Assembly (NCBI RefSeq): GCF_964204865.1
Contig: NC_135259.1
Coordinates: forward strand, 10,798,974-10,862,973
Direction: 5' to 3'
Source: Styela clava
Lineage: Eukaryota; Chordata; Ascidiacea; Stolidobranchia; Styelidae
Length of the DNA stretch: 64,000 nt
Of the stretch, positions 1 through 64,000 are shown one piece after another. The notes under the pieces were generated by a model. The model was not told the DNA's origin. It saw only the letters and a list, made by a program, of their open reading frames with translations, and did not search any database. The position numbers and the translations under genes were made by a program. Position 1 is the first letter of the stretch; every line of letters starts with the position of its first letter.

Positions 1-2202
1 ATATCATGTATATATTAGAAAATTAGAAAATCATGTATTAGAAAATTAAGGCGAGTTTCAATGAGTTTGAATTATGATGAATGTAGAGTGTAGACCTTAA
101 AATCGGCATGGCTGTTTAGCGCCCACATCAGAATATGGTTCTGAAAAGGTCGTTCTGCTAAAGTAAGTTTGTCACTCCAAGAGGACGCGTACAATATCGT
201 CTTTTAACATCTCTTTATATTATTGTGTATGTTACAATGCAAGTTGTATAGCAAACAGTTATCTTAGAAAGCACACAAAAATTTTCACATGCCTTGTGTA
301 CGGCAAGATATTTCAGCATATTTCAGCAATTTAAACTAAAAAAAGTATCAAAATTATAAAAATTAAAACCGACAGAAATAGATACACACATGTCTTATCT
401 AGTAAAATAACAATTCTGTTCGGTTACAGAGTGAGAGATTTCACATAACACCACAGAAACGAAATTTTCAATAATTAATAACAAAGTGCTTTGGCAGTTT
501 CCAGATTATAAAACATTCCAAAGTTGATTGAAAAATTGTTCGTTAAATTTAGGTTATTGTTATCAATTCTAAATATACCAAAACGACAATTTATAACTTG
601 CACCAAAGATTTGGAATCCTAAGAAAGTCGAATCCAAAAAGGACACGATTTGCAACAACGCGCGAGGGTTCAATCTGGAATAAATATGAGGAGAATCGTG
701 GGCGAAATCGGTGATGAAATTGGTGAAACTGAAAAACGAACGAGATACTCAATTAACATCAATTCCTTATCGATGCATTCTGTATGTGCAATAGGTATGT
801 ATGAATTAGTGACTCAATGTTACTACTGGATTTAGGTGATATTATCCTAATCTTTTTTATCGCATCATAACCAAATATCCAGGAGCTTCATTCCCTGTAT
901 TAATCCTCGAGTTTTACACAATGGCACATACTTTTTTTTATAGGTTTATAACACTACCCACTTCCCACGAATTATGGGAATTCCAATTATATATAAAACA
1001 CTTTCACGATATTTATTAGTTTTACTTTGTATTGATGACGAAACTCTAGAAAAATGATACGGATGATGGTATTAAAAGTTTTGGTCTGTCTAAAGTCTAA
1101 ACCCAGTAGGCATTTGTGTTTAAAATTGTCCCTCAGTAAATACTTTTTTCCGTTTACGTTATAAGTCCATGTATTCGGAAGTGTTGATACGACATGAGCA
1201 GACTCAGGGAATCACGCAATGTTGTTCGTAAAATGTAAGCATCACTACTTCCTCTTACTTTCTCACATAAAAGAAAGCAGCTTTATAGTGACGGAGATGA
1301 TCAGTGTTTATCAAGCGCTGCTATCGAGCCAGTTTCATAATGCTGGCCGATGATTCACACAATTATGAAGGAATCAGGAAATGAGATCATGGTGCCTAAA
1401 AATCATAAATCCAGAACAGTTTTATTACCCTGAAAACAAATTATCTTTTATAAATATATATATATGTAATATCATGTAATTGGTGTACACCTTTTTTTTT
1501 TTAAATTAGCCATGCTTTATGTAAGTGTAATATCCTTTCAAATATTGCTGAAACAATCTTCAAGCTTGAATGTTTAAAATTGAAATAAAATTAGTTTAAT
1601 TTGGAATTTGCTATGTATTTTTATGCTCAATTCTTATTTTGTGGTTTTCTTCTTGTTGTTACCGTATGAAAAAATCGGTTTTCTCATTATACTGGATCAA
1701 TTGCTTGAAATTTTCAGTGATTAAAGATTGTATTTTTTTTATCTATTTTAAAACGTTCTGTGGGCTCTTCATGATTCGTTTTTCACTTCGAAATCTTCTG
1801 TGATTACTTCTTGAAAAGTAATACAAATTATTTGTCGCGGTTTTTCGACAACCACGACCACTTCTCACTTCTCAGTCGTGCTACTCTTTTGCGACGCGAA
1901 AGTAGGAAGTTTCTGATCGTACCGGTACTGTACAAGGTAAGGTAAACTATCACTTCGCTTAATCTAAGACACTCTCCAGACTTGAAACTATAAACCCAAA
2001 GGTTACGTCGAACTATACTTAGACAATTTACGTAGGAATGACTTTCAATACAAAGTTAGAAGCGGTGGGAAATGCATAACAGTGACCAGCATTGGGCGTT
2101 GTTGTTATCATACATGAACTTGTCGAGAGATTAAGGCCGAATATGAATGTTAAAATTAACAATAGAGCGATGCTCAAAAATATGGACACGAAAGCCCAAA
2201 AC

Positions 2203-2205
<3 letters not shown>

Positions 2206-2235
<30 letters not shown>
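2206..2235. repeat. (GTA)10 microsatellite
   Basis: Ten uninterrupted GTA units. They create the poly-Val and poly-Thr stretches in the short overlapping open frames here, which are therefore not genes. Confidence 0.9.
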
Positions 2236-2650
2236 TACCTTACCGTGTACAGTACATTCATTACCTTGCCTAGTCTACTCTACGTACGGTCAAAAAAACT
2301 CCGATTTGCGTAGCACGGGAGTAGCAAGAGAAAGGTCTCAAGGATACTAACAAGAACAATAATAACATCATAATAATAATCTGCTCAAATTTATGAACAC
2401 GGGGTGCAAAACGAAATATTTTATCACCAATTCCCTTAAATCATACGCGAAAACTTATTAGTATGGTGTCAATAACGGTACAGGAACTGTCCTAGCTTTT
2501 CCAGGTCCTGGGACGATGATCCATTCTTCATGATTCAGTTTCAACGTGAATTGAAATACCAACTGATCCGAGTCACCTCTATATTACCAGATCAGATACC
2601 GAAGTCTACCGTTTCCCATAAAAGGAGAGCTATGCTCAAATATATATATA

Positions 2651-3033
2651 AAAATAAAAGTAATAGACCTCTAGCGAAAAATACATTTTTTAAACATTGA
2701 AAATTTCAAAGCAATTGGTCCAGTAGTTAAAGAGAAAAGCGATTTTTTTCCATGACGATAAGAAAAAAAATACCAAGAAGAACAACAACAACATAATAAC
2801 AAAACAATCTAAATTTTGATGACGTCATAGCACACAATGAACGAATCCCATATAGATCACAGAAATATTTGAAATAAATAAAAGTAATAGCCTTCTGGGG
2901 AAAAATACAATCTTTATCAGTGGAAAATTCAAAGCCATTATTCCAGTAATTAAAGATGAAGGCGATTTTTTCTTAAAGATAGGAAGAAAAATTATGACAT
3001 AAAGAACAACAATATAATAATAACAAAACGATC
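2651..3033. repeat. Two diverged direct repeats with AAC/AAT-rich tails
   Basis: The segments at about 2651-2810 and 2875-3033 share a common order: AAATAAAAGTAATAG, then a GAAAAATACA block, a CAAAGC-ATT block, CCAGTA-TTAAAGA, GCGATTTTTT, and an AACAACAATAATAACAAAACGATC-like tail. A shorter third tail lies at about 3060-3083. The A/C-rich tails suggest 3' ends of an old retroposon family inserted in tandem, but no coding remnant is visible. Confidence 0.55.
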
Positions 3034-4643
3034 CATAAGTCAATTCCGTGTCCAATATTAATATTAATAATAACAAAACGACTCATTTCTATATTTCGTG
3101 TCTAATAATACAATAATTTAGAAGTTGACATAGTAAAAATAGAAAAACCCACAAATTTAAATCTTACACGTTTACTTTATCCAGAGCATCTGAGTCATTT
3201 TTAGCACGTTTAAGACTTGGTATGGTAGTTACTATAGTTGAATAAGAAAATATAAAGTTAGGCACAATTTTAATCGGATAGATTAAGCTAAAAAATTCAC
3301 AAATGCTTCACAAAGCAAATTATGCCACAAACATTGTTCTAAAGAGAGAAAATGCCGACGCTATATCTAGTCACGAGTTTCAGAGATACGAGGCGTGGTG
3401 TTAAGCTCTCGATATCGATAACGTAAACAATCAGTTTTTATTTAAGCTTTGAGAGGTTACAATTGCGCCAATCTATTTATTATATAAATCTCTTTTCCGC
3501 AAGAGTAAAGTTGTTACCACCGGGCAGTTATATGCTTAGAATAGCAAAAACAAGTTTAATCGTTTTACATATAAATAAATATTGGATTATATAGAGGAAA
3601 CAGAAAAAAATTCACATAACTCGAATTGATATGAATAAATGTAATCTTTCTCATCTATTTTTATAACATTATTCCTGTATATCACAATTTGCAAAATTAG
3701 ATGTTCAACTTTATTCAACTACATTACAAAATTTTATTTATACTAAAATTTATTCTAAAAATGCAGATGCACCATATATATAATGAATGTCTTTGTCTAT
3801 TCTATTTCAATCCACAAAATCAAACAATGTCTTCGAAAAGACTTTTCAGCAGCAACCTTGTGAATAGGAAAATTGTATCTATCGGTGAATAATTAAAATT
3901 TCCATTTTGTTTTCAAATAGCTATCCCTGAATTTGAATAATTTATTACACGACGAATAATTTAATGTATCCTTGCTGACATACAAAAGTCCCGTTTTGTA
4001 AATCGATTTTAAAACGATTTTTTAATGGATCAGATTTTTATCTGTATCTCTTCTAAATAGTTTGGCGTCGTATATTATGAATATACATTATGAACACCAA
4101 GATCACACTATTTTTGATTAGACATTTGAAATTGAAATATATATACCGGTAATCCGTTTTACATGGTATGTACTATTTAAAATATCAACTTAGTGCTGCA
4201 CATAAACTTGACCCTCCACAAATTTCAGTCTGTAATTTTCAGTACAATACTTCTTTGATTAACATATACCCAAGTGCGCAAAGAAGTATTCGGTTTTCAA
4301 AACATTACCAAGTCACTGATATCTCAATCTAGTAGTCATATTATAGGTATAAAATGATATATAACCCAATTTAATTATGGTTACCGTATATAAAATGATT
4401 GATACTATCGCTGCGTGGGGTAAAAGTTAAAACAATGCGATTTAATAGCCCGCTCTGAGGTCTTGAGGTAAACAAGAGAAACGTTAAGAAGTTCTCACTA
4501 TGATGTAAAATTGCGTGCGATTAAGAAGAAATAAAGTACCAGTAAGTTGTACTGAAACATTTTTTGAAATTCTTTGAACTATAAAGCTTGACACGTCAGC
4601 TAATAACAAACGTGTTCAGCTATATATATTTACCAAAAATAGC

Positions 4644-4651
4644 TATAAAAG
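4644..4651 (+). promoter_or_regulatory. TATA box, candidate promoter of gene 1
   Basis: TATAAAAG followed by a GC-richer stretch, which stands out in AT-rich DNA. The start codon is about 310 bp downstream, and a pyrimidine-rich CAG acceptor at about 4921-4923 would allow a 5'-UTR intron. Genes 3 and 4 also have TATAAAAG 420-460 bp ahead of their ATG, which supports this reading. A second TATAAAG at 4930 lies too close to the ATG to be an obvious alternative. Confidence 0.4.
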
Positions 4652-4963
4652 CCGCAGGCAGAAGTGGCCTATATGTCAAAGTAGTGTCAAACTGTATATA
4701 TATCCACGACTAATATCCAAGTATCACAATGCATGTATTAGTTTTATCGTATGGCATAAAAATGAACTGTGTTGAGTCCGAAAAATGTCGTCAGTTTAAG
4801 GTTTAGAGTGATAAAGTGTATTCCATAAATACTTACTCAATTCATTTTTTTTTCATAATTACTATGTTTTTATTTTTAAAAAGAAGTCGAACCTAACCAT
4901 TTAAATTTTTTTTAAACTTTTCAGTATATCTATAAAGTTTTATTGTAGTAAAAAAACAATAAG

Positions 4964-7900
4964 ATGTCATTTCGTCTTGCTACGTTTTTGTTGATATTCA
5001 GTCGAGTATTTTTGTCATTTGCTCTTGAATTCAAATATTCAGAAAATCTGGGATCTGATGTTGCTTTATCATGGAACTTTGCGAACGAATCAATAACAAT
5101 AAAGGTAATAAAATTAAATATTTATACAGAAGTTCCTTTAAAGAACTAAGCTAAACACTACGATTTGAAGGCAATACAATAAAAATAAGAGTGAACAGTA
5201 ATATAGTGTTCACATGTAGTAAATATCAACCAGATAAACCTTAAAATTGTTACAGGCATCTCATTCTTAATATTGAATTTTTAGTTTTTTTTAGTTTTAC
5301 TTATATTTTACGAGACCTTACCCAAAACATGCATCAATAAGTTTTTTTTTAATCTCATTAAAAACGGTATGATTTACAATCCGGGGTCTGTTCGAAATCA
5401 ATTATTTTTTTGTACTAGCATTCAAAATCGTTCTCTCAAAACGAGATTTGAACTCAACTTTCTCAGCTTTCACGAAACTTTATTAGCGCTAATATCGTCC
5501 TACATAAAAATGCAAGTTGGCTGTTACCACCTGCAATTACGTGAAAATCCCACCGACCAATACATTTTCAGTTAGAATTCATATTTTCATGATGATGTAG
5601 GTGTCAGCACCAACCAAAGGATGGATCAGTATCGGAATTTCGCCCGATGGAGGTTTTCCAGGATCAGATGCATCTATTGGTGGTTTGAATGGCAGTGGTA
5701 AATACGTCGAGGTATGTAATTTAATAGAAAAATGAGGTGAATGAAAATTGGAATGTTTTCAACAATGGTCAAAACAGCTATTTATATATATATTTGCATA
5801 ATGTATGTGCTAGTGGACTTCTAATTTCAATAACCAGTCGCGGAATTAATTCGAAACGTTTTGAAAACGTCGTACAAAGAAAACTAAGAATTTTCAAGTT
5901 TTTATAAATAGATGTGATTCGTGGAAGAAGTATATAAAAGTTGCATGTCTACTCGTCATTTATACATCTCTTCTGATTTACGATTAAGTTTAAAATGAGT
6001 AGCTTTTAGAACCCTTTCTCAAATTTCATTATTTTTGTCAACACAGCATAACGTCAATCGGAAAATGATACCTATAGGGCTGTATAAGTATCGGATTTGA
6101 ATAAGAAAAAAGGATTTTCTCGACGCTCACTCCTACATCAATACATAGGAATAACATTTTAAAAGAATCTCCGAGATAATAATAGTTAATCATACTGCAA
6201 TATTCAAGATGTTTGGACAGTTACGGCATAAAGTCACATTCTTATTTAGTACATGCAATTTAACAAAGCTTTTGTGGAGATTAGAGACGCTTATTTTGAC
6301 ACTGAATTGATGCAATGCCAAAGTGTCAAATGATTTTTCCCAAAATCAATCTTTGCTATTATCAGTTTGGACCATATAAACTAGACAATATAATATCATT
6401 TTCTGTTAATCTTTTCAACCTTTCAACTGGTACTCCATATTATACAGGATGTATACGGGCCAGAAACAGGCGGTCCGAAACCTGACGAATCTCAAGATGT
6501 AGAAATTCTTTCTGCCGAAGAAAACGATACATCGACGACTATTATCGTGCAAAGAAAACTGAAAACAGGGGATCAGAATGATATTGATATTCAGGCTAGT
6601 AAATAACACATTAATATACCAATGTTAGCATCAATAAAAATAGCTTCAAGGTATGGGGTTTCTAAATTTTTAAATGTGACTAAAAGTCTTGTACTGAACG
6701 AGTTGTTGAAAGCAGATCGCATTTTGCCAGTGTTTGGAATTTGGATTATGACTTTCGCGATTAATTTATCTGTGTATTTGAAACAAAAAAGTTTTACACG
6801 GCGCGCGGTGTGACAATAAACTCCGGCCTCTTAGGGGGCAAATGGCAAATGCTCAAAATTATGAATATTTGGTTTGTCTGCCTTGGCAAAGTAAAAATTG
6901 ACTTTTCGTGTCAATATCCATCTTCAATACTGTTTGCAGAGAGGAAATCTATATGTACTGTGGGCTTATGGTAGCAGCGATGTCTGGGGACGTCCAGGAC
7001 CTGGGAGCCGACCAAACCAGCGAGGTATGAAATAAAGTTTTATTTGTCTTATATGTTTATTTAAAACAATATATAGTGTATACTAGAAGAAGATAACTGT
7101 TATATTACTTTTGGCCTAAACTGAATATTTCAAAAATTGCAAGTGAACGAAATTGAAATAGGAAAATTTAGTTTCTCGTAGAGCGATAGAATATGTTCAT
7201 CCTCATTAGATTCCAATTATATTAATATTCTCTTGTTTATCAGGTGTTAAGGAAATGGTACTGGTACCAGACACAGATGATGGTAAGGAAACCATAAATT
7301 CTGTCTTCAAACAATTAAAATGCTTAAGAGAAGAAAACGATTGAGGGCAAGATTATTGGCAAAAACATTAATATACTGTGGCCAATATATTTATTTTATA
7401 TAAAAAATGGTGAAAATTATGCTCCCACTGATTTTTGTAATTTTGAGAAAGCATTTTTATTGGGGGCCCTATATACCCATTATACAGTTTGTAGGATATT
7501 TTATTTTATGTTTGTGTCTATTTACTTTTTATTACCGCACCACGTGATTTATTCAATATTTACTGCGATTTTATAGTTAAGATAGTTTCACCGGCAAAAT
7601 AAAACGGAAAATCAAAATGTATTTACGTTTAAAAAGTCAATAGTTAAATCCCTATCGAAAGCTAGTCACTACTTAGGTATTATAACAGATATTGTATTTT
7701 GCAGTTAACTTCATACATACAACTATGCTAGACGAAGAAAAAAAAATTTCACTGAAATGGTACTACACCGATGAAGATATTACTTTCAAGGTAATTTATA
7801 ATAATACCACTAGAGGTGTTTCATAAGTTGAACACTACTTTAGCAACTCAATTTTGTATTTAAATGAATGTCATACAATGTTCCATGATTTAATTTTTGT

Positions 7901-10900
7901 AAAAAAATATAAAAATATAAAAGAATATAGGATTGAAAAAATATTTCATACAGTTTTTAGCGCCAACTACTGGTTGGACGGCTCTCGGATTTTCTCGTGA
8001 TGGAAAGTTTCCAGGTTCAGATGCTTGTATAGCAGGAAGAAAAGATAACATGAATTATGTCGAGGTAAAGAATTGTATTTTTTAAAGCTTTAGAAGTTAA
8101 TGTTGAGAAATAAAAGTTTGTACTATGTAAATCAAGTATGAAACACAACCACAAAACGATGCTCCCGAAGTATGCGAACCAATATGGCGGACATCGGAAC
8201 GTAGAATGGGTAACAGGTTAGGGTTAGGCCATAATTTTCCTTATTTTAGTCCCATTATCATTTCGAAGACTAGCCAAGAGCCTCCCGTAGTATTTATACC
8301 TAAAATTATGGCCTAACCCTAACCTAGTACACATATTACATTCCGATGTCCGCCATCTTGGTTCGCATACTTCGGGAGCCCCCACAAAACTATATTAAAA
8401 CTCATTCAAATTAAATCATTAAGTAAAGAATAATCATGCCGTATTTTCTGAAATTGACTGAAAACAATTTGAATTTTTGTTGAATGTTGAATCGCATCGC
8501 TTCTATTCGGAATTCGGAAACTTACTTACACCCCAAAATGTTACGATAAATCCTGAGTAGAATAAAATAAAGAGTTTTATAAACGATATAAAGTAAACCA
8601 TATATAAAAGATATAGATACTGATCAAATATCTTTAAACCATCTTTCGAATTATTGAAGTTGTTTTTTATATTTTTCTTTAGTACAGACTTAATCTCCCT
8701 GTAAAAAAATTCCAATACTATATTCATTTCTTAGGATGTGTATGGGCCAGAAGAAAACGGTCCCCCTCGAGTCGATGAATCACAAGATTATGAAGTTCTT
8801 TCAGCGAAACAAGGTTCCGATTCCACTACACTTGTAATAAGAAGAAAATTACTCACTGGAGATGCACATGATGTAGATATAAAGGTGTAATTTTGAGTAT
8901 AATTTCAAAAAGGTTCCATACTAGACACTGTTCACATAATTAAACTAGTATAGGTTTATAAATATTTGCAAAATATCATGTTTTATCGTGTACTTTAAAG
9001 CGTTAGACGCGCTTATTTCATAATTACAGGACTTGTTGTAAAATGCGATTTTTATTGAACAACTGTTAAAAGTTGGAATTAATGCTGTTTATTTTGAATT
9101 CACAATATAAAAAATAAAGTTTTCTGAATGTCAAACTTGCTCAAAATAACAAAATTGCAGGCCGGAAAGATTTTTGTAACGTGGGCATTTGGGAATATTG
9201 ATGAATGGAAAGGTCCGGATCCTTCAACAAATCCTGTCGAAACTGGTATGTTTTTGTTGTATTGGATTATAATTTTATTTCAGATCTAGATTTAAATATT
9301 TGTATAATAATATATAAAATATCAAATCCTGTAAACTCCAGCGAGGCTACCTCATGCGTAATTCAACATTCTACAACCACCGGAAAATAGCCTTTTAAGA
9401 CATATACAGGGTGATTGAAAGGTAACTCCCTATTTTAAAAAAACTATAGTTTATTTTTAAAATATAATTTCTACAATTAATGAATATGAGAAGGAAGTAT
9501 AATGCATGGGCTTATTGAAAAGTAACTCCCTATTTTAAAAAAACTATAGTTTATTTTTAAAATATAATTTCTACAATTAATGAATATGAGAAGGAAGTAT
9601 AATGCATGGGCTTTTATTTAAAATTCAATATGGGCGCCTTTATTTGCCACCAGCTTCTCAAGTCGACCAGGAATCGCATCAACTGATTTCGCAAGAAACT
9701 CTTGCGGGATGGAAGTCATAACTTCACGTATTCGCCCCTCAAGTTCTTCCAAATTTCTTGGTTTGGTTGAGTAGACTTCCTCTTTCAGCCAACCCCAGAG
9801 AAAAAAGTCGCAGGGTGTTAAGTCAGGACTTCTGGCAGGCCATTCGTGCGAACCGCGACGACCCATCCATCTTCCAGGAAATTGAGCATTTAGCCATTCA
9901 CGAACAACAATAGCAAAGTGTGGAGGAGCTCCATCTTGCATGAAAATCAAATCTTCAATATTTTCCCAAGCACTGATAATTGGCCAAATTTCATCTTTCA
10001 ACATAGCGAGGTACCTTTCGGCATTCATGGTATCGCGAAGAATGAAGGGACCCACAATCCTATCAAAAGTAATTCCACACCATACCGTTACTTTGGATCG
10101 ATTTTGCATTTTTTCACAGGTAACACGAGGATCTTCTTCCGCCCAGTAGTGGCAGTTATGACGGTTCACAAATCCACCTATGTGGAATACAGCTTCATCA
10201 CTCCATAGAATATTTTTAAAAAGGTTGGGCCAATCTCTAAACCAAGCCAACATTATTTCACCAAACTCCATACGAATGTCAAAGTCTTCTGCAGAGAGTG
10301 CTTGACAGTAATGCGGCTTCCAAGCACGCCATTTAAGCTCGTTTTTTAGCACATTACGTACACAATGAAAGGAGAGCCCACTTTCTCTTGTTGCTTGACG
10401 AATTGACTTATGTGGGCTACGGGTAAACATTTCTTTAGCAACTTGCACTACCTCAGGATCTCTGGATTTGGAAGGACGACCGCTTCTTTGAGTATCAGCC
10501 ACAGATCCTGTGGTCATAAGTTTTTTATGACAATTCTTGATCGTCTTCGGGTCAATTTGGGCATGTTTTCCCTTAATAGTTCTCCACCATCTTTGCACTT
10601 GAACAATGCATCCCCAAACTTCATAACGCGCGGCTATCTGGGCACGTTCCTGTAGAGTAAGACGTCCAGTCATTTTTGTAGGGTTTTGAAATAAAATAAA
10701 TTTGAAAAGATTGAAATTGAACAATATTTAAACAAATCTGAAAGGAAAACAAGAACATAAATTAAATTGCCATATATTAAGTAATATATACACATAAATT
10801 TAGAAACATGAAACATGATATAGCATTTGAATAAATTGTATTTATTTTAAAATAGGGAGTTACTTTTCAATCACAATCAATCACAATAAAAAAAAACCTA

Positions 10901-11151
10901 TTAATACCCAACAAACGTTTGGTATTAATAGGTTTTTTTTCCTAATAACTTTGGACAACTGAAATAAAATATTTCGAGTCTCAGTTCTATTTACTGTGAA
11001 AAAGGTGTTCAGATTTGAAACGTGGTCGCGAGCTTGACATAGTGATAACTATTTGATTGATATTTTTACACAAATTTTGTCTCTAACTTTGTTTTCAAAC
11101 TTCACAGGGGTAAAAGAAATGGTTCTGATTCCAGAAGAAAGTTCAGAATAA
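4964..11151 (+). CDS. Gene 1: secreted protein with two DOMON domains (332 aa)
   Basis: Ten exons: 4964-5104, 5601-5711, 6448-6594, 6940-7024, 7244-7282, 7705-7790, 7954-8064, 8735-8884, 9161-9245, 11108-11151. The joined frame is 999 bp and ends in TAA. Residues 1-20 are a hydrophobic signal peptide, and there is no transmembrane segment or obvious GPI signal, so the product should be secreted. Two DOMON domains of the DBH/MOXD type follow, joined by a short linker (GVKEMVLVPDTDDG). There is no copper type II monooxygenase domain. Both domains lack the Met and the His expected of haem ligands, so I expect a non-haem, perhaps ligand-binding role; the function is unknown. Intron 3 has a GC donor (CAG/GCTAGT). 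Intron 7 holds a foldback element and intron 9 holds a mariner. Adjacent AATAAA signals lie at 11249-11261. Confidence 0.8.
5060..7024 (+). other. Gene 1, DOMON domain 1
   Basis: Encoded by the end of exon 1 and exons 2-4. The exon-2 core reads APTKGWISIG..SPDGGF, the exon-3 start DVYGPETGGPKPDESQDVE, and the exon-4 core LYVLWAYG. The usual Met after the DG turn is replaced by Phe, and the usual YHxxNRG ending is SRPNQRG without His. Both putative haem ligands are absent. Confidence 0.75.
7705..9245 (+). other. Gene 1, DOMON domain 2
   Basis: Exons 6-9, with lengths 86, 111, 150 and 85 bp, closely matching the domain 1 cassette. The core reads APTTGWTALGFSRDGKF and the fourth exon carries VTWAFG. 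Met is replaced by Phe and the C-terminal His is missing, as in domain 1, so the pair looks like a duplication of an already non-haem ancestor. Confidence 0.75.
8158..8381. mobile_element. Foldback/MITE-like element in gene 1 intron 7
   Basis: Arms of about 78 bp at 8161-8238 and 8303-8381 are near-perfect inverted repeats, starting GCTCCCGAAGTATGCGAACC and running inward to GGTTAGGGTTAGGCCATAAT. A short unrelated spacer separates them. The same 9-bp flank, CCACAAAAC, lies at 8149-8157 and 8382-8390 and fits a target-site duplication. Long terminal inverted repeats with a 9-bp duplication suggest a MULE or foldback type. It has no coding capacity. A shorter relative lies at 18467-18580. Confidence 0.8.
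9414..9613. repeat. Tandem duplication (2 x 100 bp) of the mariner left end
   Basis: Positions 9414-9513 and 9514-9613 are the same 100 bp apart from what looks like one G/A difference in GAAAGGT versus GAAAAGT. Each copy begins with the inner part of the terminal inverted repeat and ends ATGCATGGGCTT. The element therefore has two potential left ends. Confidence 0.9.
9618..10673 (-). CDS. Tc1/mariner-type transposase, DD41D, apparently intact
   Basis: A 351-aa intronless frame, counted from the Met in MTGRLTLQERAQIAARYEVW. The open frame extends 17 codons further upstream, but a start there would be unusual. The N-terminal third carries a helix-turn-helix DNA-binding region, including a GRPSKSRD linker between the two halves. 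The DDE catalytic core shows WSDEAVF (first Asp), FMQDGAPPH (second Asp) and SPDLTPCDFFLWG (third Asp). Forty-one residues separate the second and third catalytic Asp, which places it in a DD41D group of the IS630-Tc1-mariner superfamily rather than canonical DD34D mariner. No stop or frameshift is present, so the copy is young or still active. It cuts and pastes its own element at TA sites by family knowledge. Confidence 0.9.
   Translation of the reverse strand: MTGRLTLQERAQIAARYEVWGCIVQVQRWWRTIKGKHAQIDPKTIKNCHKKLMTTGSVADTQRSGRPSKSRDPEVVQVAKEMFTRSPHKSIRQATRESGLSFHCVRNVLKNELKWRAWKPHYCQALSAEDFDIRMEFGEIMLAWFRDWPNLFKNILWSDEAVFHIGGFVNRHNCHYWAEEDPRVTCEKMQNRSKVTVWCGITFDRIVGPFILRDTMNAERYLAMLKDEIWPIISAWENIEDLIFMQDGAPPHFAIVVREWLNAQFPGRWMGRRGSHEWPARSPDLTPCDFFLWGWLKEEVYSTKPRNLEELEGRIREVMTSIPQEFLAKSVDAIPGRLEKLVANKGAHIEF
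10889..10940. repeat. Perfect 20-bp hairpin beside the mariner right end
   Basis: Arms 10889-10908 (A-run then CCTATTAATACC) and 10921-10940 (GGTATTAATAGG then a T-run) are exact inverse complements around a 12-nt loop. On either strand this resembles a terminator hairpin, but in a eukaryotic intron it is more likely a tiny foldback or repair product next to the transposon end. Confidence 0.8.
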
Positions 11152-11248
11152 GTTTTTGTGATTATACCAAAAAAATATCAGAAGAATTTATCCTATCATC
11201 AAATGATACCGACCAGAAATTTTGCATTGTATTATGAATTTTCATGTA

Positions 11249-11261
11249 AATAAAAAATAAA
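11249..11261 (+). terminator. Polyadenylation signals of gene 1
   Basis: Two adjacent AATAAA hexamers (11249-11254 and 11256-11261), about 100 bp after the TAA of gene 1, followed by a GT-rich stretch (TCGTGGTGTTG). Confidence 0.7.
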
Positions 11262-14139
11262 ACAAATATTGTCAGTATCGTGGTGTTGTAGATAGTCAAA
11301 CATTTCAGCATATTAATGAACCTCACTAAATATTTCTTCATATCAATGAATTAATATCACGGATAAAAAGGATTCAGTAGTAGTATACCACACCAACCCT
11401 GTGTCATCATTATACTTTTCGGTCAAAATCTTAATGTTCAAGCAACTTTAAATTCTACAAAGTAGCACCTAATCAACTCGACACGGTTACTGCTGTTAGG
11501 TCACAAAACAAATGAAATTGCTTTTACAATACATATCGTAGAAATGACATTAAAAATGCAAGCTCTTCTGTAATTAACTTTAATGTTTACTTATTTACTT
11601 CATTCATCAAATCACAAACAGAGGCTAATTACTTAGGGCCGAGTACTGGTTGTTACGAATGATCTAATATTAATATTGATATTGTTATATGATATTGTTT
11701 TCCCGAAGCCTATTTACCAACTAAGTGAACCCAATGAAGAAAAGGTTATATGACATCGTGTATATCACAAATTGACATTACATTCATATCGCCCATCAGT
11801 GTTTCCACTATCTAGTATCCGTTGTTTCGTGAAGGCAATCGCCATGCTCACGAAGTAATATAATAACTATGCATTAGTTTGTAAACAATATGTGATAAAA
11901 TGCCTGCGTCAAATATTTCAAACAGTGTTTCCCAAACTGTGGGTCGCGACCCCGTATGGGGTCACGTGTAGATTTTCCGGGATCGCCTAATTTCTGTCAA
12001 ACATGCGCACACAAGTGAATAGGATTTGAAAATTGAAATATGGAATTTGTGCTGGTCGGCATGTATCATAAAAGTTTCTAACTGTGATTTTTTCAGTAAT
12101 AACTCTGACCATTTATTGTCCAAACGGTGCCAAAATTGCTCGAAAAAATTTCATGTGGTACTTAACCGTTCCAGCTGGTCTACCGGTACCGGTGTAAATG
12201 TGATTGAGTGATAGTGTTACAAGCGCCAAGAATATTTCTTTTTTTTTATAGCTTTTTTGATCATGTTACATCAGAATGAATAGTTGGCCCGCTGGTACAA
12301 GAATCGGATTTTTTGCCAGGCTATGAGTAATTAAGTTGGTTTATTATTTTGTATCAGTGTAGCTTAGTGGTTATCGAATATACCAAGCAGAGTTGCTTTA
12401 TTTGGCGATTTGCCCTCAAATTAAGCGAATGACAAGTACGGTATTGATTGCCAGGCGGCGTCTTAGCCGAGCAATTACACTTTAGGTTTCGATCAGTTGC
12501 GAAAGCGCTTTGTTCGCGCACGTGTCTAAAATCTACGAGTAGGCTACGTGTTTTGTCCTCATCGCCTCCACATAAAAGTTAGCATTTTTGTATTGCAATA
12601 TTACAAACCCCAAGTTCTAGCATATAAAAGGCACTTAAAACATGTGATTCCGCGCGCGTTTTTTTCAATTTTACTTTCATGCTCTGTTTTACTTTCGAAT
12701 TAGGTGGAGCAATCTGTAATATGTTAACATTGAACTAAAAATAAAAAAGACACTTTTAGAATATATACACTAAATAAGGTTTGAAATTTATATCTATTTA
12801 GGAGCAAGCTTACAATATGTACGAAGTATTGTACGCTTCCTTACAATCTAACATTTTTATCAAGTCCGTCTATGTTTCGCCAATGAACCTTTATAATTCT
12901 GATCTAAGAGATTTTTACACTGTGGTTTTCATACGATGCCATGTGTTATCAAATCTTCCGCGGTTTCCTCGTTTTATTCGGCGCATTGCTGGAATTGTTC
13001 TTATATTTGGGCCAATGTTCAACGTCCACTTGCAGTCGATATACAGGTGGTAAATTGTTCACATTGAGGTAATTAAACTGATATACAGCACTGTTTTTTG
13101 AAGTTGCTCAACGTTTCTAGTTGTGGGGTCGCGAGTATTTGTAGGCTTTGATTTTATGGAAATGGGGTCGCAAAAAAAAAAGTTGAACCACTGATCTAGC
13201 ATACCCGGTAAGTATGAAAAATAAATTAGAAATTACACCGAAGCGCTTGGTTGTGTTCCTAAAATAGCAAACTCTCAATAAAGGTTATAATAGATTCGAT
13301 TTGGAAAAATTATCTTGTCAATTTGTGTTTCGTTCTGTAAGTTAGTAATCCAATACGTAGTGTAGTCAGCATTCAATTAAAATTCGCCAGCTATAATTCT
13401 AGACCTATAGTAAAATTTTTGGTTAGCAATTAAATTACTAAATCGTTAATGCAGTGTAGGATCACTAATTTTCAGCAATTACATATTCCATGACGCCAAA
13501 TATCTTGAACTCGACGTAACGCCAATACTAATTGAGCGCCTGAAGGGAGAAAACTTTGACGTCTTATCGTTTCCCTTATTTTTCGTATAGTAATAAAAAA
13601 TCAGCATTCTGTGACTAAAGATTTCAAAAATAAATCACAGGCAGAGAGATAAAATATCAACAAATGGTACTCTTTGACCAACAATTTTATGCAGATACAA
13701 CGCAATAAATGTCAGAATTCACCAACAGTACTTGAGCGATGTTTTCGAAAATTCATTTGTACATAATAACAGTAAAATTAAATTAATTTCGGTATTTTAT
13801 TTCTAACAGTAAAAGCATGATCAGACAGAATTTTAAAATTATATAATTACCTATCATTTTGTTCAATCATTTACACCGGTTACATTGAAGATTTGATCAT
13901 AGATCATACTCATACACACAATATTATGCAATAAATGACTATTTCAAGCTTGATCATTCTTTGAGGGTGACTTTTAAAAATATTTAATTTGGATTACTCA
14001 TTAAAACAAAAAACTAATACGCTGTTGACTATTTCACATTTGTTCTGTTTCTACAAAGTGCAGTTTAATTTTTTTTTTCATAAAACTGTTACGAGAATCT
14101 GGTGTTTTGATATCTAAGATCTAAACGTGTTTTGTCACG
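11262..14139. other. Intergenic region between genes 1 and 2
   Basis: No gene seen. It contains a degenerate hAT-like element (11923-13193). The last kilobase before gene 2 is AT-rich, with no TATAAAAG of the kind seen ahead of genes 1, 3 and 4. Confidence 0.6.
11923..13193. mobile_element. Degenerate hAT-type element
   Basis: The left end, CAGTGTTTCCCAAACTGTGG followed by GTCGCGACCCC, is mirrored by the right end, the inverse complement of CAGTGGTTCAACTTTTT...GCGACCCC. CAGTG(G/T)TTC ends and a GTCGCGACCCC sub-terminal motif are typical of hAT elements. The 8-bp flanks, ATTTCAAA and ATCTAGCA, do not match, so either the duplication has decayed or the ends come from different copies. No transposase is recognisable inside. 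Confidence 0.6.
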
Positions 14140-15435
14140 ATGAGGTATTGTTTGGTTAATTCGAGATGTAGTTTCCTACTGTTTCTAATGTTTATAAGCG
14201 CATCTGTCTTTCCTTCTATTCTTTGTGCAAGAAGCGATAAAGATGAATACGATTATATGGAGGATTTGGAAGATGATATAACTTTATATTGGACAGTAGA
14301 CCGAGATGAAATAACATTCCAGGTAAAATTCCTAGAGAATACTGATGTTATAAAAATGCTTAAAACGTAAGATAAGCGCATGAATTTTATTTATGAACTC
14401 TGTGTACTGAGCAATAATTCTCTAATAACAATACACATTTAGTTTTGTTACAGTTGCATGATTTTACTTGCAGATATCGGCGCCCACCACAGGATGGATT
14501 GGGTTTGGTTTTGCTGAATCAGGAACAATGGTGAATGCTGATGTCATTATGATGGGAGTGAAAAGTAATAGAGAATACGTTTTGGTGAATGGAAAGTTTT
14601 TGAAATTCAAAATTTTAAATCTAGAATTTACCATACCGTGATTAAGAGAACCATTAACTAATCGATAATTTGTAATATTTATCAATTCGTACAATCGTGA
14701 TTTGTGATTTGATTTTACGATTCTTGTAGTACTGCTATGTTTTTGAAAGAATGTACCTAATTTTTTGCTTTTCTTCAGAGATCAATCAATAAGGTCCAGT
14801 GCAAAACTTTTTTTTTTGTTTTAATAGGTATTTGATGTTTTGCGTTTTTTCTAGTTCAAATAAAATTTTATCATAACATCTGATAACATGTTAGGTAAAA
14901 ATAAGATAATAGACAGAAAAAAAGTTATATACTAGCATTAAATACATTTTAACGTCTGAAATATGTAGTAAAAAATAATTTTTTTTAGGATGGATATGCA
15001 TCAAGAAATGGAATACCATCACGAGATTCCGAACAAAATGTTGAAATATTGGATTGGAGGGAAGATGACGGAAGGACGACTATCACTTTCATGAGAGAAC
15101 TTGAAACTTACGACGTTGATGATACTGATATTGAGGTCTACTTTAAATTGATTATCACAAAGATAACGATATTTAGCTCGTTATTATTTTTCTTGATTGC
15201 ATACAGTAAAACCTTGAGCAATATTATTCTCTTCATTTATTAATTGTATTTGAATTTGATTAATCTCAGTAATATTATGTACTTACCTTACTAGTTCACA
15301 AGGCCCACATGCTTAAAAGTGATCCTATCGCAAATTGTCTATTACAGGAAGGTTTACTCAGAGTTATATGGGCATATGGTGAAAATGATATAGATGACAA
15401 ACTATCTTTTCAAGATTATCACAAAGGAAACAGCG
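14140..15435 (+). other. Gene 2 signal peptide and DOMON 1
   Basis: Exons 14140-14322, 14474-14584, 14989-15135, 15348-15435. The core reads APTTGWIGFGFAESGTMVNAD and the third exon starts DGYASRNGIPSRD. The fourth carries VIWAYG and ends DYHKGNSG. The Met (GTM) and His (DYH) are both present. Confidence 0.8.
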
Positions 15436-18400
15436 GTATGTTGTTGTCAATTACAAAATAATTTTATACCTTGTTTATTCCACCGAATTATTTAAAAATA
15501 GATTAAAGCATAGTCCCTTCTTTTTGTTGTCCGACAAGTTATTGGCGACAAGTTGTAGCATTTTTAACTATCTCTGAAACGTTATCTAGCAATCTATTTT
15601 TATCCTTTATCAACGCAAAAGCTTTTTTTAAAACGTAATGGATCGCTATAAAAAGTAATAATTAGTTGTAAAAAATATGAGCTTGACGTAAAGTTAATTA
15701 GCACTTCTGTTCTCATACAAATTCCTATTCTGCTTCACTATTGAATGAATATTGCCATTTTGAAATTATCACAAATGAAATATTAATGAGTATAATCATA
15801 AAATCCTATTTTACAAGTAGTTAAACAAAAACGATTACGCTGTGTCGAGCAACTTTGATCAATTTAAATTAGAAAAAATAATGCCCTGTGATATATTACC
15901 ATTATTCCGTCAAGTCTGAACATTCATTTAAACCATTTTTTACCGTACCCTGCTGTGAACAAAAAAATGTATCTGATAAGTTTTGAGTAAACTTGGAAAG
16001 TGGGAATTGTCATCATTTGGAAATTCTTTCCAGATAACTGGTATTTTCGTGTCTATATATTTCTACATTGTCCACGCGCTTTGTTTTGAACTATTCGAAA
16101 CTGAGAATTATCAAATTGTGATACAATAAATCATTATGTAAATCCCCTTTCCACCAGGTTCAATGCGCTTAGAATTGATACCTCCTGATGATGACGATGA
16201 TGATCGGAGAAGTGAAGGTGATGACGATGACGATCGGAGAAATGAAGATGATGACGATGACGATCGGCGAAATGAAGATGATGACGACGACGACGAAGAT
16301 CGTAAGAGAAATCGTAATAAGAATCGCAATAATAATCGAAGTCGTTATGAAGATGATGATGATGATGACGACGACGAAGATGACCGAAAAAGAAATCGAG
16401 AGAAAAATAGAGATCGTCAAAGTAGACGTAATAGAGAACGAGATAGAGATGATGACGATGACGAGAGAGAAGAATATGAGGAGAGTCCAACGGGTATGTC
16501 TAACGAAATAAAAAAAGATCAATTTATATGTTTTATAAATGTGTTTGATAGTGCATAACATACCCGCTACAGTTACGATGACAAATATTTGGCACAATTA
16601 CTGTAGTTGCATACAATAACTTAGCAAATGACTATACACGATTGTTGAACATGCACATTCCAAACTTCACAGGGAAGGGTGATGAGTACTTGGATTGGGA
16701 AGATACCGTTTACCTGGAATGGATTTACGACGAAGAAACAATCTCATTTAAGGTTCACTGTTTATTTGTGTTTATTATATGTTCCTTGTATGACTTTATT
16801 CTTTTTTTTTTCAGGAAAAGTAATAAAATTGATAAATATTGGAACATATTAAGCATGCTTCAAATATAAAATCTCACCCTTTTCTCATTGCTGATGCTTT
16901 TAATTTTATGAATTTATTATATTGCCTTCTTCCATGTCATACCAGTTGACTGCTCCGACTAAAGGATGGATGGGGTTTGGAATATCAAGAACAAAAGACA
17001 TGACAAGATCAGACATTATTATAATCGGAGTTGCAGATGGGCAAGGATACACCATAGTAAGTTAAATAACTTTCCATATACATAGTAGTAGCATTACTCA
17101 ATGATTCATTAATCCATGTTTTTTGTACTAGAAAATAGAATAGAGTTATTGTATTATTGTAACATAGTTTCAAATAAGTGTTGCTTTTAATTTTTCAAGG
17201 ATGCGCATTCTTCCAAGAATGGTGTGCCCGAAATCGACAAAAACCAAGATGTCAAGTTAATGACAGCATACCAAAATTCTACCCACACATCGATTTCATT
17301 CCAAAGACCAAAAAAGACATCAGATGACATTGAGATTACGGTTAGTTGACTTACTATTCATGGTTTACTCGAAATAGCTGATAACAAGAGTTGCTATGAA
17401 AAGGAGTTTTGTCTGTGAAGCTATTCCACGGGAGTATTGCGTGAACATGATAGAGGATAAAATCTATCTAATATTTTTTCAATGCGTTATGAATATAATG
17501 ATAACCAGTGCCTAAATTGTCCTGCCGTTTTCTTGGCTACCAAATGTGCGTTTAACACTATCATATTCCCGATCACAATAATTATAATTTTAATCTACTC
17601 ATATTCCTAATTCTAGAAAGGGTATCACAACGTAATTTGGGCGTATGGAGAAAATGATCTTTATGCTTTGCCTTCGGGAAAAGATTATCATGGAAGAAAA
17701 AACAGAGGTACTGTTGCATGATCTTTTATTGTTGATTTGCCTGACCTGTTTCGAAGCAATCTTCATAAGAATTTACATTCGTTTCCTGTTGCAATTTAAA
17801 TTCAAAAAGAAGTTTGTAAATAGTTCCAATGACATCAGTAGTTTTTTATAAAAAATAATCCCAACCGTAATTTTTATTAAATGTCGCCGTTTGTTCCTCG
17901 ACTTATTTATTATATGATTTGAAAATTATTTTCATTATCGTAGATTAGAGACAGTTGTGTGTGTAGTCACTACATGCTATTTTGTTCTTCAATTATCAGC
18001 CCGTATGCAACTGCTCAAATGCAATGACAAAAAAGAACAGAGTTAGCTAAATGAAGATATCAGTAATTACTTATCGATCTTTAGATCGGTAAGTATGTTG
18101 ATAGATATTTGTCTGTTTGTCTGTTAGATGCACGCGATATCTCACGAAGGCGTGGTTGAATCTGCTCCAAATTTTGCATGTGCATTCATTATATCTCGGA
18201 CCAGAAGCCTGCTGATTTGGATGAATTATGTCGTATAATTAGCGAGGTATTAATTAATTAGTGATGGGACACGCGGTGTCACTATAGGGTCATGAATCGA
18301 AACCGCAGTTTCGATCGATAAGTCTTCGGTCTCTAACCGATATTCTCGTTTTTTGTTTAATCCGTACATTATTTCAATAGGTTCGACTAGAATCGAGTTT

Positions 18401-21400
18401 ATAAGAAACATATTGGACTGGGACAAAAGTAAGTAGCAAAACAATATATTAATAATAAATAAAAAATGGACCTCCAGAAGTATGCGCGCCAAGATGGCGC
18501 ACAACCTGAACATAGTATGTGTGTACCGGTTGGAAGGTCAGGTTGGCGACATCTTGGTGCGCATACTTCTGCAGCACCTAAAAATGATATATATAGTCCC
18601 TATATGTGACCTGACATTAATAAAATTAACCTGTTAACCTACTCATGAAACCATCGTGATTTTAAGAATTTTTCGTTGTAATCGCCCACCAAAACAGGGT
18701 AACTTTTATAAAGTTGCCTGTTCGAAAATACGACGAATTATGAGAAAATTTGACTATATGTATGGCTGGAAAGATATCATAACATCGCAATGTAATGCTG
18801 GTCATGATGAAATTGAATATTACAATTATTGCAAATTACAATTACTCACAAAATTACAAAAACATTGTTATATTCAGTTGCGTTAAAAAGCCTTGACATC
18901 TCTTCTGAGAGTTATGAATAGGTATGTCTGAATAATTCTACCTTTTTTAGAATTAGAACAAAGTGACGACAGCAGTTACAGTGAGAGATCACACAGAGGG
19001 AGGGATGATAAATACGCCGATCATAAAAGTCAGTTATTCAGATTAAATCTCCCATTACATGAGACTTTGGATAAAGAAAAGGGCGTTGTACTTCAATGGG
19101 CGTATGACAAAACTCATATTATATGGAAGGTATTTTTCAAAAATGTTGATTCAAAATTACCTTCCGACTTATTTATATTTTTGACACATTTATGTTTTTG
19201 CTCATACTTTACCACTTTTTCGTTTCTGGCGTGTGTAATTTTTTTTTTCAATATTGCCTTTTCTATGCAATCATTCTGATTTTGTCCCCAGACTTTTAAG
19301 TCATAATAATGTAGTAGTGAGAGTAGGCGTTTTGCAAACTGTTTTGAGCAGTTATTGCAGCAATTACTCTAAACAAATATTTTTATAAGTTTTATTACAT
19401 GTAGTTAAAAATTATGTTCTTATATTATTGCGTTTTTCAGCTTTCAGTACCAACACTTGGATGGATTGGTCTTGGATTGTCTGATCGCGATTCTATGGTC
19501 GATGCCGATATCATTATGATGGGTGTAAAAGATGACGGTCGTCCATACGTTTTAGTGAGTAAAATTTATTAGATGTATAAGGTTTTGTGATTTTGAAGAA
19601 GAAACGGTAAACATCTAATTTTTACAAGACAAAAATGCATCTGGCGTATGCTAAAATCCTTAACTGCAAATTACAAATAGAAAATCGTATTCCAACTGGA
19701 AAATACTTGAACGGTGTGTACTTTCATTACTTCGACGACATTAGTACAACTTTTGTAAATTTTGTGCAGGGTGCAAGGAAATATGAGAGTTATCTAAAAT
19801 AGCTTTGCAAATTAAGGCGATATCGCGGTATTTCAGAAGCTTGAGTATTTGTCTTCTATGGCTATAATTATGGTAGTTAATTAGAAAATGTTCCGCAGTC
19901 TTACTGCAAACATTACAAAATAGCCACAATGCGCTAAATAATTGGTTTCCGAAGAATTACCACATTTTTGTTGGTTTATCGAAAGTACGCTACAAGACCG
20001 CTCCAAACGTCAAATCAACTTAACTTGTTAAGGATAAGTCATTAACTTGTATTAGTTCAGAAAGCAATGAGTTGAAATGACTATGACTATGACGTTGACT
20101 ATTTGTTGTTATCAATTTAGGATGCTCATGCTCTTGCGAACGAAGTTCCAAAACGAGATCAATCTCAGCAAATTGTTTTACTTCAAGCTACACAAAATGA
20201 TTCTCACACAACGATGATCATAGCGAGGGCAAGAAATACTAGAGATATTGACGACAAACCCATAGAGGTAAGTGTCAACCCCGCTCACATTAGCAGACAA
20301 AAATTTTTATAAAAAAAATCATCTAAAAATATAGGAATCAATTCACTTTTCACTTGTAACAAATTTTTTGGAAATTTTTGGAAAATCGGAACATATAGAA
20401 TTAGATTAAAAAAGTATATATAATCAAATTACAGATTTTTTTAGAACATCATTCATGTCATTTTTCATCTAATTATTTTATTTTTACAAAATTTTTACAA
20501 AATTCTGATATTCTGATAATCTTTTTACAGAACAGGGAAATTTATGTTTTGTGGGCATCAAGTCGGTTTGATTTAGATGATGAACCGACAAAGGCGGATT
20601 ATCATTTTCGCGAAAAAGGTAATCCACTGAATGATTGTATTTGCTAATCGGTTAAACCAGTAATTTGCACTATTTTTATGTTTTAGCTACTTGAGAATTC
20701 TTAAATCTTTTCATGTTGAAAATTCAAAAATTACATGAATTCAACATTCATTCATTTCACTTATAAATAAATTGCTTTATTTTAAATTGAATATAGGTTT
20801 TATAAGTTGTTTCAAATCTGAAAGTCTTACTGCGCAACACCATTTGAAAATGATTCCGTGACATAGATTTTGCAGCTTTGATACCTCCCTGTTACACTTG
20901 TAGTTTCCTAGGAAATTGTTAGTCCATAAAAAAATTTCGAGAGGAATTTTACCACTTTACGAATTTTACAGGAATTTTTCGAATCCTACTTGATTTATAT
21001 TGAAGTTTTACTTACCATTAATGTATAATAAAGGGTACATCTTTTACTTCAGGATATAAAAAATTGAATTTTATTCGGCCAATACCAGAGGAAGAACTTG
21101 TTGAATTAGAACGTAAGTTAATAATATAATTCGTAGACTAATAATAATTGTTCACCTAATTTATTAATATTCATTTGTTAAATTTGTGAATTACCAAATA
21201 CGATCTATTCGTATCAAATGCAGGTATTTGCACGACTTTTATTTAAATATGATTCAAATATATTACGCAAGCCCCTGAAGAAGATGAAGATATAGACCGA
21301 GACGACGATGATGATGATGATGACAACTTTGATGATCGAAACCGCCAAGTAAACTCTCCAAAACGTAGATCTTCGCCTCGTACATCTACGCCAGATCGAG

Positions 21401-24400
21401 ACAGCGATTCTCGAAAACCAACATCAGTATATTTGGATGAAAACGAACGAGTTCTGCTTAGATGGAATCACGATGGAGATTCTATTGTTTTAGCGGTTTG
21501 CTTTTAATGAATTTTGCAATAAGCATCATTAGTACCAACAATATTATATTACGCACTCACTATCTACGTAATTAAGATTTAATGGCATCATAAAATAAAA
21601 CAATAAATATTGATTTTATCGTAAATGAAAATGATACCCTCCGTTTTGATATATTTAAATATAAAATATATTATTTTTTTGTCTGTGTTGCAGATTGCTG
21701 CACCAACTCAAGGTTGGGTCGGCATCGGATTCTCACCTGACGGCACCATGAGAAATGCAGATATGATAATAACTGGTGTAAAGCGATCTAAACCATATGC
21801 CCAGGTACAATTAATAATGTAAATGCATAACTGAATAAAAAATAGATTGATTTTTTTTTATAAAGTATATCAATGTGATTTTATTATCTGATATTATAAA
21901 ATAATAACTTCGTGCAAAATAGAACTTAATTATGTATATTTGTTTGAACTTGGACATATTTATCGCAGGATACACATGCCACAGAGAATGGACCTCCTAT
22001 TGTAGATGATACTCAGGACGTACAAATTTTACACGGAATAGAAAACAGCACCTATACAGCAATTGCCTTCAAAAGAGCTCACGATACATTTGATTCAGAT
22101 GATTACATTATTCAGGTAACATATCATCACATTCTTTCAGATAAATGAACCTACCTCTAAAACGTGAGATGAATGTTTTTAATTTGCAACAGAGCTGTTG
22201 AGATTTAAAGACATTTCTGCTGAAGTAATATAAAATATTATGCGAATAATAAACTTCTGTATAACAGGGAGGAAGCATCAATGTCATTTGGGCGTTTGGT
22301 GACGATGATCTTGATGATGAACCGGACTCAAGTTTCTATCATTCTTCAGATAGAGGTGAATGGAAACTTTGATCAAGAATGGATGTATTGGTCAAGCGCA
22401 ATAAAAAATCGATATTGTCACTTAATACGATATTGAAAACGTAATTGAGTGAAATTTGTAGCCAATGAGAGCTTTTTACAACAACCTTTTTTTACCAATA
22501 AATCAGACTACTTTGGTAACGTTGGATTGTATATTAAACTCGACTTCTTATCGCGTACATTATGATTACTTGTGTTTCAAAATAGGTTTATGTTTCGTAA
22601 AATATTGGTGATACTTCCAATAAAAAGTAAGTAAATGATGTACAAAATATCACTAAAAAATATATTTTATTAGGATCAAAAAAGGTCGTGTTGCGTCCGA
22701 ATGCTCCTGTTCCGGAAAGTGAAGAGAATGATATTGATGATGAAGAAGCTGATAGAAATCAAGACGACAACAGATCTAGTAACATTTTTCGTTGACAGCC
22801 GTTGATAATTTTATCATTGAAAACCTTCGAAATCAATACCTTCGAAATAAAGTGCTATCAATGTTTATTTTTCTCGTTTTCATACTAAAATTCCAATTTT
22901 GTAACAATATATAGAATTTTGGTTCTGTTTAAAAAAAAAATTTGTGAAGTGATTTAGTTAATATAATACATGTATTCATAGTTAGGCCAAATAAAATAGA
23001 ACAAAAGTTACATTTACAAAAAAAAAATTTAGACCTAAAAATACGAAATGCACAATTATGTCTGATGAAGTTTATTTCGAAATTAATCGATAATTAGGTT
23101 GTAGTCATCGATCAAGATTTTACAAATATGAAAAGTATGTTTATTGGCTTGCCCTGATTCGAACAACGTATATGCTTGTAGGTAATGGAAGCGATGCACC
23201 AAAATCGAGTTCTGAATATCTAGATCATGACGAAACGATTAAATTAGAATGGAGCTTGAAGGATGAATCAATTATATTCAAGGTGAGAGCTTTTTCGCTT
23301 CAATCTTGTTGAAATAACATATTGATATCTTCTTGTTATGCTCGAAAATTAGACATAGCTAAAAAAGTATTCAATGAAGTAAGAATGTTTTTATCCACCT
23401 GTGATTATCAGCTTTCAGCGCCGACAACAGGATGGATTGGCTTAGGTTTTTCACGGACTCGTACAATGAAAGATGCGGATCTCATCATAGTTGGTGTTGC
23501 AAGAGATGGCGAACCATACGTATTTGTAAGTTCAGACGTAATATATTCTTAAAAAAAGATTCGATGAATTTTTTCTGGTGATATGATATGAGAAGGATTT
23601 CAAATATAATTTAAGTATAAAAATTCACACGACCTATTTAATATTATGAGAACCTGTTTGGTTAATCCAATAAAATGTCAAATCCAATATCCGAAAACTT
23701 GTACTAATTTCTTGTTCCGAAAAGATGTCTTTGTAATTATTCTTTAAATTTTTAGGACACTTTTGCTGATGAGAACGGAGTTCCCGAAGAAGATCGATAT
23801 CAAGACGTGAAGATTCTACGCTCTTCAGAATCTCGGGGTGAAACTGTTATCGTTTTCCAACGAGAGATCGATACCATGGACTCCTATGATAATAAGATTC
23901 CGGTAATTTTTTTTGTTTGCTGCACTACATGAATATTTGAGGCAAATTCAAAACTCAACGCTGAACTTGATATAGATTATTCATAGAATATTTTTCATAT
24001 TAAATTAAAACACTTTCTTCAAAAAAAAAAGTCTTCGCACTGTTCACGCGATAACTATATATATTTTTTTCAGTTATTTATTTTAGCAAGACTTTTGATA
24101 TGCAAGAATTGAATGAAGAAATACTGTAATCAAAATGAACCATGTCGTATTTGGTGAAGTTAATATTTTCGAATTAAGATTGACTAGATAGCGAGAGGTT
24201 CAATCGCTGGAGATATTGTATTTTTTCCTAACTTCATACATATCATCTAACCAATATAATACATGTTTAATACCTTTAGTAGAGCTTTTCAGTTTTCTGA
24301 TGTTTTATGCAGGAAGGAAGACTTAACGTGCTTTGGGCGTATGGGGATGATGACATTGGATCAGATATTAGAAGTTCAGATCATCACGGAAGGAACAGAG

Positions 24401-27400
24401 GTAAAACTGAATTGATTTTCATGTAGAAGTTTTATGAAATTTTCATGAAATTGCATCTGCAAAAATCTACCGATTACTTTCAAATTTTATATGTTTTTTG
24501 TTCAAAGTTCAGCCTTGTTATAGTTTCAAAACACTCTGACTTTTTTAAGACTAATTAGAATATAATTCAATATTATTTGGTGAACAATGCATATTACACG
24601 ACTCCTTGCAATAACTGCAATGTTGCATTTCACATTGTCAAGTAAAAAAAACTCATCTAAGTTTAGTTATAATAATGTATTTCATTTTATGTAAAAAATG
24701 AACTTTTAAATTAAATATTCATATGATAATATGGCCTCTTTTTAACATATTTTTTTTAGGCATAAAAGTAATGTCATTCATACCCGGAGAAAACGATGAT
24801 TTCATTAAAGACGTTGGTAAGGATCATTTAATTCATAACTTATGAACAGCAATAGTTTTTTCCCTAAAACACAGCTTGGTTAGTTATGTATGCTATGCTA
24901 TGTATGTATGTCTGTATGCTGGGGAGTATGTACCTTACATTGCACGTTTTTCTTCTTTAATTATTTTACATCTCATCTTTTACCATAGTCCATAAATATC
25001 TGCTGCATCTTCTAAGATTATTTTTATGTATTGACTGTTTAACTATTTCATGGAAATTATAAAGAGCCAACAAGAACTTCAATAACAACTACAACAAACC
25101 GGGCAGTGGTGCCAACGCCTGTCACATTCAGTAAGTTACTGTTATGATATATTTATTGTTATGATGGCGATAACATTTCGATAGTAGTAAATAACATCTA
25201 CCAATTCTAAGTGGCTACTATTTCCCAGTATGAGTATAAGTATAAGATATTTCTCTTTGATATGCCAATAACCACAATTAGGACAGAATTCACTAGAGTG
25301 TCGCATATACGAATCCAAGTATTTTATACGTGTCAACCTCGAAACATTCAACCTTCAACTACATGCTGAACTTTTTAGACTTTATGTTAATAAAATATGA
25401 CGATTTTGATTATTACTCAGACGAGGATACAACAGCAGAACCTCAATCAAATGACTCTGATGATCCCATCAGAGTATTTCTAGATGACGATGAAACGTTT
25501 GAACTAGTTTGGACTATTGAAGATGGAAACATAATTCTTCAGGTCTATTTAGAAAATAATTATAAAAGACTAGTGCAAGTTTGGTGATAGAACGATATGC
25601 TGTTACCCAATTATTCAATTATCCAAAAGTGTTTTCAACTTCCATGAAAGCGATTTTTTTAAAACTTAAATGAGAGGTCGAAATGCTATTGTAGGTACAA
25701 CTTGACAATCATTTTATGTAACAAACTAGTCAACTAACGACTTTATACTTCTATTCAGGTAAAAGCACCTACGTTAGGTTGGATAGGAATTGCAATTTCG
25801 GAAGACGAACGAACGACAGGAAGAGATTTCATGATAGGGGGTACTGATGATGGGGAAGCATACGTATATGTATGTTATATTTATATTAGCATTGATAATG
25901 TAGATATAATAAAAACTAAACTGCAGATAGACATCGACTTGGTTATCATAGACAAATTTTTATATGGTACTGATTCTTTGAAAATTATTGTTTATTTATT
26001 GTTTGTATAATATATTTATCATTGCAGGATACATTTGACAATGCTGGTATTCAAACGCTTGATAATTTTTATACGGTACTTATTCTTTGAAAATTATTGT
26101 TTATTTATTGTTTGTATAATACATTTATCATTGTAGGATACATTTGACAATGCTGGTATTCAAACGCTTGATAAAATTCAAGATGTTAGTTTGATGGTTT
26201 CATTTGAGAGAGGAGATGCAACGACAGTCGTGTTCAAAAGATCTTTAGATACAAGAGATGATGATGATCAACCTGTTCGAGTAAGTTCTGCTTTCATATT
26301 TATTAGATTTAATTTATTTTAATAAATCGTCAGACATACCTAATATCAGCATTACGTTAACATGCCATTCAAGGTATTAGAATATTTTATGGAGTTTCTG
26401 AGAGCACTAAGTTGCCAAAACTTGAAGCATCAGTTATACAGAATACCTGGAAATAGCTTTAAAACACACACATCTGTATATATATTAAAATGTTTCATTT
26501 TGCTCGATTTTTGTACAGGAAGGCAAAATGTATATTGTCTGGGCATACGGAACTAAAGATATGGTACAAGAAGACATTGCTACGTTTGATTACGCTAAAA
26601 TAGGTAATTATTACAAAAAGATCGTTCGCAATGTATATGAATTTATAGAACCACTGTACCTGAAAAAAGTCCTTGTAATAAAACTCTATTTACATACATC
26701 CAGGATCAAAACAATTGGTGCTCATACCAGGAACTGAAGATGAAGAGCCCCGAGGTAATGTAAAACAATCCATCGCTTGAATTCACCTTGAGGAATATTG
26801 ACAAATTAAGCTGTTTTAGTCACTCAGGGAAATTGACCACTCTGGAATTTTCTTATTTTTAAATTATTTTTTTTGTTATAAATTAGGGATTGTGCACCAG
26901 TACAATCATAATTACATTCAAAAGCACTTTTAGGCCTTGTAGTTGTAGATAAAATAGGAAATTTAATTACAAATAAGGGCAGAAGTATACTAAAACAAAT
27001 TCTAAAATTTAAAGAGAATAATTTTTGTACACAAGATTGAATAAGTAACTAAAGTATAGCAGTAGCCTATGAGAACTACACGCAGACTTATTATGTAGTC
27101 ATTCAAATGCTTCAAATTCAATTTACAAATAAAGTCCACCACTGTGATAGTTCACGTTAGTACTGATTGGGTCGTAGCTAATCTCCAAAACATGGCCGAT
27201 TATTCTGAAGAAATGACAAATCATATGTCAAAAATGTGTTCCAATAAATTACAATAAATATCAAAGTTTTGGCAATACATCTAGTCTTGAATCCCTCAGA
27301 AAAAAACGAAAATAATAAAAGTACGTAATAGATCAACGTTTCCCAATCAGGAAAGGAAGGAATTTTAATATTTTTGACAATAAATTTTGCTTTGTATATT

Positions 27401-30400
27401 CTGTAATATTACTAATATTTCTAAATTGTATATTATAACTATAATACTCATTCAATAACACATATATAACAAACTATTTGAACTGTCCAAATAACGGGAC
27501 TTCATAGTGATGGCGAAATAAACAGTTCCAAAATGTGCAAAGGGGTAAATTTCATAAAAAAGGTTGGGAACCACTAATTATTCCTCCCTCCTTCCTCAGC
27601 GACTTTTGCAATCTTCAAGTATTGACCTCATCAATTTAAACAAGACTAACAACAACAATTTATCAGTATTATTCTTAATCATGGCTACCATAAAATATTT
27701 CTGGAGGCATCCGTGATATCTAATCTCGCAGATTAAATAATTGATAACTAATTAGAAATATTAACAACTGTAGACATCAGCGAACTCGAAAGAATTGCAT
27801 TTGCCACAACTTCGTTTCCCGAAGATGAAGACGAATTTACAGAGAGTTCTTGGCGAGAAGAAACTACAACACCCGAGCTTACAACCACTACAGAGGCGCC
27901 ACCAAAGTTTGATGAATCGCCTGTCATATATCTAGATAATAGCAAAGAAGTTGAACTACAATGGGTCATTGAAAGAGAAGTAGCAGCTTTTAAGGTAAAA
28001 TATTCAAATAAGTACAAACCAATGTTCCTCTGTTTTGAGCTTTCAGCACGTTGTGATCACATGTTTTTGTCATTTTTATTTGACACAAAAAACAATAACA
28101 ATATACTGTATTAAACCCTAGTTAGCTATCCATCTCTTTTACAGCGAAGCCTTACTATTATATTTCATATATTAGGTTGTCGCGCCTACGATTGGATGGA
28201 TTGGCGTTGGATTATCATTCGATGGTACTATGAAGTCTGCTGATATGATTATAGCTGGAATAGATGATGAAAGACAATACATTTATGTAAATGCATTTTT
28301 ATTGCCTGCATGATTACTTAATTAAGATGGCTGATGCGCCTTGTTATATATATATCTAAATCAAGCTATATCATACTGTACTATAAGAGCGCTTAGCAAT
28401 ATTTCAAAACTCAATAGCTCATTTCATATGAATATGTCGAAAATGTATTTTAAATTGCACGTATCAACACAGTAACATTCCTAATAATAATAGAAACCCA
28501 TTTCTCACAAAGCAATTTTGTCTTCAATTGTTCTTATTCAGGACACCCATTCTGACATAAACGGAGTTCCTGACGTCGACGATCATTTCCAAGATGCCGA
28601 ATTAATTGAAGCATATGAAGTTGAAGACAAGACTACCATTATATTTAAAAGGAAATTGAACACGAGAGATTTAGATGACAACAAAATTAGAGTAAATATA
28701 GTGATTAATTTGATATTGCAACTTGCTAGCTAGGGCTACTGAAATTGATTCGTCTAAATTACGCTCTGCACTTATTATGTAATTGGAATTAAAATGGTCG
28801 CAGTCACTCTAAACTAGGGTGGTCCAAACCCAGGCCCGCGGGCCACACGTGGACCGCCGCTTCATTATCTGTGGCCCGCGTCACATTCGGAGGGTAATCA
28901 AAAAAATCGCATTTCGTGTTGTTTCGTCATAAAATCAATCAGAAAAATCTTTTGACATATTATCATCACTAAGGTCACTGAATTAAATAGTGTTATGGCT
29001 AGCTGGGGGAACTAGCAAAGTTGAATAACGTGCTTGGCAGTCTAAATTGTTATCTGGCTTTGTAACTTTTGGGTCGGGAATATATGCAAACAATATAGGT
29101 ATCATAGAAAATTAAAAATCTGATGCGGAGTCTGTTAGCCTAGAATAGCTATGCCTGATAACTATGTGTTTGCACAATAAAGGTGTTTGTTTTGTATTAC
29201 ACTGTTTACCTATTTTTGGCACTATTGTGGCCCGCGAACAATGCAAAAATAATTTTGTGGCCCGCGGAGCCGACAACCTTGGACCACCCTGCTTTAAACT
29301 ATCTCAAATAAACAAAATTCAAAATTGATTTTACTTTTAGGCTGGAGAAGTTAATATTATCTGGGCTTACGGAAAGCGAGATATACAGGACAAACCAAAA
29401 AGAACTGATTATCATTCTAACAACAGAGGTGGGTCATAAACCAAATATAAAAATGAAGCACAAGATTTCAAGTTTAGCCAATATATGGAAAAATATCAAA
29501 AATGCATACAACTTATTCCCTATAAAAACAGACTTAAAATTGATGTTTCCATACAATTTATGTTTTTTTTTAATTTTATTTCAAATCACTGCCTATACTT
29601 TTGAGTTTGATGGTGCAGCACACCAAACGCACATTCCGCACATCCAGCACAGAGCATGGTCACTCGCAGTCAATGAGAAGTAACATATAATGTCCTCTGC
29701 CAATTTTTTGAAATTACATTCTTCATTTCGATATGTAACTATTTTTAATATTCAACAGGATCAAAGATATTGGAACTCATTCCACTTATTGAAGGTTGGT
29801 ATTATCAGTGTTATCTGCACATTAAAAAATATGTTGAGTGCAAGTATTTTACCTGTATGTTTCTTGGAACGCTATATATCCTTAATATTATAAACTTGCA
29901 ATACAAAACTCAACTCATTTGGAAACGATAATAATTCGATAGAAAGTCGTCAAAATGTCGTCCTATTATTCAAATAATTTATATTCTTTTCAAATAGTAA
30001 ATATATTCTCGGTGTTTTCTAGAAACTACATTGTCAACTACGACAACAAGAATAGCAAGAACAAGAACAACAACCGAACAAACAACAACACCATTTGATC
30101 CATCAGTGTCCCAACTTGTAACTCTTGATGATGCAGGAGAGGTCACGTTTCTGTGGTATTTAGAGGGAAGAACCCTGGTGATACAGGTCTACATTATTTT
30201 TACATTATTCTGCACTCGCAATTTTTTTTTATCGTAGTTTAATATCAAACTACTCAATAGTTTTTAAAGCTTCCATTTAATATTCCATACAAATTTGCAC
30301 AGATGCAGAAAATTACACGTCCCGCTCATGCTTGTCCATTTATTCAAATATTAATTAGGTGGTTTGTCTGGATTGACAAATGGAGTTAGAATTCAAACTC

Positions 30401-33400
30401 GCTAATATTCGATTTTTATTCATCATACGCTACATCGGTTACCGAATTATGTATAAATAGATGGTTTGTAATTTAATTTATAGAATGTAACTTTTTTTAT
30501 TATTACGATAAATTACAATGATTATATCTTGTATATTGAGTCAGTCGTTATTTTGTTTTAGATCGAAGCTCCTACTTTAGGTTGGGTGGGATTTGGATTT
30601 TCTTCAGATGGTCGAAAACCTGGATCCGATTTCATTATTGGAGGAGTTAATGGCGCCGAAGAATACTTGTTTGTAAGTTAGCAGATAACCCACTAATAAT
30701 ACTATACAATTTATTAACGCTAATTAAAATTTTCCATTGATTGCAAAAATATGTTTGCGTTGTATATAGTTTATTGTAAAAAAATATGCATTGTTTAAAT
30801 TAAAATAACGTGACACCAATAACATTTTATTCTAGGACTCCCATATGGACGAATCTGGTATACCGATATTAGATGAATCGCAGGATCCGTTTCTACTCAT
30901 TGTCTCTGAAAATCAAACGCACACAACTTTGGTTGTTGAAAAAAGCCTCGTATCACGTGATATATCTGATGCATCAATAAAAGTAAGTCACTTATACCTT
31001 ATTGCCACAAATATGAAAATGACTTGAATATCGACTTGACTTATACTAAACAAGTTTTAGAGGCTTGATTTGTTTCGAGTAAAATTTGAAATTTGAAAAA
31101 GATGACCCGAGTTGTGACATGATCAGAATTTGGACAATGGCTTTGATTTTTTTTATTCGATATTGCCTTCCCAAAACAGCCTGTTGAATCAAGTCTTTAT
31201 CTCATTCTTTGTCGAAAAGACTTGAAGTTATTTTTTTCAAAGTAGAGTTAGAAATTGTAAAAACGACTTGCGCTTGAGGGTTGACAAATTCGTCTCAATT
31301 CTGATTGTCATAAGCATTCAATATTTACAGTGATATGAATTAAATGTATTTAATAAAATAGGAACAAATGAACATTATATGGGCATACGGAGAAAAAGAT
31401 ATCTCGAGTCTTTCAGAATACAAATCACCAACGCGAGAAGGTTAGAATTTTTGTTGCTTACCTTATTACGAAAATTTGATATATTTAATACTTCAATAAA
31501 GTTGTCCTATTTTTACTGCGAATTTACAGGAATGAAAACAATAGTACTACTTCCTGGATACAAAGATCCAACTGAAGGTAAATTTCATTTTAAATTTCTG
31601 ACATAGAGAATTCGAAATGGATGGAACATATTCCAAACAGTTGTGCAATTGAATCAATCGAAGCAATGAAGATTTTGGAATTCAAAACTTAATTTTCAAA
31701 CTTTAATATGGTATAGCAAAAAAGGTTGAAATAAAATAAGAAATTCATCTCGACGATTTAAGAAATAATACTTGAATGCGTGCTATTCAGCAAGTATGAT
31801 TTATGAATGATCTCATTGTGTACAAGATATTTGTCACCATGATACGGAACTTTTACGTTATGCATTGATTTGAATTTATACCAATCATATGTCCATATAT
31901 CTACATATTTTCAATCTGTGATCTCTAGTATTAGTTTGTCATTAAAAGACTTGTATCTTTTTTCCTAGGACGTCGGACGACAGTGGCAACGACGACAGAA
32001 GAGCCTTATGATGACGTCACAACAGCAATACCTGAAATAGAAGAGGAAGAACAGCCCAAACCTCGACCTCAACCAACTGTCATATTTTTTGATGAAGCCG
32101 AAACAGCAGTAATGAGATGGATTGTCGATGATGCAATTACTTCTCAGGTACTTTTCTTTATAAAACGTTGTAATACTGAGATAACACCAGCATATTTTAT
32201 TCATCTCATTCTTATTATACTTTTGATTTGCGTTTTAAAAAAATATAAGAATTTGGTTGTTACCAGTAACATACCTTTATTGATATTTTGATAAACATGA
32301 AATTACAATTTATTTATATATTTATATACATACCAAATATTTCATGAAGTATACTTAAATTTTAAAAGATTATTGTTCCACAAACTGATTGGCTTGGAAT
32401 TGGATTCGTATCAAGAAAATCAATAGACAAAGTTGATTTTATAGTGGCAGGAGTATCATATGTTTACGTAAGTTTTAATACTTTTTCTTGAAAATAAAAA
32501 TTACGTTCATTCCCTACCATGAACTATTATTTTTAAAATTTGTTTCTCCATCCATATAGGATTGTTGATACGATAATAGCATTAGATTCAACAAAGAGGC
32601 CTTTTATGGTAAAAATTGTTTCTTGTTTTGCTGTGATTGTTTCATGATAAACAGCAGTACTAATCCTATATTTTATTTAGTTGCGTGTTAGCTTATTCTC
32701 GATATTTTATATTCACTTAGGATTGTCATATTGTTGGAAACTCAGTTCAACTTGACAAGTCTCAAAATGTAGAGTTAATAGTTTCTAATACACTGAATGG
32801 AAAAACAACAATTGTTATAAAACGACTATTGCAAACAAATGATGAACACGACGTTGATATAATGGTAAATATTTATAATAAATATATTTGTGAATATTCC
32901 AAATTATTGTTATTATTCTTGTCTATAAAATATTAAATATTGTATTCAAATGTTCATATTGAATTTGTCCACAATATTTTTTCACAGCCGGGTACAACTG
33001 ATGTACTATGGGTGTTAGGAAGTGGAGACATGTCTGACGGATTCGACGCTTCAAAAATTAATCTTAAAATGATTGGTAAGCATTTCTATTATGAAAAACA
33101 TGCATTTTCGATAAAAACCATTTGTCACCATTTCAGTGATTTAAAATTGATAAATAATTTGTTTTCTGCAAATACTATAATGTCAACAGCTGGAACTTTT
33201 CACAACAAGAAATTCCGAAATAATATATGTTATACACTTCTATTTTAGAATCAATAAAAGTAAAACTCGTTCCGGGTGAAGATATTGGTAAGTTATCGAC
33301 GGTTTACAATAAAGTATTTTCTATCTACCATAATTCTGTTGAAAATGTCTATCAATATAGTTTTCAACACCAGAAAATAATAAAAGGTTTATTCAACATT

Positions 33401-36400
33401 CATATTATCATATTATAAAAGATAATAACAAAACAAGATTGCAATCGTTCAAATTTGATTAACTTATTTTAAATATTTTGACACATTCTTGAAATGCAAT
33501 GTTGTTACAGTAGTCAGAAATGAAAACGAAATCTATATTAAATAATTAATCCCAGTACAATTTCTTTCTTTTTAAATCTGAAACGTCAATTAAGTTCGAG
33601 ATATTATTTAATTTTATTACGTATTGACAACCGTTCTAAGGTATTTGATTAAATTGCGTTTTTCATTTTCAGAAGATGAAGAAACCACCACACCTAAGCC
33701 AAGAGCAACAGAGCCTATCACAACTGTTCCAGAAACAACTTTGGCCGAGACTACTGAACCAACAGTTCCCACAACCACGACATCACCCACAGAGGATACA
33801 ACAAAGGCAAAACATCGGACGACAGTGATAACGACGACGGAAGAGCCATATGATGACGTCACAACAGCGGTACTTGACATAGAAGAGGAAGAACAGCCTA
33901 AAGCTCGATCTCAACCAACTGTTATATTTTTTGATGAAGCTGAAACAGCACTAATGAGATGGATTGTCGATGATGCAATTACTTCTCAGGTGCTTTTCCT
34001 TTCAAAACTTTATAATACTAGGATAACGCATTTTTATTACCAGCATATTTTATTCATCTCATTCTGATTATACTTTTGCGGTTTTCATATTTCGGAAAGA
34101 ATCAACTCATTTTCATTTCAATTTGCGTTTCGAAAAAAAAGGAAGGAATTGGAAGTTAACAATTATATATACCTTTATTGATATTTCGATCAACATGAAA
34201 TTAAAGTTCATTTTTGAATGTATATATATAAATTATTTTATAAAGTATATTTATATTTTAAAAGATAATTGTTCCGCAAACTGATTGGATTGGAATTGGA
34301 TTCGTATCAAGAAAATCAATTGACAGAGCTGATTTTATAGTGGCAGGAGTATCCTATGTTTATGTGAGTTTCAATACTTTTTCTTGAATAAGAAAATTAC
34401 GTTCATCCCCTGCCCTAAACGCCTATTTTTAAAGTTTGTTTATTCATGCATTAAAACAGCGATTCCAATTTTACTTGTCATATTCTCATGCTATATTACC
34501 GGGCACTTAGTCTTATTTTTGTTTGCAGTATATAACTATGTATAAGAGTATATACAATTATTTATTTGTCATATATATAAGCTATTTCGGGTTGCCGATA
34601 AGACATTAATTAGCATTGTTAGATGCAGCAAAGATGCCTTTTTATGGTGAAAAATGTTTGTTGCTTTGCTGTGATTGTATCAGGATAAACAACAGTACTA
34701 ATAATATATTTTATTCACTAATTGTGAGTCATCTAATTTTCCATATTTTATATTCACTAAGGATTGTCATATTGTTGGAAACTCTGTTCAACTTGACAAG
34801 TCTCAAAATGTAGAGTTAATAGTTTCCAATACACTGAATGGAAAAACAACAATTGTTATAAAAAGACCATTGCAAACAAAAGATGAACACGACGTTGATA
34901 TAATGGTGAATATTTATAATAAATATATTTCCGAATAATCTGAATTATTGTTATTACTATAACCTATAGAATATTAAATATTATATTTAAATTTTCATAT
35001 TGAATTTGTTTACAATATTTTTTCACAGCCGGGTACAACTGATGTACTATGGGTGTTAGGAAGTGGAGACATGTCTGACGGATTCGATGCTTCGAAAATT
35101 AATCTTAAAATGATGGGTAAGCATTTTTATTATGACATGCATTGTCGATAAAAAACATTTATCATCATTTCAAATTTTAAAATTGATAAATAATTTGTAT
35201 TCTGGAAATATAATCATGTCAACAGCTGGATCCTTTCAAAACAATGAATGCTGAAACAATATATGTTATACACTTCTATTTTAGAATCAATAAAAGTAAA
35301 ACTCGTTCCGGGTGAAGATATTGGTAAGTTATCGACGGTTTACAATAAAGTATTTTCTATCTACCATAACTCTGTCTACCAAAATGTCTACCAATATAGT
35401 TTCTAATATCAGAAAATAATAAAAGGTTTATTCAGCATTCATATTATCATATCATAAACGACAATAACAAAACAAGAATACAATCGATCAAATTTGATGA
35501 ATTCATATTAAACATTTTGACTCATTCTTGGAATGCAATGTTGTTACAGTAGTCAGGAATGAAAAGATATGTTGTTGTTATATATTAAATAACTAATTCC
35601 AATACAATCTTTTTTTTTAAATCCTAAATGTCGAGTAGATCCGAGATGGTATTTGATTTCATTACGAGTTGACAACTGTTCTAAGTTATTTGATCAAATT
35701 TATCTTTCAAATTTCATTAGAGGAGGAAACCACACCTCAGCCAAGAGTATCAGAGCCTATCACAACCGTTTCAGAAACAACTTTGGCCGAGACTACTGAA
35801 TCAACATTTCCCACAACCACGACATCACCCACAGAGGATACAACAAAGACGGTCGGACAAGTTATTATTCCTCCAACGTCGCAAGCAACAGTTCAATATA
35901 CCGACACTGTAGATATAGTAATTACTGATGTCCCCACAGAAAAACCTACTCCAACACATTTTGTAAATACTGCCCCATGGACTGAAGAGAGTCTGCAAGA
36001 TACTACCAACTCGGTAGAACAAGACGAAGATAGCGACGCCACTTTGGTATTCTTAAACGAGGATGTCAGTTTGCAATGGAGTATCAATGGAAATAATATA
36101 GTAATGCAGGTTGGGCGACATTTATAAACCATTATGTAATAGACTTTTTTTGAAAAGTTTAAAATATACTTAATTTATGGAAACAGACAAATAGCCAAGA
36201 AAAAGATTTTTGATTAGAATCAACTGGATTTTGGAAACACGACATTTATTTCCCCATAAGGACTAAAGTTGCAATTTGAAAAATAATTCTCGTTATGTTA
36301 AGAAGGGTAATAAACTTTCGATTACAAGACCCCGATCGAAAGCAAATATATTTCATTTCTTTTTCATACCCTTTTATATTCTCTGATTCGACGTTTTATA

Positions 36401-39400
36401 CAGTAAGTGATTGAACATTTCAAACTATTAATATATAATAAGGACTTGTGTGATCTTCAATTTTAGGTTGTTGCACCAACTCTTGGATGGGTGGGTATTG
36501 GATTCTCTAAGGACGGGACCATGACTGGAGCTGACATGATGATTGGTGGTATAGATAACGGTTCTCAATATGTTTATGTAAGTGAATATTTCATTATATA
36601 TACTGTACGTATTCACATGACTTGTATCTTACATCCTGATTTCATTCACATTAATTTCGTTTCATAAGTAACTGCCCAATAAGAGCGCCCAAACATTGAT
36701 TAATATATTTAAAATACTCTTGTGGTTTGAGATAGTTTGTAATAATAGAAAGGTTAACAAATTTTTTTTTTCAGCTAATGTACAGAAATAATGTCGCATA
36801 AAATAGTATTTTTTATCCATTGATGCAATTTTTAGGAACTTTTTTAAATGTAACATTTCTCAAGCTCCAAACTTAGACATATTAGTTATATATGAATAGA
36901 ATACGATTTATCCGTTATTGACCAAACCTCGAAATGTTACTCTTTATTTACGATTTTTAATTACCAGGATACTTTTGCTGAAGTCAACGGCGTTCCAAAA
37001 GTTGATGCCTTTGAAGATGTTGTATTACTGGTTGCATATGAGAATTCTACTCATACTACACTTGTATTTTCAAGAAGTTTGAATACAGAAGATCCAGAAG
37101 ATGCCATTATTAAGGTTAACGCAGAAGTGGCTGTTGTGTTTTTTTTTTACTTTTGTGTCAATTTTATTCCGTATTTCACCCCAATTTATATAAAATAAAA
37201 ATAAAATTGTTTATCAAGGCATTAATTATTAAACCTTTTAAGTATATAAAATAAAAAAGAATTATGGCAAAATTCGGATTTAAATTTAACAACAAATAAA
37301 TAGCTTATTTATTTTTTATAACACTGATAATTATTTCAGGGTGGAATGACAAACGTAATATGGGCTTTTGGAAAAAACGACATGACTGATATTCCAAGAA
37401 GAACTGACTATCATTTTGAAAACAAAGGTTATTAGATGTAAAATTCTATAGAACGAATTGATCAATGGGCTTTTTATATTTCTGAGTCTACGTGACAGAT
37501 ATATTAGTGATTGATTCAACACGAACGACTTAAAAAATGTATTCATACGTATATGTCTACTTCAAAGTATGGTCATCTACACAATTTTATTTTCCTAAAT
37601 TCACACACCTGCTGTAATCGAGTATGTTAAAAACACAACACAGATCGCTATGACTCCAATATTCAGTTTACCTTTTAATCTTGTCGATCACAAACTGCAT
37701 GGCAAATGCAGAAGGAATTTTATTGTAAACATTTTTTTCGAAGAAAGCAGTTTTGACCTCTCTTTTTATATAATTTGACCTGATTTTACATTTACAAATA
37801 TTTTGACATATTGTTGATCGTTCGGTTAGTTTAATTTTATTTTTTACAGGTAGTAAACTAATCAAGCTTTATCCTGATCAAATTGAACATGTGGATTCGA
37901 AAAAAGAAATTAAAACTGGTTAGTATTTGAGTGACAACGTTGAACATGTAAATTTTCTACTTTTTAAATTTGAAAATTTAGTCAATCTACTATTTGATAT
38001 GTTTTTCTTTCTAGGACGATCTGAAAGTACAATTCAGGCAGCCAATACACTTGAATCAACACAACAATTGTTTAGATTAAAACCCGTACCTCCCAAGTCA
38101 GTTTCTCTAGATAACGGCACCGTTCATTTACAATGGAGTGCTGACGAGAACGAAATTATAATGCAGGTGATGTTATTATATCGTATTTTCCCAGTTTTGG
38201 TAGTGTAAAAGTTTGATTAGGATATGAGAAAATAAAATGCGTTTTTTTGAAATGTCAGCTGGTATATTTATACTTTAACAGCGCTTTACATTTACAGGTT
38301 GTTGCTCCTACATTGGGTTGGGTTGGGTTCGGCTTCTCAATGGATGAATCAATGAAAGGAGCCGATCTAATATTAGCAGGCATCATTGCTGGTGAAACAG
38401 AATATATTTACGTATGTTCTCGTTGTTTATTGTCTATCAATACCATTAATGTTTAATAAACGACTCGTCTATGTTTTGCTCAAAAAAATCCATCTTGTTA
38501 TGTTTGCACTTTTCTTCCATGATAGTTCATACTGCCTGTAGAGAAATGCAGTTGATGATGGATAACATATCTGGTAACAATGAAAGCTCTTATATTTAGC
38601 CTTAGTTCTAACTACAGTAGCCGACATTTAATTTATACTCATAGTTAGTACCAAATAAGTATCTATTTTTAATAATTAGGACACACATGCAGATGAAAAT
38701 GGAATTCCTGAAATCGACAAACATCAAGATGGTATATTGTTAGTTGCATATGAAAATGCAACACATACTACAATTGCTGTGAAAAGAAATTTGACCGCGT
38801 ACGATACCGAAGATATTTCTATAAAGGTATGTACGATAATGTGAAACGTTTAAATAAAGATTTCTCTATTTTTTCTTAAAAAAGCATATAGTTCGACCAC
38901 ATTTCATCGGTGTTATGCAGAAAAGTTAACTTGCCCTAAATCACTATATTTTGTTTGAATAGGAAGGAGAAATGTATGTTATATGGGCGTACAGTGATCA
39001 TGATTTGACAAAAGTACCAACGCTGCCAGATTACAAATTCAAACGAAGCGGTAAGCGATGGGTTTAAATTTTCCCTTTCTCTTATTCATAAGTCTTTTAA
39101 CATTTCTTTTGATTTACTTGATTTATACGATGCATATTTATGAAAGTTAATCATAAATTGTCATTTTAAACACTATTGGGCCTTCCATATCAAAAGTATA
39201 TTATTTAAAAACTAAAAAAACGATATAAGGCGTGATGAGATTTGGGTCGTTGCACGAGGGAACCTGTTGTTAGTGAGTTCCGATACAAAACAGAACCTAT
39301 TTATAAAATTTTGAAGCCCACTACTGAATATTAAATAATGTATAATTTTCAAAGTTAAATGTGGTTACTTTCATTGGTTTTTGAATGTTTAAAGAATTCC

Positions 39401-41858
39401 ATAATTATATACTCAACTCATTCAAGTTTTAAACCCAATTGTTGTCACCAAAATTGATTGCATACCAAGATGTTGACAAACCAAAATAAGTAATTACGTG
39501 TCATATCATAAAAATGCATAAAGAATTATGTCAGAAGTTATGTTATTATGTTCTTGCATTCTATAGCGAAATAAAAAATAATTTATTTCTTTTAGTTAAC
39601 TCAATCAATTTCAATTTTGCGTGAATGATCTTTGAATATTCTTTTATAGTTCAGCATTATGATATCAATAATACCATTTAAATATATTCTTTATTATGTT
39701 CATGTTCACACTATTATGCTGATTTGTATCTGAGGGTTAGTATCAAGATTCATATATCAATATTTCATCCACTTTGATTTTAATTTTTTTGTTTTGTTAT
39801 CAAGGTTCGAAAGCTGTAGAACTATGTCCAAAATCAGAGCATGATGGTAAGTTCTTATCAACAATTACTTTAGAATAGAAACAATAGTTAAGATTAGAAT
39901 ATTTAATAATATTTGAGATAAGATAATAATTGGTATTGACTAAAAAATTGTTATTGGGTCATTTCCAGATTCTAATACAACTGCAAACAGTGCAGATGGA
40001 ACGCTCGTCACCCAAACAGCCAAAATGCACGGAAAAATAATCATACTGCCTCGAGGATTACTACGACCGCCTAGCTCTCCGTCAACACAACTTCCTTCTT
40101 ATGCGAATATATCATCACTGGAAATAAATAAGACAAGTGTTGAAACAAAAAATGTTACTCAAATACCAAATATTAAATCTGTCGATCGAGGACTCAATAA
40201 CTCCACCGCGTCTGGGCAGTACAGAGCTATCTCGAGCACTCCTGCGTCCCATGGTACTTTCAACTCGACTCCTACAATACACAAAATGCAATCGTTGAAC
40301 ATCGATACCACTACGACAAATACAAAAGAAAATTCTTCTATTAGTCAAAGCTATGTAAAACAGAAACAAAATGTCTTTACGAAAGTTTTTGAACTTCCGA
40401 ATATGATGTGGCTGGACAAAAATAGAACAGTTTCATTGAAATGGATCACAGATAAAAAGAATCTAATCTTACAGGTGAAATAAAAGCTTTTATTTAATTT
40501 ACTCTTATTTATCAAAATCTTTCTAGTCAGAAGCTGCGTAGCACTTTAGAGAAGTTTTCTTCTCGATTGTACTTGAAGGTTGTTAGCTGGGTTCCAATTG
40601 TTATTGTGTATATTAATATTATTTCAGGTATTTGTTTTTAGAGTTGGACGCTTGTTGTAGATAAGAAAAGCTAATATTAATTTACATTTTTTTATCCAAT
40701 AATGTATGCAGATGTCAGCACCCACTACTGGTTGGATTGGTATCGGTTTTTCTTCCTATGGTACGATGGCTAAATCTGATATGGTTGTTACTGGAGTATC
40801 GAAAAATAAAGTTTATGCAATGGTATGTGTAGAGCGTAAATTGTATAATGCATTTACTTCCTAGCTTGCAATTTAAACACGCCTTCATTGTTGTTCTCAG
40901 GACACAAATGCAAGACGTAATGGTGTACCAAGATTAGACGAATCCCAAGATGTAAATGCGTTGTTCTTCAGTCAGAATGAAACACATACGACAGTAATGA
41001 TTCAACGTAAAACAAATACAGGAGACAGAAGTGACACTGTAATCACGGTTGGTAGCTTTTTGTGAAAGAAAATGCAGTACCTCCAAGACCGATCGAAAAA
41101 CGTTAAAATGAAAAATAAATCATCTAATTAAGCATGGTATTGAACATTAGGTGTCGTCAACAAACTCACGTAAACAATATTTGAATATTTACAGGATGGA
41201 GACATGCACGTGATTTGGGCATATGGAAATTCCGATATCAAAAATTCTCCAAGAAAGTCGCATTATCATGGAAAAAATAAAGGTATATAAGGATTGCGAT
41301 AATCATAAATATTACACCAGCTTTCGGAAACAATATTCATATTATCCTAAAAAATCACTTCCTTTAATTGGTGGAATTATATTTAAATAACCCGAAAATA
41401 CCTCCGAATAGCCCGAGCTTCTTCTAATTTCTTACCGAAAACAGTGCAACAATAGTGAAATAAATACGAAATGAATAATTTCTCTCAATTTTTCAATTTC
41501 AGGGTCAATGACGATAAACTTTTTAGTGGATCCAAAAAGTGGTGAGTATTTGAGCATTGTCATAAGCATTACTAGAAAAGTAAGATCTCAAAACTCATTC
41601 TGATATTACGATGGTATTCAAATATTGTTACATGTTATTTATAAGTATAATTGTATTGTTATAGATTTTTGAAAGCTTTGTTAAATGTTTAATATGCATT
41701 CCAATAAAAACCCAACTGATTTAAACATTAAGTATAATCGTTATAAATCCAATGCAATTATCTGTTATCTAGGTTCTTCAATAGACTACAAGGGTTTTGT
41801 TGCTCTCAGTGCTGCTGTGGCGTTGGCGGTTATTTTGTATTCAAAAGTTAAAAGATGA
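14140..41858 (+). CDS. Gene 2: type I membrane protein with 13 tandem DOMON domains (2780 aa)
   Basis: My model has 66 exons totalling 8343 bp, an exact multiple of three with phase-compatible junctions throughout. Residues 1-30 are a signal peptide (core FLLFLMFISASVF, cleavage near SILCA). Thirteen DBH/MOXD-type DOMON domains follow, each preceded by a linker rich in Asp/Arg (domain 1-2), acidic residues, or Thr/Ser/Pro that look mucin-like (domains 8-11). The 169-codon exon before domain 13 has several N-glycosylation sequons. The C-terminus (exon 66) is one transmembrane helix, GFVALSAAVALAVILY, then a SKVKR tail. After the signal peptide I count only three cysteines. There is no monooxygenase domain and no cytochrome b561 domain. 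Nine domains keep the putative haem Met, and eight of those also keep the His. Exon 15 has an awkward acceptor (21280) and exon 26 has two possible acceptors (25378 or 25420). A split into several genes is possible, but no internal signal peptide is seen. Confidence 0.75.
16158..16493 (+). repeat. Asp/Arg low-complexity linker exon (exon 5)
   Basis: A 112-codon exon after the GSMRLELIPP motif, made of GATGACGAT-type repeats. It encodes D6 blocks alternating with RRNE/RRSE, then a basic RKRNRNKNRNN-type stretch, a second Asp block and a second Arg/Asn stretch. It is an extended, highly charged spacer between domains 1 and 2. The triplet repeats create long spurious open frames on the other strand. 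Confidence 0.85.
16673..17707 (+). other. Gene 2, DOMON 2
   Basis: Exons 16673-16752, 16946-17056, 17200-17340, 17617-17707. The core reads APTKGWMGFGISRTKDMTRSD, followed by DAHSSKNGVPEID and VIWAYGENDL, ending DYHGRKNRG. Met and His are both present. Confidence 0.8.
18066..18350. repeat. Dispersed repeat, copy 1 (gene 2 intron 9)
   Basis: Shares an ordered block with 48013-48280: ATTACTTATCGAT, TATGTTGATAG, TGTCTGTTAGATGCACGCGA, GGACCAGAAGCCT, TATGTCGTATAATTAGCGAG, GTGATGGGACAC, GTGTCACTAT, and AGTCTTCGGTCTCT near the end. No coding remnant was recognised. This is a non-autonomous interspersed repeat. Confidence 0.8.
18467..18580. mobile_element. Small foldback/MITE related to the 8.2-kb element
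   Basis: Arms of about 40 bp (CTCCAGAAGTATGCGCGCCA...CACAACCTGAAC and its imperfect inverse complement ending GCATACTTCTGCAG) surround a short GTACCGGTTGG centre. The terminal GAAGTATGCGnnCCAAGATGGCG core is shared with the element at 8158-8381. The A-rich flanks (TAAAAAAT and TAAAAATG) may be an imperfect target duplication. Confidence 0.75.
18951..20618 (+). other. Gene 2, linker and DOMON 3
   Basis: Exons 18951-19129, 19441-19554, 20121-20267, 20531-20618. The linker is Ser/Asp/Arg-rich. The core reads VPTLGWIGLGLSDRDSMVDAD, then DAHALANEVPKRD and VLWASSRFDL (the usual WAYG is altered to WASS), ending DYHFREKG. Met and His are both present. Confidence 0.8.
21053..22355 (+). other. Gene 2, linker and DOMON 4
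   Basis: Exons 21053-21112 (linker), 21281-21495, 21694-21804, 21969-22115, 22268-22355. The linker is acidic and then SPKRRSSPRTSTPDRDSDSR. The core reads APTQGWVGIGFSPDGTMRNAD, followed by DTHATENGPPIVD and VIWAFGDDDL, ending FYHSSDRG. Met and His are both present. The 21281 acceptor lies nine bases after a nearer AG that would put the frame out; the choice rests on frame alone. Confidence 0.7.
22779..22851 (+). terminator. Possible intronic stop and polyadenylation site after DOMON 4
   Basis: If the donor at 22779 (CTA/GTAACA) is not used, exon 19 (from 22674) reads on in frame through SNIFR to a TGA at 22793-22795. AATAAA follows at 22846-22851, with T-rich sequence after it. This would yield a secreted four-DOMON isoform. 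Splicing instead joins to exon 20 (23182-23282) with the same Ser-Asn codons. Confidence 0.4.
23182..24400 (+). other. Gene 2, DOMON 5
   Basis: Exons 23182-23282, 23412-23525, 23756-23902, 24313-24400. The core reads APTTGWIGLGFSRTRTMKDAD, followed by DTFADENGVPEED and VLWAYGDDDI, ending DHHGRNRG. Met and His are both present. Two short phase 1-1 linker exons follow (24760-24816 and 25065-25130, the latter Thr-rich). Confidence 0.8.
25421..26603 (+). other. Gene 2, DOMON 6 (putative haem ligands lost)
   Basis: Exons 25421-25542 (or from 25379), 25759-25869, 26137-26280, 26519-26603. The core reads APTLGWIGIAISEDERTTGRD, so Met is replaced by Thr. The fourth exon ends FDYAKIG, with Ala where His is expected. 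An 109-bp tandem duplication precedes the third exon. Confidence 0.75.
25955..26172. repeat. Tandem duplication 2 x 109 bp across an intron-exon border
   Basis: Positions 25955-26063 and 26064-26172 are almost identical. Each holds the intron end, an acceptor (TTGCAG or TTGTAG) and the first 36 nt of the exon (GATACATTTGACAATGCTGG...). The upstream copy would be a 48-bp phase 0-0 exon if GTACTT at 26079 served as donor, adding 16 residues that partly repeat the next exon. Confidence 0.85.
26755..27773. other. Large gene 2 intron with hAT-end relic
   Basis: AT-rich intron. Near 27332-27577 a CAACGTTTCCCAAT motif and an inverted GGTTGGGAACCACTA motif resemble decayed hAT termini (CAGTGGTTCCCAACC), but no matching 8-bp flank is visible. 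Nothing else is recognisable. Confidence 0.35.
27774..29428 (+). other. Gene 2, linker and DOMON 7
   Basis: Exons 27774-27994, 28176-28286, 28542-28691, 29341-29428. The linker is acidic and then Thr/Pro-rich. The core reads APTIGWIGVGLSFDGTMKSAD, followed by DTHSDINGVPDVD and IIWAYGKRDI, ending DYHSNNRG. Met and His are both present. The last intron holds a 477-bp hAT element. Confidence 0.8.
28815..29291. mobile_element. Non-autonomous hAT element (477 bp) in gene 2
   Basis: Terminal inverted repeats (TAGGGTGGTCCAAAC at the left, the inverse complement of CAGGGTGGTCCAAGG at the right) are backed by sub-terminal GGCCCGCGG motifs facing each other. The flanks CTCTAAAC (28807-28814) and CTTTAAAC (29292-29299) match at seven of eight bases and fit the hAT pattern nTnnnnAn. 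It has no coding capacity. Confidence 0.88.
30023..31440 (+). other. Gene 2, Thr-rich linker and DOMON 8 (putative haem ligands lost)
   Basis: Exons 30023-30186, 30562-30672, 30836-30982, 31362-31440. The linker has TTTRIARTRTTTEQTTTP, likely O-glycosylated. The core reads APTLGWVGFGFSSDGRKPGSD with no Met, and the fourth exon ends YKSPTREG with no His. That exon is 79 bp, three codons shorter than usual. Confidence 0.78.
31969..33075 (+). other. Gene 2, DOMON 9 (putative haem ligands lost)
   Basis: Exons 31969-32147, 32369-32467, 32721-32864, 32988-33075. The second exon is only 99 bp; the core VPQTDWLGIGFVSRKSIDKVD has lost the G of GW and the Met. The third exon starts DCHIVGNS, giving one of the rare cysteines. 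The fourth has VLWVLGSGDM and ends INLKMIG without His. Confidence 0.78.
31973..35847. repeat. Recent tandem duplication that made DOMON 9 and 10
   Basis: About 31973-33814 and 33815-35847 match in exons and introns, with exon offsets of about 1.9-2.0 kb. The repeat starts at TCGGACGACAGTG inside the linker exon of each copy and ends in the next linker exon at ACAGAGGATACAACAAAG, so both breakpoints lie within coding linker exons. The middle linker exon (33673-33989) is a fusion of the two types. Confidence 0.85.
33673..35116 (+). other. Gene 2, DOMON 10 (putative haem ligands lost)
   Basis: Exons 33673-33989, 34265-34363, 34762-34905, 35029-35116. A near-identical copy of domain 9 (core DWIGIGFVSRKSIDRAD) with the same losses, including the shortened 99-bp exon, the Met-less loop and the LKMMG ending. 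Its linker is a long Thr/Pro-rich stretch (ETTLAETTEPTVPTTTTSP). Confidence 0.78.
35721..37427 (+). other. Gene 2, long Thr-rich linker and DOMON 11
   Basis: Exons 35721-36109, 36467-36577, 36968-37114, 37340-37427. The linker of about 90 residues is rich in Thr/Ser/Pro/Glu. The core reads APTLGWVGIGFSKDGTMTGAD, followed by DTFAEVNGVPKVD and VIWAFGKNDM, ending DYHFENKG. Met and His are both present. Confidence 0.8.
38015..39050 (+). other. Gene 2, DOMON 12 (Met kept, His to Lys)
   Basis: Exons 38015-38166, 38298-38411, 38680-38826, 38963-39050. The core reads APTLGWVGFGFSMDESMKGAD with Met present, followed by DTHADENGIPEID and VIWAYSDHDL, ending PDYKFKRSG. The expected His is Lys, the only mixed case in the array. 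Confidence 0.8.
39969..41282 (+). other. Gene 2, glycosylated-looking linker and DOMON 13
   Basis: Exons 39969-40474, 40712-40822, 40901-41047, 41195-41282. The 169-codon first exon carries about seven N-x-S/T sites (such as NIS, NKT, NVT, NST) and many Ser/Thr. The core reads APTTGWIGIGFSSYGTMAKSD, followed by DTNARRNGVPRLD and VIWAYGNSDI, ending HYHGKNKG. Met and His are both present. Exons 41503-41541 and 41773-41858 then encode the stalk, the transmembrane helix and the tail. Confidence 0.8.
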
Positions 41859-42010
41859 AGAGAATGTATAACGCCTCTTTACAACTTTTATCCCTAATTT
41901 TACCTGTAAAAGTTTGATGTTAATTTAAATGCGCAGAGGCAATCGTAATGATGTTTATTGATAAAGCTTTTCAGCAAAAATTTTCTCGGGTTTAAATGTA
42001 TTTCTCCTCG

Positions 42011-42016
42011 AATAAA
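42011..42016 (+). terminator. Polyadenylation signal of gene 2
   Basis: AATAAA about 150 bp after the TGA. The duplicated copy has it at 50535-50540. Between here and lectin A (to 43130) I see nothing coding. Confidence 0.6.
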
Positions 42017-43130
42017 ACTTTGAAGACATAAAAATATTGTAAATTTGATATGTAGATTCGACTATTGGATAGAAATCGGAGTCCAATTTTGTGTTGTAAG
42101 AATGCTTTTTTAGTATTTTAAACAGGAAACGTATTTTCGAATTCTCTGCGTTGGATTCATCATACTCGTTTGTCCAGAGTGAAATAGGTTGAAATTATAT
42201 ATATATATTTCCCGATAGAGCAATAGCTCATTCATATGGTAAAGGTTGCTTTACCAACATCCACAGGCCCAAACTATCTATGTCGCCAATGAAATCGTGT
42301 AAATTTATTTTATTATATATATTCATAGTTTATGAGGAATCGCGACTGAGAAGAATATTAGCATGAGGTGTTTTTACCTTTTTCTCCAAACAAGACTCTG
42401 AGCTACCAGTCCCCATTCACTGATAGTATTTATCCATTAGCAACTCGAAGTCTGAAATGATATTTTCATGTCATTTTGATCAAAAACTCAGTTTAACTAG
42501 GACGAGATGATAAGCGAAGAGTAACCGACTAGATTACTATTACGCAAACCCTGCAATTATGAGTTTGTGCACGCTTACCCACCAACCTATTGCGTCTATG
42601 GGTGTAACGGAGCAATAGCTTCAATTTAACTTTTTAAATAATAAAAAGCAGTCAATGTTACGTGTACAAACTAAAATTAAATGCATATCCTCAGAGCTGT
42701 GGCGGGTAATAGAAGTAAAACATTTGTACGCGATCTTGGTTGTTGTTTATTAGAACAACTTGCCAATCATACATTTGGAGATGGTATTTGGTACGATTTT
42801 CGGTTATTTCTTTATGAAAATTTGTTCAATTTCCAGTGTAAACTTGAAATTCAAATCGCCGTAGTGAAAAAATACTATGATTAAAGCACGTGTAAACTGG
42901 AAAATAAATGATTAATTAGTATAACTAACATATAAAATACAATAAACTGACCCGATCTGTTAGTTTCGTGACTTTTATTGATGGCTGTTAGAAATTAACT
43001 CCAAAATGTTGGTATTCATAATTATAATATATATTTTACAAACAATTAGAATTATATACTCTATGGTTTGTATACAACTAAAACAATTTCATCTTATAAA
43101 ATGTCTGCACAATAATTATTCATGTATCTT

Positions 43131-43883
43131 TCAGGCCATGTCTCTCTCGCATATATATCTGTAAATTCCTGAACATGACGTGTCGTCGAGGTCTGTCGGC
43201 GAATCATATTGGATCGTCACGCAGTCTTCATTTCCGTAATTATTAGGTTCTCTGGCTCTCCAAGGGGTGTTAGATGATGTTGACGTCTCCCCATCAGACC
43301 AAATGAAACTTCCTTCATTTTGAATATCATTTAAGCCTACCCAGAGGCGAAGACTTGATGCCCGTACTGCATCAAATATTGTTTTCTGTGTTGACGAGTC
43401 GCGAATAATTTTTGCAACTAATCGTGCGTGCCTAGATTTACAATCTTCATCAGCAACTTGCCATGTTGTAGCTTGTTGACTAATCCAGTACTTGTATCGA
43501 TTTTGTATAGTTACCCATCCTTCTTCTAATTCTTCAATTCTAGTTCTTAATTGTTCCAATTCAATTATTACTTCTGGCGATGCGTCACCTTTCGGTCCAG
43601 GGTAACCACGCAGACCCCTTTCACCTTTTTCGCCAGGGGGTCCCTGGGGCCCAACAAAACCGCTTTCTCCTTTCACTCCGGAACTCCCTTTGTCTCCTTT
43701 TGGGCCTTTTGGCCCGACGGCGCCTCTTTTACCAGGTCTACCTATTCCATTATTTGCAGGTTCCCAATCAATGTCCAATGTCAATCTAGATCGAGAACTG
43801 TCGTGTTGTACTGAACATGTCGAATCCAAAATGACTTTGGGCAAAGATACGATAAGTAGAATCAGTGAAACTGAAAACATCAT
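43131..43883 (-). CDS. Collagenous C-type lectin (collectin-like), copy A
   Basis: A 250-aa intronless frame starting [10 protein letters not shown]. It has a signal peptide (about 1-21), then a single Cys (C23) able to link chains. Eighteen uninterrupted Gly-X-Y triplets follow (about 48-101), then a short amphipathic coiled-coil neck ([16 protein letters not shown]) and a C-type lectin domain (about 122-250). The long-loop motif is EPN (212-214), typical of mannose/GlcNAc specificity, followed by the Ca2+-ligand Glu219. The usual WND motif is LDD (233-234), keeping the Asp but not the Asn. The layout is that of mannose-binding lectin and ascidian collectins: secreted trimers or oligomers that recognise microbial glycans. 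It is antisense to, and downstream of, gene 2. TTTTATTG at about 42973 gives an AATAAA on this strand. A 5'-UTR intron is possible. Confidence 0.88.
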
Positions 43884-44849
43884 TATTAACTACAGAAAAC
43901 AGAAAAAATAGCACATAGTTTAATGACAGTTACTTCATTGGCTGGTTGATACTCGGTATAACTTGAACAACGAAGTTCACTGCTGCCTAATATTTACAAA
44001 GATGAATATAACACTAAATATGCTTCACACACTTTTTCATTAGAAAAACATGAATTTTTTGATTCTCTGCAGTCTGGCTGCTCATGGCATTAGGAATTAA
44101 CGGTTAACAGCGATAGGAAACCCAAGTTTCGAAAGTCGACAGTTTTATGACTATTGATATATATAAACTACTCAGCCATCTACGTATTGCGTGTCAAAAT
44201 TTTCTAAAACATGATTTGACTAGGACTACCCTAGATCTAAAACACCATGTAGGCATTCAGAAAATTTTTATCTAGTAAAGACAAATATTGATATACATAC
44301 ATAATACAAAGGGGACATTGAACCTTTCAGCAAGTTACCGAATAGCTAACTGTATATAGATAAATATTACAGCTATTTAACTGTTCTCGTATTTATCTAT
44401 TTTGCATGCCACCTTAAACTAGCAACAGTTTCAAGAAGAACACAAAATGATATTTATTCATTATTAGTTATTATTAGCTTATTTTGATTAATAAAGTTCA
44501 ACAAACATTAAATAACAGTTATGTATACGGATTAGATATTTTTATCTTGCAACTAGCTGAAGCAAAACTTGAGAAGATATGACAAATTAGAACATCTTGC
44601 ATAATTATCGAATCTTTCATTTATGCATTCCAAATATTTTTTGATTTAGGCTTTATAAAAAATGTTCTTCAGCTATTTATTGTACAATTTTTAGCCAAGC
44701 CCGTGTAGTCTTTTTTTTATTTAATTTTGATGAACTTTTATTTGCATCTAGAACGAGTAGATCTTTGAAGGTTCGTTTGGTAAGTTATATCTGTAGCGAG
44801 ACATGCAGTATGAATTGTTTGTGTTTCTCGAATTGGACTTTCAGACCGC

Positions 44850-44870
44850 TTGTTGTTGTTGTTGTTGTTG
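44850..44870. repeat. (TTG)n microsatellite
   Basis: About seven TTG units, making the Cys-run in an otherwise meaningless open frame. It lies between lectin A and the hAT insertion, in sequence with no counterpart in copy B. Confidence 0.8.
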
Positions 44871-44911
44871 TGTTTACCTGTCACGATTGTTCTACGACCA
44901 TAGCTCTAAGG

Positions 44912-46840
44912 GTGAGGCCGGGATGGCAAATCTTTTAAATAAAAATCGGCAAAATATTAAATTTTTACTGTGGGAAAGAAGACTGTAGGTCAACGTTTGC
45001 ATTATTAAGTACTTGATGTTGTATATTTTATGCAAGTCTCATAATCCTTGTTAAGTAATATGTAGTCTTGAGCTGTACACATGTCGCTCCCACATATTTG
45101 TTGTTGAAATATCATTGCTTTCATCAACAATCAGGGTATGAAATTTCTTTGTCTTATGCTTTGTAAGATTTCTTCCCTGGCGACAAAGTCCATGCTCTTC
45201 AAAAATTCAAAGCCTCAATTTTTGCTTCAACATGAATGTGGCAATTTAGTGTATTTTGACACACGACTATTTATTACCTCGCGGGACAATATTGATGAAT
45301 TCAGCTTAACACGTGGTAGAACACTATCTATGTGAGGCTTTATTTCGAAACTTCACTTTCTTCAGCGGTAGGTATTGCGGTGAGAAAGTTTGAACAACCT
45401 CCTCTTTCTTCCAAGTTTCGCCTCTGATTTAATGCAACTAGTGCAGTGGTTTCCAACTATTCTAACCTGACGAACGGTTAAATTAAATAAAATGTATTCG
45501 CGGACGGGCAAAAAGTGAAATAGATGGAACACAAAATAATAACATATATTTGCGTTACAAAATGCAGTGCTGGGCACCCATTTCGCGTAAAAAATGCACC
45601 CAGAAAACACCTCACATAAAAAACATGTACATGCCAAATCATGTACAAACACAATTACCTCTAGCGAGTATTTGCTGTTGTTTCGTTGCCAATACAAGAT
45701 TGCAAACGAGGCATAAAGGAGCTCTGCAGCGGCTCACAGTCTATTTCTTTGCTTCGTTTTAATTAGCTAAGCTAGCGAGTATAAAGTTTTTTTCGTACAA
45801 GTAACTGGTTGAATATTTGGACAACAGTTTAATTGCTCGATTACCTAGCGATGGGTATTCGTTATCGAGAGAACTCAAATATTGTGACAGTGATTCTTTT
45901 ATAAATCTGGACTGTAAACTAGTGGTTTCATCGGGTTCACCATATTATCCGCCTGCAGTTGATCGGAGCCCCAGACAAAATGAATTTATATTACAATGAT
46001 GCTAACTGTAGTTGCTAACTTGGCACCAGGGGGTGCTGCTGTGCTTCACCTAGGAAATATCTCAATGTTTTTGTTACACGTCTCATGACCACCTGCTGGG
46101 CCGCAACAAGGTCATATCTTGCTTGATCCCAAGGCATACTCTGTAATATTATACAGTTCTTGACTGTTTTCTGGTTCAAACAAAGAGATATTCATAACCT
46201 TATATTTGGATGGTAATAATATTGAAGAAGAGCATGCAGAACGGAAAAAGCACGCATGCTTATTTCCAGGTTTATGAATCTTGCGAGATTTGACGGAGCG
46301 ATTTCGCGATGAATCGGAAACGAAAAAACGAAAAGTGTGATTACACATCGCCAAGACGTTGCCGGGCGATTAATAACGCCCTCACCAAACAGTAATATGA
46401 CGGGCGGAAGAGAAATGCGTAATAAACCAAGTAAATCCGTCTTCTTGTATTCGATAAAGCGATCAGACGGTAGGAAACAACAAAACGAAATTTCTTGCTG
46501 AACGGCATAAAAGCTTCATGGAAGGCACCGGCGGTTGGGAACCACTGATCTAGTGCGTCAATATGCTTTTTCTGATTTAAATGGCGTTTTTGATAGTCAA
46601 CTTCCCATTCCCAACCACGATTTGCCTCTTCCAAATCACTATTAGGTGCCACTTCCCGACAAACTTTGCAGATAATCACATCACATTCCTTGACACGGAA
46701 TAGCGATAAATTTCGGAAAGTTTAAGAGTTTTTTTTAACTTCTAAAAACTACCGGTATCACGATTGCAAATTGGTGTCAAACACTCTTCTGTTGCATTTA
46801 GCCATTCCACCTTAAAATCAATGTTCTTATTTTTAGCCAT
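44912..46840 (-). pseudogene. Broken hAT transposase
   Basis: Reading on the minus strand, a start MAKNKNIDFKVEWL at 46840 is followed, across stops and a frame change, by a BED-like zinc-finger remnant (CKVCREV then W-x-W and HLNQKKH, about 46680-46560). Beyond the nested insertion, at about 45133-45100, the frame gives FHTLIVDESNDISTTN, the first catalytic-Asp block of hAT transposases. Most of the C-terminal half is missing before the left end. It cannot make an active enzyme. Confidence 0.7.
45444..46547. mobile_element. Nested non-autonomous hAT element (1.1 kb)
   Basis: The left end, CAGTGGTTTCCAACTATTC, faces the inverse complement of CAGTGGTTCCCAACCGCC. The flanks AACTAGTG (45436-45443) and ATCTAGTG (46548-46555) differ at one base, fitting an 8-bp hAT duplication. 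No transposase was recognised inside. It interrupts the older hAT transposase remnant. Confidence 0.85.
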
Positions 46841-48012
46841 GCTTCCCGGAATATACATTTTACTCACACGTCAGATAAATAATCTTAGTATATTGGTTTT
46901 GGTTAATAAACCACTCATTCTAGTAACCTGCTGAATATTAAAACGCTTAAAACCCTTTTAGTAATTTCAGGTGAAACATACTTATTATATAACATCGGTA
47001 TCATTCAGTATAACCTTATGGTCACGTGTGTCCCAATCTGGAGATTCAAGAGCCGACGGCGCTAGCACTTGCTTGAACTCAGTCCTCCTTCAAATCCCAA
47101 CTAGTTTAGCCCAGCTATACGGCTACGAGCGAGCAACCAACAAATTTCCTGTAACAAACAGTGGGCACCAGCTTTGCAACATTTGAAACCTATTAAAATT
47201 TTGAACCTTCCATATCTCCATCCGTATTGACTACTCTATAGGGACAATAACAAGACTTTGTCGGGTCGACAACACGAAATTCATAGCGCACGATGAAAAT
47301 TTCAAAATGCGGCACCGGCCCACCGGCATACAGAAATCAATGTACTTGAGAGCGTGACATACACGTGTTTGACATCACAGTGACCAGTGGTCACCAAAAT
47401 ACGCGTGAAACATAGAACGAGCATTCAAGTTAAGCGTTAATAAATATGACATATGAAATATGATCCACGCTTTGAAAACGAAATGTTGCAACTGCGCGAG
47501 AAAGAGATTTTACTGCGCAAATGTTCTGTTGGCACTGCATAATTGCGCAGTTGCGCGGCTTAGAGGGAACCATGTGCGAAAACACGGATTGGTATGCTTA
47601 CGGATAAATGAAAAAACTCTTATGATTTACGGCAAGTCTTTTCATGGTTTCAAAAAAGTTTGGAAGAGGATTCAACAATGAGTGAAACCTCACTACATTC
47701 ACTACTATTCTGCCCCTTTGTTATTTTTAGATTTCTGTGGTCGATAACCTAATAAGTCAATAAATTTCTTTTTTCCAAACGGCATTGATGCATGAAAATA
47801 ATAAACTAATTATAATAAACTAGCATTTGTTCCGTAAAACCCAAAATCACTATGTGGTTCCCTTCAATTCGTCCATTTACCACTGAAATGTTTTCCCATT
47901 GACCCGCGACTGTGGGTCACTGGCGGGTTAGTGGTTCGCCATCCCTGCTCTAAGGACTCACTTGACCGGTATCGATGCGCGACTATCGTGTCCATGTATT
48001 TGAGAATAGCTT

Positions 48013-48280
48013 TATTACTTATCGATTTTAATCAGTGAATATGTTGATAGGTATTTGTCTGACCGTATGTCTGTTTGTCTGTTAGATGCACGCGATATCT
48101 CCCGAAATCTTATCTAGGACCAGAAGCCTATTATTTTGGGCGAATTATGTCGTATAATTAGCGAGTTATTAATTAATTAGTGATGGGACACAGGGTGTCA
48201 CTATGGAGTAAGAGCGCTTTTTGGGGGGATCCCCTAACTTTCGATCTATGAGTCTTCGGTCTCTGACCCATATTCTCGTT
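48013..48280. repeat. Dispersed repeat, copy 2
   Basis: Same family as 18066-18350, same strand, with the same ordered blocks ending AGTCTTCGGTCTCTGACCCATATTCTCG. Copy B of the segmental duplication lacks it at the matching position (near 53168-53190), so it is an insertion. Confidence 0.8.
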
Positions 48281-49787
48281 GTCCTAATAGGAGGTTAGAA
48301 AGGAAATATTGTTCATTTAACTATGGGTGATTGCTTCTCGAAGCAGCATTACTCAAACTATCATCATCATATCTACAATTAATTAGGTAATGCCATATAA
48401 ATCTACTAAGGCGTCACAACGACGCCGTCATAAAATAAACGCCCGGAGGAAGTCGTGACGAGTCAAAAATAAATGCTGAATAGATAAACGTAAGAATTAG
48501 CTTTCCCGTGTTTTAATATAAACAAATAATAATTATAATCGTATTCCAAGTGAGTTTCAATGAAGGCAAGTAAATAGTTTGGAAGAATGTTTGTTTGGCA
48601 ATACCTCTTATTGCTGAAAATGAAGAAAGTAATTCATGATATTAAAGGCGTTGGTGCTGACTTTATCTGTACCAGTGTAAATTTGCATTCAGTCTAGTAT
48701 GAATTTAGAGTTAAATAGCTATTGTTTAAACGTTTTTCTCTCAAACCAAATTAAAATTGGCGGGCGAAAACTTCTCTTCATAAATTACCACGTCAAGCGA
48801 TCCATCGCGTCGTGTATTTCAGTTGAAAAATTTAAATCGAACAGCATTTTTGTGAAAACAACTCATTATTTTATCATGACCAGAATTGTTGCTCGTTTCG
48901 GACTCACGAATCCATTTAAGAATGAACATATAATAATTGCAAAATTAACCAATAATTCGGCTTTTCAATCCATCGAGTTACATCAACTCCACAAATAGCT
49001 TCGGGGCTGTAAATAAATATTTTGTCTTCGGAACCAAAAGAGGTGCATCTGTTCAAAACTCAAATATAGTACAATGAAGTGTAATTATGGGTTGACGCGT
49101 AATTTATAACAGATTATGAATGGCAAACATATTTTGTAACTTATTACAAAGTATACTTGTTTGTATGATAACATATATATAGTTATCAAAAGTTCAGAAG
49201 ATGTTAAAAAAATCAGAATAATCTAAAATATAACAGTATTTGTAACAATATTTTGTTGCAAAGTATCAATTGTCGAAATTATTGCCACCATCGGGAGCCC
49301 GGATTATGCCCTCAATATAACACGCTGTTATTACCTAAATGTACAATTGTTCAAGTTGTTGATGCATTATGTCTGTGTCCATATTTTTAATTCGGTTTAA
49401 TTAGGCAATTTGAGCTGATCTGAGCAATAACCTTGGGGCTTTGACCTTACGAAATCTTGTTAGACGCATACTGCTATAAAAATTCATGAATTCAATTGGA
49501 AATTTAGATAATTTTTTTAAATAGGAATACTGCGTAATTTTAGTTTAGCTTTATTATTCGATAATGTATATGATTGGAACACGAGTCGTCAATAACTTGA
49601 TTTTGATATACTATCAATATCTCCTAATGTATACAATTTGAGAAGCGACATTACAATTCCGATTCCAAATAAAAATTTATGGATTTGATTGTATTATACA
49701 TTTTAATTAAGCACTTAATAAGGGTTTATACAAACATAAATAAACGTCATATGACGTCATACGTCATTTATTTGAATTGGGACCCTT
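48281..49787. other. Non-coding part of duplication copy A
   Basis: Matches about 53220-55061 in copy B in order, for example GACGCCGTCATAAAATAAACGCC and TTATGGGTTGACGCGTAATT. I see no gene. Blocks such as ATTGTCGAAATTATTGCCACCATCG are kept in both copies. Confidence 0.6.
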
Positions 49788-49795
49788 TATAAAAG
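49788..49795 (+). promoter_or_regulatory. TATA box in duplication copy A
   Basis: GGGACCCTTTATAAAAGCTGTCT, the same context as 55062-55069 ahead of gene 3. Here the segment is followed by duplicated terminal exons of gene 2 instead of a DOMON gene, so it is probably an orphan promoter. Confidence 0.4.
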
Positions 49796-50011
49796 CTGTC
49801 TCACCTCTCATAAGCCTCATTCGCTCTCGCTCTATTGTACATAAAGAAATATAGGAATGTCCGGTTGTATTTGAGAAGACACCGTAAACGGTTTTCCGAG
49901 CAAATATGTTTTTTAGCATGTTTTGTATTGAAAACAGTGCAAAATGGTGCAACAAATACAAAATAAACAATTTCTATCTTTTTTATCTAAAATGATTATT
50001 TTCAATTTCAG

Positions 50012-50370
50012 GATCAATGACGATAAACTTTTTAATGGATGAGTATTCAAGTGGTGAGTATTCAAGTATTCGAAAATTTTAGATTTCCATGAGCATTTCT
50101 AGAAAAAGTAAGATCCTCAAAACGCATTAGGATATTACCATGGTTTTCAATTATTGCTACATATCTATAAGTATAAGCGTGTTGTTGTCAATTTTTTTCG
50201 TTAAATGTTAAATGAGCATTCCAATAAAAATCAAACCGATTTGAACATTAAGTATAATTCGTAATAAATTTAATGCAATTATCTGTTATAAAGGTTCTTC
50301 AATAGACTACAAGGGATTTGTTGCTCTCAGTGCTGCTGGCGTTGGCGGTTATTTTGTATTCAAAAGTTAA
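50012..50370 (+). pseudogene. Duplicated terminal exons of gene 2
   Basis: Exon-like blocks 50012-50053 (GSMTINFLMDEYSSG) and 50294-50370 (GSSIDYKGFVALSAAG...) keep acceptors and donors. A 2-bp deletion relative to gene 2 (GCTGCTGTGGCG to GCTGCTGGCG) shifts the frame, turning the end into GVGGYFVFKS and a stop. No upstream exons exist, so this is either a pseudogene fragment or an alternative 3' end reached by splicing from exon 64 of gene 2. An AATAAA follows at 50535. Confidence 0.65.
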
Positions 50371-50540
50371 AAGATGAAGGAGATTTACAACGTCTCTTTA
50401 CAACGTTTATCCCTAATTTTACCTGAAAGAGTTTGATGTTAATTTAAATGCGCAGAGGCAATCGTAATGATGTTTATTGATAAAGCTTTTCAATAAAAAT
50501 GAAACTTTCTCGGGTTTAAATGTACTTTTTTTCGAATAAA

Positions 50541-51499
50541 ACTTTGAAGACATAAAATTATTGTAAATTTGATATGTAGATTCGACTATTGGGTAGGAAT
50601 CGGATTCCAATTTTGGGTTGTAGGAATGCTTTTTTAGTATTTTAAACAGGAAACGTATTTTCAAATTCTCTGCGTTGGATTCATCATTTTCGGTTGCCCA
50701 AACTGAAATAGGTTGAAATTATATATATATCATTTCCGATGGAACATTAGCTCATTCATATGGTAAAAGTTGCCTTACCAACATCCACAGGCCCAAACTA
50801 TCTAGGTCGCCGATGAAATCATGTAAATTTTTTATAGTACCTATTTTATTATATTCCCAGTTTATGAGAAACTGCAGCTGAGAAAATATTAGCATGAGGT
50901 GTTCACCTTTTTCTCAAACAAGACTCATTCCCCGATAGTATTTATCCATTAGCAACTCGAAGTCCGAAATGATATTTTCATGTCATTGTAAACAATAATT
51001 TAGTTTATCCTGGTTGAGATGATAGGCGAGGAGTACCAAACGAGGTCACTATTATACGTATATCTTGGAATATGACTTAGTGCACGCTTACCCACCAACC
51101 TATTGCGTCTGTGGGTGTAACATAGCAACACGCTGAATACAACGTTTTATATAGCAAAAAGAAGTCAGTGTTCTTTGTACAAGGTTAAATTATAATGCAT
51201 ATTCTCAACGCCACGGCGGGTAATATAACTAAAACATTTGTACGCGATCTTGGTTGTTGTTTATCAGGATAACTTGCCAATCATACAATATTGTAGATGT
51301 TATTGGGTACGATATTTTAATATTTTATTTGTAAAAATTCGTTCAATTTCCAGTAGAAACTTCAAATCGTCGTAATGGGAAGAATACTATGATTAAAGCA
51401 CGTGTATTATAATATATATTTTACTAGCAATTGGAAGTATATACTTCTACTACAATTTCATTTCAGAAAACGTCTGCACAATAATTATTCATGTATCTT
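50541..51499. other. Intergenic DNA, copy B, ahead of lectin B
   Basis: Duplicate of 42017-43130 with small indels (shared blocks such as ACATCCACAGGCCCAAACTATCTA and GCTTACCCACCAACCTATTGCG). No gene seen. Confidence 0.6.
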
Positions 51500-52249
51500 T
51501 CAGGCCACGTCCCTCTCGCATATATATCTGTAAATTCTTGAACATGGCGCGTCGTCGAGGTCTGTCGGCCAATCGTATTGGATCGTCCCGCAGTCTTGAT
51601 TTCCGTAATTATTAGGTTCTCCGGCTCTCCAAGGGGTGTTAGATTTTGTTGACGTCTGCCCATCAGACCAAATGAAACTACCTTCATTTTGAATATCATT
51701 TAAGCCTACCCAGAGACGAAGCCTTGATGTCCGTACTGCATCAAATATTGTTTTCTGTGCTGACGAGTCGCGAATACTTTTTGCAACTAATCGTGCGTGC
51801 CTAGATTTACAATCTTCGTCAGCAACTTGCCATGTTGTAGCTTGTTGACTAATCCAGTATTTGTATCGATTTTGTATAGTTACCCATCCTTCTAATTCTT
51901 CGATTCTTGTTCTTAGTTTTTCCAATTCAATTATTGCTTCTGACGATGCGTCACCTTTCGGTCCAGTGTAACCACGCAGACCCCTTTCACCATTCTCGCC
52001 AGGGGGCCCCTGGGGTCCAACTACACCACTGTCTCCTTTCACTCCGACACTCCCTTTGTCTCCTTTTGGGCCACTTGGCCCGATGGCCCCTCTTTTACCA
52101 GGTCTACCTATTCTATTATTCGCATTTTCCCAATCAATATCGAATATCAATCTAGATCGAGAACTGTCGTGTTGTACCGAACATGTCGAATCCAGAATGA
52201 CTTTGGGCAAAGATACGATAAGTAGTATCAGTGAAACTGAAAACATCAT
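51500..52249 (-). CDS. Collagenous C-type lectin (collectin-like), copy B
   Basis: A 249-aa paralogue of lectin A, roughly 88% identical by my count. I chose the Met of [10 protein letters not shown] by comparison with copy A, although the frame stays open 20 codons upstream; a TTTTTTTGCAG on this strand just upstream may be a 5'-UTR acceptor. The signal peptide, the Cys near residue 23, the 18 Gly-X-Y triplets, the neck (one Glu shorter) and the C-type lectin domain are all kept. The EPN motif is present, but the Ca2+/sugar-ligating Glu before DC is Gln (NYGNQDCGTI) and the second motif is LDDAPC, so carbohydrate binding may be weakened or changed. Confidence 0.87.
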   Translation of the reverse strand: MMFSVSLILLIVSLPKVILDSTCSVQHDSSRSRLIFDIDWENANNRIGRPGKRGAIGPSGPKGDKGSVGVKGDSGVVGPQGPPGENGERGLRGYTGPKGDASSEAIIELEKLRTRIEELEGWVTIQNRYKYWISQQATTWQVADEDCKSRHARLVAKSIRDSSAQKTIFDAVRTSRLRLWVGLNDIQNEGSFIWSDGQTSTKSNTPWRAGEPNNYGNQDCGTIQYDWPTDLDDAPCSRIYRYICERDVA

Positions 52250-55061
52250 TATTTTTCTACAACTGCAAAAAAACAGAAACAAAGAGCACATACTTTTAAT
52301 GACAATCACTTTATTGGTTGGTCTGAAACAGCGAAGTGCACTGCTGCCTAATATTTACGAAGATTAATATAACACTAAACATGTTCCATACGCCTTTTCA
52401 TTAGAAGAACAGGAATATGGGTAGCTCATGATATCAAGAATTAACGATTAACGAAACCAAAGTTTTGAAAGTGATTGTCGACAGCCCTTATAACTACTGG
52501 TATATATAAACTATTTAGCCACCTACGTATTGCATGTCAAAATTATCAAATAACAAAATTTGACGAGGTCTGACCAAGATCTTAATTAAACACAATGCAG
52601 GCATTCGGAACATTGTCTATTAGTAAAGACAAATATTGACATACATACATAATACAAAGGGAGCATTGAACCTTTCAGCGAGTTACCAAATAGCTAACTG
52701 TATATGGACTAATATTACAGCTACTCAATTGTTCTGATATTTTAGTTTGGATGCCACATCAAACTAGCAACAGTTAGTTTCACGAAAAAGAGAAAATGAT
52801 ATTCATTATTGGTTGAAGCTTATTTTGACAAAAAAAGTTTAACAAACACTAAATAACAGTTATGTTTACGTATTAGATATTTTTATCTTACAACTAACTG
52901 GGGCAGGCAAAGCTTGATCAAATATGACAAATTATAACATCACGCATATTTATCGGATCTTCCATTTTATGCATTCCACTTCCAGAATATTTTTTGATTC
53001 AACCATGTGAGAATATGTTCTCCAGCTTTTCGAATTTTAGCCAAACCTGTACAATTAGTGATATTCACCAATTTTTTATATTTGATGAATTTTTGTTTGT
53101 CTTTAAGGCGAGAAGATCTTCGAAGGTCGTTTGGCCGTTATCGATCGCGACTTTCGTGTCCGTGTATTTGACAATAGCTAGATTGTTCTATTGGGATTTG
53201 AGAAGAAAATAATGTTCATTCCACTAGGGGCGGCAACTTTGTAAGGCATTACTCGAACTATCGCTGTCATATCTACAATTAATTAACGCCATGTACAACT
53301 ACAACAAGGCTGATAACACGCTGGCAAAACGGAGCGTCGTTTTTAAAACGATGCAGACTCAGGTATCATAGGATATTCTCACAAGGTAAATAAGATAAAC
53401 AGTTTACACGTTTCACTTATATTATCTAAATATTTAGCTAAAAACGAGTTATATCTGGTTATAATTACGCTTCCGCGTACTTCAACAGTCACGAGGCAAT
53501 CCTTACTTATTTAAGCCACTGAGCGTACTTACATTATTTTAGATAATTTGCATTAAAATGCCAAAAAAACAGACAATTTATACGTCATAATGACGCCGTC
53601 ATAAAATAAACGCCAAGAGGAAGTCGTGACTTGTCAAAAATAAATGCTGAATAGGTAAACGTAAGAATCAGCTTCACCGTTTAGCTTTATGATAATAACT
53701 ATAATCGTATTTCAAGTGAGTCTCAATGAAGGAAAGTAAATACTTCGGGAGAATGTTTGATTGACAAGATCTCTTATCGCTGAAAATGAATGAATTCATG
53801 ATATTATAGACGTTGATGCTGACTTTTCGTGTTCCAGTGTATACTTGCTTTCAGCATAGTATGAAGGCCGAGTTAAACAGCTATTGATTAAATAATTTTC
53901 ACCCAAACTAAATAAAAATTAGCGGTTGGAAACATATCACCATAATTTACCACAAGCGATTAATCGCATCGTGCATTTCAGTTGAAAAAAATTGAAACCG
54001 AACAGCATTTTTGTATAAACAACCTATTATTTTATCCTGACCAGAATTTTTGCTTGTGTCGTACTACCGAATCTAATCAAGATTGAACAAATAACCGCAA
54101 AAATTGCAAAATTGCATAATTGCAAAAATTACCTAATAAACTAATAATCAATAGCCACCTAATTTGTATTTTTTATCCGTCTAGTTACATCAACTTGCCA
54201 AATAGCTTCGGGGCTTCAAATGAATATTTAGTCTTCGGAACAAAAGATGTGATTCGGTCCAAACCTCAAATAGGGTACAATAAAGTGTAATTATGGGTTG
54301 ACGCGTAATTAATAACAGATTATTATTAGCGAACATATTTTATATTAACGTAACACAAAATATACTGGTTTTCATGATAACTCATATACATATGTATAAT
54401 TTTTTAAATGTTCAAAAAATGTTGTTTATTGTTTCATTGTTTGCGATGGCAATAAGAAAAATACAAAAGCTATACAATAGACTTATATTGCAAAAAACGA
54501 GCAATCAAAATAACCCAAAATATAACAGTATTTGGAACACATTTCATTTTGTCGTGAAGTATCAATTGTCGAAATTATTGCCACCATCGAGATCCGGATT
54601 ATGACCTCAATTGAACATGTTGTTATTTAATCCCATAATTTCCACTTGATCCGCAAATGTTCAATTGTTAAAGTTGTTGATGCATTATATCTGTGTCCAT
54701 ATTTTTTAATTTGGTTTAATTACGCAATTTGAGCCGATCTGAGCTATATCCCTGGGGCTTTGACCTTACGAAATCGTATTGGACACATGCTGCTATAAAA
54801 ATTCATGAATTTAATTGGCAATTCAGAGAACTTATTTTGAATAGAACACTGCGTACTTTTATTTTAGCTTTAGTATTCGATAAATTATATCATTGAAACA
54901 CGAGTTATCAATAACTTGAACTTAATGAAGTACTAATATTTCATAATGTATACAATTTCGAATCCAAATTGAAATTTACGGATTTGATTGTACTCTTTAA
55001 TTAGGCAATTAATAAGGATTTATACAAACATATACGTCATTTAATTGAAATTGGGACCCTT
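52250..55061. other. Non-coding DNA downstream of the lectin B start, copy B
   Basis: Matches 43884-44780 and then 47970-49787 of copy A minus the insertions there. Likely contains the upstream region of lectin B and the promoter side of gene 3. No open frame with family resemblance. Confidence 0.55.
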
Positions 55062-55069
55062 TATAAAAG
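55062..55069 (+). promoter_or_regulatory. TATA box, candidate promoter of gene 3
   Basis: TATAAAAG, 456 bp ahead of the gene 3 ATG, with a possible 5'-UTR acceptor (TTTCAATTAG) ending at 55496. A second candidate, TATAAAAA at 55466-55473, would give a very short leader without an intron. Confidence 0.4.
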
Positions 55070-55517
55070 CTGTCTTATCTCTCATGAGGCCCATTCATTT
55101 TATTGTACATAAAGAAATATAGGAATGTACGGTTGTATTTTAAAAGATACCGTAAACGGGTTTCCGAGCAAATCTGCATCGTTTTTTTTAATAAGCTTGG
55201 CTCGTGTGAATTCTCATAGTTGTAGATAAATTCAAAATCTTAATATTTCATGTAGAAAATGGGTATTATTTATTTCCAATTTTAAACGAACTCGGCTCTA
55301 AACAAGCAATAAAAAGTATTAAAAGATAATGGATTTATTTAGTAATCAAATGGTAGTCGCAGTTGGTAATAATAGAGCTTTGAAGATTTAGTTCGCTAAA
55401 TTGCGAAAACGAACATAATCTAATAGGAACATCTGATTAAAATTCGCCTTTGCCTCGGTCATTGTTATAAAAATTTCGTTTTACATTTTCAATTAGATAT
55501 CTAACATCTTTATCAAT

Positions 55518-57317
55518 ATGAGAGTCACAAAAGTACTAGTCATATTGATGGTGTCAATTTATGGAGTTCTTGGGGCAGTTCTGCCAGATTCGTCAGAATC
55601 TGTTTATGATGGATCAATGGAATTGGCCACGGATGTATATTTAAAATGGAAAGTAGAAGGAGACTTTATACTTTTAAGGGTTAGTAGTAAAAATTTTAAA
55701 ATTGTTTAATGTAAATAAATGAATATCTTTAATCAAACGATATTCTGTTGTGTTCTATGCTGTCCTCGTTTTGTATAAAACCAGTTAAAAAATGTAATAT
55801 TTAAAATGGGCAATAAAAATTATACCTTATGCATAATTCACATATATTACTATGAATTTTATTTAAATATATACAGAATCAATCAATTTTTAAACCCCTT
55901 TCCAATATCTAATTTACATTTAAATTATAAGCGATCTTCTAAATATGATTTTTGAAATTAGTACGCGTAATCCCGTCGAAAGGCTTCCGGGATTAAATCA
56001 AATTATCTAAATCAATATATTGTGCACCGATTTTGAAACACGGAACCGTGCTCAGTTTTTTCAATATTACAAAAGTTTTATTATATTTTAAACTTGTTAT
56101 ATCGTTTCAGCTCGACTACATGACGACAGGATGGATTGGCATTGGATTTCCTAAAACTACGAAGGCACACGGCATGAAAGACTCTGATATCATAATGGGA
56201 TGGGTGAATAACAATAAAGGATATGTTTTGGTAAGTGCAGTGAGCATACTGGGACACTACTTGCAAAGTTTCTTAGTAGTATAAGTTGAATTGGTTAGTC
56301 AAACGTAATTTGTTATCGACGTTATGTCTCATTTCACTATGGCAGCTTTCTTTATTACAAGATTTGTATCATTTTATTTTGATGCAATTTACATTGAATT
56401 GAAAATGTCTATGTTTGGGCTATGTAGCAAAAGTGTTGTGTTTTTAAAGGACGCATACGCAAAGAAGAACGGAGTTCCAGAAGTAGATTCCGCCTCAGAT
56501 GTTGAGATCATCAGTGCAAAAGAAGAAGGGGGTTTCACAACCATGGTTTTCAAGAGACCAATCGTTGCAATAAATAAAGATGACGTCACAATTGAGGTAT
56601 AATTATTCAAACAATTTGCGCAAATTCTGTTTCAATTAAAAATCCCATACAAATCAAATGTAAGATGATAAGAGTTGTACTCGATTATATTGTAACGGAC
56701 TTTAAATGAGGAATTTAAATGTTTAAATGAGGGGTGTTTTAAAATTTTTTAACGAATTAGATCTTCAGTTTCCTATATTCCCAAATATAATTTTAGATAA
56801 CAATAGATTATAGGTTATTTGGTAAACTCCATTTGTAAATTACAGGTTTAGTTTACATAGATCTTAAAATAATGAATATATTACCACAGCAATATTGCTA
56901 TTTTATTTGCTGGTAAAAAACCTTGTTATACCATTTTGGAAGAGATTAGTCATAAAACTTATAGCTTGCCTGTATGCATTAAGTTCCAATATGCAACTTG
57001 TTCTCAGAATCTCAGATTTTTTTGGAGATGCGAGAAAAATATACACTGTATTGTTGGTAGTCAAGAAACTCGATATATTTGAATATGTGATTCCAAACTT
57101 GATACGATAATCATCCTTGTAGCAAAAATTTATTTCATTTGAATTATCCAAAGGACCCGCATTTAGTTGCAATGTATTAAATTTTTGTGGCAAATATGGT
57201 TCATTCTAAATTATTTTTAAATTTTGCAGAAAGGAGAAATTGCAATTATTTGGGCGTATGGAAACATAGGTAGTTTGAGTGAAACTATTTCGGGCGCTGA
57301 ACACCACTCACAAAGAG
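55518..57317 (+). other. Gene 3, signal peptide and DOMON 1
   Basis: The first four exons. The second reads LDYMTTGWIGIGFPKTTKAH then GMKDSDIIMGWV, with Met present and an insertion before it. The third starts DAYAKKNGVPEVD, and the fourth has IIWAYGNIG and ends EHHSQRG (His present). The GWV ending is shared with gene 4. Confidence 0.78.
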
Positions 57318-60300
57318 GTAAGAAAATCAAATTACCAACTTCAAAGGTTGGATAATTTCTAAAATAAGCACTTTACGATCAATTACACGGTAAAAAATTT
57401 TATATACATACACTTGGACAATATTTTATCTGAAATGTGTGCATATATATGTTTTATGCAAATTTTATTCTAAATTAAACACCTGAAACGATTTATTATT
57501 GAGCAATTCAATTCTGAAATAGAACATTGACCATAAATTTTTTTTATTTTTTTTTTTGCATTCGAACAATAACATTTCATTATTGTCAGGTCAGGCAAGA
57601 ATAGCTTTGATACCTGCGGAGAACAAAGTACGTCCTCGAGGCAAAATACGTAAGTTTAGTTACGGCTTTCTAATCTTAAAACAATTTTAAGCAATTTTTG
57701 TCAGATTGAATAATCTTTAAACAAAGACGTATTTGACGGGTATTTGAAGTGGTTGAATAAACTCAAAAATTATATCAGGGGATATTTTTGCATTGCGAAC
57801 CACTTGGTTTTGCCAAAGCCGTCCCAATTATAAAAAGAAAAAATTTCTTTTTAAATGTCCTAATATTAATAAAGTTGAAGACTTGGAGGTATGACACTTT
57901 TCTTTTTGTGTACGCGATAGTATATCCGTGTTCCCAGCAAAAACAAACTGAATTTGAATTTAATTTTGTCCATTGATGGCAGATAATACTAGTATTATTG
58001 AAATTAAATGAATAATAATGCTTAATTTTATTTGCTTTTGAAGCGATAATTGAAACTCCCCTTGATCCAAATACTCCAACAAGCGTCCAGAAGCAAGAAA
58101 GTGTGACACCAAATGAACACGGTAAGGTCAACACACCAGTGTCCCCAAATAAACCTAGCAAACCTATGTCCCCAATTACCCCAGGAGAACCAAAGACACG
58201 AGGAGGAATTGCGAGACGCAGCAAAAATATATATATAACTACCCCAAATGAGGAGAGCATACAAGAAAAAGACACAGCTGAAAATCAAGAAAAGAAGAAT
58301 GCCACTGAAATTATTCCAAGTGAGTCAGATAATGTCAATTCTCCAACAACACCCGGTGGATATGACAAGCCAGTAAGTCCACGCAAACCCAACATACATT
58401 CCTCGAGTAAAACAAGCACTCCCGTATTATCAGAAATCCAAACCAAAACTGCTAAAGGAAAGTCAAACAAACCTAAATCACCGATGCCGCCAAATAAAAC
58501 CGACAAACACAAATCACATAAAAGTCCCGGAAAAGCTGCCAAATCGCCAATGACACCAAGCAACAAAGATGCTTTGAAAGGTAAACCAGAATCGGCAATG
58601 ACTCCAATTGATCTCGACAAACCCAAATCCCCAATGACTCCGGATGGACCCACCAAATCTAAATCAAAGAAGACACCAAGAAACAAAGATGCTTCAAAAG
58701 GTAAACCAGAATCAGCAATGACTCCAACTGATCTTGACACGCCCAAATCCCCAATGACTCCCGGTAAACCCACAAAAACAAATTCGCCATTGTCCTCAAG
58801 TGAATCATCAACCCCGGGTGTACCCACCAAATCTAAATCGAAGAAGACACCAAGAAACAAAGATGCTTTAACAGGTAAACCAGAATCAGCAATGACTCCA
58901 ACTGATCTCGACAAACCCAAATCCCCAATGACTCCGGATGGATCCACCAAATCTAAATCGAAGAAGACACCAAGAAACAAAGATGCTTCAAATGGTAAAA
59001 CAGAATCAGCAATGACTCCAACAGATCTCGACACGCTCAAATCCCCAATGACTCCCGGTAAACCCACAAAAACAAATTCGCCATTGCCCTCAAGTGAATC
59101 ATCAACCCCGGGTGTACCCACCAAATCTAAATCGAAGAAGACACCAAGAAACAAAGATGCTTCAAAAAGTGAACCAGAATCAGCAATGACTCCAACAGAT
59201 CCAGTTGAGCCTGAATCACCAATACCCCCGAGTGAACCAATTGAATCTGAATTGCCAGTGACACCAAATGAATCCGTTGAAAGCGAATCTCAAACATATC
59301 CAAGTGATTCCCAACTCGAAGAATCGCGATCGCCAGCACAATCAGGCGGGTATTTCAGATCTAAAAAACTGGAAACACCAAAACCCCAGATACAACGTCA
59401 CATGATACTCAGGGGAGGATATAGAGGTCTTGATCAAATGTATGATGACGCAATGTCAAAATCTACCATTTTAGACGTCGAACGAAATATAAAGTTTAGT
59501 TGGAATTACAATGATGAATATATTGTATTCGAGGTAAGGTTTTGTTATATATTGTATCCTTAGTTGACATCGATGGTTAGGAATCCCCGTCCCACCATTT
59601 TACCCAGTCTGTAATCGATTGACCCAACCGAAAAAATACCGGTTTTTCAAAAAATATTATCTCTTTTCATATCAGAGAAAATTTGTCATGAGATCCCGCT
59701 AATGATTAGTATACGACACTCAACGTTATATGACATAACTCGCGCTGACAGATTCAATAAACTTTTAAATAGTGATAATTCATTGTTTTTGTTCGTTACT
59801 TACAGGTCTCGATACCAACTCGCGGTTGGATAGGTGTAGGTTTCGCGCCAGGACCGAATATGGCGGGTGCAGACATCTTTATTGCGGGAATAAGAAGAAA
59901 TGGAGTATACGCTTCGGTATAGTATTGAGAATTAAATGATTCGTCAGAACTCTCTCCCATCATATTTATGAATAAATAAGAATTGCAAATTAAAGAATGT
60001 TGAATTTAATTGAGAATATATTTTGTATTAGTCTTTTGTACTTTTTTCTAATTGGTTAATTTTTGTAACTACACTTTTCCGTTTGCCAAATTTCGTTTTT
60101 ATACAATTGAAAATATCAGCATCAAATTGTCCCAAATACTCGATTGAGACGCTATATTTAAATCACTGCTGATATAATGCTTCTACTCGTGAAATTTTAC
60201 AAAAAAATTAAATTAAAATGATATACTAAAACTTTTTTATCGTAATTTTACAAAAAAAAAATTTAAATTAGAATTATATACTAAAACCTTTTCGTCGTAA

Positions 60301-62069
60301 AGTGCATATTTTTGTCAGTATTTAAAAATTTTCTAAGGTTGTCAACGATGAAGGCATAATTTTTATTTTTATTCAATCCCGAAAAGTAAGATATATAAAA
60401 GTATTTGATTTCGAATATTCTTTTTTCAGATTAAAAAAATCTTCAGTAATGATTCAGATAGTTTTAGTTGTATAATCATAGGTTATTTTTTCATAACAGT
60501 TCAAAATTTGTAGGTCAGGCATTCTGCTTCTGTCTATGTTTTGGTAATAGAACTGATGATAAAAAATATTTCAGTGAATGTGTTCGATATAGTCAAAATT
60601 AATGATTGGAATGATATGTTACATAAGAATTTTGTATTTCTAAAGTCTACTGTAGATATAGGGAGAAATGACATAGATCGCGAACTAGTTCTATGCACCG
60701 TTCCGTAATACAACTATACAAATGGACGCTGTTTATATTTCATATGATTTCGCAGAGTTTTTGATGTTATGATTAAGTTTGTCAAGTAATATACATCGGC
60801 AAAATTTGAGAGTAAATGCAAAGTTTAGATGTCAATTTTGTTTTTACAGGACGCGTTCGCGTATAGAAATGGGAAACCGTCGATTGACGAATCTCAAGAT
60901 GTCCAAGTTTTGAGATATCTGGAGAAAGAAGGATTCACCACTGTTATGTTTGCAAGGAAAATTGATACTACCGATGAAATGGATTTAAAGGTGAATACTC
61001 GACATAGTTTTCTCTGTGTATATATTGGATAATATAGAGTCCTACTTCAATAGCTCCTAAGGTTGAGATCTAAGCAGTAATCATAGGGCAAATTGACAAA
61101 CATAATAGGTAAAATTTTATCTTATCCTCAAAAATAGCGCAGCACTCTTTGAGTGCAAGATAGCTGGAAAGTATTGAGCAAATTCAAAAAATTAATAGCC
61201 TCGTTCGTCGTTTATATATTCATGGCATTTATAATTCAAAAACAATGGCTTTGATCAAATGAAATATATTGTCTATTTTCAGATTGATGGCACAAGCAAA
61301 TATGTTATTTGGGCTTACGGGCGAGCTGATATGGCGCTAAAGCCTAGGGAATTTTACCACGGTATGAATAGAGGTAAGTCAAACAGTTTTATGTTATACT
61401 CGTATGTGGTAATATCATCCCATACCATCCATCAAATATTTGTAAGATTATGTGTGGCATTCAATATTACCGTTATCTCGGTAGTATATTTATTTTCATA
61501 TCACTCCATATTCATCTGGGTGATGCCCATTCCCAATGTACGTATTTTTAAATCTTATCCACCATCATCTGCTTTCAGGTGCAAAAATGCTGAATCTCAT
61601 TGATGGGTCTGGTAAGTTGTTAATATATTTGCACTTTAGTCTTTTCTACTTCTTATTTAAAGAGATTCTGTTTAATCAGGAGTCGGAATGACCCTCGTTC
61701 GACTAAATATGAAATGCATAAATTTTGATGAATCATAAATATAAAAGCAATTTCAATGTATCAATTTTCAATTGTCATGGTTTGTTACTCAACCTCTTAA
61801 GGTCATCTGTGACCAGCGGCAAATAATTATATATAATCTTACACCACGAGAAGAGACAGAAATTAAAATGTGAAAAAACTTTGATTTCATCTTTATTTAA
61901 ATATAAACAAAAGTTATTAGTGTTTATTTTCTCACGAGTGTATCTGAATCCATTTTGCGTATAAAATAATTAATTATTATAAATGAAAACTTGATATTTC
62001 ATCACAGGCGGACTTCCGACAAACTTTCCAATGGCGCCACTGTCTACCGTTCCAGGAAGAATAAAATGA
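55518..62069 (+). CDS. Gene 3: secreted protein, two DOMONs separated by a repetitive Pro/Ser/Thr/Lys linker (834 aa)
   Basis: Eleven exons: 55518-55679, 56111-56230, 56450-56596, 57230-57317, 57590-57649, 58044-59533, 59806-59916, 60850-60990, 61283-61373, 61579-61611, 62008-62069. The total is 2505 bp ending in TGA. Residues 1-20 are a signal peptide (VLVILMVSIYGVLGA). DOMON 1 is followed by a 1490-bp exon encoding about 470 residues of SPMTP/KSKSKKTPR-type repeats and then the first strand of DOMON 2. The tail GGLPTNFPMAPLSTVPGRIK has no transmembrane helix. Both domains keep Met and His, so each could bind haem. The linker is cysteine-free and basic, and may be phosphorylated, glycosylated or an extended spacer. 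Role unknown; an extracellular matrix or tunic protein is one possibility. Confidence 0.78.
58562..59190 (+). repeat. Coding higher-order repeat, 294-bp unit
   Basis: AACAAAGATGCTT (NKDA) recurs at 58562, 58682, 58856, 58976 and 59150, with spacings of 120, 174, 120 and 174 bp. Each 294-bp unit (98 aa) therefore holds a 40-aa and a 58-aa subunit. Both share ESAMTPTDLD, KSPMTP and TKSKSKKTPR; the longer one adds NSPLSSSESSTPGVP. All spacings are multiples of three, so copy-number change keeps the frame. Confidence 0.92.
59400..61373 (+). other. Gene 3, DOMON 2
   Basis: End of exon 6 (NIKFSWNYNDEYIVFE) plus exons 59806-59916, 60850-60990, 61283-61373. The core reads IPTRGWIGVGFAPGPNMAGAD (Met present), followed by DAFAYRNGKPSID and VIWAYGRADM, ending FYHGMNRG (His present). 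Confidence 0.8.
59917..60849. other. Large gene 3 intron, no feature recognised
   Basis: AT-rich, with a local direct repeat around 60190-60300 (ACAAAAAAATT/AATTAAAATGATATACTAAAACTTTT appearing twice). Nothing else is visible. Confidence 0.5.
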
Positions 62070-62715
62070 ATTTAAATTTGAAACGCATTACTGTACTATA
62101 GTGTGATTTTTAATCGCAATGTAAATATAAATCGTTTTTTTAGTAAAAAAATATATTATTGCTAAATCAAACATGTACAAAGTCGATATCTATTATCTAA
62201 CGAGTGATAATTGGGGGTCGGTTTGTAACCAGTGATTATATTACCCATTTGCCAGAAGAACAATTGTTAATGTCCTGTTAGTTCTGTTTTAGTGCGAACA
62301 TGCACTTCGTTGAGTGAGTATTAGAGCATTGAGCAAGTGTTATACGCATTATGCATTGAAAGTAAAATAAGTTAGAGTAAATCATATTTTGTCGGTCAGT
62401 AGCCAGCCTATTAGTAGTAAATTGCAGCCTAAGAAGTCTTTGCAGTTTGTTATTCACGTCGCAGCTGATGCATTTTTAAAGGAAGGCCAATTTTTTGGAA
62501 TTGTGCAAAAATTCAAAACAAGTAATGATTACGATCTTTAAAGTATGTCATTAAAGTGACTCTTGTGCTATCGTTCTAGCTGAAATTTATTTTTTCCCCC
62601 ACGTCAACTATGGGCCATGCATTTATGGCGCGTGATTAAGAAACTGAATATGAAAGACGAAATCATTGGTCCTTTATATTCCTATTAATTTTATTCAGGC
62701 ATGTCGTAGGACCAG
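62070..62715. other. Intergenic region between genes 3 and 4
   Basis: No gene or mobile element recognised. No canonical AATAAA lies close behind gene 3; variants such as AATATA are present about 50 bp after the stop. Confidence 0.5.
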
Positions 62716-62723
62716 TATAAAAG
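62716..62723 (+). promoter_or_regulatory. TATA box, candidate promoter of gene 4
   Basis: TATAAAAG followed by CCTGGGGCGTACATTGAC, 422 bp ahead of the gene 4 ATG. A TTTTGCTCCAG at about 63103-63113 could end a 5'-UTR intron. The arrangement resembles genes 1 and 3. Confidence 0.45.
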
Positions 62724-63137
62724 CCTGGGGCGTACATTGACTCGACGAAAAAAAAAACGAGATATCTGCGCAAACTTTTAAAAAAAAAAAAAATTTTTTA
62801 CAGAACTTGCTTCTGAAAGAAACACATCTGATGGTTTTGAAAGTAGTTCAGCTTAATTGATTTGTCACTGTGTAAGTGATCCACGTACATAGTTTTTTAA
62901 GTATGTCAGTTTAATGATGTTTTCTTTGTCAAAGTTTTACAGCAGTTCAAGTTGAAGTTGTTAATCTATTGACACTATCTGCAAATTAAATCAGGTTGTA
63001 TAAAATTATTTCTCAGATCATAGTTTTACAAGTAATATCTTAGAAAAGACAAAAAGGGCTCACGAATAGTTGTTACTAAAAGAAAATAAATATAATTTGT
63101 AATTTTGCTCCAGGGTCAACTCCGCTAAATAGCTAAT

Positions 63138-64000
63138 ATGGCAATGGATTATAAAATGTTAATTATATTTCCATTGTTCTTTTCTGTGGTTTGGGGAGGA
63201 AGAGGCGCACCATCACAGGAAATAACATATGACGGATCTAAAGATTTGTCCTCTGGTATAAATGTTATGTGGAAAGTAGAAGAAAAGAGTATAGTTTTAA
63301 AGGTAAAATGCCGCAAGGGCGAAATGTTTTCAAATATTTCTATTTTTAATTGCAATTGCGTTGATGAGTTGAGGTAAATTTAAGCCTTCACTCTGACTGT
63401 ATTAAGTTAGGCATACAGCGAACCAAAAAGTGTCTAATAATTCCAAATATAGTAGATAAGGCATTTGCTTTTCTCTGATTGAATGTGTGTAAACACAACA
63501 AAAAAGTAAAGGCACTGTAATGAATTTTTTAGAACTGATACACGATTAATAGTGGTTAGAAATCACACCAGAGTTATCCCTGTTTTCATACTTTTATGTC
63601 TCACTTTCACATTTTGCTAAAATTATAGACAATCATACTATTCCGTACAACCCTTCAAATTGGAAATTTCCAAATATGTTAAAATGCTGTTTCTTAAGAG
63701 CTACAAATCTCCAGAAAAATCTGTTTACAGTATGTATATGTTAATTCCAACATTTTCTTAAAGAGATGGTGTTTTGATTGTTAGATAAATTACTTCAATT
63801 TTCTTTACGGGATGTGGTAAATTCGATTTTCAATTTATTGAAAGAAGTTTTTTATTTATTTTTTCCTCTCACGACCACTTTTTTACAACAGTTGAAATAC
63901 AGAGCAACAGGATGGGTTGGCATTGGATTTTCAAAATCAAAACATCCACAGAGTATGGCTGATTCTGATATCACAATAGGCTGGGTTACTATGGGCAAAG
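63138..64000 (+). CDS. Gene 4: DOMON protein, 5' part only (cut by window end)
   Basis: Exon 1 (63138-63302, 55 codons) encodes a signal peptide (MLIIFPLFFSVVWGG) and the first DOMON strand (NVMWKVEEKSIVLK). Exon 2 begins at 63892 and reads LKYRATGWVGIGFSKSKH, then QSMADSDITIGWV, to the window edge. It is closest to DOMON 1 of gene 3, sharing the YDGS-x-x-L start, the inserted residues before Met and the GWV end, so genes 3 and 4 are recent paralogues. The putative haem Met is present; the His position is outside the window. Confidence 0.78.

Follow-up and report, generated by a model that had tools for sequence, protein, structure and literature searches.

Seventeen complete DOMON domains, arranged in three gene models, were found in a window of 64,000 nucleotides of the Styela clava genome (C13:10798974-10862973), and the majority of them carry a loop methionine and a C-terminal histidine at the sites where published cytochrome-type DOMONs place haem b. 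Homology gives good support to these two residues as the ligands of haem b, as both the motif and the spacing are those of the published proteins. The copies with both residues are probably b-type cytochrome DOMONs, and the second of the three genes would then encode an anchored string of 13 beads with eight or nine predicted haems, acting as separate carriers or holders.

DOMON copies, exon plan and gene models

The genome is of the animal type (376.6 Mb, intron-rich), and the longest open reading frame in the window has 486 codons. Profiles built from a few exons recovered the 17 complete copies, all on the forward strand, and every one of the spliced domains passed the DOMON profile PF03351, scoring 40.7-91.7 bits where the cut-off is 32.7. 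The same exon plan was observed in all copies: E1 (99-120 nt, phase 0-0) holds the Met loop, E2 (141-150 nt) is joined in phase 0, and E3 (79-91 nt, phase 0-1) runs to the Gly behind the His motif; most copies also have a short E4, similar to the last strand. The AG/GT splice sites are in order in all 17 copies save for E2 of gene 1 domain 1 (d1), which needs a GC donor and apparently uses the one at window position 6594.

The first exons of gene 1 (4964..5104, +), gene 2 (14140..14322, +) and gene 3 (55518..55679, +) each join a start that, judged by eye, resembles a signal peptide to the first strand of d1. Within gene 2 such starts were seen by eye only ahead of d1, and from this together with the exon phases we infer that d1-d13 belong to a single transcript. 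Its last exon (41773..41858, +) holds a hydrophobic C-terminal stretch followed by a stop, by eye a membrane anchor of the TM or GPI type, so the gene 2 product resembles an anchored, secreted ectodomain.

Candidate acceptor sites, mostly ambiguous, delimit the exons that combine a linker with a first strand; on this basis gene 2 has such exons of 16-168 codons, and in gene 3 they reach 496 codons. Several linkers are clearly acidic (D/E-rich) or Thr-rich or S/T/P-rich. A very long, low-complexity linker exon of gene 3, rich in Ser, Thr, Pro and Lys (58103..59533, +, from a candidate acceptor), leads into the first strand of d2.

Methionine and histidine in the DOMON copies

The 17 copies and the residues at their Met and His sites had been given in the initial annotation, and both were recovered when re-derived from the spliced exons. 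Measured from E1 to E3, the copies with Met/His are d1 (14474..15435), d2 (16946..17707), d3 (19441..20618), d4 (21694..22355), d5 (23412..24400), d7 (28176..29428), d11 (36467..37427) and d13 (40712..41282) of gene 2, and d1 (56111..57317) and d2 (59806..61373) of gene 3. Neither residue is present in gene 1 d1 (5601..7024) and d2 (7954..9245), which have Phe/Pro, or in gene 2 d6 (25759..26603; Thr/gap), d8 (30562..31440; Lys/Lys) and the tandem twins d9 (32369..33075) and d10 (34265..35116), both with Ile/Asn, while d12 (38298..39050) has Met/Lys. A loop Met of the S-x-D-x-x-M type with a C-terminal His about 90 residues further on (92 in gene 2 d4) is accordingly found in ten of the 17 copies; six have neither, and d12 has Lys in place of the His. 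The spelling of the two motifs needs to be relaxed: the proposed GTM is literal in just five of the 11 Met copies, the rest reading DM, SM, TM, GM or NM, and YHxxNRG describes the His site as a loose consensus only. An 18th DOMON is cut by the window end, with E1 alone inside (63892..64000, +) and its Met kept; its E2 and E3 lie past the window, and it is Met/His when read onward.

Ligation of haem b by a Met/His pair has been reported for CDH and AIR12 and modelled in plants and insects. Met89 and His180 of Arabidopsis CRR, 91 residues apart, were modelled on haem (PMC10784552), as were M90 and H174 of HYP1, 84 apart, where a change of either residue impaired localisation (PMC10784544); AIR12 binds haem that ascorbate can reduce (PMC10784552). 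The DOMONs of insect CG8399 are described as keeping the Met and His of CDH, with the motif SXDXXMGXD, which those of DBH and of sugar binders are described as not doing (PMC10691727).

Against the CDH cytochrome profile (PF16010), five of the 17 copies gave weak matches at an E-value of 1 or better. The four such copies identified (d4, d7, d13 and gene 3 d1) are all Met/His, and the best match, that of d13 (E 1.2e-5), reached 25.6 bits against a cut-off of 27 and spans both ligand sites. The nearest DOMON in the PDB is that of DBH (4zel, E 2.9e-13), which aligns a Leu at the Met site. The PDB search, for which the queries were the bacterial profile and individual domains, returned only DBH or chance-level matches and no haem-ligated DOMON at a significant E-value. 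Nitrite oxidoreductase C was dropped as a relative, its E-value in the PDB search being just 0.72.

The proximity to DBH speaks for an alternative in which Met and His are conserved for fold stability, or as a site for copper or a small molecule, with haem absent from every domain. In DBH, whose DOMON is the closest one with a solved structure, the pocket is rich in leucine and a metal site is possible; haem was considered for that crystal structure, and the axial ligand was described as absent (PMC4846438). The present data, moreover, are sequences. The two residues, about 92 apart, are nevertheless retained together in bacteria and in this animal alike, the motif is the one at which haem b is placed in published DOMONs, and copies that have lost Met and His mostly retain the other conserved columns. 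Conservation for reasons other than haem is regarded as unlikely.

The condition of the copies without either residue can be seen from 23 other conserved columns, of which gene 1 d1 and d2, d6 and d8 have lost one or two each and d9/d10 five, compared with six in the Met/His copy gene 3 d1. Between d9 and d10, dN is 0.024 and dS 0.150 over 110 codons (dN/dS about 0.16), and with dN so far below dS these two copies, non-haem by prediction, are under constraint. General decay of the copies lacking Met and His was rejected, given that their columns are mostly kept, that d9/d10 are constrained and that the Met/His copy gene 3 d1 has lost more. The double-negative copies are probably not dead domains. 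The tandem duplication that gave d9 and d10 (window 31451-36300) is recent, its two blocks being 78% and 87% identical, introns included.

Joint loss and shared ancestry

Joint keeping or joint loss of Met and His in 16 of the 17 copies had been put forward as the signature of an axial ligand pair. The counts are right, yet they reduce to about three joint events, possibly one, and given the common ancestry of the copies "16 of 17" claims too much. Fisher's one-sided test gave p = 5.7e-4 for the 17 copies and 1.1e-5 for 41 copies of the wider cluster, in both cases by taking as independent copies that are not. As the copies are paralogues, a tree was built without the Met and His columns. On this tree Met changes five times and His four times, in three cases both on the same branch, and the joint losses occupy one branch each (the gene 1 stem, d6 and the d9/d10 stem). 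Since d8 and d12 are sisters (92/87), the replacement of His by Lys most readily dates to the ancestor of the two; d12 retained the Met and d8 lost it. When changes were scattered at random in proportion to branch length, three or more shared branches arose with p 0.0056. When conserved columns separated by more than 3 were paired, Met-His ranked first of the 176 pairs by shared fraction (0.5); another pair, F12-N48, also shares three branches, at a shared fraction of 0.33.

It is conceivable that the six copies without both residues descend from one non-haem subtype, whether or not the remaining copies bind haem, in which case the concordance amounts to about one event and says little on pairing. 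The AU test did not reject a single clade of all six (p-AU 0.216) or of the four gene 2 double negatives (p 0.497), and PGSD after the site is common to gene 1 d1, gene 1 d2 and d8. A single origin is at odds with the best tree and with 903 of 1000 bootstrap trees, which give the same five Met changes, four His changes and three shared branches, and the residues found instead of Met and His vary (F/P, T/gap, K/K and I/N); it appears rather improbable, though it merits some weight. For an independent-pairs test, the supported pairs were too few. As evidence for pairing of Met with His, the covariation is suggestive but not strong.

The wider cluster and bacterial relatives

Across the genome 80 DOMON matches were found, 46 of them in C13:10.66-10.90 Mb. 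The residue table covers the copies of this cluster, leaving out the 34 of the 80 matches that lie outside it as well as a broken DOMON (E1 at C13:10668239) and a lone E3 exon (C13:10662907); these two fragments are signs of cluster turnover. When 260 kb were read, 24 further complete copies were obtained, the 18th copy included, of which 23 are Met/His and one is Lys/His. The 41 complete cluster copies thus comprise 33 with Met/His, six without both, one with Met/Lys and one with Lys/His. The single Lys/His copy counts against the haem-ligand reading. Located at C13:10749157, it has Lys for Met with the His kept and lies upstream of a copper monooxygenase exon.

Upstream of the window there are five DOMON pairs, one of them including the broken copy, each followed by copper monooxygenase exons on the same strand; the stretch C13:10660743-10763397 (L014-L024) is made up of five such genes, with two DOMONs and then a copper monooxygenase. 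The Cu2 monooxygenase C domain (PF03712), which marks the DBH/MOXD1 class, has 52 matches in the genome, six of them in the flanking cluster and none in the window. Cytochrome b561 (PF03188), the partner domain in the CYBDOM class, has three genome matches, all of them on C9 rather than on the contig of the window. Most DOMON copies of this genome whose gene also has a copper monooxygenase domain keep both Met and His, which makes haem in such enzymes a testable question. The ten copies downstream of the window (P-U and V-Y) are all Met/His, and their order and similarity suggest two more arrays.

A scan of bacterial and archaeal genomes yielded five loci from 20 pattern matches, and PF03351 was present in 9 of 297, 19 of 124 and 2 of 47 genomes in three phyla. 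From 53 loci, 67 different segments were cut out. Eight were set aside: six stop short of the His, each of them with a Met, and two from L058 are weak and have no Met. The remaining 59 gave 54 after collapsing at 98% identity. Both residues are kept in all 54 of these complete bacterial domains (51 by script, and b30, b55 and b56 by reading the listings). The spacing from Met to His is 92-94 in 51 of the 54, and in two domains the Met is displaced in the alignment by a short insert. Such retention in relatives is better support for a ligand pair than the covariation.

In four of the five bacterial loci scanned for neighbours (L002, L004, L052 and L055), SCO1 and COX1 come directly after the DOMON gene; at the fifth (L054) the scanned neighbour is an unrelated membrane protein. 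The four loci have a single DOMON gene in genomes of the Deltaproteobacteria type, and the product is possibly an oxidase-linked b-type cytochrome. A locus from Cloacimonadota (L005, 2816-5383) encodes five tandem DOMONs in one protein, all Met/His. A second His (H73 of A3) is invariant in ten aligned bacterial domains (L001-L005) and has no counterpart in the animal domains.

Known DOMON systems and the predicted role of gene 2

The loop Met and C-terminal His would hold haem b as in CDH, AIR12 and CYBDOM proteins. Gene 2 would give a secreted, membrane-anchored protein of 13 DOMON beads with linkers that are often long and disordered-looking, in which the eight Met/His beads would carry haem, or nine beads if d12 uses Met/Lys, and the beads with neither residue would be retained non-haem DOMONs like those of DBH. 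Haem b on Met and Lys is described for ethylbenzene dehydrogenase gamma (PMC8840923), and by analogy d12 may still bind haem, so that eight or nine haems in gene 2 are plausible. Ethylbenzene dehydrogenase gamma and its kin resemble d12 in the ligation that Met/Lys would give, but the gamma protein is a soluble subunit of a molybdenum enzyme, and its family had no significant sequence match among the domains scanned.

The CDH cytochrome domain and plant AIR12 share with the window copies the DOMON fold, the Met and His motif for haem b and, by prediction for the window copies, an extracellular location, but have one cytochrome-type DOMON per protein; CDH also has a flavin dehydrogenase domain. 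Proteins of the CYBDOM class (FRRS1/SDR2, Drosophila CG8399, Arabidopsis HYP1 and CRR) have the Met/His pair at similar spacing, whereas their DOMONs, mostly one and sometimes two, are fused to a cytochrome b561 that the window lacks. Ferric reductases are described as carrying one or two DOMONs (PMC3591440). As for DBH/MOXD1, DBH is the nearest DOMON by sequence and genes with two DOMONs and a copper monooxygenase occur in the same cluster, although the copper domain is absent from the window and DBH is without both ligands. MOXD1 has both ligand residues. The Cloacimonadota protein is similar in carrying several Met/His DOMONs per chain, but it is bacterial, has Gly/Thr-rich linkers and keeps Met/His in all five copies. 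In the open-licence literature, partly among the matches listed, no proteins with many DOMONs were found.

Gene 2 had been proposed to be an extracellular redox array. As a conducting chain, whose haems would pass electrons among themselves, this is hard to reconcile with linkers of which several are long and acidic, Thr-rich or S/T/P-rich, and with a haem series interrupted by d6 and d8-d10. Up to five Met/His copies are consecutive (d1-d5), and as the acceptor sites of the linkers are mostly ambiguous, these may be short in places; a conducting array is all the same very improbable. Given the long linkers on several beads and the presence of beads predicted to be haem-free, an ordered wire is unlikely and separate carriers or holders fit better. 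Outside the cell the beads would most likely work individually, as carriers of single electrons or as holders of haem, and might exchange electrons with ascorbate, metal ions or the neighbouring DOMON-copper monooxygenases.

Many pockets could also bind haem for its own sake, for transport or defence. With no copper monooxygenase in the window and b561 not nearby, there is no known redox partner in the same protein, which would suit a haem store or scavenger. Bis-ligated haem, however, usually serves electron transfer, and four of the five scanned bacterial relatives sit in oxidase gene groups; a store or scavenger is considered improbable, and separate carriers or holders remain the preferred reading.

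More tentatively, and with slightly less than even confidence, it is proposed that a single anchored extracellular animal protein holds non-covalent haem b in eight Met/His beads and one Met/Lys bead, with haem-free beads interleaved, and that the downstream arrays are of the haem type as well. Such a protein, a multi-haem b protein of tandem beta-sandwich DOMONs, would differ in build from multihaem proteins that are helical or of the c type, and its bacterial counterparts have at most five beads. If this is true, a large multi-haem b protein exists outside animal cells, and its haem-free beads would serve as internal controls in asking why a DOMON binds haem. The presence of Met plus His or Lys would offer a simple sequence rule for sorting DOMONs.

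Other coding sequences occur between the three genes. An ORF resembling a DDE_3 transposase (window 9618-10724, -) lies between genes 1 and 2, and two intronless frames (43131-43883, -, and 51500-52309, -), collectin-like in combining a collagen repeat with a C-type lectin domain, lie between genes 2 and 3.
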